From contig NZ_LIPG01000011.1 of the NCBI RefSeq assembly GCF_001905505.1, positions 18,002 through 82,001 of the forward strand: a stretch of 64,000 bases of DNA, in the 5' to 3' direction. Source of the DNA: Streptomyces sp. CB02058 (GTDB lineage Bacteria > Actinomycetota > Actinomycetes > Streptomycetales > Streptomycetaceae). This document shows, in pieces, positions 1-64,000 of this stretch (the first letter of the stretch is position 1; each line of letters starts with the position of its first letter). The position numbers and the translations under genes are program-made. The notes under the pieces were generated by a model. It saw nothing but the letters and a program-made list of their open reading frames with translations, made no database searches and had not been told where the DNA came from.

Positions 1-254
1 CCAATCCACCTGATCCGACGGACGATCCACATGCAACGTCTTCGGCAACACACCATGCCGCATCGCATGAACAACCTTGATGATCCCCGCCACACCCGCA
101 GCAGCCTGCGTATGACCCATGTTCGACTTCACCGAACCAAGCCACAACGGACGACCCTCAACCCGACCCTGCCCATACGTCGCCAACAACGCCTGCGCCT
201 CGATCGGATCACCCAAAGTCGTACCCGTACCATGCGCCTCCACCAGATCCACAT
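1..254. repeat. Near-identical KS segment, copy of 5961-6214
   Basis: Positions 1-254 match 5961-6214 in the same orientation. I see one mismatch, at 171 (a here, c in the other copy). The copies encode the same stretch of KS6 and KS5. The match may continue left of the window. It suggests recent duplication or gene conversion. Confidence 0.9.
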
Positions 255-1212
255 CATTGGTGGTCAGGCGGGCGTTCCGCAGTGCTTCCTGGATGACGCG
301 GCGTTGCGACGGTCCGTTCGGGGCCGTGAGTGCGCTGCTGGCGCCGTCCTGGTTGACTGCCGACCCGCGGACCACTGCGAGCACCGGGTGGCCGTTGCGC
401 CGCGCGTCGGAGAGCCGCTCCACCACCAGGACACCGACGCCCTCCCCCCAGCCTGTGCCATCGGCCGCCGCCGCGAACGACTTGCACCGACCATCCGCAG
501 CCAACCCACGCTGACGACTGAACTCCACGAACGTCTCCGGAGTCGCCATCACCGTCACGCCACCCACCAACGCCAGCGAGCTGTCCCCCGACCGCAGAGA
601 CTGCACCGCCGAATGCAACGCCACCAACGACGACGAACACGCCGTATCCATCGTCACCGCCGGACCCTCAAGACCCAACGTGTACGCCACCCGCCCGGAC
701 ACGATGGAGCCGGTTGCGCCGACGTCCGTGTAGTCGTGGTACATCACGCCCGCGAACACACCCGTTCGCGAGCCGGCCAGCGTCGACGGAACGATGCCCG
801 CCCGCTCGATGGCCTCCCACGACACCTCCAGCAGCAGCCGCTGCTGCGGATCCATGTCGTGGGCTTCCCGGGGGCTGATCCCGAAGAAGGCCGGGTCGAA
901 GCCGGCGGCCCCGTGGAGGAAGCCGCCGTCCTTCGTGTAGGTCTTCCCCGGCTTGCCCTGCTCGGGGTCGTACAGGTGATCGGTGTCCCAGCCGCGGTCC
1001 TTCGGGAATGCGGATACCGCGTCCCTGCCTTCGGCCGCCAATCGCCACAGGTCCTCGGGGGATTCCACACCGCCCGGATAGCGGCAGGCCATTCCCACGA
1101 TGGCGATCGGCTCGGTGTCGTGCTGTTCCTTGTCCGTGAGGCGCTTTCGGACGTCCCGTAGCTCAGCAGTCGTTCGCTTGAGATAGTCGAGAAGTTTCTC
1201 CTCGCTGCTCAC
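1..1212 (-). CDS. Modular type I PKS, N-terminal part (docking domain plus KS of module 6), runs off the left edge
   Basis: An open frame of 404 codons starts at GTG 1212 and reads off the window edge without a stop. Residues 1-35 ([18 protein letters not shown]...) look like a class 1b N-terminal docking coiled coil. From about residue 36 a ketosynthase begins ([15 protein letters not shown]), with the catalytic cysteine in DTACSSS near residue 190 and EAHGTGT further on. The KS is cut before its end, so AT and later domains lie to the left. It has its own promoter (1341-1390) and sits 435 bp from the previous PKS gene, which is unusual for consecutive PKS genes. The docking type matches the C-terminus of the protein ending at 1648, so this protein should carry module 6. 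Its first 254 bases repeat 5961-6214 almost exactly. Confidence 0.95.
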
Positions 1213-1340
1213 CAGTCACCCCACTGAATTCGTCCACGGCCGAAGGAGTTCACGTCGGCCCATAAATTCCGAATGCCAGGAAATGCAGCGAGCATCGCCA
1301 GGGAAAGCATCCGGCCATAAGAGCCGATTCACCGATAGCG

Positions 1341-1390
1341 ACGTTACTGAGTGCGCCGAGGGGCGGCCAACCCCTAGCCGCCCCTAGGGC
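1341..1390 (-). promoter_or_regulatory. Predicted promoter P1 with paired CTAGGGG operator, drives the PKS gene starting at 1212
   Basis: On the plus strand CCCCTAG occurs at 1371-1377 and again at 1381-1387, exactly 10 bp apart. Read on the minus strand this is CTAGGGG-CGG-CTAGGGG, then 24 nt, then TAACGT (1346-1341), a possible -10. TTGGCC is a possible -35 at 18-bp spacing. The predicted transcript starts near 1334, leaving a leader of about 120 nt. The same layout occurs at 29406-29452 and 34391-34447. The repeats are directly visible; the promoter role is inferred. Confidence 0.65.
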
Positions 1391-1426
1391 ACGGGCTGCA
1401 ATCCCACCGAGTCGGGACATGGAATG

Positions 1427-1538
1427 GCGCACCACCGTGCACCGCCACGTCCGGGCCGGGGCTCGGTGGGGGGGTACCGAGTGGCCGGGGGACGTGTGCC
1501 GCCTGAGCTGGCAGGCGATTCGGTACACGGTGGTGCGC
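1427..1538. other. 112-nt nested inverted-repeat element, possible three-way-junction RNA or cruciform
   Basis: The outer arms are perfect 13-bp inverted repeats, GCGCACCACCGTG (1427-1439) and CACGGTGGTGCGC (1526-1538). Inside are two further hairpins. One has CACGTCC (1446-1452) pairing with GGACGTG (1490-1496) and an inner CTCGGT/ACCGAG pair (1462-1467, 1476-1481). The other is CGCCTG (1500-1505) pairing with CAGGCG (1512-1517). It lies between the terminator of the upstream PKS unit and promoter P1. I do not recognise the family. Confidence 0.6.
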
Positions 1539-1580
1539 AGTCGCCTTCGGTACGGGGGGAGGCACCGAAGGGGTTGAGGG

Positions 1581-1611
1581 GCGGCCCGGAGCAAGGGGTG
1601 CGCCGGGCCGC
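1581..1611 (-). terminator. GC-rich hairpin after the module 4-5 PKS gene
   Basis: GCGGCCCGG (1581-1589) pairs with CCGGGCCGC (1603-1611) over a 13-nt loop, 37 bp past the stop at 1648. There is no U-tract, as is usual in Streptomyces. It fits the separate promoter of the next PKS gene. Confidence 0.55.
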
Positions 1612-1647
1612 GGGTTATCCCGAAAGAAGCACGGCCGGAGGAATACC

Positions 1648-4600
1648 TCAGTTCCGGGCGTCGAGTTCGGAATCGAGAATGCCGAAGAGCTCGTCGGCGG
1701 TCACGGAGTCGAGGTCGACCCCGGCCTCCTCCGATGCGGTGCCGTCCGCGGGGTCGTCCGACCAGCCGGCGGCGATGCCGCGCAGCAGATCGGCGATTCG
1801 AGTGCGGTCACTCTCGTCCGCGGCAACTCCGGCCATCATCGATTCCAGTTTACGGATTTCGGCCTCCAGGAGGTCGGTGCCGTTCGCCGCTTCACCGCCG
1901 AAGAGCTCGTCGAGCATATGGCCGACCACGGCGGTGACCGACGGATAGTCGAATACGAACGTTGCCGGAAGGCGGCGACCGAGCAACGCACCGATTCCGT
2001 TGCGAAGCTCCAGCGCCATCAGCGAGTCGATACCGGCGTCCATGAACCCCCGGTTGACGTCAACGGCTTCGGAGCGTTCATGGCCCAGGACCTTCGCCAC
2101 CTGCGAACGTACGAGGGCGAGCAGCTCCTGACGCCGCGCCTCGGGATCAACCCCGGCAAGCCGACGGCGGAGCTCGTCGCCCGCATCCTCCTGCCGCGTC
2201 CCCGAGGCGGCCTCGGCGCGCCGGGGCGGAGCGCCCACCAGGCCGTGGAACACGTTGGAGAGCGTCTCCCGGCGGCGCCGTAGCGCCGGCAGGTCGAGGC
2301 GGGCCGCCACCAGCTGCGGAGCACCTGAGGACACAGCCGCGTCGAGCAGGGCGAGCCCGGACTCGGCGGGCAGCGCGGCGACCCCCAGGCGGGATGTGTC
2401 GTCGGCGGCGAGATGGCCGGTCATTCCGCTGTCCTCTTCCCACAGTCCCCAGGCGATGGACTGCGCGGCCATGCCGTGGGCGTGGCGGTGGGCGGCCAGG
2501 CCGTCCAGGAAGGCGTTGGCCGCCGCGTAGTTGGCCTGCCCGGGGTTGCCGAGAGCACCGGCGACGGAGGAGAACATGACGAATGCCGAGAGATCCAGGC
2601 CGGCGGTCAGCTCGTGCAGGTGCCAGGCCGCGTCGGCCTTGGGCGCGAACACTCTGGAGAGGCGTTCCGGCGTGAGACCGGTGACGACGCCGTCGTCCAG
2701 GAGACCGGCCGCGTGCACCACTCCGGTCAGCGGCCGCTCGGCGTCGAATTCCTTGAGCAGGGCGGCCAGAGCCTCCCTGTCGGAGACATCGCAGGCCGCA
2801 AGGGTCACCTGGGCACCCGCGGCTTCGAGCTCCGCGGCCAGGTCCGTCGCGCCGGAGGCGTCAGCGCCCCGGCGGCTGACGAGCGCCAGGTGCCGCACCT
2901 GATGTACGGCCACGAGGTGGCGTGCCACCACCGCTCCGAGGCCACCGGTCCCGCCGGTGACGAGCACCGTGCCGTCCCCGAACGGAGCCGGGCCGTGGGC
3001 GGCATCCTCGGCGCCACCGGAGCTCCCAGGCTCGGAGACCGTACGGACCAGTCGGGGCACGCGGATACGACCGCCCCGCAGAGCGACTTCGGACTCTCCC
3101 GAAGCGATGGCGAACTGCACCGCGCCCGGCAGCTCATCGACCGATGCGGAGTCACGGGAACCGTCCGCCGGCCCTTCCAGATCGGCCAGGACGATCCGGC
3201 CGGGGTTCTCCGCCTGGGCGGCGCGAACCAGCCCCCAGACTGCGGAGGCGGCCACATCCGTCACCTGCCCGCCCTCCACGGAGACCGCGCCTCGCGTGAC
3301 GATCACCAGCCGCGCGTCGGCGAGCCGCTCATCGGTCAGCCATCGCTGCAGCACAGCGAGCACGGTGGCCGTCACCTCGTGGGCCACAGCCGGAACAGCT
3401 CGCGTGCTGCCCCCCGGCCCGTCACCCACAGAGGTCGCCGGGCAGGTGTACACCAGGACCTCGGGGACGTCCGCATCCGTCGCGACGGCCTGGTCGTCGA
3501 CCACGTCGGCCCAGGACGTCAGGGACGGGGCAGCCGCAGGCACTGCGAATTCCGCCGTCCAGTCCAGGTGGTGCAGCGGATCGACTCCGCCCGCGTCCGT
3601 CCCACGCAGCTGGTCCGGGTCGACAGCCCTGGCGGTCAGCGCCTGGACCGACAGCACGGGGCCACCTTCGCCGTCCGCCACTTCGATGAGGGACACACTG
3701 CCCTGTTGCACCAACCGCACCCGCAGGTCGGCGGCTCCCACGGCGTGAAGGGCGACACCGCTCCAGGAGAAGGGAAGCATCGTCCGGCCCTTGTCCTCGG
3801 CGCCTTCCTCATCGTTGTCCCCGCTCGAGCCGGTCAGCAGCACTGCGTGGAGGGAGGCATCGAGAAGAGCGGGGTGGAACCCGAATCGACCGGCGTCCGA
3901 GCGGGCCTCCTCCGGAAGCGTCACCTCGGCGAAGGTCTCCTCGCCCCGCTGCCACACCGTCTTCAGCCCCTGGAACACGGGGCCGTACCCGTAACCCTGA
4001 TCTGCCAGCCGCTCGTACGTGCCGTCGACGGACACGGGCTCGGCGCCCTGCGGCGGCCACACGGTGAGGTCGAAATCGGGTGCCGGAGCCTGTGGCAACA
4101 GGATCCCTTCCGCGTGCTGCGTCCACGGAGCGTCCCGGTCGTTCTCCGCGCGGGAGTGCACACGCACCACCCGTGCGCCGTCGTCCGCGGCAGCACCGAC
4201 CGCGACCTGGACCTGCAATCCGTCGGATTCCGGCAGTACCAGCGGTGACTGAAGCGTCAGTTCCTCCAGCAGGCCGCACCCGACCTCGTCTCCCGCACGC
4301 AGCGCCAGCTCCACCAGGCCCGTCCCAGGCATCAGCACGCTGCCCAGGATGTTGTGGTCCGCAATCCAGGGCTGGGTGGTGACGGAAAGGCGGCCGGTGA
4401 AGACCACTCCCCCGTCGGGCAGGCTGACAGCCGCACCCAGGACAGGGTGGCCGGCCGGCACCAGCCCCAGCGATTCCGGGTCGCCATCGGCAACTGCGGG
4501 GAGCGACCAGTAGTGCTGGTGCTGGAAGGCGTACGTGGGCAGGTCGACGCGGCGGGCTCCGGTGGGCGCGTAGAACGCCGCCCAGTCGGGGCTGTGGCCG

Positions 4601-7600
4601 ACGGTGTGCAGCCGCGCGAGCGCCGTGACCAGAGCCTCGGGCTCACTCTGGTTGCGCCGCAGACCCGGCACGAACACCGCGTCAGCCGCAGAACTCTGCG
4701 CCATGGCGGTGAGGACGGCGTCCGGGCCGACCTCCAGGAACACCGAGACCCCAGCAGCCGACAGCGCACGAACGCCATCTCCGAAACGGACCGCCTCACG
4801 GACATGACGCACCCAGTACTCGGGGGTACGCAGATCATCCGAGGTCGCGAGCTCGCCGGTGACGTTGGAGACCACCGGAATGCGAGCCTCGCCGAACGTC
4901 ACGCTCTCCGCAACCGTACGGAACTCGGCCAGCATCGGCTCCATCAGCGGCGAATGGAACGCATGCGAAACCCGCAGACGACTCGTCTTACGCCCCTCCG
5001 CCTCGAACCGAGCCGCGAGCGCAAGGACCTCATCCTCGCCACCCGAGATCACCACCGCGTCCGGGCCATTCACCGCAGCAATGCTCACCGCGTCCGACGT
5101 GAGATACGGAAGAACCTCGTCTTCGGAAGCACGAACGGCGACCATCGCACCACCGGCGGGCAGGGCCTGCATCAACCGCGCACGCGCAGCAACCAGCCTC
5201 GCCGCATCCGCCAGCGACAACACACCCGACACATGCGCAGCCGTCAGCTCACCCACCGAATGCCCCGCCAGGAAGTCCGGCCGCACACCCCACGACTCCA
5301 GCACACGGAACAACGCCGTCTCGAACGCGAACAACGCCGGCTGAGTGAACTCCGTCCGCTCCAACACCGACGCATCCTCACCCCACACCACATCCCGCAA
5401 CGACCCCGACAGATGGGAATCCAGCTCCGCCACCACCGCGTCGAACGCCTCGGCGAACACCGGGAAGGCAGCGTGAAGTTCACGCCCCATCCCCAACCGC
5501 TGCGCACCCTGACCCGTGAAGAGAACGGCCAGAGCACCAGCAGAACGTGAAGTCCCCCGCACCACACCGGAGCCCTCACGGCCCTCCGCCAACACACCCA
5601 AAGCAGCCAACAGTTCATCCCGGTCACGGCCGACCACCACAGCACGCTGATCCAGCACCGCACGCGAGGTCGCCAGCGAGAAGCCCACATCCACCGGACG
5701 TATCTCAGACCCGGCCACCCGCTCCAGCAGACGCGCAGCCTGCGCCTTCAACGCATCCTCACCGGCGGCCGAGAGCACCCACGCATGCACCGGGAACTCT
5801 TCGGATCGTTCGCCCTGCACAGGCTCCTCGTCCGGAGCCTGCTCGATGATCACGTGCGCGTTCGTGCCGCTGATCCCGAACGACGACACCGCAGCCCGCC
5901 TCGGACCCACCGTCGCCGGCCACTCCCGAGCCTCCGTCAACAACTCCACCGCACCCGCAGACCAATCCACCTGATCCGACGGACGATCCACATGCAACGT
6001 CTTCGGCAACACACCATGCCGCATCGCATGAACAACCTTGATGATCCCCGCCACACCCGCAGCAGCCTGCGTATGACCCATGTTCGACTTCACCGAACCA
6101 AGCCACAACGGCCGACCCTCAACCCGACCCTGCCCATACGTCGCCAACAACGCCTGCGCCTCGATCGGATCACCCAAAGTCGTACCCGTACCATGCGCCT
6201 CCACCAGATCCACATCAGCACCAGTCAGACCCGCATTGGCAAGAGCCTGCCGAATGACGCGCACCTGCGACGGACCATTCGGAGCCGTCAGACCATTACT
6301 CGCACCATCCTGATTCAGCGCAGAACCCCGCACCACCGCCACCACCGCATGCCCAAGACGCCGCGCATCCGAAAGACGCTCCACCAGAAGCATCCCCGCA
6401 CCCTCACCCCACGCCGTCCCATCCGCACCCGCAGCAAACGACTTCGCACGACCATCCGCAGCCAAACCACGCTGACGACTGAACTCCACAAACGTCTCCG
6501 GAGTCGCCATCACCGCAACCCCACCCACCAACGCCAGATCACAATCACCCGACCGCAACGACTGCACCGCCGAATGCAACGCCACCAACGACGACGAACA
6601 CGCCGTATCCACCGTCACCGCCGATCCCTCAAGACCCAGCGTGTAGGCGATGCGGCCGGAGACCAGGCTGCCTTCGTTGGCGCCTGCCGAGTAGTCGTGG
6701 TACATCACACCCGCGTACACGTTCGTCCGGGAACCTGCCAGCGTCGACGGAACGATGCCCGCCCGCTCGATGGCCTCCCACGAGACCTCCAGCAGCAGCC
6801 GCTGCTGGGGATCCATCTCGTACGCCTCACGGGGGCTGATCCCGAAGAAGTCGGGGTCGAACCGGGCCGCGTCGTGCAGGAAACCGCCCATGCGCGTGTA
6901 CGACTTGCCCGGCGTGCCCGGCTCGGGATCGTAGAGCCGTCCGGTGTCCCAGCCACGGTCGGTCGGGAAGGACGAGACGGCGTCACGGCCCTCGGCCACC
7001 ACGTCCCACAGTCCTTCGGGCGATTCCGCGCCGCCGGGGTAGCGGCAGGCCATGCCCACGATCACGATCGGATCGTCGTCGGCGATCGCCCCGCGCACGA
7101 CCACGTCGCCCGCGGCCTGCGAGGCCCCGCTCTCCGACATCTCGGTATCGAGGTACGAGGCGACGGCCCGTGCACTCGGATAGTCGAACACCAGGGTCGC
7201 AGGCAGCCGTAGGCCCGCTGAAGCATTGAGGCGGTTGCGGAGCTCCACGGACGTCAGGGAGTCGAAGCCGAGCTCCTTGAAAGCACGGTCCGCCTCGATG
7301 GCGTTGGCCGTGGCATGCCCAAGGACGCCCGCGACCTGTTCCCGCACCACGTCCAGGAGCAGCCGCTCCCGCTCCTCCGCCCCGAGGCCGGACAGGCGGG
7401 CCCTCAGCGCACCCGACGAAGCACCCGAACGGGCCACCTTGCGCACCGCAGGCACCATGTGGCGGAGGAGGTGAGGGACGGTGGCCGGCTGGGACCGCAA
7501 CGCCACCAGATCCAAAGGCAACGGCACCACCACCGCCCCACCCACACCCGCATCCGACCTGCTCATCGCAGCGTCGAACAGCTCCAGACCCTCAACCGCA

Positions 7601-10600
7601 CCCAACGCCGGGAAACCCTGCCGCGCCAACCGCTCCACATCACCGACCGACAACCGGTCAGCCATACCACCCACACCAGCCCACGGCCCCCACACCAACG
7701 ACCGACCCGGCAAACCACCACACACCCGCACCACAGCCAACGCATCCAAAAACGCATTCGCCGCCGCATAATTCGCCTGCCCCGGACCACCCAACAACCC
7801 AGCAACCGACGAAAACATCACAAACGCCGACAGATCCATCCCCGCCGTCAACTCATGCAAATGCCACGCCGCATCAGCCTTCGGCGCGAACACCCCGTCC
7901 AACCGCTCCGGAGACATCGCACCGATCACACCGTCATCCAGCACACCCGCAACATGCACCACACCCGACAGCGCAACACCATCCAAGACCGCTGCCAGCG
8001 CCCCACGGTCCGCGACATCACAGCCCACCACCGACACCGACGCACCAGCCGCCTCCAGATCCGCGACCAGCACCTCAGCCCCCGGAGCACCCAACCCCCG
8101 ACGACTCACCAGCAACAGATCCCGAACCCCATGCACCCCCACCAGATGCCGGGCCACCAACGCACCCAGACCACCCGTACCACCCGTCACCAACACCGTG
8201 CCATCACCGAACGAACCACCACCGCCGCCAGCCTCAGCCGGCCCGGCTACAGCACGCACCAGCCGCGGAACCCACAACCGGCCCTCACGCACCGCAACCT
8301 CGGGCTCACCACACCCCACCACCAGCTCCACCGCACCAGCAGAACCATCCACATCACCCAGAACAATCCGCCCCGGATGCTCCGCCTGCGCCGCCCGCAC
8401 CAGCCCCCACACACCAGCACCAGCCAGATCAGACACACCACCACCATCAACCGCCACCGCACCACGCGTAACGATCACCAACCGGCCATCAGCGAACCGC
8501 TCATCCGCCAACCACCCCTGCACCACACCCAGAACACCACCCACAACACCCCGCAACACACCCGGCACATCCCCAGGCACATCCGGAACCGCGAACACCA
8601 CCGCATCCGCACCCACCACACCACCAGCCGCAACGTCCTCCCACCGCACGAACGAACCCACACCCGCAGGAACAGCAGCCGAACCCCCAGCCACCACACC
8701 CCACTCAACCGCCAGCAAAGAACCACCAGCAGCCGCACGGCCACCCGCACTCAACTGCTCGGCAGACACCTCACGCGCCACCAACGAACCCACCGACAGC
8801 ACAGGAACACCCGCACCATCAGCCACCTCCAACGCCAGCAGGCCCTTCTCACCGCGCACGATCCGCACCCGCACGACCGACGCACCCGCCGCGAACAGCG
8901 ACACACCCGCCCACGAGAACGGCAGACGCGGCGCACTGTCGTCAGCAACCTCGGTAAGCATCTCCGCGTGCAGGGCAGCATCGAGAAGAGCAGGGTGCAG
9001 ACCGAACCGCCCTGCCTCCTCGCGAGCCTCATCGGGAAGAGCTACCTCGGCGAAGATCTCCTCACCCCGCGTCCAGACAGCCCTCAGCCCCTGGAACACC
9101 GGGCCGTACCCATACCCCTGCTCCGCCAGCCGCTCGTACGCACCCACGACCGGAACCGACACCGCGCCGGCCGGCGGCCACACCGCCAGATCGAAGTCAG
9201 CAGCGGGCGCCTCCGGGCGCAGCATCCCCTCCGCGTGCAGCCGCCAGGGCGCCTCGGGGTCGGCCTCCGGCCGCGAGTGGACTCCCACCGGCCGCCCGCC
9301 GTCCTCGGTCGGAGCATCGATGACGACCTGAACCTGTACGGCGTCGCTGTCAGGCAGCATCAGAGGTGACTGAAGGGTCAGTTCCTCCAAGAGGCCGCAC
9401 CCGACCTCCTCACCCGCACGCACCGCCAGCTCCACCAGACCCGTCCCCGGCACCAGCACACTGCCCAGCACACTGTGATCAGCAAGCCAAGGATGAGAGT
9501 TGAGGGAGAGACGGCCGGTCAGGACCATCCGCTCGTCGGGCGTGCTCACGGCCGCCCGGAGCAGCGGGTGGTCGAGGGGAGTCTGCCCCGCACCGGCGGC
9601 ATCGCCCTTGCCGGCCGCGTTGGTGAAGCTCTCCTGCCAGTAGCGCTGTCGCTGGAAGGCGTATGTGGGCAGATCGACACGCTTGGCGCCGGTGTTCCGA
9701 AGACATGCGCTCCAGTCGACCGGCACGCCGCGCAGGTGTGCCGCGCCGAGCCCTGCCAGTAGTTCGCGTTGCTCAGAACGATTGCGCCGCTGTGTCGGGA
9801 TGAGGGCCACGACGTCCTGTTGCTCATCGCCTGCGGAGACACAGTCCTGCGCCAGCGCTGTGAGAACGGTGTCGGGTCCGATTTCGATGAACGTCGTGAC
9901 GTTCTTGGACTCCAGGCAGCGAATGCCGTCCGCGAAGCGCACGGCCTCCCGCACGTGCCGCACCCAGTATTCGGGCGAACGGAGCTCGTCGGCGGTGGCC
10001 AGCTCCCCGGTGACGTTCGACACCACCGGGAGATTCGGGCTGTTGAACGTGAGAGTGGCGGCCAGCTGGCCGAACACCTTCAGGATGGGCTCCATCAGCG
10101 GTGAATGGAACGCGTGCGAGACACGCAGACGACTCGTCTTACGACCCTCGTCCTCGAACCGAGCCACAACCTCCAGCACATCCTGCTCGGCACCGGAGAT
10201 CACCACCGCATCCGGACCATTCACCGCAGCGATACTCACCGCGCCCGACGTCAGATACGGAAGAACCTCGTCCTCGGACGCACGGACGGCGACCATCGCA
10301 CCACCCTCGGGGAGGGCCTGCATCAACCGCGCACGCGCAGCAACCAGCCTCGCCGCATCCGCCAGCGACAACACACCCGACACATGCGCAGCCGTCAGCT
10401 CACCCACCGAATGCCCCGCCAGATAGTCCGGCCGCACACCCCACGACTCCAGCACACGGAACAACGCCGTCTCGAACGCGAACAACGCCGGCTGAGTGAA
10501 CTCCGTCCGCTCCAACACCGACGCATCCTCACCCCACACCACATCCCGCAACGACCCCGACAGATGGGAATCCAGCTCCGCCACCACCGCGTCGAACGCC

Positions 10601-12333
10601 TCGGCGAACACCGGGAAGGCAGCGTGAAGTTCACGCCCCATCCCCAACCGCTGCGCACCCTGACCCGTGAACAGGAACGCGGTGCGGCCCCGGCGGCGCG
10701 GAGTGGCGGAGGTTTCGCTCCGGAGGAAGGAGTCGAGCGCCGCGTCGAGTTCCGCGCGGTCCTCGCCGATGAGGACCGCTCGGTGCTCGAGCGAGGCCCT
10801 GCCCGTGGCCAGGGAGTGGGCGATGTCGAGAGCTCTGGCCTCGGGGCGGGTCGCGAGGTGACCGCGCAGCCGGTCGGCCTGTGCCGTGAGGGCTTGCGGA
10901 GTCTTCCCTGAAAGCACCCAGGGAAGGACGGAAGGGGCGTGGCGCGGGTCCTCGTCGGCACGGGTGGGGGTGTCCTCGTCGGCGGACGGGGCCTGTTCGA
11001 CGATGACGTGGGCGTTCGTACCGCTGATCCCGAAGGAGGAGACGGCGGCTCGTCGTGGACGGCCGGTCTCCGGCCACGCACGGGCTTCGGTGAGCAGTTC
11101 CACTGCTCCCGCGGACCAGTCCACCTGAGGGGTGGGCTCGTCCAGATGGACGATGCCCGGCAGGAACCCTTCCTGCATGGCAAGAACCATCTTGATCACG
11201 CCGCCGACCCCGGCTGCGGCCTGGGTGTGTCCGAGGTTGGACTTCAGCGCGCCGAGGAGCAGCGGCTCTCCCCCGGGGGCGCGCTCGCGGCCGTACGTGG
11301 CCATGAGGGCCTGTGCCTCGATGGGGTCCCCGAGGGTGGTGCCGGTGCCGTGGGTCTCCACGGTGTCGATGTCGGCGGCGGTCAGACCGGCGTCGGCCAG
11401 GGCCTGACGGATGACCCGCTGCTGGGAGGGGCCGTTGGGGGTGGTGAGCCCGCTGGAGGCGCCGTCCTGGTTGAGGGCGGAGCCCCGGATCACCGCGAGT
11501 ACCGGGTGTCCGTTGGCGCGGGCGTCGGAGAGGCGTTCCAGCAGGATGAGCGCGGCGCCTTCGGAGCACCCGGTGCCGTCCGCGCCCGCGGAGAAGGACT
11601 TGCAGCGGCCGTCGGCCGCCAGGCCCCGCTGTTCGCTGAAGTACACGAACATGTCGGGTTCGGTCATCACGGTCACACCGCCGGCGAGAGCCAGCGTGCA
11701 CTCGCCCTTGCGGAGGGCCTGCGCGGCCCAGTGCAGCGCGACCAGCGAGGAGGAGCACGCGGTGTCCACGGTGACCGCCGGGCCCTCCAGCCCCAGGGTG
11801 TAGGCGACCCGGCCCGTGACCAGGCTGCCGTCGCTGCTGCCGGGGCCGTAGTCGTGGTACATCACGCCCGCATAGACACCGGTCGCGGAGCCCTTCGCGG
11901 AGGTCGGGTCGATGCCCGCGCTCTCGAAGGCCTCCCAGGCGGTCTCCAGGAGCATCCGCTGCTGCGGGTCCATGCCCAGCGCCTCGCGGGGGCTGATCCC
12001 GAAGAACTCCGGGTCGAAGTCCACGGCGTCGTAGAGGAAGCCGCCCTCACGGGCGATGGACTTGCCTACGGCTCCGGGCTCCGGGTCGTACAGGGCGTCG
12101 AGATTCCAGCCCCTGTCGGTGGGGAACCCGGCGACGGCGTCCTTGCCGTCGCGGACCAGGCGCCACAGCTCCTCCGGGGTGCGCACGCCACCGGGGTAGC
12201 GGCACGCCATGCCGACGATGGCGACGGGTTCGTCGGCACGGTCGGTGAGCTGCTGGTTCTGCTGTCGCAGCCGTTCGTTCTCCAGCATGGACGAGCGCAG
12301 TGCTTCGACGATCTGCTCAGCGGATGCTTCCAC
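1648..12333 (-). CDS. Modular type I PKS, modules 4 and 5 (each KS-AT-DH-KR-ACP), 3561 aa
   Basis: Start is GTG 12333, 39 bp after the stop of the previous PKS gene, so one transcript is likely. Approximate residues: class 1a N-docking 1-33; module 4 KS 34-448, AT 552-832, DH 922-1145, KR 1377-1552, ACP near 1690; module 5 KS 1753-2165, AT 2271-2548, DH 2632-2862, KR 3120-3298, ACP near 3436; class 1b C-docking 3538-3561 ([12 protein letters not shown]). Both ATs have GHSVGE and HAFHS, which indicate malonyl-CoA. Both DHs keep the HxxxGxxxxP and DxxxH motifs. Both KRs have LDD and the YAAAN tyrosine, predicting B-type reduction. No ER is seen. Each module should therefore add a two-carbon unit and leave a double bond. 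The module 4 KR region uses GGT, GTT and TTG codons far more than flanking DNA, suggesting a recombinant origin. Confidence 0.97.
4960..5521. repeat. Homogenised AT block, copy in module 5
   Basis: This block is nearly identical to those at 10110-10672, 15850-16421 and 21190-21767, covering most of the malonyl-AT from the HAFHS region to the GQGAQR motif. The AT of module 1 (about 26.28-27.10 kb) is clearly diverged and not part of the family. The flanking segment 4526-4825 also matches 15429-15736. Confidence 0.85.
5961..6214. repeat. KS5 segment matching 1-254
   Basis: This is the second copy of the 254-bp KS repeat described at the left edge, in the same orientation. Confidence 0.9.
10110..10672. 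repeat. Homogenised AT block, copy in module 4
   Basis: Member of the four-copy AT block family (see 4960-5521). It reads [12 protein letters not shown] where the others have [12 protein letters not shown]. Confidence 0.85.
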
Positions 12334-12372
12334 GTGATTGTCCCTGGTTTCTCGCTGGGTGACCGGATGCTG

Positions 12373-15300
12373 TCAGGACTTGTCGGTGCCGAGCGCGGCC
12401 CGGACCAGGTCCTCGATGTTCATGCTCTTGATCGCGTCGCTGCGGTTGCTGTCGCTGCCGCCGTTGCTGCCGGCCCCCTCGGACCCGTTGCCGGGTGTGT
12501 CGGCTTCCTCCGAGAGCTTGAGCAGGGTGTCCAGCAGTCCGGCCTCACGGAGTCGGGCGATGGAGACGGTCCCGATCCGCCGCTGGAGTTCGGCGTCGTC
12601 ACCGGAAGCGGCCGGCCCCTGTGCCCCGCCGCCCGTGCCGTTCGCGGCCGGAGTGGGGGCGGCCGGTGCCAGTGCTTCGATACCGGGCAGCAACTCCTCC
12701 AGGAGGAACTTCGCCAGGGTCACCGGGTTCGGATAGTCGAACATCAGCGTGGCGGGGAGCCGCAGCCCGGTCGCCGAGCTGAGACGGTTGCGCAGCTCGA
12801 TCGCGGCGAGCGAGTCGAGACCCAGCTCGGTGAAGCCCTTCTCCACGTCGATCGCGTCCGGTTCGTCGTGCCGTACGGCAGCGACGTGGGTGCGCACGGT
12901 GTCGAGCAGGACCCGGTCGCGTTCCTGTCCGGGCAGCGCCGCCAGACGCTCTTCGAGCGACTGGGTGCTCTGCGTGTCCGGTGCGGAGCTCCGGGCGCGC
13001 TGGGTGGAGCGCGTTCCCTGACCGCCGGCGGCCGGGCGGGCGGTGCGGGCGGTGGTGCGCTGTACGACTTCGCGGAACACGGCGGGTACGGAGCCGGAGG
13101 CGGTCATCGCCGCGGCGTCGATCCGCAACGGCACGAGGGTCGGGGCGGCCAGGCCGAGCGACTGGTCGAAGAGGACCAGCGCCTCCGCCGAGGAGAGGGC
13201 GGGCAGGCCCATGGCCGCCATCCGCTGCTCCTCCAGGTCCTCGTCCACCCCGGCACCGCCGAGGCCGGTCCGGGTGGCCCACAGGCCCCAGGCCAGCGAG
13301 ACCGCGGGAAGCCCCTGGGTCCTGCGGTGGGCGGCGAGCGCGTCCAGGAAGCGGTTGGCCGCGGCGTAGTTGCCCTGACCCGCTCCCATGGCGAGACCGG
13401 ACACCGAGGAGAACAGGACGAATGCCTTCAGCGGCATGTCCCGCGTGAGTTCGTGCAGGTGCCAGGCCGCGTCGACCTTGGGCCGGAACACCTCGGAGAG
13501 CTGCTCGGCGGTCAGCGAGTCGATCAGGGCGTTGTCCATCACTCCGGCCGCGTGCACCACTGCGGTGAGCGGCTGGTCCGCCGGGATCGCGGCGAGCAGT
13601 CCGGCCACGGCGTCACGGTCGGCCGTGTCACAGGCCGCGACGGTGATCTCGGCACCCAGCGCTGAGAGTTCGTCGCGCAGCGCGGCTGCGTGGGGCGACT
13701 CGGCGCCACGGCGGCCGGTGAGCACCAGGTGCCGGACGCCGTGGGTGCTGACCAGGTGCCTGGCGAGCACCGCTCCGAGGCCGCCGAGACCGCCGGTGAC
13801 CAGGACGGTTCCGTTCGGTCCCCAGGTCTGCGGGGTGTCGCCCTCGGCCGCGGACATCCGGGCCAGCCTCGGCACCTTCACCTCGCTGCCGCGGACCGCG
13901 GCCTCCGGTTCCCGGAGCGAGGCCACGGCCGGCAGAGTCCGACGGGCGGTGTCCGAGCCGTCCAGGTCGACCAGGACCAGGCGGTCCTGGTGTTCCTGCT
14001 GGGCGGACCTGATCAGGCCCCAGACGGGGGCCTGCGAGAGGTCGTTCGGTGTTCCCTCGGTGGGTTCGGTCTCGGTGAGTACGCCGCCGTGGGTGACGAG
14101 CATGAGCCGCGAGTCGGCGAACCGGCTGTCGGCAAGCCAGTCCTGGACGAGGCCCAGGACTTCGGCCGCCGTGCGGTGGGTGCGCTCGGCCATGTCGTCG
14201 CCCTCCGCCGCACCCGGGCAGCGGTGGAGGACCAGCTCGGGCGCCTTGGTACCGGCGTCGACGGCGGCCCGCAGTGCGGCGAGGTCGGCATGGACCGGCA
14301 GCGCGTCGGGAGCGAGGCCGAGATCGGCGGCGAGACCGAGGTCGTCCTCACCGATGAAGGCCCAGTCGCCGACCGTGGCGTCGGAGTGCGCACCGACCGG
14401 CAGCTGGCTCCAGCCCAGCCGGAACATCGACTCCAGGTGACGGGTACCGGTGGATGCCGCGGCGGCTGCCGACACCCGGTCGGGCGTGACGGCCCGGACC
14501 ACCAGGGACTCGACGCTCGCGACGGGTGTGCCGTGCTCGTCGGCGAGCTCCAGCCGAACGGCGTCGGAGCCGACCGCCTCGTCGGACCCCGTCCAGTTGA
14601 TCCGTACGCGGAAGCAGGCGGCGCCGCCCGAGTGCAGGGACACACCGGACCAGGAGAACGGCAGCATGGAGGCACCGACGTCCTGGGGCTTCCGGCCGCC
14701 GAGGAAGTCCGTGGCGCTGAGCGCCGCGTCCAGCAGCGAGGGATGCATGCGGTATCGCGCCGCCTCGTCCCGCGCGTATTCCGGGAGGGCGACCTCCGCG
14801 AAGACCTCCTTGTCGCGCTGCCAGACCGCCTTCAGACCGCGGAACATCGGACCGTAGTGATAGCCCTGCGCGGTCAGGTAGTCGTAGACGTTGCTGACGT
14901 CGACCGGTTCCGCGCCGGTCGGCGGCCAGACCCCGTAGCCGACGTCGAACTCCTCCGGGGTGACCGGTTCGCGGTTCTCGACGGCCAGATATCCGGAGAC
15001 GTGCCGGGTCCACTCCACCTGCGGCGGAGCGTCCTCGACGCGCGAGTAGACGGCCAGCGAGCGGCGGTCCGCGCCGTCGGGCTCTCCGACCACCACCTGA
15101 ACCGCGACTCCGTCGCCGTTCTCCGGCAGTGGCATCAGCGCCTCGATGACGAGTTCCTCGACCAGGTCGCAGCCGACCTCCTCGGCGGCGCGCAGGGCCA
15201 GTTCGACGTAACCCGTACCGGGCAGCAGCACGGTGCCCAGCACGTCGTGGTCTGCGATCCACGGGTGCGTGGTCACCGAGAGCCGGCCGGTGAGGACCAC

Positions 15301-18300
15301 GCTGCCGCCCTCGGGCGAGACCACCACGGACGTGAGCAGGGGATGCCCGGCGGCCACCTGACCGAGACCGGCAGCGTCGACGGCGGGCGCCTCTGCGGCA
15401 TCCAGCCAGAAGTGCCGCTTCTCGAAGGCGTACGTGGGCAGGTCGACCCGGCGGGCTCCGGTGGGCGCGTAGAACGCCGCCCAGTCGGGGCTGTGGCCGA
15501 CGGTGTGCAGCCGCGCGAGCGCCGTGACGAGAGCCTCGGGCTCACTCTGGTTGCGCCGCAGACCCGGCACGAACACCGCGTCAGCCGCAGAATTCTGCGC
15601 CATGGCGGTGAGGACGGCGTCCGGGCCGACCTCCAGGAACACCGAGACCCCAGCAGCCGACAGCGCGCGAATGCCGTCTCCGAAGCGGACCGCCTCACGG
15701 ACATGACGCACCCAGTACTCGGGGGTACGCAGATCATCCGGAGTGGCCAGCTGACCGGTGACGTTGGAGACCACCGGGATACGGGCCTCGCCGAAGGTCA
15801 CGCTCTCCGCGACCGTACGGAACTCGGCCAGCATCGGCTCCATCAGCGGCGAGTGGAACGCGTGCGAGACCCGCAGACGACTCGTCTTACGACCCTCCGC
15901 CTCGAACCGAGCCACAACCTCCAGCACATCCACCTCAGCACCGGAGATCACCACCGCATCCGGACCATTCACCGCAGCGATACTCACCGCATCCGACGCC
16001 AGATACGGAAGGACCTCATCTTCGGACGCACGGACGGCGACCATCGCGCCACCCTCCGGGAGGGCCTGCATCAGCCGCGCACGCGCAGCAACCAGCCTCG
16101 CCGCATCAGCCAGCGACAACACACCCGACACATGCGCAGCCGTCAGCTCACCCACCGAATGACCCGCCAGGAAGTCCGGCCGCACACCCCACGACTCCAG
16201 CAAACGGAACAACGCCGTCTCGAAAGCGAACAACGCCGGCTGAGTGAACTCCGTCCGCTCCAACACCGACGCATCCTCACCCCACACCACATCCCGCAGA
16301 GACCCGGACAGATGGGAATCCAGCTCCGCCACGACCGCGTCGAACGCCTCGGCGAACACCGGGAAGGAAGCGTAAAGTTCACGACCCATCCCCACCCGCT
16401 GCGCACCCTGACCCGTGAACAGGAAGGCCAACGCTCCGACCGATCGCGAAAGCCCTTGCACGACAGCGGAGTTCTCGCGCTGTTCCTGCAACGCCTCCAG
16501 AGCGGAGATCAGTTGCTCCGTGTCCGTCGCCAGTACCACAGCGCGGTGCTCCAGCGCCGCACGTGAGGTCGCCAGGGAGAACCCGAGGTCGTGCAGGACG
16601 AGTTCGGGGCTGTCGGACAGGTGGGCGTGGAGCTGCTCAGCCTGGGCGGCCAGTGATGTGGCGTTGGCCGCGGACAGGGCGAGCGGTACGGGCACGGCGT
16701 CCTGGACCGTGTCGGGGAGGTGCTTCCGGGCCTGCGGGGCCGTCGGCTCCGCAGCCTGCTCAAGGATGATGTGGGCGTTGGTACCGCTGAGCCCGAAGGA
16801 CGAGACGGCGGCCCTGCGCGGGCGGCCGGTCTCCGGCCAGTCACGGGCCTCGGTCAGCAGCTCCACGGCACCCTCCGACCAGTCCACCTGGTCCGAGGGA
16901 CGGTCCACGTGCAGGGTCGCGGGCATCTGGCCGTGACGCAGTGCCATCACGGCCTTGATGATGCCGCTGACGCCGGCTGCGGCCTGGGCGTGGCCGATGT
17001 TGGACTTGATGGAGCCCAGCCACAGCGGCTGCCCCTCCGGGCGCTCCTGGCCGTAGGTGGCCAGCAGGGCCTGGGCCTCGATCGGGTCCCCGAGACGGGT
17101 TCCGGTGCCGTGGCCCTCGACCATGTCGACATCGGCCGTGGTGAGTCCTGCGGAGGCCAGTGCCTGCTGGATGACGCGCTGCTGGGAGGGCCCGTTGGGG
17201 GCCGTGAGGCCGTTGCTCGCACCGTCCTGGTTGACGGCCGAACCGCGTACCACTGCCAGCACCGGGTGTCCGTTGCGCCGGGCGTCCGACAGCCGCTCCA
17301 CCAGGAGCAGGCCGAGCCCTTCGGACCAGCCGGTTCCGTCCGCGCCTGCGGAGAAGGACTTGCAGCGGCCGTCCGCCGCCAGACCCCGCTGCTGGCTGAA
17401 GTCGACGAAGATGTCCGGGTTGGGCATCACGGTGACACCGCCGGCCAGTGCCATGTCGCAGTCACCGGACCGCAGGGCCTGGATCGCCGAGTGCAGAGCG
17501 ACGAGGGACGACGAGCAGGCGGTGTCCACGGTGACGGCCGGGCCTTCCAGGCCCAGGGCGTAGGAGACACGCCCGGAGGCTATGGACCCTGCGCTGCCGT
17601 TGCCCAGGTAGGGCGTCAGCTCGTCGGACACGGCCCCGGCCCGGGAGCCGTAGTCGTGGTACATGATGCCGACGTAGACGCCGGTGCGGGAGCCGCGCAG
17701 CGAGTCCGGAGCGATCCCGGCACGCTCGATGGCCTCCCAGGCCCCTTGGAGGAGCACCCGCTGCTGGGGGTCCATGGCCAGGGCCTCGCGCGGCATGATG
17801 TCGAAGAACTCTGGGTCGAAGTCGGCGGCGTCGTGCAGGAATCCGCCGTCACGGGCATAGGTCTTGCCGGGAGTGCCGGGCTCGGGGTCGTAGAGGGCGT
17901 CGGCGTCCCAGCCACGGTCGGCGGGGAATCCGGTGATGGCCGAGCGCCCCTCGGCGACCAGCTGCCACAGGTCCTCGGCACTTCTGACGTCGCCGGGGAA
18001 GCGGCAGCTGATGCTGACGATGGCGATCGGGTCGTCGGCGGCTGCGGGCACAGTGGCTCGCACGGCGGGCGCCGCAGGGGCGGAGACACCGGACAGCCGC
18101 GCTCCGATGAAGTCGGCGACCGCACGGGAGTTGGGGTGGTCGAAGACGAGGGTGGCCGGCAGCCGGACACCGGTGGCACCGGTGAGGGCGTTACGGAACT
18201 CCACCGCCGCGAGCGAGTCGAATCCCATGTCCTTGAACGCGCGGTCCGGGCTGACGCCGTCGGCCCCGCTGTGGCCGAGCACGGTGGCGGCTTCGGCCCT

Positions 18301-21300
18301 GACCAGTTCGAGCAGGGCTCGGGAGCGTTCCGCGGCGGTGCCGACGAGCAGTCCGCCGAGCCGGGCGTCTGCCCCGGCGGCGCCGGTGGCGGCGGCGCGG
18401 CGAGGTGTGTGGCCGGGGCGGTGCACCAGGTCCCGCAGAAGGGCGGGAAGCTCTCCGGAGCGGCCCGCGAGGGCGGCGGCGTCCACGGGCAGCGGTACGA
18501 GGGCGGGCAGCCCGGTGCCGAGGGCTGCGGAGAAGAGGGCGAGCCCCTCCTCGGCTGCGACGGCAGGGGTGCCGAGCCGGTCCATCCGGTCGAGGTCGGC
18601 CTCGGAGAGGGAGCCGCCGAGGCCCGTGTCCACCGCCCACATGCCGAACGCCAGCGAGGTGGCGGGCAGTCCGGCGGCGCTCCGGTGGAGGGCGAGGGCG
18701 TCCAGGAAGACGTTGGCCGCCGCGTAGTTGCCCTGTCCTGCGGCGAGGACCAGGCCGCCGGCGGAGGAGAACAGCACGAACTGCTTCAGGGGGAGATCCT
18801 GCGTCAGCTCGTGCAGATGCCAGGCGCCGTCGGCCTTCGGCCGCAGCACGGTGTCCAGTCGCTCTGCCGTGAGCGTGCCGGTGAGTCCGTTGTCGGCGAC
18901 CGCCGCGGCGTGCACGACGCCGGTGAGGGGGTGGTCCGTGTCGATGCCGGCGATCAGCGCGGCCAGGGCGTCCCTGTCGCCCGTGTCGCACGCGGCGACC
19001 GTGACCACAGCACCGGACTCCTCAAGCCCTACGGCCAGTTCGGCCGCACCCGGAGCATCAGGACCACGACGACTCGTCAGCAGCAGACTGCGCACACCGT
19101 GCTCCGCCACCAGATGACGCGCCACCAGCGCACCGAGACCACCCGTACCACCCGTCACCAGGACCGTACCCGCACCAAAAGCACCACCCTCGGCACTCCC
19201 AGCACCATCCGCCTGCGCCACCGACACCAGACGCGGCACCAGAACGGAACCCCCACGCAACGCCAACTCCGGCTCACCCGAGGCAAGCGCCCCGGACAGC
19301 ACCCCGGCAGAAACACCAGCGGCATCACCGTCGACCAGCACGAACCGGCCCGGATTCTCCGCCTCGGCCGCCCGCACCAGACCCCAGAGAGGGGCCTGGG
19401 CCAGCGAGGCCGCAGCCTGGTGGCCGGCCACCTCGCCGAGCGGTGCGATGGCCGCACCTTGGGTGACCACGACCAGCCGGGACAGCGCGAATCGCTCGTC
19501 CGCGAGCCATTGCTGGACCGTGGTGAGCAGCCAATGGGCCGTGGCACGCACCGCGTCCGGGAGGGTGTGCCCGCCCGTGAGGTCGGGCACCGGGCAGAGC
19601 ACCTGCTCCGGTGCCACGGCGCCGCCGTCCAGAGCGGCCTGGAGTGCGGCCAGGTCCGCGTACTCGGTGACCGTTCCGGTCGCCGCGAGCGGCGTGGCTC
19701 CCAGGGATGCCGACACGGGTCCCGGGCTCGGGACGCTCAGAGGCTCGGAGAGAGGCAGCGGCCTCCAGGCGATGCGACGGAGCGCGTCGGACCGGCCGCC
19801 GGAGCCGTCCAGCTGGGCGGCGGAGACCGGCAGCGACACGAGCGACTCGACGGTCGCCACGGGGCGTCCGGAGGCGTCGGCCACCCGGAGCGCGGAGAGT
19901 TCGTCGCCGCGCAGCCGACTCAGATGGACGCGCAGTTCGGTGGCGCCGGAAGCGTGCAGAGTGACGCCGTTCCAGGAGAACGGCAGCAGGGTGTCGCCGT
20001 CCGCCGCGCCCTGCTCGTCCAGCAGGTCGGCGTGCATCGCGGCGTCCAGCAGCGCGGGATGCAGGCCGTAGCGACCGGCCTCGGTCCCCGCGTCCTCGGG
20101 CAGCGCGACCTCGGCGTAGACGTCCTCGCCGTTGCGCCAGGCGGCTTTCAGCCCCTGGAAGACCGGACCGTAGCCGTAGCCGCGTCCGACGAGGCGTTCA
20201 TAGGCGCCCTCCACGGGGATCGGCTCGGCGCCGGGCGGCGGCCACTGCACCAGATCGAAGTCCGGGACGGCGGGCGAGGCAGTGAGCACACCGGTGGCGT
20301 GCAAGGTCCACTCGTGGGGTGCCGCGCCCTCCGGTCGGGAGTGGACGGTGACGGTACGGGCGCCCGCGACGTCGTCCGCGTCCGCGCCGGCCGCACTGCC
20401 CGTCGCGCCGACGGTGACGCGCAGGTCCGTGGCGCCGCGTCGCGGAATGATCAGCGGGGCCTGGAGGGTCAGCTCGTCGACTCGGCCGTAGCCGATCTCG
20501 TCCCCGGCACGTACGGCCAGTTCGACGAAGCCCGTGCCGGGCAGCAGGAGGCTTCCGAGCACCTCGTGATCGGCCAGCCATGCCTGCGTACCGGCGGCGA
20601 GCCGACCGGTGAGAATCACACCGTCGGAGTCCGGCACGACCACGGCGGCACTGAGCAGCGGGTGGTTCACCGGCTCCAGTCCGGCACCCCCGACGCCCGC
20701 CGCCGTGCTGACGGTGGCGTTCAGCCAGTAGCGCTTGCGCTGGAAGGCGTACGTGGGAAGGTCGACGACCCCTGATCCCGGGCCGTACGCGGCGAACAGG
20801 GCGTCCCAGTCGAGCCGGGCGCCGTGGGCGGTGGCGCGGCCGAGACCGAGCAACAGCTCACGCGCCTCCGGGCGTTCACGCCGCACGAGCGCGGTGAAGA
20901 CTGCGGCGTCGCCGGTTTCGCTGTCTCCGGTGAGGACGTTCTGCGCCATGGCGGTGAGGACGGCGTCGGGGCCGACCTCCAGGAACACCGAGACCCCGGC
21001 GGCCGACAGTGCACGGATGCCGTCGCCGAAACGAACCGCCTCGCGGACGTGACGTACCCAGTAGTCCGCAGTACGCAGATCATCCGAGGTCGCGAGCTCG
21101 CCGGTCACGTTGGAGACCACCGGGATACGGGCCTCGCCGAACGTCACGCTCTCCGCGACCGTACGGAACTCGGCCAGCATCGGCTCCATCAGCGGCGAGT
21201 GGAACGCGTGCGAGACCCGCAGACGACTGGTCTTACGACCCTCCGTCTCGAACCGAGCCGCGACCTCCAGCACATCCACCTCAGCACCGGAGATCACCAC

Positions 21301-24300
21301 CGCATCCGAACCGTTGACCGCAGCGATACTCACCGCATCCGACGCCAGATACGGAAGGACCTCGTCTTCGGACGCACGGACGGCGACCATCGCGCCACCC
21401 TCCGGGAGGGCCTGCATCAGCCGCGCACGCGCAGCAACCAGCCTCGCCGCATCCGCCAACGACAACACACCCGACACATGCGCAGCCGTCAGCTCACCCA
21501 CCGAATGCCCCGCCAGGAAGTCAGGGCGCACACCCCACGACTCCAGCAGACGGAACAACGCCGTCTCAAAGGCGAACAGCGCCGGCTGGGTGAACTCCGT
21601 CCGCTCCAACACCGACGCATCCTCACCCCACACCACATCCCGCAGAGACCCGGACAGATGGGAATCCAGCTCCGCCACGACCGCGTCGAACGCCTCGGCG
21701 AACACCGGGAAGGAAGCGTGAAGTTCACGACCCATCCCCACCCGCTGCGCACCCTGACCCGTGAACAAGAACGCGGACTTGCCCGCACGCACCTCGCCCA
21801 CGGCAACACCACTCGTGCCACCCGCAGCGAGCACCCGCAGCCCCTCGGCCAGTTCGTCCTTCGTGCCGCCGACGACCACGGCTCGGTGGTCCAGGGCTGC
21901 GCGACCGGTGGCGAGGGTGCGGCCGGCGGCGGCGAGTTCGTCGTCCCGGAGCGCGCCCAGGTGCCGCAGCAGGCGTTCCGCCTGAGCGCTCAGCGCCTGC
22001 GGGGACGTGCCGGAGAGGGTCCAGGGCAGGACGGACGGAGCGGAGGCGATCCTCTCGGGGGCGGCCGGAGCGGCGCTCAGCGGTGCCTGTTCGACGATCA
22101 CGTGGGCGTTGGTGCCGCTGATACCGAAGGAGGAGACGGCGGCCCGTCGGAGACGGCCTGTCGCGGGCCAGGCACGAGACTCGGTCAGCAGCTCCACAGC
22201 GCCTTCGGACCAGTCCACCTCGTCGGAGGGCCGGTCGACGTGGAGGGTCTTGGGCAGCTGGCCGTGGCGCATCGCCATGACCATCTTGATGATTCCGGCG
22301 ACGCCCGCGGCGGCCTGGGTGTGGCCCACGTTGGACTTGACGGAGCCCAGCCACAGCGGCTCGGCGTCGTCCGGGCGCTCCTGCCCGTAGACGGCCAGGA
22401 GCGACTGGGCCTCGATGGGGTCGCCGAGTGTGGTGCCGGTGCCGTGACCGTCCACCGCGTCGATCTCGGACGGGGTGAGCCGGGCGTCGTGCAGGGCCCG
22501 CTGGATGACGCGCTGCTGGGAGGGCCCGTTGGGGGCCGTGAGGCCGTTGCTCGCACCGTCCTGGTTGACGGCAGAGCCGCGTACGACCGCCAGCACCGGG
22601 TGCCCGTTGCGCCGGGCGTCCGACAGCCGCTCCAGGAGCAGGAGGCCCGCGCCTTCGCCCCAGCCGGTGCCGTCCGCCGCGGCGGAGAAGGACTTGCAGC
22701 GGCCGTCGGATGCCAGCCCGCGCTGCCGGTTCATGTCGATGAAGGTGTCAGGGGTCGACATCACGGTGACGCCGCCGGCCAGTGCGAGGGAGCATTCGCC
22801 GCGGCGCAGCCCCTGGAGCGCCCAGTGCAGGGCGACGAGGGAGGAGGAGCAGGCCGTGTCCACGGTGACGGCCGGGCCTTCGAGGCCCAGGGCGTAGGCG
22901 ACGCGGCCGGACACGACGCTCGCGAGACCGCCGTTGCCGAGGTACCCGGCGACGTCCTCGGGGACATCGGTGAGACGGGTGCTCCAGTCGTGGTACATCA
23001 CGCCGGCGAAGACGCCGGTGTCCGAGCCACGCCGGCTGTGGGGATCGATGCCGGCGCGTTCGAACGCCTCCCAGGCCGTCTCGAGCAGCAGGCGCTGCTG
23101 GGGGTCCATGGCCTGGGCTTCGCGAGGGCTGATGCCGAAGAACTCGGGGTCGAAGTCCGCTGCGTCGTAGAGGAAGCCGCCCTCGCGGGTGGAGGACTTT
23201 CCGGATGTGCCGGGCTCGGGGTCGTACAGACCGTCGGTGTCCCAGCCACGGTCGGAGGGGAAGAAGGAGACGCCGTCACGGCCCTCGGAGACGAGGTTCC
23301 AGAGCTCCTCGGGTGAGGTGACTCCTCCGGGGAAGCGGCAGGCCATGCTGACGATGGCGATGGGCTCGTCGGCGGGGGTGCGGGGCGCGACCGGGGCCTT
23401 GGGGGCGGCGGTCTCGACGGCGAGCAGTTTGGAGCCGATGTGCTCGGCGAGCCCACGCGGTGTGGGGTAGTCGAAGATCAGGGTGGCCGGCAGGCGCAGG
23501 CCCGTGGCGGAGTTGAGGCGGTTGCGGAGTTCGACGGCGCCGAGGGAGTCGAAGCCGATGTCGCTGAACGCGCGCTGCGGGCTGATCGCTTCGGCGTCGT
23601 CGTGGCGGAGTACGCCTGCGACGTGGGTGCGGACGAGGCCGAGCACGGCGTCGGCGCGGTCGGGGGCGGGAAGCGTCGCCAGGTGCTGGGCGAGGGTCTG
23701 CTCGACGGGGACGGCTCCCGGCCCGCTGTCGGCCGAGGTGCGGCGTGCGGGGGTCCGGACCAGGCCGCGGAGTACGGCGGGAAGGGCGTCTCCCCGGCGC
23801 TGGAGGGCCCTCGTGTCGATGCGTATGGGCACCACGGAGACGGCGTTGGTGTCGCTCACGGCGGTGTCGAGCAGCGCGAGGTTCTCGTCGGCGCTCAGGG
23901 GGGTGAGGCCCAGGTCGGCGATGCGCTGTACGGAGGCGTGGTCGAGACCGGCGCCCATGCCGTGGTCGCCGGTCCACAGGCCCCAGTTGAGCGAGGTGGC
24001 GGGCAGTCCGGCGGCGCTCCGGTGGAGGGCGAGGGCGTCCAGGAAGACGTTGGCCGCCGCGTAGTTGCCCTGTCCTGCGGCGTCGAGGAAGGCGGCGGTC
24101 GAGGAGAACAGCACGAACTGCCGGAGCGGCAGGTCCCGGGTCAGCTCGTGGAGGTACCAGGCGCCGTCGGCCTTGGGCCGCAGCACGGCGTCGATGCGTT
24201 CGGGGGTGAGGGACTCGGTGAGTCCGTCGTCGAGGAGTGCGGCGAGGTGGACGACGCCGGTGAGGGGGTGGCCCGTTTCGATGCCGGCGATCAGCGCGGC

Positions 24301-27300
24301 CAGGGCGTCCCTGTCGCCCGTGTCGCACGCGGCGACCGTGACCACAGCACCGGACTCCTCCAGCTCTACGGCCAGCTCGGCCGCACCCGGAGCATCAGGA
24401 CCACGACGACTCGTCAGCAGCAGACTGCGCACACCGTGCTCGGCCACCAGATGACGCGCCACCAGCGCACCGAGACCACCCGTACCACCCGTCACCAGGA
24501 CCGTACCCGCACCAAAAGCACCACCCTCGGCACTCCCAGCACCATCCGCCTGCGCCACCGACACCAGACGCGGCACCAGAACGGAACCCCCACGCAACGC
24601 CAACTCCGGCTCACCCGAGGCAAGCGCCCCGGACAGCACCCCGGCAGAAACACCAGCGGCATCACCGTCGACCAGCACGAACCGGCCCGGATTCTCCGCC
24701 TCGGCCGCCCGCACCAGACCCCACAGGGGTGCGGTGTCGAGGGCGGGCGGGGTGTCGTCGTCCGTGGTGGCGACGGCGCCCTCGGTGAGCAGCACCAGCC
24801 GCGAGCCGGCGAACCGTTCGTCGGTGAGGAAGCTCTTTACGGTGCCGAGAAGCTGGGCAAGGGCCGTACGGGTGGTCGCCAGCGGGTCGGTGCCTGTGCT
24901 CGTGGCCTCCGTACGGTGGGTGACGAGGATGACGTCAGGCACGGGCCCGTCGGCGTCGGCCGCTGCGCCGAGCTCGGTGAGTGTGGGGTGTACGGGTACG
25001 CCGAGGGTGTCGGCGAGACCCAGCGGGTCCGCTCCCGCGATCGCCCAGTTCTCCAGGTCGGCTGGTGAACCAGCGCTCGCCTCGACCCAGTTGACGCGCT
25101 TGAGCGTGTCGGTGCGCGTGGCGGCGGCGGCAAGGCGCGTGGTGTCGACGGCACGTACGAGGTAGCCGTCGACGAGGGCCACGGGTGCGCCCGTGGTGTC
25201 GGCAAGGCGCAGCAGGACGGAGTCGGGGCCGGTGGCCGCGATCCGGACCCGGACGGCGGACGCACCGGTGGCGTACAGCGTCACCCCGTGCCAGGCGAAG
25301 GGCAGACGGGTGACGTCGTCGGCGGCTCCGTCCTGGGTGAAGTCGGTGGCGTGCAGCGCCGCGTCGAGCAGTGCGGGGTGGAGCGCGAAGGCTCCGGCGT
25401 CGCCCTGGACGCCCTCGGGGAGGGCGACTTCGGCGTAGACCTCGCCGTTGTGCCGCCAGGCGGCTCGGAGCCCCTGGAAGGCCGGGCCGTATCCGTAGCC
25501 CTTCGTGGCCATGTCCTCGTAGAGGCCGGTGATGTCGACGGGCTCGGCGCCCTTGGGGGGCCATTCGGCGAGGCCGAAGCCGGTGCGGTCGGCGGCGGGG
25601 GCACCGAGTGGGGCGAGCAGTCCGTCGGCGTGCTGGGACCACGGCTCGTCCTCGGTGGCGTCCTCGGGTCTCGAGTAGAACGCGATGGCGCGGCGTCCGC
25701 TGCCGTCGGGGGCGGCGACCTGGATCTGCAGAGCGATGCCGGTGCCGTCCGCGGGGACGGTGAGGGGGGTCGCGAGGGTCAGTTCCTCGATGGCGTCGCA
25801 GCCGACCTGGTCACCGGCGCGGACGGCCAGTTCCACGAAGGCCGTGCCGGGCAGCAGGACGGTGCCCGCGATGGCGTGGTCGGCGAGCCAGGGGTGGGAG
25901 CGCAGCGAGACGCGGCCGGTGAGGATGATGCCGTCCTCGCCCGCGCGGCTGATCACGGCGCCGAGCAGCGGGTGCCGGGCGGCCACCTGGCCGAGGCCCG
26001 TGGGGTCGCCGGAGTCGGTGATCCCGCGGGTGAGCCAGTAGCGGCGGCGCTGGAAGGCGTACGTGGGCAGTTCGACACGGGGGGCGCCGTCCGGGGCGCA
26101 GGCGGCGCCCCACTCCACGTCGAAGCCGCGGACGTGGACGGCGCCGAGGGCGGTCAGGAGTTCCCGCTGTTCGTCGTGGCCGCGGCGCAGCACGCAGTGG
26201 AAGGCGGGCGCGTCGTCCGCGGACGTGGTGTCACCGGCGTCGGCCAGTGCTCCCTGCGCCATGGCGGTGAGTACGGCGTCGGGGCCCAGCTCCAGGAAGG
26301 TGGTGACTCCGGCGGCGGCGAGGGTGTCGATTCCGTCGGCGAAGCGGACGGCCTGGCGGACGTGGCCCACCCAGTACTCGGGGTCGCAGAGTTCGGCGCT
26401 GGTGGCGATCTCACCCGTGACGTTGGAGACGACGGGTATCAGGGGCGCGCGGTACTCCAGCAGCCGGGCGATCCCCCTGAACTCCTCCAGCATCGGCTCC
26501 ATGAGGGACGAGTGGAAGGCGTGGGAGACGCGAAGCCGCTTGGTCTTGGCGCCGCCCGCGGCGAGGCGTTCGGCCAGGGCGAGGGTGGCCTGCTCGGCGC
26601 CGGAGACGACGACGGAGTCGGGGCCGTTGACGGCGGCGAGGGAGACGGTGCCGTCGCCGTCCGCGAGGGCTGCGGCGACCTCTGCCTCGGTGGCCTGGAC
26701 CGCGACCATGGCACCGCCGGCGGGCAGTTCCTGCATCAGGCGGGCGCGCGCGGCGACGAGGGTCGCCGCGTCCTCCAGGGAGAGCACTCCGGCGGCGTGG
26801 GCCGCGGACAGCTCGCCCAGGGAGTGGCCGGCCAGGTAGTCGGGCCGTACGCCCCACGACTCCAGCAGCCGGAACAGTGCGGTCTCCAGGGCGAAGAGAC
26901 CGGTCTGGGCGTACTCGGTCCGGTTCAGCAGCGCGGCGTCCTCGGTGCCCTCGTCGGCGAGGAGGACGTCCCAGAGCGAGTGCTCCAGCTGGATGTCGAG
27001 ATGACCGATGGCCTCGTCGAGGGCGTCCGCGAACACCGGGTACCGCTCGTACAGTTCACGTCCCATGGCCGCGCGCTGGCTGCCCTGGCCGGTGAAGAGG
27101 AACGCGAGCCGTCCGGTGGCGGGTTCACCGCGCACCACGTCGGGGTGGTCGGTGTCCTCGGCGAGGGCGCGCAGCGCGCTGTCGAGCCCGGTGCGGTCGC
27201 TGACGGTGACGACGGCCCGGAGGCTGAGTGCGGCGCGCGTGGTCGCCAGCGCGTGGCCGAGGTGCGGCAGCGGAGTGCCGGGATGCGTGTCGAGGTGCGT

Positions 27301-29190
27301 GCGGAGCAGGTCGGCCTGCGCGCGCAGCGCGGGCGCGCTGTGGGCGGAGAGGGCCAGCGGCAGGAGCCCGGTGACGGTCTCCGTCGCCTCGGCATCGGCG
27401 TCGGTGGCGGTGGCGGTCTCCGTCGCGTCGGTGCCGGTGTCCTCCGCGGAGCCGGGGTCGACGGCCGTGGCGGCCTCCGCGTCGCCGGCTTCCTCGAGGA
27501 TGACGTGGGCGTTGGTGCCGCTGATACCGAACGCGGAGACACCGGCGCGGCGGGGGCGGTCACCGGTGCGCCACTCGACGGGCTCGGTGAGCAGCCGGAC
27601 GTCGCCGGCCTCCCAGCGGATGTGCGGGGACGGCTCGTCGACGTGGAGCGTCTTGGGGAGCACCCCGTGCCGCATGGCGAGGATCATCTTGATCATGCTC
27701 GCCACGCCGCCCGCCGCCTGGGTGTGGCCGAGGTTGGACTTGACCGAGCCGAGCCACAGCGGGCTGCCCTCGGGGCGCCCCTGGCCGTACGTGGCAATGA
27801 TCGCCTGGGCCTCGATCGGGTCTCCGAGCGTGGTGCCGGTGCCGTGGGCGTCGACGGCGTCGACGTCGGCGGCGGTCAGTCCGGCCGTGGACAGGGCGTC
27901 GCGGATCAGCCGCTGCTGCGACAGGCCGTTCGGCGCGGTGAGGCCGTTGCTGGCGCCGTCCTGGTTGACCGCGGTCGCCCGGACGACGGCGAGCACCTGG
28001 TGGCCGTGCCGGCGGGCGTCGGAAAGCCGCTCGACGGCCAGCAGGCCGATGCCTTCGGAGAAGCCGGTGCCGTCGGCGGCGGAGGCGAACGCCTTGACGC
28101 GCCCGTCGGGGGCCAGACCGCGCTGTCGGCTGAACGCGGTGAACATGCCGGGGCTGCCCATCACGGTGACGCCGCCGACGATGGCGAGGGAGCACTCGTC
28201 GCGGCGCAGTGCCTGTGCGGCCAGGTGCAGGGAGACGATGGAGCCGGAGCAGGCGGTGTCGATGGTGATCGCCGGGCCCTCGAAGCCGAAGGTGTAGGCG
28301 ACGCGCCCGGACGCCAGGCTCGGGGCGTTCCCGGTCATCAGATAGCCGTCGAGACCGTCGGGGGCCTCGTGCACGCGGACACCGTACTCGTGGACCTCGG
28401 CGCCGACGAAGACGCCGGTGCGCGTACCGCGCAGGCGGTGCGGGTCGATGCCGGAGCGCTCCAGTACCTCCCAGGTGGTCTCCATCATCAGGCGCTGCTG
28501 CGGGTCCATGGCCAGCGCCTCGCGGGGGCTGATCCCGAAGAAGTCCGCGTCGAAGTCGGTGGCGTCGGCGAGGAAGCCGCCGTGCTTGACGTAGCTCTTG
28601 CCCTGCGCCTGCGGGTCGGGGTCGTACATCCCGTCGACGTCCCAGCCGCGGTCGCGGGGGAACTCACCGAGTACCTCCCCGCCCTCCTGGAGCAGCTGCC
28701 ACAGCGCTTCGGGGCTGGTGACCCCGCCGGGGAACCGGCAGGCGGCACCGATGACGACGATGGGGTCGTCGTCGTCCACCCGCCGGGCGGCCGGGCCGTC
28801 GACGGCCACGGCGGTGGCGGGCAGTCCGAGGGCCTCGGTGCGCAGGTGCTCGGCGAGGAGCGCGGGCGTGGGGTGGTCGAAGCCGACCGTGGGCGGCAGC
28901 GCGAGCCCGGTCGCGGTGTTGACCCCGGTGTGGAGCGCGACCAGCCCGAGGGAGTCCAGGCCCTGCTCGCGGAAGGGGCGGCGCGCGTCGACGGCCACCC
29001 GCTTCTCGTCCGGGCGCAGGCGACGGAGCACCGCCACGGCTTCGCGGCAGATCAGGTCGGTCAGCTGCCGGGTCTGCTCGGCGACCGGAAGCGCCTCGAG
29101 TCGGCGGACCAGTTCGGAAGGGTCACCCGCTTCGGCATGCGACACATTCACCTTGTCGGCAGAAGAGGAAAGGGAACCGGGCTCGGTCAT
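12373..29190 (-). CDS. Modular type I PKS with loading ACP and modules 1-3 (each KS-AT-DH-KR-ACP), 5605 aa
   Basis: Start is ATG 29190 with GGAG 7 nt upstream. Approximate residues: loading ACP 45-125 (FREQGLDSLGL); module 1 KS 137-563, AT 697-970, DH 1073-1307, KR 1567-1743, ACP near 1885; module 2 KS 1940-2365, AT 2474-2750, DH 2842-3074, KR 3340-3515, ACP near 3656; module 3 KS 3720-4143, AT 4256-4530, DH 4616-4850, KR 5127-5303, ACP near 5461; class 1a C-docking at the end (MNIEDLVRAAL). There is no loading AT or KSQ, so the starter must be delivered onto the bare ACP, as in beta-amino-acid macrolactam synthases. All ATs carry malonyl motifs (GHSLGE or GHSVGE, HAFHS). KS1 reads TACSGS rather than TACSSS. 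DH3 has LLDAALS instead of LLDAALH. KR2 has VADN and KR3 has MDN where B-type KRs have LDD. No ER was found. Confidence 0.97.
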   Translation of the reverse strand: MTEPGSLSSSADKVNVSHAEAGDPSELVRRLEALPVAEQTRQLTDLICREAVAVLRRLRPDEKRVAVDARRPFREQGLDSLGLVALHTGVNTATGLALPPTVGFDHPTPALLAEHLRTEALGLPATAVAVDGPAARRVDDDDPIVVIGAACRFPGGVTSPEALWQLLQEGGEVLGEFPRDRGWDVDGMYDPDPQAQGKSYVKHGGFLADATDFDADFFGISPREALAMDPQQRLMMETTWEVLERSGIDPHRLRGTRTGVFVGAEVHEYGVRVHEAPDGLDGYLMTGNAPSLASGRVAYTFGFEGPAITIDTACSGSIVSLHLAAQALRRDECSLAIVGGVTVMGSPGMFTAFSRQRGLAPDGRVKAFASAADGTGFSEGIGLLAVERLSDARRHGHQVLAVVRATAVNQDGASNGLTAPNGLSQQRLIRDALSTAGLTAADVDAVDAHGTGTTLGDPIEAQAIIATYGQGRPEGSPLWLGSVKSNLGHTQAAGGVASMIKMILAMRHGVLPKTLHVDEPSPHIRWEAGDVRLLTEPVEWRTGDRPRRAGVSAFGISGTNAHVILEEAGDAEAATAVDPGSAEDTGTDATETATATDADAEATETVTGLLPLALSAHSAPALRAQADLLRTHLDTHPGTPLPHLGHALATTRAALSLRAVVTVSDRTGLDSALRALAEDTDHPDVVRGEPATGRLAFLFTGQGSQRAAMGRELYERYPVFADALDEAIGHLDIQLEHSLWDVLLADEGTEDAALLNRTEYAQTGLFALETALFRLLESWGVRPDYLAGHSLGELSAAHAAGVLSLEDAATLVAARARLMQELPAGGAMVAVQATEAEVAAALADGDGTVSLAAVNGPDSVVVSGAEQATLALAERLAAGGAKTKRLRVSHAFHSSLMEPMLEEFRGIARLLEYRAPLIPVVSNVTGEIATSAELCDPEYWVGHVRQAVRFADGIDTLAAAGVTTFLELGPDAVLTAMAQGALADAGDTTSADDAPAFHCVLRRGHDEQRELLTALGAVHVRGFDVEWGAACAPDGAPRVELPTYAFQRRRYWLTRGITDSGDPTGLGQVAARHPLLGAVISRAGEDGIILTGRVSLRSHPWLADHAIAGTVLLPGTAFVELAVRAGDQVGCDAIEELTLATPLTVPADGTGIALQIQVAAPDGSGRRAIAFYSRPEDATEDEPWSQHADGLLAPLGAPAADRTGFGLAEWPPKGAEPVDITGLYEDMATKGYGYGPAFQGLRAAWRHNGEVYAEVALPEGVQGDAGAFALHPALLDAALHATDFTQDGAADDVTRLPFAWHGVTLYATGASAVRVRIAATGPDSVLLRLADTTGAPVALVDGYLVRAVDTTRLAAAATRTDTLKRVNWVEASAGSPADLENWAIAGADPLGLADTLGVPVHPTLTELGAAADADGPVPDVILVTHRTEATSTGTDPLATTRTALAQLLGTVKSFLTDERFAGSRLVLLTEGAVATTDDDTPPALDTAPLWGLVRAAEAENPGRFVLVDGDAAGVSAGVLSGALASGEPELALRGGSVLVPRLVSVAQADGAGSAEGGAFGAGTVLVTGGTGGLGALVARHLVAEHGVRSLLLTSRRGPDAPGAAELAVELEESGAVVTVAACDTGDRDALAALIAGIETGHPLTGVVHLAALLDDGLTESLTPERIDAVLRPKADGAWYLHELTRDLPLRQFVLFSSTAAFLDAAGQGNYAAANVFLDALALHRSAAGLPATSLNWGLWTGDHGMGAGLDHASVQRIADLGLTPLSADENLALLDTAVSDTNAVSVVPIRIDTRALQRRGDALPAVLRGLVRTPARRTSADSGPGAVPVEQTLAQHLATLPAPDRADAVLGLVRTHVAGVLRHDDAEAISPQRAFSDIGFDSLGAVELRNRLNSATGLRLPATLIFDYPTPRGLAEHIGSKLLAVETAAPKAPVAPRTPADEPIAIVSMACRFPGGVTSPEELWNLVSEGRDGVSFFPSDRGWDTDGLYDPEPGTSGKSSTREGGFLYDAADFDPEFFGISPREAQAMDPQQRLLLETAWEAFERAGIDPHSRRGSDTGVFAGVMYHDWSTRLTDVPEDVAGYLGNGGLASVVSGRVAYALGLEGPAVTVDTACSSSLVALHWALQGLRRGECSLALAGGVTVMSTPDTFIDMNRQRGLASDGRCKSFSAAADGTGWGEGAGLLLLERLSDARRNGHPVLAVVRGSAVNQDGASNGLTAPNGPSQQRVIQRALHDARLTPSEIDAVDGHGTGTTLGDPIEAQSLLAVYGQERPDDAEPLWLGSVKSNVGHTQAAAGVAGIIKMVMAMRHGQLPKTLHVDRPSDEVDWSEGAVELLTESRAWPATGRLRRAAVSSFGISGTNAHVIVEQAPLSAAPAAPERIASAPSVLPWTLSGTSPQALSAQAERLLRHLGALRDDELAAAGRTLATGRAALDHRAVVVGGTKDELAEGLRVLAAGGTSGVAVGEVRAGKSAFLFTGQGAQRVGMGRELHASFPVFAEAFDAVVAELDSHLSGSLRDVVWGEDASVLERTEFTQPALFAFETALFRLLESWGVRPDFLAGHSVGELTAAHVSGVLSLADAARLVAARARLMQALPEGGAMVAVRASEDEVLPYLASDAVSIAAVNGSDAVVISGAEVDVLEVAARFETEGRKTSRLRVSHAFHSPLMEPMLAEFRTVAESVTFGEARIPVVSNVTGELATSDDLRTADYWVRHVREAVRFGDGIRALSAAGVSVFLEVGPDAVLTAMAQNVLTGDSETGDAAVFTALVRRERPEARELLLGLGRATAHGARLDWDALFAAYGPGSGVVDLPTYAFQRKRYWLNATVSTAAGVGGAGLEPVNHPLLSAAVVVPDSDGVILTGRLAAGTQAWLADHEVLGSLLLPGTGFVELAVRAGDEIGYGRVDELTLQAPLIIPRRGATDLRVTVGATGSAAGADADDVAGARTVTVHSRPEGAAPHEWTLHATGVLTASPAVPDFDLVQWPPPGAEPIPVEGAYERLVGRGYGYGPVFQGLKAAWRNGEDVYAEVALPEDAGTEAGRYGLHPALLDAAMHADLLDEQGAADGDTLLPFSWNGVTLHASGATELRVHLSRLRGDELSALRVADASGRPVATVESLVSLPVSAAQLDGSGGRSDALRRIAWRPLPLSEPLSVPSPGPVSASLGATPLAATGTVTEYADLAALQAALDGGAVAPEQVLCPVPDLTGGHTLPDAVRATAHWLLTTVQQWLADERFALSRLVVVTQGAAIAPLGEVAGHQAAASLAQAPLWGLVRAAEAENPGRFVLVDGDAAGVSAGVLSGALASGEPELALRGGSVLVPRLVSVAQADGAGSAEGGAFGAGTVLVTGGTGGLGALVARHLVAEHGVRSLLLTSRRGPDAPGAAELAVGLEESGAVVTVAACDTGDRDALAALIAGIDTDHPLTGVVHAAAVADNGLTGTLTAERLDTVLRPKADGAWHLHELTQDLPLKQFVLFSSAGGLVLAAGQGNYAAANVFLDALALHRSAAGLPATSLAFGMWAVDTGLGGSLSEADLDRMDRLGTPAVAAEEGLALFSAALGTGLPALVPLPVDAAALAGRSGELPALLRDLVHRPGHTPRRAAATGAAGADARLGGLLVGTAAERSRALLELVRAEAATVLGHSGADGVSPDRAFKDMGFDSLAAVEFRNALTGATGVRLPATLVFDHPNSRAVADFIGARLSGVSAPAAPAVRATVPAAADDPIAIVSISCRFPGDVRSAEDLWQLVAEGRSAITGFPADRGWDADALYDPEPGTPGKTYARDGGFLHDAADFDPEFFDIMPREALAMDPQQRVLLQGAWEAIERAGIAPDSLRGSRTGVYVGIMYHDYGSRAGAVSDELTPYLGNGSAGSIASGRVSYALGLEGPAVTVDTACSSSLVALHSAIQALRSGDCDMALAGGVTVMPNPDIFVDFSQQRGLAADGRCKSFSAGADGTGWSEGLGLLLVERLSDARRNGHPVLAVVRGSAVNQDGASNGLTAPNGPSQQRVIQQALASAGLTTADVDMVEGHGTGTRLGDPIEAQALLATYGQERPEGQPLWLGSIKSNIGHAQAAAGVSGIIKAVMALRHGQMPATLHVDRPSDQVDWSEGAVELLTEARDWPETGRPRRAAVSSFGLSGTNAHIILEQAAEPTAPQARKHLPDTVQDAVPVPLALSAANATSLAAQAEQLHAHLSDSPELVLHDLGFSLATSRAALEHRAVVLATDTEQLISALEALQEQRENSAVVQGLSRSVGALAFLFTGQGAQRVGMGRELYASFPVFAEAFDAVVAELDSHLSGSLRDVVWGEDASVLERTEFTQPALFAFETALFRLLESWGVRPDFLAGHSVGELTAAHVSGVLSLADAARLVAARARLMQALPEGGAMVAVRASEDEVLPYLASDAVSIAAVNGPDAVVISGAEVDVLEVVARFEAEGRKTSRLRVSHAFHSPLMEPMLAEFRTVAESVTFGEARIPVVSNVTGQLATPDDLRTPEYWVRHVREAVRFGDGIRALSAAGVSVFLEVGPDAVLTAMAQNSAADAVFVPGLRRNQSEPEALVTALARLHTVGHSPDWAAFYAPTGARRVDLPTYAFEKRHFWLDAAEAPAVDAAGLGQVAAGHPLLTSVVVSPEGGSVVLTGRLSVTTHPWIADHDVLGTVLLPGTGYVELALRAAEEVGCDLVEELVIEALMPLPENGDGVAVQVVVGEPDGADRRSLAVYSRVEDAPPQVEWTRHVSGYLAVENREPVTPEEFDVGYGVWPPTGAEPVDVSNVYDYLTAQGYHYGPMFRGLKAVWQRDKEVFAEVALPEYARDEAARYRMHPSLLDAALSATDFLGGRKPQDVGASMLPFSWSGVSLHSGGAACFRVRINWTGSDEAVGSDAVRLELADEHGTPVASVESLVVRAVTPDRVSAAAAASTGTRHLESMFRLGWSQLPVGAHSDATVGDWAFIGEDDLGLAADLGLAPDALPVHADLAALRAAVDAGTKAPELVLHRCPGAAEGDDMAERTHRTAAEVLGLVQDWLADSRFADSRLMLVTHGGVLTETEPTEGTPNDLSQAPVWGLIRSAQQEHQDRLVLVDLDGSDTARRTLPAVASLREPEAAVRGSEVKVPRLARMSAAEGDTPQTWGPNGTVLVTGGLGGLGAVLARHLVSTHGVRHLVLTGRRGAESPHAAALRDELSALGAEITVAACDTADRDAVAGLLAAIPADQPLTAVVHAAGVMDNALIDSLTAEQLSEVFRPKVDAAWHLHELTRDMPLKAFVLFSSVSGLAMGAGQGNYAAANRFLDALAAHRRTQGLPAVSLAWGLWATRTGLGGAGVDEDLEEQRMAAMGLPALSSAEALVLFDQSLGLAAPTLVPLRIDAAAMTASGSVPAVFREVVQRTTARTARPAAGGQGTRSTQRARSSAPDTQSTQSLEERLAALPGQERDRVLLDTVRTHVAAVRHDEPDAIDVEKGFTELGLDSLAAIELRNRLSSATGLRLPATLMFDYPNPVTLAKFLLEELLPGIEALAPAAPTPAANGTGGGAQGPAASGDDAELQRRIGTVSIARLREAGLLDTLLKLSEEADTPGNGSEGAGSNGGSDSNRSDAIKSMNIEDLVRAALGTDKS
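15850..16421. repeat. Homogenised AT block, copy in module 3
   Basis: Member of the four-copy AT block family (see 4960-5521). The adjacent post-AT segment 15429-15736 matches 4526-4825 of module 5. Confidence 0.85.
18945..19386. repeat. KR block of module 2, near-identical to module 1 KR at 24282-24723
   Basis: About 440 bp match 24282-24723 with only a few mismatches, at a constant offset of 5337 bp. The block covers the KR structural half and the Rossmann [13 protein letters not shown] motif. Outside it, the KR sequences diverge. This indicates local conversion rather than whole-module duplication. Confidence 0.85.
21190..21767. repeat. Homogenised AT block, copy in module 2
   Basis: Member of the four-copy AT block family (see 4960-5521). 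Confidence 0.85.
24282..24723. repeat. KR block of module 1 matching 18945-19386
   Basis: Partner copy of the KR repeat in module 2. Confidence 0.85.
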
Positions 29191-29405
29191 CAGCGCACTC
29201 CACGGTCATCACTGGTTCGCGCGATTCACGGCGCGCGAATATGCCTACACCCGGCCTTGTTACGGTGTGCCGGCCATTACGGAAATCGTGTCTCGGATTC
29301 GTTCTTCGTCATGGCAGTGGATCTGTTCTTGCTTCTGAACTCAAAGGTGTTGCTGTCACTGCCGCGAGCGACGGGCCGGTACGGATATTCCGACCGGATA
29401 TCGCC

Positions 29406-29452
29406 AACGTAGGGGGGCCGGGCTCCCGGCTGACACCCCTAGTGACCCCGGT
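29406..29452 (-). promoter_or_regulatory. Predicted promoter P2 with CTAGGGG operator, drives the main PKS operon
   Basis: On the plus strand CCCCTAG lies at 29436-29442 and a weaker copy, CCCCGGT, at 29446-29452, again with a 10-bp period. On the minus strand CTAGGGG is followed by 24 nt and then TACGTT (29411-29406) as the likely -10. TGTCAG is a possible -35 at 18-bp spacing. The predicted start is near 29399, giving a leader of about 209 nt before ATG 29190. The geometry is the same as P1 and P3. Confidence 0.65.
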
Positions 29453-29574
29453 TGCCGGTGGTGGCGCCCGGTAAAGGGCCTCTTCCGGTGGGGCGGCCCA
29501 TTGCCCGGCGTGACGGTTCCACGGATATCGCGACCGCCGTCGCGCACACGGCCGCGATTTCCGTCGCGGAGTCC

Positions 29575-29605
29575 TTCCGGACGTTCGGAACGTTGCCCTC
29601 CGGAA
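29575..29605 (-). terminator. Possible terminator after the mutase E gene
   Basis: TTCCGG (29575-29580) pairs with CCGGAA (29600-29605), enclosing a second small palindrome ACGTTC-G-GAACGT (29581-29593). It sits just past the stop at 29609. The structure is modest and unconfirmed. Confidence 0.35.
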
Positions 29606-29608
29606 CAG

Positions 29609-30952
29609 TCAGCCGCCGTCGAGCAGAACCGGCTGGATCGGAGGTTCGTCAAAGGTGCTGCGTACGTAGGAAAGGTCGCTGAGAAGCCCCGTCGCGGTGA
29701 CACGTCCCGTACTCGGACCGGTCACCAGATGCCCCAGCGGAAGAGAGCCGATGGCAGACCAGCGCAGCCGGCCTTCGCCGTCCACATAGCTGCGCGTGCG
29801 ACCGCAGTTGTCGGGGTGCACGCAGTAGGGGATGTCGAGATAGCCGTGCTGAAATGCGCGCATCAGGGCGGTGCCGATGTCCGTATGGAGGGACAGGACC
29901 GCTTCCACCAGGGCCCGGGCCTCCTGATACGTCTGGGAGTCGGTCTCCGCCGGAGCACCCGCGAGGGCGGCGGGCCGGGGGGTGCGTGCGGCCACGTCCG
30001 CGGCGTACTCCAGTGCCTGGACGTTCTCGACGATCGTGGGGATGCGCCGGGCTTCCGCGACGGTCTTCACGATGAGCCGTTCGCACCCCGTGGTGACGGC
30101 GAGCTCGGCGGCCTGGCCGAGCAGCCGCAGCGCGCCGCCGTCGGTCTGCGGGTAGACCCCCATGTACGCGTACACCACCACGTGCCAGTCGTCGGTGCGC
30201 AGATGCTCCCGGCACAGACGGCGCAGTGCGGCGACTGCTTCCTGGTCCTGGCCGAGATGGGTCTGCTGGGCATAGCTGAGGGAGACGCTGCGCACTCCGT
30301 GCTGGACGAAGAACATCGCCTCCAGGAGGCTGAGGGCGACCAGTTGGCTGGGTGGGCAGAGCTGTCCCAGCATGCATCCGCCGAAGGTCTCGATGTGCGG
30401 TTCGGCGCCGCTGCCGCTGAGTTCGGCGAACAGTTCGCTGCACACGGACCACTCCCGGACCGCCTCGGCGAGCGGGGTGCGCCCGTAGGGAAGGCAGTAG
30501 GAGACGGGGCCACCCTCGGTGGCGGTCAGGCCGAGGCCGGCGATGGCGGCGAAGATGTCCCGGGGGACGGCGGAACCGTGCCGGACCTGTACGGGGAAGT
30601 CGGGGCCGCGGATGCCGTCCAGGACCCGTTCGGTCGTCTCGACGGGGTGGCTGACCACCGGGTATCCGTTGAGGTCGAACCCGGCGCGCAGCGCCTCCTC
30701 GACGGCTTGGAGATGGCCGACGCGGGTGTGGCTGTCCAGGGTGATGGTGCCCACGGTGTGGGCGTCGGCGCGGCGGGTGGCCAGCAGTCCGGCCCGCATG
30801 CGGGCCGGGTCGCCGAACCCCATGCGGGGCTGCACCACGAGCCGGCCGCCCGCCCCGTGCGCCCGCACGAAGGCGCCGAAGCCGGCGGACTGCTGACCGG
30901 GCTCCCCCGTCGGCGCGGGGCGGGAGTGCGTCGGCCGCCGGGCTGGCTTCAC
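29609..30952 (-). CDS. glmE: Glutamate (methylaspartate) mutase, large E-type subunit
   Basis: With its partner this B12 enzyme should rearrange L-glutamate to (2S,3S)-3-methylaspartate. Start GTG 30952 overlaps the stop of the upstream gene by 4 bp (GTGA), giving 447 aa, slightly shorter than typical GlmE. An upstream extension in the same frame is arginine/proline-rich and not credible. Residues expected from GlmE structures are visible: RHGS, the EGG-VSY-CLPY stretch (Glu171, Tyr177 and Tyr181 equivalents) and VKTVAE (Lys326 and Glu330 equivalents). It is the last gene of the starter operon. Its presence points to 3-methylaspartate, rather than aspartate, as the starter precursor. Residue numbering is from memory of the clostridial enzyme. 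Confidence 0.9.
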   Translation of the reverse strand: MKPARRPTHSRPAPTGEPGQQSAGFGAFVRAHGAGGRLVVQPRMGFGDPARMRAGLLATRRADAHTVGTITLDSHTRVGHLQAVEEALRAGFDLNGYPVVSHPVETTERVLDGIRGPDFPVQVRHGSAVPRDIFAAIAGLGLTATEGGPVSYCLPYGRTPLAEAVREWSVCSELFAELSGSGAEPHIETFGGCMLGQLCPPSQLVALSLLEAMFFVQHGVRSVSLSYAQQTHLGQDQEAVAALRRLCREHLRTDDWHVVVYAYMGVYPQTDGGALRLLGQAAELAVTTGCERLIVKTVAEARRIPTIVENVQALEYAADVAARTPRPAALAGAPAETDSQTYQEARALVEAVLSLHTDIGTALMRAFQHGYLDIPYCVHPDNCGRTRSYVDGEGRLRWSAIGSLPLGHLVTGPSTGRVTATGLLSDLSYVRSTFDEPPIQPVLLDGG

Positions 30953-31461
30953 GCGGTGATCCGGGGCCCGGGCAGGGCCCGGTTCCCGGCGGTCCGGGCG
31001 GAACTCTCCAGGACCTCGATGAAGGACCGGAAGGCGATCACGGGGTCGGCGTCGTCGGGGAACACGGCGTCGAAGCCGGCCTCGGTGAGCTGTTCGGAGA
31101 GCAGGTCGGCCTCGTCGGTGATGCCGAGCTTGCCGCCGATCACGGCGGGGGTCGCGGCGAGTTCGGGCTGCTCGCGCAGCCGTCGGATCATCCGCATCCC
31201 CTCCTGATGGCCGTGGCCGTTGACCGAGCTGACGACCAGCAGGTCGGGGGCGGTCTCCAGGCACTCCCGCACCAGCAGGTCGTCGGGGACGCACGGGCCC
31301 AGGTTGATCACCCGGTAGCCGAGCTCCTCGATGAGCAACTGGAGGTAGACCAGGTTCCAGGTGTGGGAGTCGGAGGCGACCGTGGTGACCACCACGGTGC
31401 CCTTGGAGCCCTGCGCGGGCAGCGCACGCTCGGCGGGGGCCACCGCCGTCCCGTCAGACAT
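30949..31461 (-). CDS. Glutamate mutase small subunit, cobalamin-binding (S type)
   Basis: This is a 170-aa B12-binding domain. ATG 31461 overlaps the end of the decarboxylase gene by 8 bp and has GAGGAG upstream. The fold is recognisable: a beta strand, then DSHTWN, LLIEELGYRVINLG, VVSSVNGHG and VIGGKLG. The canonical base-off motif is DxHxxG. The Asp and the cobalt-ligating His are kept, but the final Gly is Asn here. It is coupled to the E subunit downstream (GTGA overlap), so the two are made together. Membership in the mutase pair is well supported; the effect of the Gly-to-Asn change is unknown. Confidence 0.9.
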   Translation of the reverse strand: MSDGTAVAPAERALPAQGSKGTVVVTTVASDSHTWNLVYLQLLIEELGYRVINLGPCVPDDLLVRECLETAPDLLVVSSVNGHGHQEGMRMIRRLREQPELAATPAVIGGKLGITDEADLLSEQLTEAGFDAVFPDDADPVIAFRSFIEVLESSARTAGNRALPGPRITA

Positions 31462-32707
31462 CCGCCGGCTCCTCTTCGCGGCTGCGGCGGACATGCTCGA
31501 TGCGCGAGACGGAGACCACTCCGTCCCGGTCGAGGACGACTTCGGTGGGCGCCGGGCGTCCCAGGAACATCAGCAGGCTCGCTGTCGGCCCGTAGGCACC
31601 CGCGTTCGGCACGGTGACGATGTCGCCCTCGGTGAGCAGCGGCACCTCGACCTGCCGGCCGAGAAGATCGCCGGGGGTGCACAGGGGTCCTGCCAGGGTG
31701 GCGCGTTCGGTCTCGGCGCCGACGGCGACCTGGACCGTGACCGGCAGCAGCCGGCCGAGCCCCGACATCCCGCCGAAGCTGTTGATGCCGGTGTCCAGGA
31801 TGACGAACTTCTGGCCGCGGCTGACCTTCACGTTGCTGACGCCCGCGACCAGCGTGCCGCTGTCACCGACCAGGTAACGGCCCGACTCGACGGCGACCTT
31901 GGGACTGCCCTCGCGCCAGGCGGGGAACGCCTCGTCCAGGGCCTCGGCGAGACCGGCGGCCAGGCCCGGGTAGCGGGCGCGTTCGCCGGCCGTGGCGTAC
32001 GGGACGGAGAAGCCGCCGCCGATGTCCAGCAGCCGCAGGGGGATGCCGAGTTCCTCCTGGATGCGGGCCGCGGCGGTGATGGTGTGCCGGAACTCGCCGA
32101 GCAGCGCCTCCTCGTCGGCGGCGTTGCTCTGGGAGAACAGGTGCAGGCCGACGATGTCGGTTCCCGGCACGTCCCGCAGCTGCTCGGCGAGCTCGGGGAC
32201 GGTCTCGCTGTCGATGCCGAACTGGGTGGGCTTGCCGGTCATCCGGATGCCCGTGCCGGCCGACCCCGTGGCGCTGTTGATGCGCAGCAGGCAGTCGGCG
32301 GTCACGCCGAGTTCGCAGGCGGCCCCGCCGATGTGCCGCAGGTCGCCCAGCGACTCGGCGGAGAACAGGCGTACGCCGCTCTCCAGGGCGGTACGCAGTT
32401 CCTCGTAGGTCTTTCCGGGGCCGGTGTAGAGGACGTCTCTACCCGCGTAGCCCGCTTCGAGAGCCGCCGCGAGTTCGCCGGTGGAGCTGATCTCGGCGCG
32501 GCAGGAGGGGCCGTCGCCCTCGCGCAGGGTACGGACGAGATCGACGTGCGGGTTGGCCTTGAAGGCGTAGTAGACCTCGAAGCCCTCCGGCAGGGACTGG
32601 AAGAGATCGTGGCGGGCGGCCCGTACCTTCTCCAGGTCGTAGACGTACAGGGGGGTGCCGTAACGTTTGGCCAGATCCTCCGGATCCGGACCGGTGGGGG
32701 CGTTCAC
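31454..32707 (-). CDS. PLP-dependent decarboxylase (fold III, DAPDC/LysA-like), probable 3-methylaspartyl-ACP decarboxylase
   Basis: A 417-aa protein of the alanine-racemase-like decarboxylase family. The PLP lysine is in YAFKANPHVD near residue 48. A glycine-rich phosphate site (GGGFSVPYA) lies near 230, ESGRYLVGDSG near 275 and LCTPGD, the subunit-crossing cysteine motif, near 343. Start GTG 32707 overlaps the ligase stop by 4 bp. In vicenistatin biosynthesis a homologous enzyme (VinO) decarboxylates 3-methylaspartate bound to a carrier protein to 3-aminoisobutyryl-ACP. Sitting between a ligase and a glutamate mutase supports the same role here. A free amino-acid decarboxylase is the main alternative. 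Confidence 0.85.
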   Translation of the reverse strand: MNAPTGPDPEDLAKRYGTPLYVYDLEKVRAARHDLFQSLPEGFEVYYAFKANPHVDLVRTLREGDGPSCRAEISSTGELAAALEAGYAGRDVLYTGPGKTYEELRTALESGVRLFSAESLGDLRHIGGAACELGVTADCLLRINSATGSAGTGIRMTGKPTQFGIDSETVPELAEQLRDVPGTDIVGLHLFSQSNAADEEALLGEFRHTITAAARIQEELGIPLRLLDIGGGFSVPYATAGERARYPGLAAGLAEALDEAFPAWREGSPKVAVESGRYLVGDSGTLVAGVSNVKVSRGQKFVILDTGINSFGGMSGLGRLLPVTVQVAVGAETERATLAGPLCTPGDLLGRQVEVPLLTEGDIVTVPNAGAYGPTASLLMFLGRPAPTEVVLDRDGVVSVSRIEHVRRSREEEPADV

Positions 32708-34365
32708 TTGTCTCTCCCGTCGAGCAGCCTGGCCAGTTCCTGTCGGGCGTTCTTGCCGTGCTGGGTCAGCGGGAACTCGGTCAGCGCCCGGCAGATCGCC
32801 GGTATCTTGGCCGGCTCCAGACGGACCGTGAGTTCCTTGATGATGACCCTGGGGTCGAGTTCGGTCTCCACGAAGAGCGCGAGATCGTGCCGGTCGCCGG
32901 GCGGGACCGCCGCGGCGGCCCGGACACCGGGGATGTCCATGGCGGCGGCTTCAATCTCCAGCGTGCTCATCCGGAAGCCCTTGCGCTTGAACATGTCGTC
33001 GCGCCGGCCGCGGAAGTAGAGGTAGCCGTCCTCGTCGAGGTTGCCGTAGTCGCCGGTGTGCAGCCGCAGCTGCCCGGACTCGGCGTCGCGCCGGAAGGTC
33101 CGTGCGCTCAGTTCGGGTGCGCCCCAGTAGCCGGGCATGACGTGACCGCCCTCGGCCACGATCTCGCCGGTCTCGCCGGCCGGCACCGGACGGCCCTGTT
33201 CGTCCAGGATCAGGACCCGGGTTCCGGGCAGGGGCAGCCCGACCGCGTCGGGGCGCTCCTGGTCCTCCTCGGGGGGCATCACGGTGATCCGTTTGGCCTC
33301 GGTCTGGCCGTACTGGCGGACCACCCGTGTGCCGGGAAAGAGGTCCCGCAGCTCGGAGATCACCGAGGGCGGGAGCGCCGCGCCGGTGTTGGTGAACATC
33401 CGGACCAGGGGCAACTGACCTGCTGCGGCCCGGCGGCCCAGCTTGACGATCATGCTGGCGAGCGACGGCACGGTGGGGACCACGGTGGCCCCGACCTCGT
33501 GCATCCGTCGCAGCAGGAGCAGGTCCTCCGCGCGGTCCGCGAGCACGATCTCGCTGCCGACGGCGCAGCTCATCAGCACCTTGTAGAGGCCGTAGTCCCA
33601 GGACATCGGGAAGCGACAGAACACGACGTCGTCCGCGCGGTAGCCGAGGGAGCTCACCAGTGCCCGGGTGGCGAAGGTGACCTGGGCGTGCGGACAGATG
33701 ACCGCCTTCGGTGCCGCGGTGCTCCCCGAGGTGTAGATGAGGGCTGCCGGGTCCTCGGACCGCAGCGGGACCGGGGCGGCGCGGACACCGCTCTCGCGCA
33801 GCGCGGCGATCTCCGGCCAGATGTCCTCGAACGTCGTGCGGGACACCGGACCGGCGGGGGCGTCGCCCTCGGCGGGGAGGGCGAGCTCGCCCGCGCGGGC
33901 CTCGCCGTCGTGGTCCGTGACGAACAGCGCGGGACGGCAGTTCGCCACTACGGACCGCAGGTGGAAGGGCTTCATCGCGGGGTTGAGCGGCACGAAGATG
34001 ACTCCGCGGCGGGAGGCCCCGTAGAACATCGCCGCTAGTTCACGGCCCGTGGGCAGCTGGACGACGAGCCGGTCCCCGGCACCGAGTCCGCGCCGCTCCA
34101 GCCAGACGGCCACGGCGTGGCTCGCCTCGTCCAGTTCCGCGTAGCTCCACCTCTCGTCCGCGTCCCGGACAGCGGGTGCGTCGGGGGTGGTGGCTACGGC
34201 TTTGTCGAGCAGTTCATGGACGAACTCACCACCGGGGCCACCGGCCGCGTCCGCGGCTCCGCCCACTGCTGGTGTCTCGTCCGCACCTTCGGTATCCGTG
34301 GCAGTGCCCGCCGGCCGGCTGCCGCCCACGTGCGCATGGCTGTCCATTTCCAGACCCCGTCTCAT
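32704..34365 (-). CDS. Adenylate-forming ligase, probable beta-amino-acid (3-methylaspartate) ACP ligase, VinN-like
   Basis: First gene of the starter operon. Motifs are ATP loop YTSGSTAAPKAV near residue 208, YGQTEA near 351, TGDYGNLDEDGYLYFRGRRD, and the C-terminal lysine in QHGKNARQ near 542. The ATP loop has Ala where TSGSTG normally has Gly. The substrate pocket includes SWDYG; in VinN-type enzymes an Asp in this area binds the beta-amino group, but other acyl-CoA ligases also have a similar SFDYG stretch. I chose ATG 34365 (553 aa, CGGGG upstream); ATG 34347 is a close alternative. The promoter P3 -10 ends 26 bp upstream. No partner ACP lies beside it, so it must act on one encoded elsewhere. 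Confidence 0.85.
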   Translation of the reverse strand: MRRGLEMDSHAHVGGSRPAGTATDTEGADETPAVGGAADAAGGPGGEFVHELLDKAVATTPDAPAVRDADERWSYAELDEASHAVAVWLERRGLGAGDRLVVQLPTGRELAAMFYGASRRGVIFVPLNPAMKPFHLRSVVANCRPALFVTDHDGEARAGELALPAEGDAPAGPVSRTTFEDIWPEIAALRESGVRAAPVPLRSEDPAALIYTSGSTAAPKAVICPHAQVTFATRALVSSLGYRADDVVFCRFPMSWDYGLYKVLMSCAVGSEIVLADRAEDLLLLRRMHEVGATVVPTVPSLASMIVKLGRRAAAGQLPLVRMFTNTGAALPPSVISELRDLFPGTRVVRQYGQTEAKRITVMPPEEDQERPDAVGLPLPGTRVLILDEQGRPVPAGETGEIVAEGGHVMPGYWGAPELSARTFRRDAESGQLRLHTGDYGNLDEDGYLYFRGRRDDMFKRKGFRMSTLEIEAAAMDIPGVRAAAAVPPGDRHDLALFVETELDPRVIIKELTVRLEPAKIPAICRALTEFPLTQHGKNARQELARLLDGRDK

Positions 34366-34390
34366 AGCCCCGAAAACTGGCGACGGGCAA

Positions 34391-34447
34391 ACCGTAGAGA
34401 TATTCGAACCGCGCCCCACACCCCTAGCCGCCCTTAATCACCCCTGG
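34391..34447 (-). promoter_or_regulatory. Predicted promoter P3 with triple CTAGGGG-like operator, drives the starter operon
   Basis: On the plus strand CCCCTAG (34421), CCCTTAA (34431) and CCCCTGG (34441) are spaced exactly 10 bp apart. On the minus strand the proximal CTAGGGG is followed by 24 nt and TACGGT (34396-34391). TGTGGG is a possible -35 at 18-bp spacing. The predicted start is near 34384, giving a leader of about 19 nt to ATG 34365. It is the clearest of the three matching promoters. Confidence 0.7.
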
Positions 34448-34828
34448 GTAGCTGCGCCACGACGACGCCCGGTGGAACACCCGGTGCGAGGTGACCGCGG
34501 CGGACGGACACCGCGTCTTCGCAGGTGGCGGGGCAGCCGTGCGCGGCGATGTCTCCGACCGCCGTGCTCGGCCGGGGAGCCGCCGGCCGGCCCCGTGCCG
34601 GCCGTGTGCGCCGATGGCGGCCCCTGACATGACCCCCTCCGGATCACGCACGCCCCTTGTGAACACCACGAGAGCCTCACACCGAAGCCAATGGCCGAAG
34701 GTAACCGGACGGCACGCCCCCGCTCCGGCCGGGGCGTCGAACCCCGACGCCCGCAGGCGGACAAGGCGTCCGACGCCCCCCAAGGGAAGCCGGCCGCTGA
34801 GATCACTCCGGGACGAGCGACACCCGCG
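34448..34828. other. Intergenic region at the right border of the polyketide cluster
   Basis: About 380 bp with no credible gene in either direction. Open frames here are proline/arginine-rich shadows without ribosome binding sites. It separates promoter P3 from the convergent-side end of the DinB-like gene and marks the likely cluster edge. Confidence 0.6.
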
Positions 34829-35332
34829 TCAGCGTCCGACCGAGCCGTCGATCTGTTCGCGCAGGATGTCCGCGTGCCCGGCGTGCCGGGCGGTCTCCTC
34901 GATCATGTGGACCAGCACCCAGCGCATCGACGGGGGCGGGGTCTCGCGGAGCGAGCGGGCGCCGGGGCGGTCCAGGTCGGTGCAGGCCAGAACGACCTCG
35001 TCGGCGCGGGCGATCGCCTCACGATAGGCGTCCGCCAGGTCCGACGCCGTCTCGTCGGCGGAGACGTCCCCCTCGTCGTCCCAGCACTCCCGGTCGGCGC
35101 CGGCATAGGCCCAGACGAACCAGTTGAGCTCGACAGCCGTCAGGTGCTTGATCAGCCGGAGCAGACTGGTCCCGGAGGGGACGCCGGCCGTGCGCACCGC
35201 GGGCTCCGGGACGCCGGCCGCCTTCGCGAGGACCGCTTCACGGAGGTAGTTCAGGAAGGTCAGCAGCGTGGTCTTCTCGTCGGTGTTCAGGCCGGGAGGC
35301 CGCAGGTCGGGGCGTGGCGCCGAAGTCGTCAT
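34829..35332 (-). CDS. DinB-like (DUF664) four-helix protein
   Basis: A 167-aa protein of the DinB/DUF664 family, whose members bind a metal through three histidines and often act as mycothiol- or bacillithiol-dependent transferases. Visible elements are LLRLIKHLTAVELNWF, the AYREAIARADEVV helix and VHMIEETARHAGHADILREQ. The histidines in IKHL, VHMIEE and HAGH fit the metal triad. ATG 35332 is preceded by TACGGT only 6 nt upstream (35344-35339) and has no ribosome binding site, so it is probably leaderless. The exact substrate is unknown. It shares architecture with the protein at 54037-54546. Confidence 0.85.
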   Translation of the reverse strand: MTTSAPRPDLRPPGLNTDEKTTLLTFLNYLREAVLAKAAGVPEPAVRTAGVPSGTSLLRLIKHLTAVELNWFVWAYAGADRECWDDEGDVSADETASDLADAYREAIARADEVVLACTDLDRPGARSLRETPPPSMRWVLVHMIEETARHAGHADILREQIDGSVGR

Positions 35333-35650
35333 GGCGGAACCGTAGGTGATCGGCTCCTGACCCGACAGCCGTATTCCTGCGGGCATTGGGCCCGTCCGAC
35401 AGCGGTCCGTCCGTGGGGGCCCGGGCCGGTCCCCGGCGCACCGCGTGCGGTGCGCGGAGGACGTGCCGCCGGTCTCCGCCCACGCCCACCGGACCGGCTG
35501 CCGGGCAGCGTCCACGGCGACCGGGGCGGGAGGAGACCGGTGCGAGGGCGGCCCGTGGGGCCTGGGTGAGCCGGTCGCGCGGGCGGGAAGCCGGCTGGAG
35601 GGCGAAAAGAACTCGCCGCACGCAGAGCGAGGGCGCTACCGTCCCCGGCT
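35333..35650. promoter_or_regulatory. Divergent region with leaderless promoters on both sides
   Basis: 318 bp without a credible gene. TACGGT at 35344-35339 faces left toward ATG 35332, and TACCGT at 35637-35642 faces right toward GTG 35651. Each hexamer ends 6-8 nt before its start codon. The middle is GC-rich with only shadow frames. Confidence 0.55.
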
Positions 35651-36274
35651 GTGACTGTCGAAGATCCCAAGGGCCTGGTTCGGCGCGGCTATGACGCCTT
35701 GTCTCTGCGGTACGACGAGGCGTACGACTCCGACACGAAGTACCACCGCTGGGTCACCGACCTGAACGGACGTCTCGCAGCAGGCAGCAGAGTGCTGGAT
35801 CTGGGCTGCGGCAGCGGAGTACCCGTGGTGCGTGACCTCACGGGAGCAGGTCACCGGGTCACCGGCGTCGACATCAGCGAGACACAGATCGACCGGGCTC
35901 GGACGCTGGTGCCGCAGGCCGACTTCATCAGGGCGGACGCGACCTCGGTGAACTTTCCCGTCGGGACGTTCGATGCCGTGGTGTCGCTGTATGCCCTGAT
36001 TCACATTCCGCTGAAGGAACAGCCGCCGTTGCTGAGGAAGATCGCGTCGTGGCTCCGGCCCGGCGGCTGGTTCCTCTGCAGCACAGGGCAGCACGCGTGG
36101 ACGGGCACGGACGAGAACTGGCTGGACAGCGGCGTCACGATGTGGTGGAGCCACGCGGATGCCGACACGAATCGGTCCTGGATCACCGGTGCGGGGCTGA
36201 CAGTCGAACAGGAGGAACTCGTCCCCGAAGGGGACAGCGGACACGCGCTGTTCTGGGCACGGCGTCCGCTGTGA
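35651..36274 (+). CDS. Class I SAM-dependent methyltransferase
   Basis: A 207-aa protein with the SAM-binding motif VLDLGCGSGVPVVRDL near residues 48-63, the acidic post-strand GVDISETQIDRAR, motif II ADATSVNFPVGTFDAVVSLYALIHI and motif III LRPGGWFLCSTG. The C-terminal half (ENWLDSGVTMWWSHADADT) is typical of small actinobacterial methyltransferases of unknown substrate. GTG 35651 lies 8 nt after TACCGT and lacks a ribosome binding site, suggesting a leaderless message. The position next to the polyketide cluster edge does not by itself link it to that pathway, because it is transcribed away and has no CTAGGGG operator. Confidence 0.88.
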   Translation: MTVEDPKGLVRRGYDALSLRYDEAYDSDTKYHRWVTDLNGRLAAGSRVLDLGCGSGVPVVRDLTGAGHRVTGVDISETQIDRARTLVPQADFIRADATSVNFPVGTFDAVVSLYALIHIPLKEQPPLLRKIASWLRPGGWFLCSTGQHAWTGTDENWLDSGVTMWWSHADADTNRSWITGAGLTVEQEELVPEGDSGHALFWARRPL

Positions 36275-36497
36275 CGGAGCGGACCGGCCTGCGCCGCCGG
36301 GCCGCGCTTCGGCCGTGAGGGGCCATGCGCACGGGCGCGTGGGCACAGGCGTTCCGTGGTGCAGGTTCTCCCTGCCCGAGTGCGATGCGGCAGCGTTCCA
36401 CCTGTTCGGCTGCCGCCTGTTGCCTCGATCGTTGCTCAGCCCGGGAGCGGCCGGAGAGCCCGTCCGGGAACGGGCCACCCCGGCCTCCGGAGCGATC

Positions 36498-36527
36498 GGT
36501 CAGGTCAGGTCAGGTCAGGTCAGGTCA
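36498..36527. repeat. Tandem pentanucleotide GGTCA, six copies
   Basis: Six perfect head-to-tail GGTCA units. The array overlaps the stop codon and last codons of the gene ending at 36520, so copy-number change could alter its C-terminus. Such short perfect arrays can expand or contract by slippage. Confidence 0.9.
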
Positions 36528-36864
36528 GCGGAGCCGGGGGCTGGGCACCGTAGAACGTGAGCGGGGGCCAGCCCTTGGACTCCGCGATCGCCGACAGCGC
36601 GTTGGCGATCTCCAGGGGAGTGATGTCCTGCGCCGACGGAAGGCCGTTGGGCCAGTCCACCCGGACGCTGAACGTCATCTCCATCATGAGGTCCGACTCG
36701 GCCATGCTGGCGCTGGTCTCGAACTTCGTACCCGGTGAGAACACCGCTGGCGTCTGGCTCGCGTGCGCGTCATCGGCAGCGGCGGTTCCGGCCGAGGCGA
36801 ATACGGCCCCCGCGGCCGCCGTCCCCGAATATCCCAGCAGCGAACGTCTCGACATGTTCGACAT
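36520..36864 (-). CDS. Small Tat-exported protein, function unknown
   Basis: A 114-aa protein from ATG 36864 with a strong GGAGG site upstream. The N-terminus has a twin-arginine signal, MSRRSLLGYSGTAAAGAV, ending near AAADDAHA, so the mature protein is about 80 aa and exported folded. The mature part (FETSASMAESDLMMEMTFSVRVDW) resembles no family I recognise. The stop codon TGA lies within the GGTCA tandem array. It is apparently a single-gene unit with a flanking gap of 227 bp to the cyclase gene. Confidence 0.75.
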   Translation of the reverse strand: MSNMSRRSLLGYSGTAAAGAVFASAGTAAADDAHASQTPAVFSPGTKFETSASMAESDLMMEMTFSVRVDWPNGLPSAQDITPLEIANALSAIAESKGWPPLTFYGAQPPAPLT

Positions 36865-37091
36865 GTGGCCCCCTCCTCCTGAAGATCTCCCGCGCTCAGC
36901 GGGAGCGAAAGCGATCATATGAAGGCTCCTCGGCGGAGGGGTGGCTTCCGGCGAATGGAGCGGAACCGGACCTGGAAGCACCCCGGTTCAGTGGTCGCGA
37001 GAGGCCCTGCGCGTGCTCCGCGCCCCGCGCGGTCACCCCCTTCCGGCTCTTCCTCCCGAGCGCCTGACCGGTTGGCCGGGCCGGGGGCGGG

Positions 37092-38216
37092 TCAGGTCCG
37101 TCTCCACGAGACCGCGCCCCGGCCGCCGCGCGACCGCAACAGCACCGGCCGCAGCCGGCTGTACCCCCGCACCGACACGGGTCGGAGCACTCTGAGTTCG
37201 TACGCCGCCGAGCCGGCCAGCTCGCCCGCGAGTGCTGTGTTGACGAGTACGGTGCCGGGGCGGGCCACCGCGGTGAGCCTGGCCGCGATGTTGACCGTGG
37301 CCCCGTACACATCACCGAACCGGCTGAGCATCGCCCCGTGTGCCACCCCGGTCCGCACCTGCGGCAACCCGTGTTCCGTCTCCGCCCGTGCGGTGAGCTC
37401 CAGGGCGGTGTCGGCCGCGTCGGGGGCGGACTCGCAGACGAAGAGGACCTCGTCACCGATGGTCTTCACCACCCTGCCCCCTCCCTCGGCGACCACATCA
37501 CCCGTCAGGCTCTCGAACCGGTCGATGACCCGGACCAGTTCGGCACTGTCCAGCCCTCGGGTCATCCGGGTGTAGCCGACCATGTCGGTGAATCCCACCG
37601 CACGCTCGCGGACGTCGGCGGCCTCGTGCGGCGCGGCCGGAACCCCTTCCGCGGCGTATCCGTGCTCCCCCTCGCCCCGGACCTCCCCCTGTCCCCGTAC
37701 CGCCCGCGCGTCCTCCTCCGTCTCCGCGAGGACGCGCTCGGCGTTCGCGGCAAGATGCCGGCGCCACACATGCCGTTGCAGCAGCTCCATCTCCGGTAGC
37801 AGAACCGCGGCCTGCTCCACCAGCGCCTGGCCGCCGGCGGCACCGGAGTCGCGGTTCAGCCAGGTCCAGAGAGTGTGCACCTGCCACTCCGCGAGCCGGG
37901 ACAGGTGATGCCCCAGCGCCCGCGCCATCGCCGTCTCGTTCTCCTCGGTGATGAGACCCGCGCCGACGAGCCGCTCCCCCGCACGCAGCGCGTCGACATC
38001 GGCGTCGGTGAACACCCTCGCCTCGTCCTCCACCAGGGGAAATCCGAGCGCACGCCAGATCTGCGCGGTGCGCTCGGGACCCACTCCGGACCGTTCGCCG
38101 ACGTCCCGCCTCGTCCAGAGGCGCTCGCCCCCGAGCAGCACGGCCTCGACGGCCTGTCGCAACTCCTCGGCCTCGGACGGGTCCTTCGCCCCGCCCGTCG
38201 CCCCCGACTCGCTCAC
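37092..38216 (-). CDS. Class III adenylate cyclase, Rv1264-like
   Basis: A 374-aa protein that should convert ATP to cAMP. The N-terminal 200 residues are mostly helical with a helix-turn-helix-like start (WTRRDVGERSGVGPERTAQIWRALG), resembling the regulatory half of Rv1264-type cyclases. The C-terminal domain is intact: metal aspartates in FTDMVGYT and IGDEVLF, the adenine-specifying Lys in VVKTIG, the Asp in FGDVYG, and Asn/Arg in TVNIAARL. GTG 38216 overlaps the stop of the upstream stress-protein gene by 4 bp (GTGA), so the two are translationally coupled. Both should answer to the tandem operator at 38675-38706. Confidence 0.9.
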   Translation of the reverse strand: MSESGATGGAKDPSEAEELRQAVEAVLLGGERLWTRRDVGERSGVGPERTAQIWRALGFPLVEDEARVFTDADVDALRAGERLVGAGLITEENETAMARALGHHLSRLAEWQVHTLWTWLNRDSGAAGGQALVEQAAVLLPEMELLQRHVWRRHLAANAERVLAETEEDARAVRGQGEVRGEGEHGYAAEGVPAAPHEAADVRERAVGFTDMVGYTRMTRGLDSAELVRVIDRFESLTGDVVAEGGGRVVKTIGDEVLFVCESAPDAADTALELTARAETEHGLPQVRTGVAHGAMLSRFGDVYGATVNIAARLTAVARPGTVLVNTALAGELAGSAAYELRVLRPVSVRGYSRLRPVLLRSRGGRGAVSWRRT

Positions 38217-38665
38217 GTGGTGTGGACGATCAGCACGTCGAGACCCGCTCTTCTGGCGATGTCCGCGGGGACGGAGCCGAGAATGCGTCCGGCGAGCGAG
38301 CGCAGGCCCCTGTTCCCCACCACCACGAGATCGGCCGAACACTCCCGGGCGACGGCCACGAGCGCGGGCACCGGCTCGTCCTCCACCGCGGTCGAGCGTA
38401 TGGTCTCCGCCCCCTGGGCGCGGGCGCGCTCCGTGGCTGTCCGGAGGGTCTCCTCCGCCGGCGCCGAACCCACGACCTGATAGGCCTCGGCACCTAACTG
38501 ATCCTGTGCCCTGGCGAGTTCGGTCCCGCTCATAGGCATGTACGCGCAGGCGATGACAAGTTCGGCCCCGCAGGCGGCAGCGAGGCGGGCCGCCCCCTCG
38601 ACCGCGGAGTACGACGACTCCGAGCCGTCCGTGCCGACCATGACCGTCCGGTAGGCAACAGCCAC
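38213..38665 (-). CDS. Universal stress protein (UspA family)
   Basis: A single UspA domain of 150 aa. It begins YRTVMVGTDGSESSYSAVEGA and ends with the ATP-binding type motif VVVGNRGLRSLAGRILGSVPADI (GxxG-9x-G-S/T). I place the start at GTG 38665 because AAGGAG lies 7 nt upstream; longer starts read through the operator. It is the first gene of a two-gene operon with an adenylate cyclase, linking a nucleotide-binding stress protein with cAMP synthesis. Confidence 0.9.
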   Translation of the reverse strand: MAVAYRTVMVGTDGSESSYSAVEGAARLAAACGAELVIACAYMPMSGTELARAQDQLGAEAYQVVGSAPAEETLRTATERARAQGAETIRSTAVEDEPVPALVAVARECSADLVVVGNRGLRSLAGRILGSVPADIARRAGLDVLIVHTT

Positions 38666-38674
38666 GACAAACTC

Positions 38675-38706
38675 CTTACCAGAGAGTAAACTTACCGAGG
38701 AGTAAG
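38675..38706 (-). promoter_or_regulatory. Tandem 16-bp palindromic operator upstream of the Usp-cyclase operon
   Basis: Two abutting copies of CTTAC-N6-GTAA(A/G) occupy 38675-38690 and 38691-38706. Each is an inverted repeat and together they form a direct repeat. The first overlaps the AAGGAG site of the Usp gene, so a bound protein would block transcription or translation. The form resembles TetR or MarR family sites; no such regulator lies adjacent. Confidence 0.6.
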
Positions 38707-38826
38707 GTAGGGCGGGCCGCATCCGCAGGGCAAGAGGGCGAACACGGTCGCCTGGGGCGGCAGACGCGCCCCTGGCACTCCCACCTCAGGCCCGGGATGC
38801 CCACCTCATGCGCGGGCACTCCCGCC

Positions 38827-39168
38827 TCACGGCGCGGTCCCTCCCTCCTCCTGATCCATGAGGTCGAGTTGGCGCACCCCGCTCTCCCAGCGCCGGCGGC
38901 GCGCCGGTGAGGACTGCTCCCACCACGGCGTGCCCCTCTCACCCAGGGCCACCTTCGCCGTGTGCACCCGCTTCCGCGCCCGGCCCTCGGCCTCCGTGTC
39001 GGCGGTGCGCCGTGCGGCGGCCACCGCGCGACGCCCCGCCATGAGGTGGTGCCGGAGGCGGGAGGCGACGTCCCCGGGGATCTCGGGGTCCGTCGCGCGC
39101 CACCGGCGGTGGCCGACGACCACGTAACGGCCGTCCGGGGTCCGCTCCGGGTCCGCAGGAGGATTCAC
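38827..39168 (-). CDS. Conserved hypothetical basic protein
   Basis: A 113-aa protein beginning MNPPADPERTPDGRYVVVGHRRWRATDP and continuing with a long charged helix (LRHHLMAGRRAVAAARRTAD). I recall similar proteins as common in Streptomyces genomes without a proven role; some are labelled biopolymer-transport proteins, which I see no basis for. It has no signal peptide or membrane segment. There is no clear operon partner. Confidence 0.65.
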   Translation of the reverse strand: MNPPADPERTPDGRYVVVGHRRWRATDPEIPGDVASRLRHHLMAGRRAVAAARRTADTEAEGRARKRVHTAKVALGERGTPWWEQSSPARRRRWESGVRQLDLMDQEEGGTAP

Positions 39169-39204
39169 CCGGCCGATGCTGCCCCGGGGCCCGGGCGGAG
39201 GACA

Positions 39205-39339
39205 TCAGGACACGCGGCCTTTCACGGCCCGTCCTCGACGTCCGGCGCCCTTCGCATCCCGGCGTTCGTAGATCGCGTGCGGGCGGACGAGGACGTTGCA
39301 GAGGATGCCCCCGGCCTCCTGACAATGGTCCGGGAACAT
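39205..39339 (-). CDS. Possible 44-aa small protein
   Basis: ATG 39339 is preceded by AAGGAG with a 10-nt spacer, much better than expected for a shadow frame. The predicted peptide (MFPDHCQEAGGIL...) has two cysteines and a basic tail. It lies in a 468-bp gap (39169-39637) that otherwise holds no credible gene. No family is recognised and the coding call is weak. Confidence 0.25.
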   Translation of the reverse strand: MFPDHCQEAGGILCNVLVRPHAIYERRDAKGAGRRGRAVKGRVS

Positions 39340-39637
39340 CGAGACTGTCTCCTTTTCGGCAGACCACCTCCGAACCGGAGGAGAACGAACTTCCTTTCCC
39401 CATGCGGTGAATGGACACCACCTGCCCGGGGGAACTGCCGGACCTCGTGGCTTTCTTCGGGCCCAGGTCGGGTACGGACCGGTGCTTTCGATCAAGCCGG
39501 GCTCGTGTGCCCCGCGGACGCGTCGGCTCCGCATGGCACGGGGCTCGACCCGGCGTGCCGCGATTGCCCAGACCCGCCCGGCTGGGCCATGCTGTTGCGA
39601 CTGAGAGCAGAAGCTGAGCTCAACGGGGGAGAAAGCG

Positions 39638-40735
39638 ATGCTCCGCATTCATTTCAGTGATGCCGACCTGGGCAGAACAAGGATTGCCGCCGCTCCTGAT
39701 CCACTCTGGGAGATCGCATCGAGTCTGCACAGGTTTCAGTCGAGGAAAGGACGGTGGGCGTACGCAGGGTGGCACCGAACAGCGCGTCAGCAACTGCGGG
39801 AGAAGGGAATGGAGCGGCTACTGCGAGGCGTTCTCCTGCCGCTGTATCCAAGAGCCGCGTATTTTCCCGATTTTCTGACTCCGGTCCACGCGATAGACGG
39901 ATTCGAGGCGGGCGTGGAGTCGATTCTGGCCACACCTCCCCAGCGCGTCCTGGAGGAGATCGCCATCCTCGACAGGACCGTCGGAGCACCGTCCTGGGCC
40001 GGGGAACTCGCCCGGCTGGAGGCGCGCAGGGAACTCGTCGGGATGCTGCGCGCGTACCACGAGGCCGTCGTGGTCCCGCACAAGGAACAGGCGCAGGCGC
40101 GGATCGAGGCCGAGCGGGCGGTGCGCTGCCGCGGCATCCTGGACGGCGGCGTGGAGGGCATGCTCACGGGGCTCGGACCCATGATGCGCTGGCGCCCTCC
40201 CGTCCTGGAGGTCGCCTACCCGAAGCAGGCCAGGGACCGGGACCTGCATCTGAACGGGCGCGGGATCACGCTGATCCCCTCGTACTTCAACTGGGGGGAG
40301 CCGGTCGCCTTCGCGGATCCCGAACTGCCGCCCGTGCTCTGGTATTCGCTGCTCCACGAGCGGGACGCACGACAGGCCGCACACGGCCCGGCGAGCGGCT
40401 TCGAGGCTCCGGGGAGACCTCTGACCGCCCTGCTCGGACGCACCCGTGCGGTCGCGCTGTACGCCGCGTCCTCGGGTGCCACGACGGGGGAGATCGCCCG
40501 CGCCGCCGGTGTCTCCGCCTCCTCCGCCAGCCGGCACGCCACCGCGCTGCGCGACGCGGGACTCATCACCAGCATCCGGAACGGGCCGACGGTCCTGCAC
40601 ACCCTCACGCATGTGGGGGCGTCCATGCTCCGCTCGGCCATGACTCCGGCGGGCAGGACGGGGCCGTCGGAAGATCCGGCGGGCGGAGGCGGAGACACCG
40701 GCGGCGCGGCCGGGGCCGGCCAGGGCAGGAGATGA
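39638..40735 (+). CDS. ArsR-type winged-helix transcriptional regulator, long form
   Basis: A 365-aa protein from ATG 39638 with GGGGGAGAAAGCG just upstream. The first 250 residues form a helical domain of the kind found in large Streptomyces ArsR-like regulators (LWEIASSLHRFQ, FLTPVHAIDGFEAGVE, LIPSYFNWGEPVAF). The winged helix is near residues 280-330 (GATTGEIARAAGVSASSASR). No CxC metal motif is visible, so metal sensing is unlikely. It is followed by a strong hairpin at 40784-40828 and appears monocistronic. The target genes are not evident. Confidence 0.85.
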   Translation: MLRIHFSDADLGRTRIAAAPDPLWEIASSLHRFQSRKGRWAYAGWHRTARQQLREKGMERLLRGVLLPLYPRAAYFPDFLTPVHAIDGFEAGVESILATPPQRVLEEIAILDRTVGAPSWAGELARLEARRELVGMLRAYHEAVVVPHKEQAQARIEAERAVRCRGILDGGVEGMLTGLGPMMRWRPPVLEVAYPKQARDRDLHLNGRGITLIPSYFNWGEPVAFADPELPPVLWYSLLHERDARQAAHGPASGFEAPGRPLTALLGRTRAVALYAASSGATTGEIARAAGVSASSASRHATALRDAGLITSIRNGPTVLHTLTHVGASMLRSAMTPAGRTGPSEDPAGGGGDTGGAAGAGQGRR

Positions 40736-40783
40736 GCTCTGGCCGGGTGGGACGGTGAGCCAGGTGCGCGCCTGCCGAGTCTT

Positions 40784-40828
40784 CCGGTGCATCCGTACGA
40801 GTGGGCCGCGCTCGCACGGATGCACCGG
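40784..40828 (+). terminator. Strong 45-nt hairpin after the ArsR-like gene
   Basis: CCGGTGCATCCGT (40784-40796) pairs perfectly with ACGGATGCACCGG (40816-40828). Inside, CGAG and CTCG extend the stem. It lies 49 bp after the stop and has no U-tract. Confidence 0.75.
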
Positions 40829-41047
40829 CGCTCCGGCTCGCGTCCCGGGGTGCGATGCTCACCGTTTCCGCCTGACTCGAACAACACCTTGTGCGCCCGG
40901 CCCGGGTCCGGTCTCATTCATCACGGCAGACCCACGCACCCCTCTCGCACCGTGACAACGTTGCCAGACTCCTGGGGCCGCCGCTGCGTCGCCGTACCGA
41001 CCGCACTCACCCCGCACACCCCGTACCCGCCCCGAAGGAGCACACCG

Positions 41048-42307
41048 ATGCGATTACGCCTTGCCTCCGCCGCCGCACGTACGACCCTCGCCGCCCTGAG
41101 CGCCCTGCTCCTCGCGCTCGTCGCCGTCCCGCAGCCAGCCTCCGCGCACGGTCCGGGCGCGAAGTGGGTCACCGCATGGGGTGCGAGCCAGGTGGCCGGC
41201 AGTGAGATCCCCTGGAGCAGCTGCCCCGCGGGAGCGGGCCTGCAGGACAAGACGGTCCGCAACGTGCTCTTCGTCAGCGCGGGCGGCGACAACGTCCGGG
41301 TCCGGCTCGCGAACACCTTCGGTACGCGGCCGGTGAGCGTAGGTCATGTCACCGTCGCTCTGCAGGAGTCCGGGGCCGCCGCGGTGCCCGGCACCCTGCG
41401 GACGCTGACCTTCGGCGGTCGCGCGCAGACCACGATCCCGGCCGGCGGGGACCTCTTCAGCGACCCCCTTCCGATGCGCCTTCGCGCCCTGTCCAGCCTG
41501 CTGGTCAGCGTGCATGTGGACGAGGCGACGGGCCCGGTCACCAACCATCCGTTCACCGCGCAGGGCAACTACCTCGCGGACGGGGACGCGACCCTCGGCA
41601 CCTCGGGCGCCGGATACACGGACACCCCCTGCTGGATGCTGGTGAGCGGTGTCGATGTGCGCGCCGGTGCGCGTACGACCGGCACCGTGGTGACCTTCGG
41701 CGACTCCATCACCGACACCGCGAGCACCACGGGCAATGCCAACCAGCGCTACCCGGACCATCTCGCGCGCAGACTCCAGGGCGGGCACGGCCCGTCGCTC
41801 GCCGTCGTCAACGCTGGTCTGGGCGGCAACCGCCTCATCGCGGACCGGGACGGGGAGCCGTTCTACGGCCCGTCCGGTGTCTCGCGGGTGGAGCGGGACG
41901 CGCTCGGCCAGAGCGGTGTCCGGGCCGTGATCCTCCAGGAGGGCATCAACGACATCGGGTTCAGCGCCCCGGCCGAGGACATCATCGCCGGATACCGGGC
42001 GTTCATCGAGAAGGTCCACGCGAAGGGCGTTCCGGTGTACGGCGGGACCCTGCTGCCCTTCCAGGGGTCGTTCATCTGGACCCCGGAGCGCCAGGCGACC
42101 TGGACCGCGGTCAACGACTGGATACGGAACTCCGGCGCGTTCGACGGTGTGGTCGACTTCGCCGCGGCCACGGCGTCGGACGGCGACCCGCTGACGCTCG
42201 ACCCCGCGTTCGACAGCGGTGACGGTCTGCACCCCAACGACGCGGGCACCCGGGCGATGGCCGAAGCCGTCGACCTCCGCATGCTGGTCGGCGGCCACCG
42301 GCGGTGA
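41048..42307 (+). CDS. Secreted SGNH/GDSL-family esterase
   Basis: A 419-aa protein from ATG 41048 with AAGGAG 8 bp upstream. The N-terminus is a Sec signal (MRLRLASAAARTTLAAL... to PASAHG). SGNH blocks are all present: block I TFGDSITDTAST (nucleophile Ser), block II AGLGGNRL (Gly), block III GINDIGF (Asn) and block V DGLHPNDAG (Asp and His). An N-terminal beta domain of about 200 residues precedes the hydrolase, as in other actinobacterial secreted SGNH proteins. Substrate is probably an ester of a plant or microbial polymer or lipid, but cannot be read from sequence. Confidence 0.9.
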   Translation: MRLRLASAAARTTLAALSALLLALVAVPQPASAHGPGAKWVTAWGASQVAGSEIPWSSCPAGAGLQDKTVRNVLFVSAGGDNVRVRLANTFGTRPVSVGHVTVALQESGAAAVPGTLRTLTFGGRAQTTIPAGGDLFSDPLPMRLRALSSLLVSVHVDEATGPVTNHPFTAQGNYLADGDATLGTSGAGYTDTPCWMLVSGVDVRAGARTTGTVVTFGDSITDTASTTGNANQRYPDHLARRLQGGHGPSLAVVNAGLGGNRLIADRDGEPFYGPSGVSRVERDALGQSGVRAVILQEGINDIGFSAPAEDIIAGYRAFIEKVHAKGVPVYGGTLLPFQGSFIWTPERQATWTAVNDWIRNSGAFDGVVDFAAATASDGDPLTLDPAFDSGDGLHPNDAGTRAMAEAVDLRMLVGGHRR

Positions 42308-42389
42308 ACCGGGTCCGCGGCTGAACGTCCGGCCGCTCGGCTCCGTATCCTCACCCGAGGTGTCGTACTCCGATGAAGGGATTGCACGC

Positions 42390-42848
42390 ATGAGCGCATC
42401 GCAGGAGAGCCAGGTCCACTTCCGGCGCCGCACCGTCGTCGCGGCCGTCGGTGCGGTGGGCGTGGCCGCCGCTCTCACCGCGTGCGGCGGATCGCAGGAC
42501 GACGCGGGGGGTTCGGACACGGTCCAGCCGGCCGAGGAGGGGGACGGCGCGAACGCCGGGGGCGCGGTCCTCGCGAAGACGGCCGACATCCCCGAGGGCG
42601 GCGGGGTGGTCTTCGCCGACCAGGGCGTCGTGGTGACCCAGCCCACCGCCGGCACGTTCAAGGCGTTCTCGTCGAAGTGCACCCACCAGGGCTGCGCCGT
42701 GAAGGGAATCGCCGACGGTGTCATCAACTGCCCGTGCCACAACAGTACGTTCGACGCGGCGACCGGTGAGGCCACGGGCGGTCCGGCGACCCTGCCGCTG
42801 CCGGAGAAGCAGATCCGGGTGGAGGGCGACTCCATCACTCTGGCGTGA
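42390..42848 (+). CDS. Rieske [2Fe-2S] lipoprotein with Tat signal
   Basis: 152 aa from ATG 42390. The N-terminus carries RRRTVVAAVGAVG and then lipobox LTAC, so it should be exported by Tat and lipid-anchored outside the membrane. The cluster ligands are in CTHQGC and CPCHNS, the standard Rieske Cys-His/Cys-His pairs. The low-complexity linker (GGSQDDAGGSDTVQPAEEG) separates anchor and domain. The electron partner is unknown. An in-frame upstream extension overlaps the esterase gene and lacks a better start. Confidence 0.9.
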   Translation: MSASQESQVHFRRRTVVAAVGAVGVAAALTACGGSQDDAGGSDTVQPAEEGDGANAGGAVLAKTADIPEGGGVVFADQGVVVTQPTAGTFKAFSSKCTHQGCAVKGIADGVINCPCHNSTFDAATGEATGGPATLPLPEKQIRVEGDSITLA

Positions 42849-42936
42849 GCCGCCACGGCCGGTCCGGGACCGTTGCGTGATCGCGGAAGAGGCTCCATGA
42901 TTCCGGGAACCGGCCGAACAGCAGGAGAGGCGTCCC

Positions 42937-43407
42937 GTGACCGTTGCCCAGCGCCGTGGCCGTCGGATCATGATGACCGACGCGGAGCGGGACGCCTACC
43001 TCACCGAACAGCGCACCTGCCGGGTGGCCACGGTCTCCCCCGACGGCAGGCCGCATGTCGGCGCACTCTGGTTCGTCTGGGACGGCACGTCCCTCTGGCT
43101 GTACTCGCTGACCCGTAGCCTGCGCTGGTCCCAGCTCCGGAAGGACCCGAGGGTCGCCGTGGTGGTGGACGACGGAGCCGAGTACGGGGAACTGCGCGGG
43201 GTGGAGCTGTCGGGCGAGGTCTCCTTCGTCGGCGAGATCCCGCGCACGGGCGAGGAATGCCCCGAACTGGACCTGCCGGAGCGGACGTTCGCGTCGAAGT
43301 ACTTCGCCCTCGACACCCTGCCGCACGACGCGCGGCACGGCTGGCTGCGCCTGACCCCCGAGGCGGTCACGTCCTGGGACTTCCGGAAGCTGGCCCAGGG
43401 CAGCTGA
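42937..43407 (+). CDS. PPOX-class flavin- or F420-dependent split-barrel protein
   Basis: 156 aa from GTG 42937 with AGGAGAGG upstream. The sequence TCRVATVSPDGRPHVGALWFVWDGTSLWLYS is the typical start of a pyridoxamine-5-phosphate-oxidase-like barrel, followed by RVAVVVDDGAEYGELRGVELSGEV. Members bind FMN or F420; the substrate is not predictable. It runs 37 bp from the convergent LysR gene. Confidence 0.85.
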   Translation: MTVAQRRGRRIMMTDAERDAYLTEQRTCRVATVSPDGRPHVGALWFVWDGTSLWLYSLTRSLRWSQLRKDPRVAVVVDDGAEYGELRGVELSGEVSFVGEIPRTGEECPELDLPERTFASKYFALDTLPHDARHGWLRLTPEAVTSWDFRKLAQGS

Positions 43408-43444
43408 GCGGACTCCCCCGTACGGGCCCCTGCCGGGACAGGGG

Positions 43445-44374
43445 TCAGCGGGCCGGCTCGGGAGGCATCGGCTCGTGCAGGGCCCGCCCCGCGGCACGCA
43501 GTGCGGCCACGGCGGCCCTGATCGACGGCCTCCGGTCCGCGTCGGTGCGCCACACGGCGTGGACGTGGCGTCGCATCGGCTGCCGTACGGGCACCAGCCG
43601 CACCCCGTCCGGGACGGGCCCGCGCCCCAGCCGGGGTGCCACGCAGACGCCGAAACCGGCTGCGATCAGGGCGAGTTGGGTGTGATGCTCGCCCGCGAGG
43701 TGCGCGATGCGGGGCTCGATCCCCTTGGACCTCAGCGTGAACATCAGCCAGTCGTAACAGAATTCGCCCTCCGGCCAGGAGACCCAGTCGTCGTCCGCGA
43801 AGTCCTCGAGGTCGACCTCCGCCCGGTCGGCGAGCGGATGCCCGGCGGGCATGGCGATGTCCGGTGCGTCGTCGAGGAGTTCGGCCTTCGCCAGGCCGCC
43901 GGGGACCGGCAGCCGCTTGTTGCTCCATTCGAGGACCACGGCGAGGTCGGTGTCCCCGCGCAGCACGGCACGGATTCCCCTCTCGGGTTCCAGCTCCGTC
44001 GTGCGCGCCCGCAGTTCGGGATGGTCCGCGCGGAGCGTGGCGAGAGCGGCGGGGAACAGCCCCCGCGCGGCCGTCGGGAAGGCGGCGAGCCGGACCTCGC
44101 CCACCACCTGGCCGCGCTGCGCCTCGATGTCGGACTGCGCGATCTGCACCTGGGAGAGGATCTTCGCCGCGTGGTCGGCGAGCAGCCGGCCCGCGTCGGT
44201 GAGCCGGATGCCCCGGCCGTTCCTGGCCAGGAGCTGCTGGCCGACCTCGCGCTCCAGCTTGGCCATCTGCTGGGAGACGGCCGAAGTGGTGACATGGAGG
44301 CCGTCGGCCGCCCCGCTCACGGAGCCGTGGCGGGCCAGGGCATCCAGCGTCCGCAGGCGCTCCAGATTCAACAT
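43445..44374 (-). CDS. LysR-family transcriptional regulator
   Basis: 309 aa with an N-terminal winged helix (LRTLDALARHGSVSGAADGLHVTTSAVSQQMAKLE, residues 7-41) and a periplasmic-binding-like effector domain from about residue 90. It is divergent from the EamA exporter gene across 73 bp, the classic arrangement in which a LysR protein controls its neighbour and itself. The effector could be an exported amino acid or related compound. Confidence 0.9.
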   Translation of the reverse strand: MLNLERLRTLDALARHGSVSGAADGLHVTTSAVSQQMAKLEREVGQQLLARNGRGIRLTDAGRLLADHAAKILSQVQIAQSDIEAQRGQVVGEVRLAAFPTAARGLFPAALATLRADHPELRARTTELEPERGIRAVLRGDTDLAVVLEWSNKRLPVPGGLAKAELLDDAPDIAMPAGHPLADRAEVDLEDFADDDWVSWPEGEFCYDWLMFTLRSKGIEPRIAHLAGEHHTQLALIAAGFGVCVAPRLGRGPVPDGVRLVPVRQPMRRHVHAVWRTDADRRPSIRAAVAALRAAGRALHEPMPPEPAR

Positions 44375-44447
44375 GTAAGCAATGCTACGCGAAGTCCTCC
44401 ATGAAGTCTCACTTGTCCTACGCGATTGCTCTCGTCATGGTTGTCCC

Positions 44448-45443
44448 ATGAGCGCTCCGTCAGCACCGAGAACCCTGCGGCCCCCGGCCGCCTCCCCGCA
44501 CGCACCCCGCGCACCGCGACCCGCCCTGGACTGGCGGCTCCGCTTCGCGGCCCTGTCGCTCATCTGGGGGTTCAGCTTCCTGCTGATCAAGGTGGGCACC
44601 GACGGGTACGCCCCGTTCCAGGTGACCTTCGGCCGGCTGCTGTTCGGGACGGCCGTCCTCGCCGCGGCGATGGCGGTGCGCCGCGAGCGACTGCCGCGCT
44701 CGGGCCGCACCTGGGGTCATCTCTTCGTCGCCGCGTTCCTCCTCAACGCCCTGCCGTTCTCGCTCTTCGCGTACGCCGAGCTCACCATCCCGTCCACGCT
44801 CGCCGGGATCTGCAACGCGACCTCGCCGCTGTGGGGCATGGCGCTGTCCCTGGTGGCGCTCTCCGAGGACCGGCCCACCCGCCGCCGCGTCGCGGGACTG
44901 GGCCTGGGATTCATCGGCGTACTGACGGTGCTCGGCGCCTGGCAGGGATTCTCGGGGCTGGACGTCACCGGCACCACGATGGCCCTGCTCGCCTCGCTCA
45001 GCTATCCCGTCGGCTGGATCTACGTCCGCCGCACACTGGCGGGCTCCGATTCATCCACCCTGGCGCTAACGGCCAGTCAGCTTTTTCTCGGTACGGTGCA
45101 ACTGGCCCTGGTACTGCCGGTGTTCACGTCGGTTCCGGAGCACTTCCCACTGCTCCCCGCGCTCGCCGTGGTCGCGCTCGGGGCACTCGGGACCGGGCTC
45201 GCGGTCCTGCTCCAGTACGGCCTCGTCGAGGAAGTCGGGCCCACGACGGCGCAGATGGTCACCTACTTCATCCCGGTCATCGCCACGGCCGCCGGAGTGT
45301 CCCTGCTCGGGGAGGAGTTGGCCTGGAACACCCCGGTGGGCGCACTGGTGGTCCTCGCCGGCGCCGCACTCACCCAGAGCCGGGCCCGAGGCCCGGCCGG
45401 AGCCTCGCGCCGTGTCACCGGCGGCCGGGCCGCTCAGCCGTAA
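44448..45443 (+). CDS. EamA/DMT-family exporter
   Basis: 331 aa from ATG 44448, with about ten hydrophobic segments in two EamA repeats (LRFAALSLIWGFSFLLIKVG and LASLSYPVGWIYVRRTLAG). Likely exports a small metabolite. Expression is probably controlled by the divergent LysR gene. Its 3' end overlaps the convergent MocR gene by 10 bp. Confidence 0.9.
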   Translation: MSAPSAPRTLRPPAASPHAPRAPRPALDWRLRFAALSLIWGFSFLLIKVGTDGYAPFQVTFGRLLFGTAVLAAAMAVRRERLPRSGRTWGHLFVAAFLLNALPFSLFAYAELTIPSTLAGICNATSPLWGMALSLVALSEDRPTRRRVAGLGLGFIGVLTVLGAWQGFSGLDVTGTTMALLASLSYPVGWIYVRRTLAGSDSSTLALTASQLFLGTVQLALVLPVFTSVPEHFPLLPALAVVALGALGTGLAVLLQYGLVEEVGPTTAQMVTYFIPVIATAAGVSLLGEELAWNTPVGALVVLAGAALTQSRARGPAGASRRVTGGRAAQP

Positions 45444-46771
45444 CTGACCGGCGTGGCGGGCCGCGCCGCCTCCGCCACCGCGTTCGCGAGCGGCTCGATG
45501 TCCGCGGCGGTGAGCGACGACACGGTCAGCCGCACCCCCTGCGGCGACGCCATCCGGAACCGCGCTCCCGGGGCCACCGCCCAGCCCGAGTGCAGCATCC
45601 TGGCCACCGCCCCGGTCTCGTCGCTCACGGGCACCCACACATTCATCCCGGTCCGCCCGTACGCCTCGACGCCCCGCTCCGCGAGCGCGCCCACGAGGGC
45701 ATCCCTCCGCTCCCCGTACGACCGGGCGACCCGTGCCGTGTCGACGGCGCCCGAGGCCCACAGATGTGCCACGGCGCACTGGAGCAGTCCGCTGACCCAG
45801 CCGGGCCCGAGACGCTGACGCCCCGTCACCCGGTCCACGGTCAGCGCGTCCCCGGTGAGCACGGCGAGGCGCAGATCGGGGCCGTACGCCTTGGAGACGG
45901 AGCGCACGAAAGCCCAGTGCTCCGTGCCCCCGGCGAGGGGGTGCACCGGGAGGTCGACGATGGCGTGGCCGTGGTCGTCCTCGATCAGAAGCACTCCGGG
46001 GTGCCGGGAGAGGACCGCGCGAAGCTCCTCCGCCCTCCGCCTCCCCACCGTCGCGCCGGTCGGATTCTGCGCGCGGCAGGTGACCACGAGCGCTCTGGCC
46101 CCCGCGTCCAGGGCTCGCGCCACTTCCCCGGGCAGCGGCCCCTCCTCGTCCAGCGCCACCGGGACGGCGCGCATGCCGAGCGCCGGGACGAGGTCCAGCA
46201 GGGCGCCCCACCCCGGGTCCTCGATCGCCACCGCGTCACCGGGCTTGAGGTGCGCCGTGAGGACGCGCTCGATCGCGTCGAGCGATCCGGAAGCGGCCGC
46301 GACCGGCCCCGCGGGGACACCGTCGGCGTCCAGCCCGGCCCGTGCGAGCTCCGCGAGCCGGGGAACCACCGCCGCTTCGCCGTAGAGCCGCGGCCCCCGG
46401 GCATAGGCCCCGGCCGCCTCGGCCAGCGCATCGGTGAGGCCGGGCAGCAGGGCGGGATCGGGGTTGCCGTCGCCGAGATCCCGCACACCGGGCGGTGCCT
46501 CGACCCTGAGGGAGCCGCGCGACGTGCTCGCGGGGCGCGGGCGCACCCTGCTCCCCCGCCGGCCCGCCGTCTCGATCACTCCGCGCTCCCTCAGCGTGCG
46601 GTACGCGGCAGCCACCGTGTTCGGATTGACGCCGAGCAGAGTCGCCAACTCCCGCATGGGCGGCAGCACATGACCGGGCGGGAGGTCTCCCGACGCGACC
46701 CCGCGCTCCACACTCGCGGCAATGTCCGATGCGCGCCGCCCGCTGATCCGATACTCTCCTAGCACAAACAT
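45434..46771 (-). CDS. MocR-type regulator (GntR winged helix fused to aminotransferase fold)
   Basis: 445 aa. Residues 10-75 are a GntR winged helix (PPMRELATLLGVNPNTVAAAYRTLRERGVIE). From about 100 to 440 is a fold-I aminotransferase domain with the PLP lysine in SVSKAYGPDLR near residue 293. Such proteins sense PLP or an amino acid adduct. It starts 17 bp from a divergent PPOX gene and a perfect palindrome lies between, so it likely controls that gene, as MocR/PdxR-type regulators commonly do. Confidence 0.92.
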   Translation of the reverse strand: MFVLGEYRISGRRASDIAASVERGVASGDLPPGHVLPPMRELATLLGVNPNTVAAAYRTLRERGVIETAGRRGSRVRPRPASTSRGSLRVEAPPGVRDLGDGNPDPALLPGLTDALAEAAGAYARGPRLYGEAAVVPRLAELARAGLDADGVPAGPVAAASGSLDAIERVLTAHLKPGDAVAIEDPGWGALLDLVPALGMRAVPVALDEEGPLPGEVARALDAGARALVVTCRAQNPTGATVGRRRAEELRAVLSRHPGVLLIEDDHGHAIVDLPVHPLAGGTEHWAFVRSVSKAYGPDLRLAVLTGDALTVDRVTGRQRLGPGWVSGLLQCAVAHLWASGAVDTARVARSYGERRDALVGALAERGVEAYGRTGMNVWVPVSDETGAVARMLHSGWAVAPGARFRMASPQGVRLTVSSLTAADIEPLANAVAEAARPATPVSYG

Positions 46772-46776
46772 GATTA

Positions 46777-46788
46777 TGCACTAGTGCA
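46777..46788. promoter_or_regulatory. Palindrome TGCACTAGTGCA between divergent MocR and PPOX genes
   Basis: A perfect 12-bp palindrome fills almost the entire 17-bp space between the start codons at 46771 (minus) and 46789 (plus). It is placed to control both genes, whose promoters must overlap each other's coding starts. Confidence 0.55.
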
Positions 46789-47496
46789 ATGGAGTACGCA
46801 ATGCCGGACACCGCCACGCCCGACAGCACCGGCCTCCCGGGGGCAGCCGCCTACGCGCCGACGGAGCGCACGGTCCCGACCCGCTCCAGGGAGCGCGCCT
46901 CGTACGACAAGGAGACGGTCCACTCGATACTCGACGAGGCCTACCTGTGCCACCTCGGCTTCGTCCGCGACGGCGCACCCGTCGTCCTGCCGACCCTCTT
47001 CGGCCGGGTCGGTGAGCGGCTGTACATCCACGGCTCCACGGGATCGCGCCCCTTGCGCGCGACGGGCGCGGCCGATCCCGGGCTCGCCGTCTGCCTCACG
47101 GTGACCCATGTCGACGGCCTCGTGCTGGCCCGTTCCGCCTTCCACCACTCGATGAACTACCGCTCGGTGGTGGTCCACGGCATCGCCCGTACGGTGACGG
47201 ACCCCGAGGAGCGGCGCATCGCACTCGACGCCATCGTCGACCAGGTGGTGCCGGGCAGGTCGCAGGACTCACGGCCCGCCGACGCGAAGGAACTGGCGGC
47301 GACCGCGGTGATCCGCCTGGACCTCGACGAGGTATCCGCCAAGATTCGCACGGGCGGCCCGAACGACGCCCCCGAGGACCTCGCACTGCCGTACTGGGCG
47401 GGCGTGGTTCCGCTCGCGCGGAGTTACGGCGCGCCGGTGCCGTCCGCCGACCTGGACCCGGCGGTGCCGGTGCCGGACTACCTCGGCACCCTCTGA
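46789..47496 (+). CDS. PPOX-family FMN-binding split-barrel protein
   Basis: 235 aa. The core ILDEAYLCHLGFVRDGAPVVLPTLFGRVGERLYIHGSTGSR matches a pyridoxamine-5-phosphate-oxidase-like barrel, and MNYRSVVVHGIARTV forms the second half. Start ATG 46789; ATG 46801 is an alternative. Its divergent pairing with a MocR regulator suggests a role linked to vitamin B6 or amino acid metabolism. The exact reaction is not known. Confidence 0.85.
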   Translation: MEYAMPDTATPDSTGLPGAAAYAPTERTVPTRSRERASYDKETVHSILDEAYLCHLGFVRDGAPVVLPTLFGRVGERLYIHGSTGSRPLRATGAADPGLAVCLTVTHVDGLVLARSAFHHSMNYRSVVVHGIARTVTDPEERRIALDAIVDQVVPGRSQDSRPADAKELAATAVIRLDLDEVSAKIRTGGPNDAPEDLALPYWAGVVPLARSYGAPVPSADLDPAVPVPDYLGTL

Positions 47497-47540
47497 CACC
47501 CGGCCGCCCGCGGTCCGCCGCGCGCCGACCGGCCCGGCGG

Positions 47541-47563
47541 GCCCTCGCCCCTACGGCGAGGGC
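47541..47563. terminator. Bidirectional hairpin between convergent genes
   Basis: GCCCTCGCC (47541-47549) pairs with GGCGAGGGC (47555-47563). It overlaps the stop codon of the leftward EamA gene (47551) and follows the rightward PPOX gene. Confidence 0.6.
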
Positions 47564-48579
47564 GGACGCGAGGAGAGCTCACCGCCGGCCGGCGCGTGGG
47601 CTCCCGGCACCTCGGCCGCGAGCACGCCCGGACCCGATGCCACGGGTCCCGACGGCGGTCTGGGCGCGGAGGACTGCGCGATGAAGGCACCGATCAGCAC
47701 CACTCCACCGCCCACGAGCTGCGGCGCGGAGAGGTGCTCACCCAGCAGCACCCAGGCGAGCACGGTCGCGATGACCGCCTCCAGGCAGGCGACGACCCCC
47801 GCGACCTGCGGCGAGAGCAGCCGCACCGAGACGACCCCGGTGGCATAGGCGAGCACGGTCGCGAGCAGCACGATCCAGCCGAGCAGCAGCCACGCGGGGA
47901 CACTGTCCCCGTCCATGTCCGCGTGTCCGCCGAGCACCGCCCAGTCCATACCCCACGGCCTCGCGACGACGGTGAGCACGGCGGCACCCACCAGCAGTCC
48001 GTACGCGATCACGCCGACGGGGTGCGGCGGTTCGGCGTCCGGACCGTCCCCGTGCCCGGCACCCTGGTCCGACAGGACGAAGTAGCCGACCTGGCAGCAC
48101 GCGGCACCCAGGGCGAGCAGCAGCCCGACCACGTCGAAGCTCAGCCCGGCCCACACCTCGACGACACAGGCGAGTCCGCCGACCGCGAGCACCACCCCTG
48201 CGGCGGCGGCGCGGGTGACGGGCCGCCGCTGCACGAAGCGGACCCAGAGGAGGACGAGCGCGGGCGCGAGGTATTCGATGAGCAGGGCGACACCCACCGG
48301 GATGCGCGAGATCGATGCGAAGTAGAAGGCCTGGACGCCTGCCACGGCGAACAGCCCGAAGCCGGCCAGCAGGACGGGCCGTTCCCGGACGAGATTCCGG
48401 TGCTTCCAGGCGACCGGAAGCATGACGAGAGCGGCGCCCGCCACGCGCAGCCACACCACATGGAGGGGGTCGAGCCCCGCCTCGATCAACGGCTTGGCCG
48501 CGACCCCTGAACCACCGAACGCGAAGGCCGAGACAAGGGCCAGGCCCAGACCGGCACTTCTCCCCTGAGACACGTGCAT
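47551..48579 (-). CDS. EamA/DMT-family transporter
   Basis: 342 aa from ATG 48579. Two EamA repeats with about ten membrane spans (GLGLALVSAFAFGGSGVAAKPLI; VVGLLLALGAACCQVGYFVL). A CATGAT hexamer lies 6 nt before the ATG, so the message may be leaderless; GTG 48573 is an alternative start. It sits 67 bp downstream of the Clp-N gene on the same strand. A tail of about 40 residues after the last span is proline-rich and probably cytoplasmic. Confidence 0.88.
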   Translation of the reverse strand: MHVSQGRSAGLGLALVSAFAFGGSGVAAKPLIEAGLDPLHVVWLRVAGAALVMLPVAWKHRNLVRERPVLLAGFGLFAVAGVQAFYFASISRIPVGVALLIEYLAPALVLLWVRFVQRRPVTRAAAAGVVLAVGGLACVVEVWAGLSFDVVGLLLALGAACCQVGYFVLSDQGAGHGDGPDAEPPHPVGVIAYGLLVGAAVLTVVARPWGMDWAVLGGHADMDGDSVPAWLLLGWIVLLATVLAYATGVVSVRLLSPQVAGVVACLEAVIATVLAWVLLGEHLSAPQLVGGGVVLIGAFIAQSSAPRPPSGPVASGPGVLAAEVPGAHAPAGGELSSRPPSP

Positions 48580-48646
48580 CGGCACATCATGGCAGCAGGC
48601 GTCAGCAGCGTCACCCCCGTCACACCTGTCCAGGGCGTGTTCATGA

Positions 48647-49189
48647 TCACTGCAACGGGCTGCCCGTCGCGAGCCGGTCCGCCGCACGGACGGCCAGCCG
48701 CTCGGTCACCACACCCGCGCGCTCCAGCACCTCCACCGCCCGGGATCGGCGATCCGCCACCAGCGCCACGAGCAGATCGAGGCCGTCGGCATGGACCCGC
48801 CCACGCAGGACCGCACCCCGGACCGCGCGCTCCAGCGCCGCCGCGGCCGAGGGCGACCACCCCTCGCCACCGGGTTCACGTACGGCGGGGAACTCACCCG
48901 AATCCTCCTGGGTGCCCTGCCAGCGGAGGCCGTATCCGATGCTGCGCTGCACGAGATAGCCGAGCACCTTGGCGAGCTGCGGCCCGCCGTCGAAGACCTC
49001 CCGGACCTCGGGGTCCGACTCGACGAGGGAATGCAGCAGATGGGCGGTGTCGACATGGCGGTCACCGTCGCGCACGGCCCGCCGCCGCGCGCCGCCAGCC
49101 ACCGCCGTCATGGCGTCACTCAGCCCGACACCGGCCCACGGCGGGTTGGATGGGGCCTGTTCGGGGATCCCCGACGTCCGGAATTGCAC
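48647..49189 (-). CDS. Clp N-terminal domain protein without ATPase
   Basis: 180 aa built from a Clp-N type double repeat (DRHVDTAHLLHSLVESDPEVREVFDGG and GRVHADGLDLLVALVADRRSRAVEVLERAGV). It lacks Walker motifs, so it is a stand-alone domain that could act as an adaptor or decoy for ClpC. ATG 49189 has GGAG upstream. It may be cotranscribed with the downstream EamA gene. Confidence 0.85.
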   Translation of the reverse strand: MQFRTSGIPEQAPSNPPWAGVGLSDAMTAVAGGARRRAVRDGDRHVDTAHLLHSLVESDPEVREVFDGGPQLAKVLGYLVQRSIGYGLRWQGTQEDSGEFPAVREPGGEGWSPSAAAALERAVRGAVLRGRVHADGLDLLVALVADRRSRAVEVLERAGVVTERLAVRAADRLATGSPLQ

Positions 49190-49351
49190 ATCTCCACCCC
49201 ATCAGCCCCGGGGAGCGAAAACATCCCCGCTACGGCGCATCCGGCATCCCGCGGAAGGCGGGCACAACAGAACGCCCCCTCATCCTTCCGGATGAGATCT
49301 CCCCCGAGGGGAAGGCGGTGGCGCACCCTGCGTCGCGCGCACACGGAAAGC

Positions 49352-49390
49352 GTGAAGGGCCCCGGGTCGAGGTCGACCGGGGCCCTTCAC
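49352..49390 (-). terminator. Strong hairpin after the padR gene
   Basis: GTGAAGGGCCCCGG (49352-49365) pairs perfectly with CCGGGGCCCTTCAC (49377-49390). It lies 24 bp past the stop at 49414 and separates padR from the Clp-N gene. Confidence 0.75.
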
Positions 49391-49413
49391 CAGCACTCGG
49401 CGAGCCGCACGGC

Positions 49414-50016
49414 TCAGTGCTCGTCGGCGAGGATCAGATACAGCTTCTTGCGGGCGTCGTTGATGACCGTGAGGGCCTTCTGCCGCTGGTCGGCCGAACC
49501 GGTCTTCCAGACCTGGCCGAACGCCTCCATCAGACCGAACCCGGCCTGCCGGATCTCGTTCATACCCTCCCAGTCGACACCGCGACCGGCTTCCTCCCAC
49601 GGCGCCTCGGCGCCGGACTCGGCCTCCGTACGCCCCGCGTCGGTCAGCGTGAACAGCTTCTTGCCGCCCTCGCTGACGCTGACGATCAGACCCTCGTCCT
49701 CCAGCAGCTGGAGCGTGGGATACACCGAGCCGGGGCTGGGCCGCCAGGCCCCTCCGCTGCGCTCGCCGATCTCCTGGATCATCTCGTAACCGTGCATCGA
49801 GCGGTCCTTGAGCAGCGCGAGGATGGAGGCACGTACGTCACCGCGCCTGGCCCTTCCCCTTCCGCCTCCCCGGCCGCGGCCTCCGCCGCCACCGAAGGGT
49901 CCGCCACCGAAGGGCGGGCCGAACGGCCCGAACGCGGCCCGGCCGCCGTCGAAGTCTCCCCTGCCGGCGCCTCGGCGCCCAGGGCCGTACCCGTGATCGT
50001 GTCCATGTGAACGCAT
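49414..50016 (-). CDS. PadR-family transcriptional regulator with Gly/Arg/His-rich N-terminus
   Basis: 200 aa from ATG 50016 with AAAGGAG 8 nt upstream. Residues 58-130 form the winged helix (DVRASILALLKDRSMHGYEMIQEIGERSGGAWRPSPGSVYPTL). The first 55 residues are low complexity, with HGHDHGYGPGRRG, glycine and phenylalanine runs and RGRGGGRGR. Such extensions are common in actinobacterial PadR proteins. The palindrome CGATATATCG at 50081-50090 lies 65 bp upstream and probably mediates autoregulation. Target genes are not identifiable here. Confidence 0.9.
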   Translation of the reverse strand: MRSHGHDHGYGPGRRGAGRGDFDGGRAAFGPFGPPFGGGPFGGGGGRGRGGGRGRARRGDVRASILALLKDRSMHGYEMIQEIGERSGGAWRPSPGSVYPTLQLLEDEGLIVSVSEGGKKLFTLTDAGRTEAESGAEAPWEEAGRGVDWEGMNEIRQAGFGLMEAFGQVWKTGSADQRQKALTVINDARKKLYLILADEH

Positions 50017-50080
50017 GACTGCGCTCCTTTCGTCATCGTGGTGACGCGACACTTGTCGTTGATCTGTCGCGATGCCTCAA

Positions 50081-50100
50081 CGATATATCGGAAACTATCG
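50081..50100 (-). promoter_or_regulatory. Probable PadR operator
   Basis: A perfect CGATATATCG palindrome (50081-50090) is followed by a partial copy CTATCG (50095-50100). AT-rich in otherwise GC-rich DNA, just upstream of padR. Confidence 0.5.
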
Positions 50101-50308
50101 CAAGGCAAGACCCGGCACGGGCAGTGAAGGGCGGGAGGAGTGCAGCGGCAGCCCGACCGAGCAGCCGTCGCCCTGCCGATCATCAAGTCCGTCGACCGAA
50201 CAGGGGTCTCGATCCCGTGGTCGCGGGCCCGTCGGCATGACAGCAGAGCCTGCCGGCGTGCGGGGAATTCCGAGGGGGCGGACGGCCGCGCTGCTACGGT
50301 CGGGCACC

Positions 50309-50812
50309 ATGAGCTGGCTTCCCGATGACTTCGTCCACCCCGTCCTGGTACCGCTGCCGGGCGGCGGTCATCATCTGCGGCCGATCCGGGAGGCGGACAC
50401 CCCGCTCGACTATCCGGCCGTGATGGGGTCGCGCGAGCGGCTGTGGACCATCTTCGGCCCGGCCTGGGGCTGGCCCGCGGAGACCATGACCTACGAGGCC
50501 GACCGGGCCGACCTCTCGCGGCACGAGAAGGAGATCGCCGCGCACCAGTCCTTCAACTACGCGCTGTTCGACGCGGCGGAGACGGTTCTGCTCGGCTGTG
50601 TCTACATCGACCCGCCGGAGAGGGCCGGCGCGGACGGCGAGATCTCCTGGTGGGTGGTGGACGAGCTGGTGGGCGGCGAGGTCGAGCAGGCCCTCGACGC
50701 GCTGGTGCCGCGGTGGATCGCCGTCGACTGGCCGTTCGAGCAGCCGCGCTTCCTCGGCCGCGAGATCTCCTGGTCGGACTGGCTCGCCCTGCCGCAGCAC
50801 CCCGGCACCTGA
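50309..50812 (+). CDS. GNAT-like acetyltransferase
   Basis: 167 aa from ATG 50309. HHLRPIREADTPLDYPAVMGSRERLWTIFG and VLLGCVYIDPPE fit the GNAT fold, including the central strand that binds acetyl-CoA, although the RxxGxG loop is weak. TACGGT ends 8 nt before the ATG and no ribosome binding site is seen, so it is probably leaderless. Substrate unknown. Confidence 0.75.
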   Translation: MSWLPDDFVHPVLVPLPGGGHHLRPIREADTPLDYPAVMGSRERLWTIFGPAWGWPAETMTYEADRADLSRHEKEIAAHQSFNYALFDAAETVLLGCVYIDPPERAGADGEISWWVVDELVGGEVEQALDALVPRWIAVDWPFEQPRFLGREISWSDWLALPQHPGT

Positions 50813-51039
50813 GTGGCCGCCGCCCGCACCGATCTCGAAGGCTGTCACACGATCCGGTGATCACGAGACCCTGACGACCACCAGCGAGGCGCTGCCAGTG
50901 GTCGATGAGCACGCGGATGAGCCGCCACCCGCCCCTGCCACGATCCCGTGGCCGGCACGGATCACCCCCGGCGCCTCCCGAACCGGCCACCCGCGCCCCG
51001 CCAGGCACTCGGCCTTCCACCGCACGGCGGACACCCGCG

Positions 51040-52296
51040 TCAGAGCCGACGGTCCAGCCACGCGGCGATGTCCGTGACGACCGCCGCGTCGACGTGCTGC
51101 GGCGCCAGGTACCCGGCGGGCGTCGAAGGTCCCGTGCCCGGGAAGAAGAGGTGGTCATCGGCTTCGTGGATCCGGATGGTGACGTCCGGATGCCCGGTCA
51201 GCCCCTCCCTCCAGAGGGACAGGTCGTGCTCGACGGTCACCTGGTAGTCGCGGCCTCCCTGGAGGATCAGCAGGGGCTTGTCCAGGCGGGCGGCGGTGGC
51301 AACGGGGTCGTAGGAGCGCAGGTCCAGCCAGTACGAGGCGGAAAGGCCGAAAGGCAGGTCCTCCCGGGGCGTACGGGGTGACAGGGCGGCCTCGACGGTC
51401 ACTGCCTGACGGGTGATCTCCGCGAGGAGCGCCTCGGAGCGCGGACCGGGGTCGAGGGCGGCAAGGTGGCCCACGACCCGGACGGCCGCCCGGTGCATGG
51501 GCTCGGCGTCACCCGCCAGGATCACGGCACCCGCGACGGACGGCTCGGCCTCGGCGACCCGCGGGGCGGCCTTGCCGCCCATGCTGTGCCCGGCGACGAA
51601 CACCCGGCTGGAATCGACGCACGGCTCGTTCTGGAGCAGACGCACTGCGGCGACGGCGTGGGGGACGTACTCCTGCGTCATCGTGAAGTCGTCCGCGGCA
51701 GCCACCTGCGCCGCGTGCGTGAAGGTCACCTTGTCGTGGCGCAGCACCGCCACGCCGCGGCATGCCAGCCCCCAGGCGAGGTCCTTGAGGGGCTTGTTGG
51801 GGCCGCTGGTCGCGTCCCGGTCGAAGGGGCCACCGCCGCTGAGAAGCACGACTCCGGGCCATGGGCCGTCGCCGCGCGGAACGGTGACCGTGCCGGCCAC
51901 GGCGAGAGGGCCGGCCCCGACCGTGACCTCGTGCTCCTCGAAGGCGTCCGGATCCGAGTAGCGGGGCGGCGTCCATGGTTCGCCGGCAGGAGGCGCGAGG
52001 CGCAGCCCGTTCAGCAGGCCGACGGAGTCGACCGACATGACGGCGGTGAACTGTCCCCGCTCGCAGACCACGGGCACGCCGACACGGGTCAGGTCCGGGC
52101 GCAAAGGCTCGCTCGACGGTTCGCCGAGGTCCGTGACCGGACCGGTCCGCGCGGTCTCGGCGAGCCAGGCCGCCTGGAGTGCCTCGACGGTCACCGCAGC
52201 ACTCAACGGCGGGCTGAACCGCGCGACGATCTCCCCGAAGCGGCCGTCGCATGCCCACTCGACCACCAGCACGGCGGTCTGCTCAGCAGCTTGCAT
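51040..52296 (-). CDS. Alpha/beta hydrolase (dienelactone hydrolase/BAAT-like)
   Basis: 418 aa. The catalytic triad is visible: Ser in GHSMGGKAA near residue 235, Asp in LQGGRDYQV and His in EADDHLFF. An N-terminal DUF3887-like domain of about 120 residues precedes it, giving the two-domain form common in secreted or cytosolic actinobacterial esterases; no signal peptide is seen. ATG 52296 has AGGTGAAG upstream, inside the palindrome at 52303-52326. It is divergent from a small HTH regulator that probably represses it. Confidence 0.88.
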   Translation of the reverse strand: MQAAEQTAVLVVEWACDGRFGEIVARFSPPLSAAVTVEALQAAWLAETARTGPVTDLGEPSSEPLRPDLTRVGVPVVCERGQFTAVMSVDSVGLLNGLRLAPPAGEPWTPPRYSDPDAFEEHEVTVGAGPLAVAGTVTVPRGDGPWPGVVLLSGGGPFDRDATSGPNKPLKDLAWGLACRGVAVLRHDKVTFTHAAQVAAADDFTMTQEYVPHAVAAVRLLQNEPCVDSSRVFVAGHSMGGKAAPRVAEAEPSVAGAVILAGDAEPMHRAAVRVVGHLAALDPGPRSEALLAEITRQAVTVEAALSPRTPREDLPFGLSASYWLDLRSYDPVATAARLDKPLLILQGGRDYQVTVEHDLSLWREGLTGHPDVTIRIHEADDHLFFPGTGPSTPAGYLAPQHVDAAVVTDIAAWLDRRL

Positions 52297-52302
52297 CGCT
52301 TC

Positions 52303-52326
52303 ACCTTTCTCAATTTTGATAAAGGT
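52303..52326. promoter_or_regulatory. 24-bp palindromic operator between hydrolase and HTH regulator
   Basis: ACCTTT (52303-52308) and AAAGGT (52321-52326) flank TCAA-TT-TTGA. One mismatch breaks perfect symmetry. It overlaps the ribosome binding site of the hydrolase gene and the promoter region of the divergent regulator. Confidence 0.7.
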
Positions 52327-52349
52327 AGCATGCGTGAGAATGTTTGGTC

Positions 52350-52916
52350 ATGGACACCTTGGAACTCCTGGCGCACCCTGTCCGCCTCCGCGTGGTCCAC
52401 GCCCTGCGCGGCGGGCGGGCCCTGACCACCGGCCAGTTGTGCGCTCTCATCCCGGATGCCTCCAAGGCCACCGTCTACCGGCACGTCGACCTTCTCGCCG
52501 CAGGCGGCATCCTCGACGTCGCCGACGAACGGCGGGTGCGGGGTGCCGTCGAACGCAGTTACCGGCTGAGGCAGGAGCACCCGGGCATCGACGCGGAAGC
52601 CATGCGTGCGCTCACCCCACAGCACCACGAGCGGGCGTTCGCTGCCGCGATGGCCGCCCTGGTCGCCGAGTTCGGCGCCTATCTGGAGCGCGACGGCAGT
52701 GATCCCGTGGACGACCTCGTCGGCTACCGCCAGCACGCGATCTGGCTCAGCAAGGACGAGCTCGCAGAGCTGATCGGAGCGATGCAGGCCGCCATCGCGC
52801 CCCTCCTCGCCAACGAACCCTCGCGGGACCGCACCCGCTACCTCCTCAGCCCCATCCTCTTCCCCGCCGAACAGGCCGGACAGGCCGAACAGCCAGAACA
52901 GCCGGACCGGTTGTAG
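52350..52916 (+). CDS. ArsR-like/HTH_20 transcriptional regulator
   Basis: 188 aa from ATG 52350. The N-terminal winged helix (ELLAHPVRLRVVHALRGGRALTTGQLCALI, TVYRHVDLLAAGGIL) is followed by a helical domain. It is 53 bp from the divergent hydrolase gene with a near-perfect 24-bp palindrome between, a standard layout for a repressor acting on itself and its neighbour. Confidence 0.88.
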   Translation: MDTLELLAHPVRLRVVHALRGGRALTTGQLCALIPDASKATVYRHVDLLAAGGILDVADERRVRGAVERSYRLRQEHPGIDAEAMRALTPQHHERAFAAAMAALVAEFGAYLERDGSDPVDDLVGYRQHAIWLSKDELAELIGAMQAAIAPLLANEPSRDRTRYLLSPILFPAEQAGQAEQPEQPDRL

Positions 52917-53011
52917 CCGAAGGGGCAACGTCACTCAGCTGTTCGGCCCTGACGCCCGCGATCGGCCTCACAAAGGGAAGCGGGGCGGGGCCTGGCCGCG
53001 TCACTCGGCGG

Positions 53012-53876
53012 TCAGGCGGGAACGCCGGCCCGGTTCAGGACGGCGGCCATCTCGTCTTCGGGGAGCGCCGGGTTGGCGCCCGCGCTGGAGGCCAGTTCGG
53101 GTTCGTGGAGGGCCTCGCGGAGCCGGTGGAGCGGGAGGCGCGGATCACCGGCCGCTGCCTGACGCGTCCAGACCGCGGGGTCATGGCTCAGCCGTTCGAT
53201 CAGCGCGGGCGCGGCGGCCGGATCCCGGACGGCCAGTCGGCGGTAGTTCCCGTCCGGGTGGTCCGCGTAGCGGGCGGCGAGGCCCTCGCGGGGAAAGCGC
53301 GGGTGCGTCTCCGCCATCCAGGCGGAGAACGTCCCGCCGAGCCTCGCGTACACCCGCATCAGAACCTCCTCCGGGGTGTCGGGGTGGTGAATGCCCAGGC
53401 GGTTATCCACCACCGGATCCTCGACGCGCGCGAGCAGGAGCAGCAGACCGGACGGCAGGTGGGGACTCCGGGCGGCGGCGCGCTGGAGCAGCGGGTGGGC
53501 GGAGACCGCGGCGCGGCGCAGCACCTCGGGGTCGCTCAGCCCGTCTCGTACCTACTGCACGGTATCCCCCCGGTCGAAGTCCCCGGCCGTGAAGTCGATC
53601 TCCATGCGCCGCGTCTCGTCCAGCTCCGGCCTGAGCGAGATGGCGAGCCGTACGTCCTCGTCGGGGTCGGCGGCGAGCCGCTCCACGAGATCGGCGGGCA
53701 GCGACGGGTTCTCGGCGAGTGCCGCCAGGTGCGTCCGCTCGGCGAGGCACCTCTCGGCGTCGGCGCGGACGACCGTCACCACCCCCGTCGAAGGCGAGCA
53801 GGCACAGCAGCAGCGGTGTCGGCAGCGACGGATTGCGGGCGACTCCGTCCAGTGCGGACGCGTGGAACGCGACCAT
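53012..53876 (-). pseudogene. Broken leucine-rich-repeat-variant (LRV-like) gene
   Basis: One coding sequence can be followed in three parts. It starts at ATG 53876 (MVAFHASALDGVARNPSLP), changes frame near a GGGGG run around 53785 and continues as VTVVRADAERCLAERTHLAALAENPSLPADLVERLAADPDEDVR. An in-frame TAG at 53552-53554 stops it, and the frame resumes with RRAAVSAHPLLQRAA to the stop at 53012. The repeat ARNPSLPxxLLxxLAxDPDxxVR is typical of LRV proteins. Two independent defects argue for a pseudogene, although a sequencing error in the G-run could explain the first. Confidence 0.75.
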
Positions 53877-54036
53877 GATGCCCCTACCCCCCATGTCTCC
53901 GCGTCGGCTGGTTCACGGCCATGGCTCCCGTCCGGCGGGCGGTCCGGCCGCCATGATCGGCTGGACAGGTCTGACGGCCGCGCCGGAACAGCGGGGCTCC
54001 GGCGTCGAACTCACGCCGGTGCCCGGAAGTCATGAG

Positions 54037-54546
54037 TCACGCCGTCGGGTCCGGCCCCGGAACCCGGTCGGTGGCGAGCAGCTGCTCGCGCAGGATGTCG
54101 GCGTGCCCGCAGTGGTGGGCCAGCTCGCGCAGGACTTGCAGATACACCCAGCGCAGCGTACGCGGTCCGGTGCGGTGGCCGGTCACGACGGTGTCCAACG
54201 ACAGACCCGAGACGATCGCCGCGGCCGTCGCGCAGGCCTCCTGATGGGCCGCCCGGACGGAGGCGACGGTGTCGTCGTCGGAGAGCCTGAAGGATTCGTC
54301 CGGGCTCTGCACCAATCCCAGCTCCCGACGGGACGTGCCGCCGACGCACTCCTCGAACCAGACCCGCTGCATCCACGTGACGTGCTTGAGCAGGCCGAGC
54401 AACGTGGTTGCCGAGGGTACGAGCCGTCGGCGGACCTGTTCCTCGGTGAGGCCGTCGAGGGTTGCCTCGACGGCACTCCGACCGTCCTTCACGAACGCGT
54501 CGAACTGCCTGCGTTCGTCGTCCAGCAGCACATCGAACGAGCCCAT
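54037..54546 (-). CDS. DinB-like (DUF664) four-helix protein
   Basis: 169 aa from ATG 54546 with GGGAG upstream. Helices and probable metal histidines are in LLGLLKHVTWMQRVWFEE, the middle helix VRAAHQEACATAAAIVSG, and LAHHCGHADILREQL. It has the same fold as the protein at 34829-35332 but only distant sequence identity. Function likely thiol-dependent, substrate unknown. Confidence 0.85.
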   Translation of the reverse strand: MGSFDVLLDDERRQFDAFVKDGRSAVEATLDGLTEEQVRRRLVPSATTLLGLLKHVTWMQRVWFEECVGGTSRRELGLVQSPDESFRLSDDDTVASVRAAHQEACATAAAIVSGLSLDTVVTGHRTGPRTLRWVYLQVLRELAHHCGHADILREQLLATDRVPGPDPTA

Positions 54547-54780
54547 CGGAGTCTCCCATCGCGTCGCGGAACGGGGCATCGGCTCGGGCGAGCGGCTGTC
54601 CGCACCGGCCTCGCCCACCCTAGGAGCCGACGGCGGCGGAAGGGCGATCGCGGAACGCGCGCCAACGGCGCCGGCCGAAGGGGGTCACCTCCGTGGCGTG
54701 GGCCGACCCGCCGACGGTACGAGCCGCGCATCCGCGATTGGCCTTGGACCGCGCGATTGCGTCCGCCTACCGTCTGCTCC

Positions 54781-55602
54781 ATGAAGATCCGCATCGTCGA
54801 CGCGTTCACCGGCCGCCCCTTCGCCGGCAATCCCGCCGGAGTCGTGATCCTGGACTCCGGGACCTTCCCCGGGGCCGACCGCCTCCAGATCATCGCCTCC
54901 GAGGTCAATCTCTCCGAGACCGCCTTCGCCCACCCGCTGCCGCCGGGCGGCGACGCCGACTGGGCGCTGCGCTGGTTCACCCCCACGACCGAGGTCGACA
55001 TGTGCGGGCACGCGACACTCGCCACCGCTCACGTCCTGCACACCACGGGAGCCGCGAGCGGCACGGTGCGCTTCGCGACCCGGTCCGGCGTCCTGCGCTC
55101 CACGGCACACGAGGACGGCACCCTGACGCTGGACTTCCCGACGGCGCCTCTGACACCGGTGCCGGCCCCGGCCGGACTGGCCGAGGCGCTCGGCGCGTCG
55201 CCGCTCTCCGTCCATGACACGGGCGAGCAGGTCGGCGACCTCCTGGTGGAACTGGCCGACGAGGCGGCCGTACGCGCTCTCCGGCCGGACTTCCGCGCGC
55301 TCGTCGCCTGTTCCCGACGGGGCGTCATCGCCACGGCGGCGGCCGAGGACCCCACGAGCGGCTACGACTTCGTCTCGCGGGGCTTCTTCCCCCGGGTGGG
55401 CATCGACGAGGACCCGGTGACGGGCAGCGCCCACACCGCTCTGGCGCCCTTCTGGTCGGCCAGGTTCGGCCGTGGCGACCTCACGGGCCTCCAGGCCTCG
55501 GCCCGCTCGGGTCTGGTCCGCACCTCGCTGCGGGGCGAGCGCACCCTGCTGACCGGCAGCGCGGTCACGGTCATCGACGGCGACCTGCTCGCGGGACTCT
55601 GA
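54781..55602 (+). CDS. PhzF-family isomerase-like protein
   Basis: 273 aa. PhzF features: start IRIVDAFTGRPFAGNPAGVV, catalytic Glu in NLSETAFAHP near residue 46, CGHATLATAHVL, and the second-half EDPVTGSAHTALAPFW. It is a complete protein of usual length. TACCGT ends 7 nt before ATG 54781 and no ribosome binding site is present, suggesting leaderless translation. Most stand-alone PhzF proteins have no known substrate; there are no phenazine genes nearby. Confidence 0.9.
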   Translation: MKIRIVDAFTGRPFAGNPAGVVILDSGTFPGADRLQIIASEVNLSETAFAHPLPPGGDADWALRWFTPTTEVDMCGHATLATAHVLHTTGAASGTVRFATRSGVLRSTAHEDGTLTLDFPTAPLTPVPAPAGLAEALGASPLSVHDTGEQVGDLLVELADEAAVRALRPDFRALVACSRRGVIATAAAEDPTSGYDFVSRGFFPRVGIDEDPVTGSAHTALAPFWSARFGRGDLTGLQASARSGLVRTSLRGERTLLTGSAVTVIDGDLLAGL

Positions 55603-55626
55603 GCCCGGCGGGCGGGGCGGCCCTGC

Positions 55627-56421
55627 TCACGGGGTCGGCAGCCAGTCCACCTTGCCCGCGAGCAGGGCGTAACCGACGAACGCCCCGATGTCGAGCAGGG
55701 CGTGGGCGACGACAAGCGGCCCGACCCGCCCCCAGCGCCGGTACAGCAGCACGAAGACCACGCCCATGACCATGTTCCCGATGAAGCCGCCGATCCCCTG
55801 GTAGAGGTGGTACGAGCCGCGCAGTACGGAACTCGCCACCAGCGCGGCCATCGGCGTCCATCCCAACTGCCCCAGCCGCCGCAGCAGATAGCCGACGACG
55901 ATGACTTCCTCGACGAGGGAGTTCTGGAGCGCGGAGAGGATCAGTACGGGGAACTTCCACCACACCTCGGGCAGCGACTCCGGCACCACCGTGAGGTTGA
56001 ATCCGGTGGCCCGCGCCACCAGGTAGAACGCCAGCCCGGCGCTGCCGATCCCCGCCGCGACCAGAGTGCCCCGGCCGAGGTCCTGCCAGGGCCTGGTGCG
56101 GTCGAGGCCGAGGGTCCGCAGACTCGCGCGCTCCCGCATGAGCAGGTGGGCCACCAGGGCGACGGGCACCAGCGCCGTGGCGATGCCGAAGAGCTGCCAG
56201 GACAGGTCGAGCCATGGCCGGCCCGGGGCGTACGAGCCGTTCAGCGTCGCGGCCTGGTCCTTGAGGCCACCTGGTTTCGTCAACGACCCGATGAAGCTGA
56301 TCAGGGCGGACACCGCGCTGGCCCCGAGCGAGAGAGCCAGCACGAGCAGCGTCTCCGAGCTCAGGGTCCGCCGGGACACCCCCTCGTGAGGAATGGATTC
56401 AGCCACGCGCCCCGCCTCCAC
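55627..56421 (-). CDS. CPBP-family intramembrane protease-like protein
   Basis: 264 aa with seven or eight membrane segments. The conserved glutamates are in LVEEVIVVGYLLRRL, where the usual EExxxR arginine is replaced by valine. The later histidines are in RGSYHLYQG and AHALLDIGAF. This form is, to my knowledge, common in actinobacteria. Active protease or membrane-stability role cannot be decided from sequence. Confidence 0.85.
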   Translation of the reverse strand: MEAGRVAESIPHEGVSRRTLSSETLLVLALSLGASAVSALISFIGSLTKPGGLKDQAATLNGSYAPGRPWLDLSWQLFGIATALVPVALVAHLLMRERASLRTLGLDRTRPWQDLGRGTLVAAGIGSAGLAFYLVARATGFNLTVVPESLPEVWWKFPVLILSALQNSLVEEVIVVGYLLRRLGQLGWTPMAALVASSVLRGSYHLYQGIGGFIGNMVMGVVFVLLYRRWGRVGPLVVAHALLDIGAFVGYALLAGKVDWLPTP

Positions 56422-56498
56422 CTGTGCACCTTCCGTCGACTACGCGTCATAGCTTGCCCGAAGGTGTCGCGGAGGCGGGACACCGGGAGGCTCCTCCC

Positions 56499-58004
56499 TC
56501 AGGGGGCGGGGAAGCCGACCGGCCAGGTGTGCACCGGCTCGCCCGCCTGCATCAGCTCCCCGTAGCGCCGGGTGGTCGCCGCCAGGGCCCCCTCGCGTTC
56601 GAGGCCCGCGTCCAGCGCCCGGTGGTAGGTGTCGACCTGCCAGGAGGCTCCGTTCACCCCGAGCCGGCAGCGTTCCTCGATCACGCCGAGGTAGCGGTCC
56701 CGGTCCGAGGGCTCGATGTTCCAGGCGTCGAGCCCCGCGGCGGCGAGCGGCAGCAGTTCGTCCCGTACGAGCTTGACGGCGGGCACCTTGGCCACGCCTC
56801 CGGAGCGGCCGGGACGCGGCCAGAGCAGCTCCGCCTCGATGCCGTGGCGGCAGGCGGCGTCGAAGTTCTCGGCAGCCGCCTCGAAGGGCAGCCTGCTCCA
56901 CACGGGCCGGGACTCGTCGGCGAGCGCGCGCACGAGCCCGTAGTAGAAGGCGGCGTTGGCGATCACGTCGACGACCGTGGGACCGGCGGGCAGGACCCGG
57001 TTCTCCACCCTCAGATGGGGCACGCCGTCGGCCAGCCCGTAGACCGGGCGGTTCCAGCGGTAGACCGTGCCGTTGTGCAGGACGAGCTCGGCGAGGGCCG
57101 GCACCCCGCCCTCGTCGAGAACGTGCAGCGGATCCTCGTCGTCGCAGATCGGCAGCAGCGGCGGGTAGTAGCGCAGATTCTCCTCGAAGAGCTCGTACGC
57201 CGATCCGATCCAGCGCTCCCCGAACCAGGTCCTCGGGCGCACCCCCTGATTCCTGAGTTCGGGCGGCCGTACGTCCGTGGCCTGCTGGAACAGCGGCGGC
57301 CTCGACTCCCGCCAGAGCTCCTTGCCGAACAGGAAGGGAGAGTTGGCGCCGAGGGCGATCTGTACGGACGCGATGGCCTGGGCGGCGTTCCAGACGTCGG
57401 AGAAGCGGTCCGGGGTCACCTGGAGATGCAACTGCACGGAGGTGCAGGCCGATTCCGGGGCGATCGAGGAAGAGGTGGAGACCAATCGCTCCACGCCTTC
57501 GATATCAAGGATGAATTCCTCACCGCGGGCCGCCGCCATTTGATCGTTGAGAAGCGTGTAACGGTCCACGTCGGAGAGGTTCGCCGAGACCAGGTCATCA
57601 CGTCCCAGGGTCGGCAGGATGCCGATCATCACGATCCCCGCGTCGACCTCCGCGGCCTTGCGATGGGCATATGCGAGTCCGGTGCGCAACTCCTCGGCGA
57701 GCTGATCGAAAACCCGGCCGCTCAGCCGGTGGGGAAGAATGTTTACTTCCAGATTGAACATCCCCAGTTCCGTCTGGAAATCCCGGCTGGCGATGCGCTG
57801 GAGCACCTCAGCATTCCGCATCCTCGGCATGCCGTCCGAACCCGCGAGATTCAGCTCGATCTCCAGCCCCATGAGATTCCTGGGCCGATCGAACCTCCGC
57901 TCCGACAGGAGCCTCTCCAGCCCGGTCAGGCACCGGGTGAGCTTCTCGCGGTACGCCTGCCGATCGGACGGGGCAAAGGCGCCCGCCACGACCTTCTCGC
58001 CCAT
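56499..58004 (-). CDS. Glutamate-cysteine ligase-like protein (GCS2 family)
   Basis: 501 aa from ATG 58004 with GGAGGGAC upstream. GCS2-type motifs: NLMGLEIELNLAG near residue 45, FNLEVNILPHRL, TSVQLHLQV and VPHLRVENRVLPAGP. It should bind ATP and form a gamma-glutamyl bond. Streptomyces uses mycothiol and ergothioneine rather than glutathione, so a role like EgtA or a dedicated gamma-glutamyl step is possible; no other ergothioneine genes are nearby. It appears monocistronic. Confidence 0.8.
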   Translation of the reverse strand: MGEKVVAGAFAPSDRQAYREKLTRCLTGLERLLSERRFDRPRNLMGLEIELNLAGSDGMPRMRNAEVLQRIASRDFQTELGMFNLEVNILPHRLSGRVFDQLAEELRTGLAYAHRKAAEVDAGIVMIGILPTLGRDDLVSANLSDVDRYTLLNDQMAAARGEEFILDIEGVERLVSTSSSIAPESACTSVQLHLQVTPDRFSDVWNAAQAIASVQIALGANSPFLFGKELWRESRPPLFQQATDVRPPELRNQGVRPRTWFGERWIGSAYELFEENLRYYPPLLPICDDEDPLHVLDEGGVPALAELVLHNGTVYRWNRPVYGLADGVPHLRVENRVLPAGPTVVDVIANAAFYYGLVRALADESRPVWSRLPFEAAAENFDAACRHGIEAELLWPRPGRSGGVAKVPAVKLVRDELLPLAAAGLDAWNIEPSDRDRYLGVIEERCRLGVNGASWQVDTYHRALDAGLEREGALAATTRRYGELMQAGEPVHTWPVGFPAP

Positions 58005-58495
58005 CGAAGGGTCCCTCCTCGAGTGGGCGGCCCGCGGCACAGGCCGCTCGTATCACGATCGATAATGCCCCGACGAGATGATCCGTAACGCCTGCGCGCC
58101 CTCCGGACAGCCACTAGTCTGGTGGCCGACGCCGGAGGCACATTCCGAAGGCATGAGGCATATGCAGTTCACGCGGCCGAGTTGCGTGGTAGAAACACCG
58201 ACGTGTTTCAGCCTACCGCCGCATAGGGAAAATACCTGGCGGCAGGGGTCCGGAGCGGCCCGAATCCACAGAAACCCCGCAATTCAAAGGCTCAGATGCC
58301 CCTTGCGCGCAATATGCGGGTCAGGTAGCCGAAACATCGTGTGAACATTTGTCGTATAAACTCTGCGCACGAGGCAGAGAGTTGACGCACCGGCCCGTCC
58401 GCCCGTCACCGGCCTTCCTCTGGCCCCGCACGCCGACAGCGCCGTCTGCACCCGCCCACGCATCACCGTGTCTCCGAAGTGAGAGGCGACCCACT
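58005..58495. other. Gene-free stretch, about 490 bp
   Basis: No credible gene. It is less GC-rich than its surroundings. TATAAA at about 58355 with GTGAAC upstream is a weak candidate promoter for the gene at 58496; a divergent promoter for the ligase gene is expected near 58030-58070. Confidence 0.45.
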
Positions 58496-59110
58496 ATGCC
58501 GCTGCATGTTTCCCCGGCCCCCGCGCCCGCACTGCGCAGCGTTCTCGCGGCACTCGGTTCTCCCACCGCAGTGCGCGAGGCCCATACGCCCGCTCTCAGG
58601 TCCGTCCAGGGATCTCTGAGCCCCGAACTCCCGCTTCCCGTCCATGTGCTGGACCGGATCGTGCCGAACGAGGCCGCTCCGCGCACCCGCCTGGCCGGCT
58701 GGCGCTTCCTGATCCGTGACGGCGAGCGCGCCGTCGCCGCCGCGGACACCATGCTCACCGCCGACGGCTGGACGTTCTCGCACTTCTTCGAGGGCCCGTA
58801 CCTCCTCTCGACCGAACTGGCCGTGCGTCAGGCGGAGTCGTCGTCGGCGCACTACCAGCCGCGCCTGCTCTCGGTGCCCGAGCTGTACATGCTCACCCTC
58901 TGGCTGCACCACGACACCGGGGCCGACGCCGGCGGCGGTGTGCTCGCGCCGACCGATGTGCTGGTGCCCCTGGCGCCCGCCCCGCCGGGCATCACGGCCT
59001 ACCGGCCGCATCATGTCGCCGAGCTGCTCCCGGTCATGACACTGCGTGTCACCCCAGCGCCCCTGCCGGATCTGCCCGAGGTCCCCGGCCTTCTCGGGTC
59101 GCCTGCCTGA
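58496..59110 (+). CDS. Hypothetical protein
   Basis: 204 aa from ATG 58496 with GAGAGG upstream. It has no signal peptide or membrane segment. Central part VLDRIVPNEAAPRTRLAGWRFLIRDGERAVAAADT and LLSTELAVRQAESSSAHYQPRLLSVPELYMLTLWLH look folded, and the N-terminus is proline/alanine-rich. Its codon use is typical for the region, and it is followed by a strong terminator. I do not recognise its family. Confidence 0.75.
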   Translation: MPLHVSPAPAPALRSVLAALGSPTAVREAHTPALRSVQGSLSPELPLPVHVLDRIVPNEAAPRTRLAGWRFLIRDGERAVAAADTMLTADGWTFSHFFEGPYLLSTELAVRQAESSSAHYQPRLLSVPELYMLTLWLHHDTGADAGGGVLAPTDVLVPLAPAPPGITAYRPHHVAELLPVMTLRVTPAPLPDLPEVPGLLGSPA

Positions 59111-59122
59111 CCCCGCGTCATC

Positions 59123-59157
59123 ACGCGCCCCCGCCGGGACTCCCGGCGGGGGCGCGT
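59123..59157 (+). terminator. Strong 35-nt hairpin after the hypothetical gene
   Basis: ACGCGCCCCCGCCGGG (59123-59138) pairs perfectly with CCCGGCGGGGGCGCGT (59142-59157) over a 3-nt loop. It lies 13 bp after the stop. Confidence 0.85.
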
Positions 59158-59398
59158 CGGCTTCCCGTGCGGACTAGTCCGGTCAGGTCACCCCGAACCA
59201 TCCGAACGGACAGTCCAGTTGGATCGAACCGTCCGGCCGGGTGATGCGTCATGGGAGGAGAACAGCAGCTGCAGCGAAATCCCTGCGGAATGACGCCCGT
59301 GGGGCAACACTGGGACCGGACCGACTGATACGGGGGCGGCCATGAACACATCGTCCAGCCGCAGGACACTCGAATCGACGCAGCGAAAGAACCCCTCC

Positions 59399-59605
59399 AT
59401 GTGCCAGCACCAGCCACCCTGCCCGACCGCCGACTCCAACGACCGGGAGGCCGCACGCCTGATGGCCCACCACCCGGAACAGGGATGGAGCCTGCTGTGC
59501 AACGGCGTCCTGCTCTTCGAGGACACCGGCGAGCTGCTCCCGGACGGGCAGATCATCGCCCCTCACCGGCCGCTGAAGAGCGACCGGGTGGTGAAGGCCG
59601 CCTGA
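59399..59605 (+). CDS. DUF5999 family protein
   Basis: 68 aa beginning MCQHQPPCPTADSNDREAARLMAH and including GWSLLCNGVLLFEDTGELLPDG, which I recognise as the small DUF5999 family common in Streptomyces. The conserved CxHxPPC could bind metal. ATG 59399 fits the family start; ATG 59342 in the same frame is an alternative because the upstream DNA lacks a strong ribosome binding site at 59399. Confidence 0.85.
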   Translation: MCQHQPPCPTADSNDREAARLMAHHPEQGWSLLCNGVLLFEDTGELLPDGQIIAPHRPLKSDRVVKAA

Positions 59606-59624
59606 CCGAGGCAGCAGAGACACG

Positions 59625-59658
59625 GGGGCCGGCCCGGAGAATTCTCCGCACCGGCCCC
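59625..59658. terminator. Hairpin between convergent DUF5999 and gcvP genes
   Basis: GGGGCCGG (59625-59632) pairs with CCGGCCCC (59651-59658), with GGAGAATTCTCC inside. It can serve both genes. Confidence 0.65.
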
Positions 59659-59675
59659 GACGCGTGTCCGCGCTC

Positions 59676-62561
<2,886 letters not shown>

Positions 62562-62614
62562 GATGGAGGCCTCCTGGTCTGCCACGACCTGCGAGGGGCG
62601 CCACGGCGTGGCTG

Positions 62615-62845
62615 CCCGTACGGCCTCCCCATCTGTCATCTCGACCTGAGAGCTTCACCGGGACGCCCTGGGGCGTACCGGCTTTCACCGTCGGTGAGGG
62701 CGGCGCCCGCGGCGGCGTGTGCCGCACGGATTCCGCCCTGCTTTCCAGAGTGACCTCGTCCGTGCGGTACGGGGGCCTGAGAGATTCCGGGGAGGAGTTG
62801 CTCCTTCGGCGCCCCCGGATCTCTCCGGAGGACTCTCCCGCACGG
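62615..62845 (-). promoter_or_regulatory. Tandem glycine riboswitch upstream of gcvP
   Basis: On the minus strand the first aptamer shows GGGAGAGTCC, GCGCCGAAGGAGCAACTCC, AATCTCTCAGG and CACTCTGGAAAG. A second aptamer follows with CACCGACGGTGAAAGCC, GAAGCTCTCAGG and GACAGATGGGGAGG (ending near 62620). These are the conserved cores of the glycine riboswitch. No U-rich terminator is seen before the gcvP ribosome binding site, so control may be by translation or by a hairpin I cannot place. Confidence 0.92.
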
Positions 62846-62862
62846 GGTCAGCAGCCGGTTCC

Positions 62863-62868
62863 AGCCTA
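62863..62868 (-). promoter_or_regulatory. Probable gcvP promoter -10
   Basis: TAGGCT on the minus strand just upstream of the riboswitch, giving a start near 62856. No good -35 is apparent. Confidence 0.4.
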
Positions 62869-62983
62869 CCAGCGGGGACGGAGCGGGCCGTCTCGAGTGG
62901 CCGATACCCCGGTTCTGCCCTTTCGTAGTGCCTGTGGAGCAGTTGCGACCACCCTGATGCAGTTGTGACCCGTGGGAGGCACC

Positions 62984-63358
62984 GTGCAGACCGACATCGA
63001 TCCGCGCAGCCTGATCGGCCGAAAGGCCTTCGACCGTCAAGGTGCCAAGATCGGAACGGTGGACGAGGTGTATCTCGACGACGCGACGGGCGTACCCGAA
63101 TGGGCCGCCGTGCGCACCGGTCTCTTCACCAGGGACGCGTTCGTCCCGCTGGAGCCGAGCGAGTTCGTCGACGGGGCGCTGCTGATCCCCTTCGACCGGG
63201 CCCTGATCAAGGACGCGCCGGACTTCGGCGTCGGCCGCCATCTCTCCCCCGAACAGGAACTCCAGCTCTACCGCCATTACGGGCTGGACTCCGCCCCGTC
63301 GGCAGGGCCCGTCGCCCCGGACCGCGACTTCGGCCGGCTGGCCGGCCAGGAGGAGTAG
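62984..63358 (+). CDS. PRC-barrel domain protein
   Basis: 124 aa from GTG 62984, preceded by GGGAGG; GTG 62972 is less well placed. PRC-barrel sequence LIGRKAFDRQGAKIGTVDEVYLDDATGVPEWAAVRTG covers most of the first 60 residues, followed by a short charged tail. Role probably in RNA or photosystem-like assembly in other taxa; in Streptomyces unknown. Its last 82 bp overlap the opposite-strand end of dinB. Confidence 0.85.
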   Translation: MQTDIDPRSLIGRKAFDRQGAKIGTVDEVYLDDATGVPEWAAVRTGLFTRDAFVPLEPSEFVDGALLIPFDRALIKDAPDFGVGRHLSPEQELQLYRHYGLDSAPSAGPVAPDRDFGRLAGQEE

Positions 63359-64000
63359 TCCGCGGGCCGCCGCACCAGCGGGAGCGGATCGGCCGGCTGC
63401 AGCTGCGGATCGTCGACACGGAACGTGCGCACCCGGCCGGGCGGTGTCCAGGGCTCCTCGAAGCGCACCGTGACCCGGCCGACGCCGCTGCCCTGCACCC
63501 ATCCGTGTCCATGGACCTCGTGCCGTACGTCGTGCCCGGCGGACCAGCGCCGGGGCGCCGTCTGCTCCTCGCTCTCCCGGGCCTCCCGCACAGCCGCCTC
63601 CGCCTCCTCGGGGGCGGCTCCGGTCGCCGCGGCCTCCTCCGCCGCGTGTTCCGCCTCCGCTTCCGCGGCCTGCGCGAAGAGGTCCTCCTGGGTGAAGTCC
63701 GCCAGGCCCGTGACGCCGACGCCGAGCAGCCGCACTCCGCCGGTGGTGTCGACGGCCTCCAGGAGCCTCGCGGCGGCCTCCCTGACCACCGTGGGGTCGT
63801 CCGTGGGGCCCCGCAGGGTCTCGGACCTCGTGAGCGTGGAGAAGTCGTAGCGGCGTACCTTGAGAACGACGGTGCGCCCGGAGCGCCCGGCCCCGCGCAG
63901 CCGCCCCACGCACCGGTCCGCCAGCCGCTCCACCTCGGTCCTGACCCGCACACGGTCGTGCAGGTCGACGTCGAAGGTGTCCTCGACCGACACGGACTTG
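63277..64000 (-). CDS. dinB: DNA polymerase IV, C-terminal part, runs off the right edge
   Basis: The C-terminal part of a Y-family polymerase. It begins at the edge with KSVSVEDTFDVDL (the linker after the catalytic core) and continues into the little-finger domain VLKVRRYDFSTLTRSETL and LLGVGVTGLADFTQEDLF, then a charged tail of about 120 residues. The catalytic core lies outside the window. It copies past DNA lesions. The tail overlaps the convergent PRC gene by 82 bp. Confidence 0.9.
   Translation of the reverse strand, partial: KSVSVEDTFDVDLHDRVRVRTEVERLADRCVGRLRGAGRSGRTVVLKVRRYDFSTLTRSETLRGPTDDPTVVREAAARLLEAVDTTGGVRLLGVGVTGLADFTQEDLFAQAAEAEAEHAAEEAAATGAAPEEAEAAVREARESEEQTAPRRWSAGHDVRHEVHGHGWVQGSGVGRVTVRFEEPWTPPGRVRTFRVDDPQLQPADPLPLVRRPADYSSWPASRPKSRSGATGPADGAESSP

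Follow-up and report, generated by a model that had tools for sequence, protein, structure and literature searches.

A CTAGGGG direct-repeat promoter shared by vicenistatin-type macrolactam and related clusters, probably read by a LAL activator

Three promoters of a polyketide cluster in Streptomyces sp. CB02058 share one design, in which head-to-tail CTAGGGG boxes stand at a fixed distance from a -10 hexamer. Gene clusters of related type in other actinobacteria have the same promoter switch. We estimate at roughly 85% the probability that each of the three sites combines operator and promoter for a pathway-specific activator of the LAL type (large ATP-binding LuxR; a MalT-like member of the LuxR family with a STAND ATPase), whose gene lies in the other half of the cluster, on contig C9. 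From the sequences compared, a single family of LAL activators most likely recognises the recurring switch in the related clusters.

The three promoters and the split cluster

The window, that is the whole stretch of 64,000 nucleotides analysed, holds, as judged from its genes, half of a vicenistatin-type macrolactam cluster split over two contigs. Domain searches in both halves found homologues of glutamate mutase, the decarboxylase, VinN, VinK, VinM and VinJ, and homologues of these genes are also grouped in related genomes. The contig ends are consistent with the order C9-C6-C3. Some names of the Vin series are those which we take to apply. The available text of PMC5785472 also served for naming. 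A more internal start is possible for the VinN-like ligase.

The boxes and their spacing were read directly (Table 1). Every base of the boxes and -10 hexamers claimed in the sequence-only reading was checked, and all were found where it had placed them, on the minus strand; the identical distance of 24 nt from proximal box to -10 held at all three promoters, and so did the shared design with boxes one helix turn apart. The start codons were confirmed as GTG 1212, ATG 29190 and ATG 34365. Three further box sites and the gene of a 941-aa LAL lie in the other half of the cluster, which is located at the end of contig C9. The VinK site has AACACT where TANNNT is expected, and at the MFS site the -10 lies at offset 34 instead of 24.

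Table 1. Coordinates of the promoter elements and genes (window positions unless a contig or locus is named)
Feature	Position	Strand	Basis
Promoter 1, proximal box CTAGGGG	1371..1377	-	read directly in sequence
Promoter 1, distal box CTAGGGG, 10-bp period	1381..1387	-	read directly in sequence
Promoter 1, -10 hexamer TAACGT, 24 nt past proximal box	1341..1346	-	sequence
Promoter 2, proximal box CTAGGGG	29436..29442	-	read directly in sequence
Promoter 2, distal box ACCGGGG, weak, 3 mismatches	29446..29452	-	sequence
Promoter 2, -10 hexamer TACGTT, 24 nt past proximal box	29406..29411	-	sequence
Promoter 3, proximal box CTAGGGG	34421..34427	-	read directly in sequence
Promoter 3, second box TTAAGGG	34431..34437	-	sequence
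Promoter 3, third box CCAGGGG	34441..34447	-	sequence
Promoter 3, -10 hexamer TACGGT, 24 nt past proximal box	34391..34396	-	sequence
Start of modular PKS gene, continuing into contig C3 left of the window	1..1212	-	ORF + homology
Large ORF, 3561 aa, 39 bp behind the 5605-aa PKS, putative PKS of unit 2	1648..12333	-	ORF list
Modular PKS, 5605 aa, first gene of transcription unit 2	12373..29190	-	ORF + homology
MutE-like glutamate mutase large subunit	29609..30952	-	domains
B12-binding protein, glutamate mutase small subunit	30949..31461	-	domains
VinO-like PLP decarboxylase	31454..32707	-	domains
VinN-like amino-acid ligase (AMP-binding), first gene of starter-unit operon	32704..34365	-	domains
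LAL regulator, 941 aa, AAA_16 + GerE	C9:976877-979702 = L008:7877-10702		domain search

By its number alone, CTAGGGG shows no enrichment in the window (4 observed, 3.95 expected), as an artefact of chance or composition in G-rich upstream DNA would predict; the evidence therefore rests on position and spacing. Against such an artefact, the least probable of the explanations considered, stands the result that a TANNNT at a common offset (0..60) was never reproduced when the DNA behind the three boxes was shuffled 20,000 times, in keeping with the earlier view that the spacing is hard to explain by chance. A scan of the entire 8.3-Mb genome found only three double boxes with at most one mismatch, all three inside this cluster. 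With a weight matrix from which the own sites had been left out, the three window sites scored 34.9, 27.0 and 21.8, and the best match in 399 kb of other DNA from this genome scored 16.4. Equally spaced matches at unrelated genes, which had been named as a danger to the idea, were looked for in part: 37 control stretches (699 kb) contained no matrix site scoring at least 18. Fifteen of these stretches surround double boxes without the spacing; such sites number 15 distinct ones, of which 12 were used as controls.

Spacing and consensus in related clusters

The main sample for the spacing consisted of 80 named ligase loci, which were selected independently of the motif. Behind the 66 CTAGGGG heptamers in these loci, TANNNT occurred 6 times at offset 23, 13 times at 24, 16 times at 33 and 8 times at 34 (43 matches), and the remaining 53 offsets of 0..56 gave 4 matches in total. 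The spacing was present in 23 of the 41 similarity families; in 60 of the 80 loci, with flanks searched up to 6 kb, there was no such site. A pooled set of 144 boxes in 2.70 Mb, partly chosen by the double box, peaked at the same offsets. These sharp peaks, which also argue against a composition artefact, were missing for five control heptamers, with 0 or 1 match at each peak offset. One control, GATCGGG, had 12 matches at one single offset outside the peaks. The distance of exactly 24 nt, as first proposed, thus holds at the three window sites, whereas across relatives it is 23 or 24 nt with a one-turn variant of 33/34.

Across 43 promoter families the sites give the consensus cTAGGGG-N3-cTAGGGGT, followed 23-24 nt behind the heptamer by TAgCGT. 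Selection required TANNNT only, yet the free -10 positions converge (G in 27, C in 29 and G in 31 of the 43 families). A start codon lies downstream in 42 of the 43, at a median distance of 52 nt. The next gene matches ligase, decarboxylase, VinJ, VinK, ACP, P450, PKS or KASIII queries in 38 families, the queries for P450, KASIII and the second ligase having come from these same loci and been named by Pfam; the others are one transporter and three genes without assignment. Conservation and gene context are in this sense direct observations.

If a SARP were bound here, one would likewise expect head-to-tail heptamers, and SARP genes are found near some of the plasmid LALs described below. SARP repeats have an 11-bp period and end about 8 nt before the -10, whereas among the 144 boxes no TANNNT was found at offsets 6-22, and the second AGGGG box lay 10 bp upstream of an exact proximal box in 16 of 33 families and 11 bp upstream in 5. 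A SARP operator is very improbable on this geometry.

The candidate regulator

The sequence-only reading had noted that the regulator is not in the window, which agrees with the position of the candidate LAL at the end of contig C9. The gene has the features by which we recognised LAL genes (AAA_16 and GerE domains, about 900 aa), and a LAL, instead of a PAS-LuxR protein, is the likely regulator. A matrix scan found no operator before the LAL gene itself. Sequence search found no solved LAL structure; 13 matches to solved structures (response regulators, GerE, VpsT) cover the C-terminal HTH only, which in the C9 LAL spans residues from about 860 to 941. An NCBIfam search of the LAL gave no family at E <= 1e-10.

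A LAL of this family was observed together with the operator in 12 of 12 non-own regions of at least 80 kb, which had been extended in search of a LAL (G129 and G518 toward GerE matches). A shorter region, G244, has a LAL and no matrix site scoring at least 18 in 40 kb. The recognition helix STVEQHLT was invariant in all 17 LALs of this family, whose overall identity to the own LAL is 29-42%, and it differs in three paralogous LALs. Plasmid loci with the same LAL family had the operator in 7 of 14 cases, one of them weak (10 sites in 596 kb, against none in the 699 kb of control stretches); the -10 match of L285 is poor, and L279 and L280 share one identical promoter. The other 7 had no site scoring at least 18 within 20 kb. 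A plasmid search for LALs with another helix yielded one record.

A conceivable reader of the boxes in place of the LAL belongs to the two-component pair at L008:589-2410, namely its NarL-type response regulator. This protein combines a receiver with a GerE domain and is encoded in the same half-cluster, and response-regulator matches occur in several related regions. Five of the 12 regions of at least 80 kb (G518, G160, G104, G151, G434) lack such a match at E <= 1e-8, and all five have operator and LAL, which makes this explanation improbable. The PAS-LuxR protein proposed initially, of the PimM type, was suggested by the likeness of the half-site to CTnGGG. The PimM consensus is the palindrome CTVGGGAWWTCCCBAG, an inverted site, whereas the boxes are direct repeats; the palindrome is absent at all three window sites, and when 3 mismatches are allowed, the rest of the window holds three matches, where 3.39 are expected. 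We gave up this assignment, which has hardly any probability left. The PAS-LuxR palindrome, the SARP geometry, the response regulator and chance were each tested and are disfavoured.

With a LAL as the reader, several subunits would assemble on ATP, perhaps also on a ligand, and their GerE-type HTH domains would occupy the CTAGGGG(T) boxes in head-to-tail order, 10 bp from one to the next and all on one helix face. The promoter-proximal box ends 23-24 bp ahead of the TANNNT -10, which puts its centre near -40 and over a -35 region of poor quality. A LAL bound there could contact region 4 of sigma and bring in RNA polymerase. Of the earlier proposal of a LuxR-type activator next to sigma, the LuxR type is probably right, and the PAS subtype gives way to a LAL. 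A class-II-type array for a MalT-like LAL is our best reading of operator and activator; we infer LAL binding, the oligomer, activation and transcription starts at these sites from the sequences.

It seems somewhat more likely than not that NTAGGGG boxes 10 bp apart, with 23-24 or 33-34 nt to TAgCGT, are a common operator code of all LALs that have the STVEQHLT helix, and that this code extends over several actinobacterial families and over modular PKS clusters for macrolactams and for other products. If so, LAL regulons could be read from sequence, and LALs from different clusters could cross-activate one another's promoters.

Comparison with known systems

Large antibiotic clusters are routinely controlled by LALs, yet the target sites of these regulators are poorly defined. 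A sharp, conserved grammar could serve to predict regulons, to link missing cluster halves and to activate or rewire silent clusters. In the texts consulted we saw no description of this operator.

The LALs of Streptomyces PKS clusters (SlnR/SalJ, NemR, AveR, FkbN) have the same N-terminal ATPase and C-terminal LuxR HTH. The NemR site is reportedly TGGGGTGKATAGGGGGTA, with two GGGG blocks 10 bp apart, SlnR is said to recognise ACCCCT repeats, and a LAL site reported in a patent is CTAGGGGGTTGC. MalT of Escherichia coli is a large STAND ATPase with a LuxR HTH, which uses G-rich direct-repeat boxes, the proximal one near -38. The ATPase/HTH type and the G-rich direct repeats are shared with the system described here, whereas box sequence, arrangement and the maltose regulon differ. 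The position of the proximal box near -40 follows from the spacing, and may be compared with the MalT-type class II promoter, in which the box is next to or over -35 and the activator touches sigma.

No description of this operator was noticed in the available text of PMC10100954, PMC6784220, PMC3551636, PMC7105598, PMC7670052, PMC10662134 and PMC5797532. According to the sections available of the respective papers, SalJ binds and activates the promoters of pks and other operons (PMC8601195), and the predicted target of FkbN consists of inverted 7-nt repeats (PMC6022917), whereas the repeats described here are direct, with a fixed distance to the -10 and a one-turn variant in many clusters. 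SCO6993, another LAL, was footprinted on palindromes, and a consensus target site could not be predicted, as far as the available text goes (PMC9628970). The LuxR-family activator MilO of mildiomycin also has three direct repeats in the accessible part of its description (PMC11784345), but these differ (TGTCN3CGGT, 11 bp each with spacers of 2 nt, lying 142 bp ahead of the start site).

The vicenistatin and sceliphrolactam clusters contain genes for a 3-amino-2-methylpropionate starter, as does the cluster described here. The sce cluster encodes a 926-aa LuxR regulator, SceP, and the available text of that report, in which the word promoter is absent, describes no operator (PMC5785472). By the consulted parts of the reports, weddellamycin rises when the LuxR-family gene of its cluster is overexpressed, WdlA being similar to AveR and SlnR (PMC11051340), and the auroramycin macrolactam cluster was switched on via raised expression of a LuxR-family gene (PMC6943886, PMC10949845).

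Spacing of the CTAGGGG box and the -10 hexamer

Re-reading of the sequence confirmed the boxes, gaps and -10 hexamers of the three window promoters where the sequence-only reading had placed them on the minus strand. By itself, the CTAGGGG heptamer occurs in the window as often as expected by chance, and when the sequence downstream of the three boxes was shuffled, 0 of 20,000 trials gave a common TANNNT offset (the distance in nt from heptamer to -10 hexamer); the signal is carried by spacing and promoter position, not by heptamer frequency. The double box (CTAGGGG-N3-CTAGGGG) occurs with at most one mismatch three times in the whole genome, each time inside this cluster. At up to two mismatches the number rises to 18, 13 elsewhere and five in the cluster, one of which overlaps another on the opposite strand.

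The spacing recurred in 80 named loci picked, irrespective of the motif, by similarity to the VinN-like amino-acid ligase of unit 3 (best 80 of 566). For the 66 CTAGGGG heptamers of these loci, TANNNT was found at offsets 23 (6), 24 (13), 33 (16) and 34 (8), with one each at 4, 25, 35 and 44. The spacing was present in 20 of the 80 loci and 23 of 41 similarity families, including loci of Amycolatopsis, Nonomuraea, Spongiactinospora, Saccharothrix and a Hamadaea MAG. Macrolactam-type loci of non-Streptomyces actinobacteria with the operator were L192, L185, L213, L187, L188, L190 and L196. When 102 sequences (2.70 Mb) were pooled, among them own regions and regions chosen by the double box, the counts peaked at 23 (15), 24 (26), 33 (26) and 34 nt (17); offset 35 had three and every other offset from 0 to 60 at most two.

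The 74 promoters chosen at 23/24 or 33/34 nt form 43 families, four of them own, with a spacing of 24 nt in 25 and 23 nt in 18 families, the consensus cTAGGGGnng-cTAGGGGT and a -10 hexamer TAgCGT. Of the 33 families whose proximal box is exact, 21 have a second AGGGG box 10 or 11 bp upstream, a figure inflated because some families were found via the double box. Promoters of the 33/34 class share this design, one helical turn off, their proximal box being degenerate. A start codon follows in 42 of 43 families (median 52 nt).

Among relatives, ligase homologues occur in 62 of 297 family genomes, and 5 of the 30 short ligase loci returned, own included, had CTAGGGG followed 23 or 24 nt later by TANNNT. 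Seven of ten 40-kb regions had a site at 23/24 or 33/34 nt; G134, G244 and G145 had none. With only the double box as query, matches were obtained in 23 of 392 same-genus genomes: TANNNT stood at 23 or 24 nt in 10 of 28 non-own rows, some of them overlapping, and at other offsets within 10-49 nt at only two sites (30 and 42). KS domains were found in 9 of 10 double-box regions with the spacing, the tenth being only 3.4 kb long, whereas 3 of 12 without it had them (12 of 15 spacing-less sites were fetched).

The divided macrolactam cluster

Unit 3 contains the amino-acid ligase, a PLP decarboxylase and both glutamate mutase parts, and is the starter-unit pathway of vicenistatin-type macrolactams; modular PKS genes stand first in units 1 and 2. 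The C9 end carries regulatory genes for a two-component pair and a 941-aa LAL (large ATP-binding LuxR regulator), as well as VinK-, VinM- and VinJ-like genes, an ACP, a lone KS, thioesterases and MFS transporters. Terminal sequence is common, in inverted orientation, to the C9 end and C6 start and to the C6 end and C3 start, which suggests that the cluster was split by assembly in the order C9-C6-C3, with collapsed PKS repeats. The stand-alone ketosynthase gene (L008:12775-13938) lies between a thioesterase and the VinK-like gene.

Three additional sites were found on the C9 half, upstream of an MFS gene, VinK and the ACP. The VinK ATG is 6 nt behind AACACT, thus the mRNA would be leaderless.

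Cluster parts and additional sites (PWM, score of an operator weight matrix built without own sites)
Feature	Position	Details
Window	G000:C3:18002-82001	contig C3, 91.6 kb
C9 end	C9:969001-988942	L008
C6		L014
C3 start	C3:1	L003
MFS-gene site	C9 half	double box, TACCGT at 34 nt
VinK site	L008:13987 (+)	TTAGGGG-N3-CTAGGGG, AACACT at 24 nt
ACP site	C9 half	AGGGG and GTAGCGG, TAGCGT at 24 nt; PWM 23.3

Contigs C4 and C5 (L012, L013, L015) contain NRPS domains, a flavin halogenase, a P450 and a DNA polymerase III beta subunit gene; these may belong to a distinct cluster that includes a target gene for self-resistance.

The LAL regulator and its plasmid relatives

A LAL of the same family was present in all 12 non-own regions of at least 80 kb, which had been extended in search of it (G129 and G518 toward GerE matches), and in G134, G244, G255 and G395 (20-40 kb); four stretches of 20-35 kb (G145, G314, G393, G424) had no LAL. 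The NarL-type response regulator of the C9 pair had no match in G518, G160, G104, G151 and G434. While the 16 LALs are 29-42% identical to the own LAL, their recognition helix STVEQHLT is invariant (17 of 17, own included) and its flanking residues nearly so; three other LALs from these regions differ at this helix. Stronger expression of a cluster's LuxR-family gene is described as increasing weddellamycin production (PMC11051340) and as activating the auroramycin cluster (PMC6943886, PMC10949845).

The LAL family was found on 45 plasmid records, from which 14 loci were hand-picked and fetched (L283 and L285 without annotation). All 14 LALs have the STVEQ helix, and most annotated loci have PKS genes, L281 and L287 additionally NRPS or other carrier-protein systems. 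PWM sites scoring at least 18 occurred in 7 of the 14 loci (10 sites in 596 kb), L285 having a poor -10 and L279 and L280 one promoter in common, vs none in 37 control stretches (699 kb; 22 from the own genome, 15 around double boxes without the spacing). TAGGGG was followed by TANNNT at 23, 24, 33 and 34 nt five, three, one and three times in the plasmid loci, with 17 over the other 57 offsets, and never at these four offsets in the controls.

Promoter geometry and known LAL sites

If the -10 hexamer occupies roughly -12 to -7, the box nearest to it would fall at roughly -43 to -37, overlying a poor -35 in a class II position. Protein binding, oligomer formation and the start sites are predictions here. 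The sites reported for NemR, SlnR and a LAL described in a patent agree in sequence with the operator box. Should this be confirmed, the box itself was already known, and the novelty would lie in the constant spacing, the variant shifted by one turn and the breadth. SCO6993, also a LAL, differs: it is described as footprinted on palindromes (PMC9628970), which counts against a single code for all LALs.
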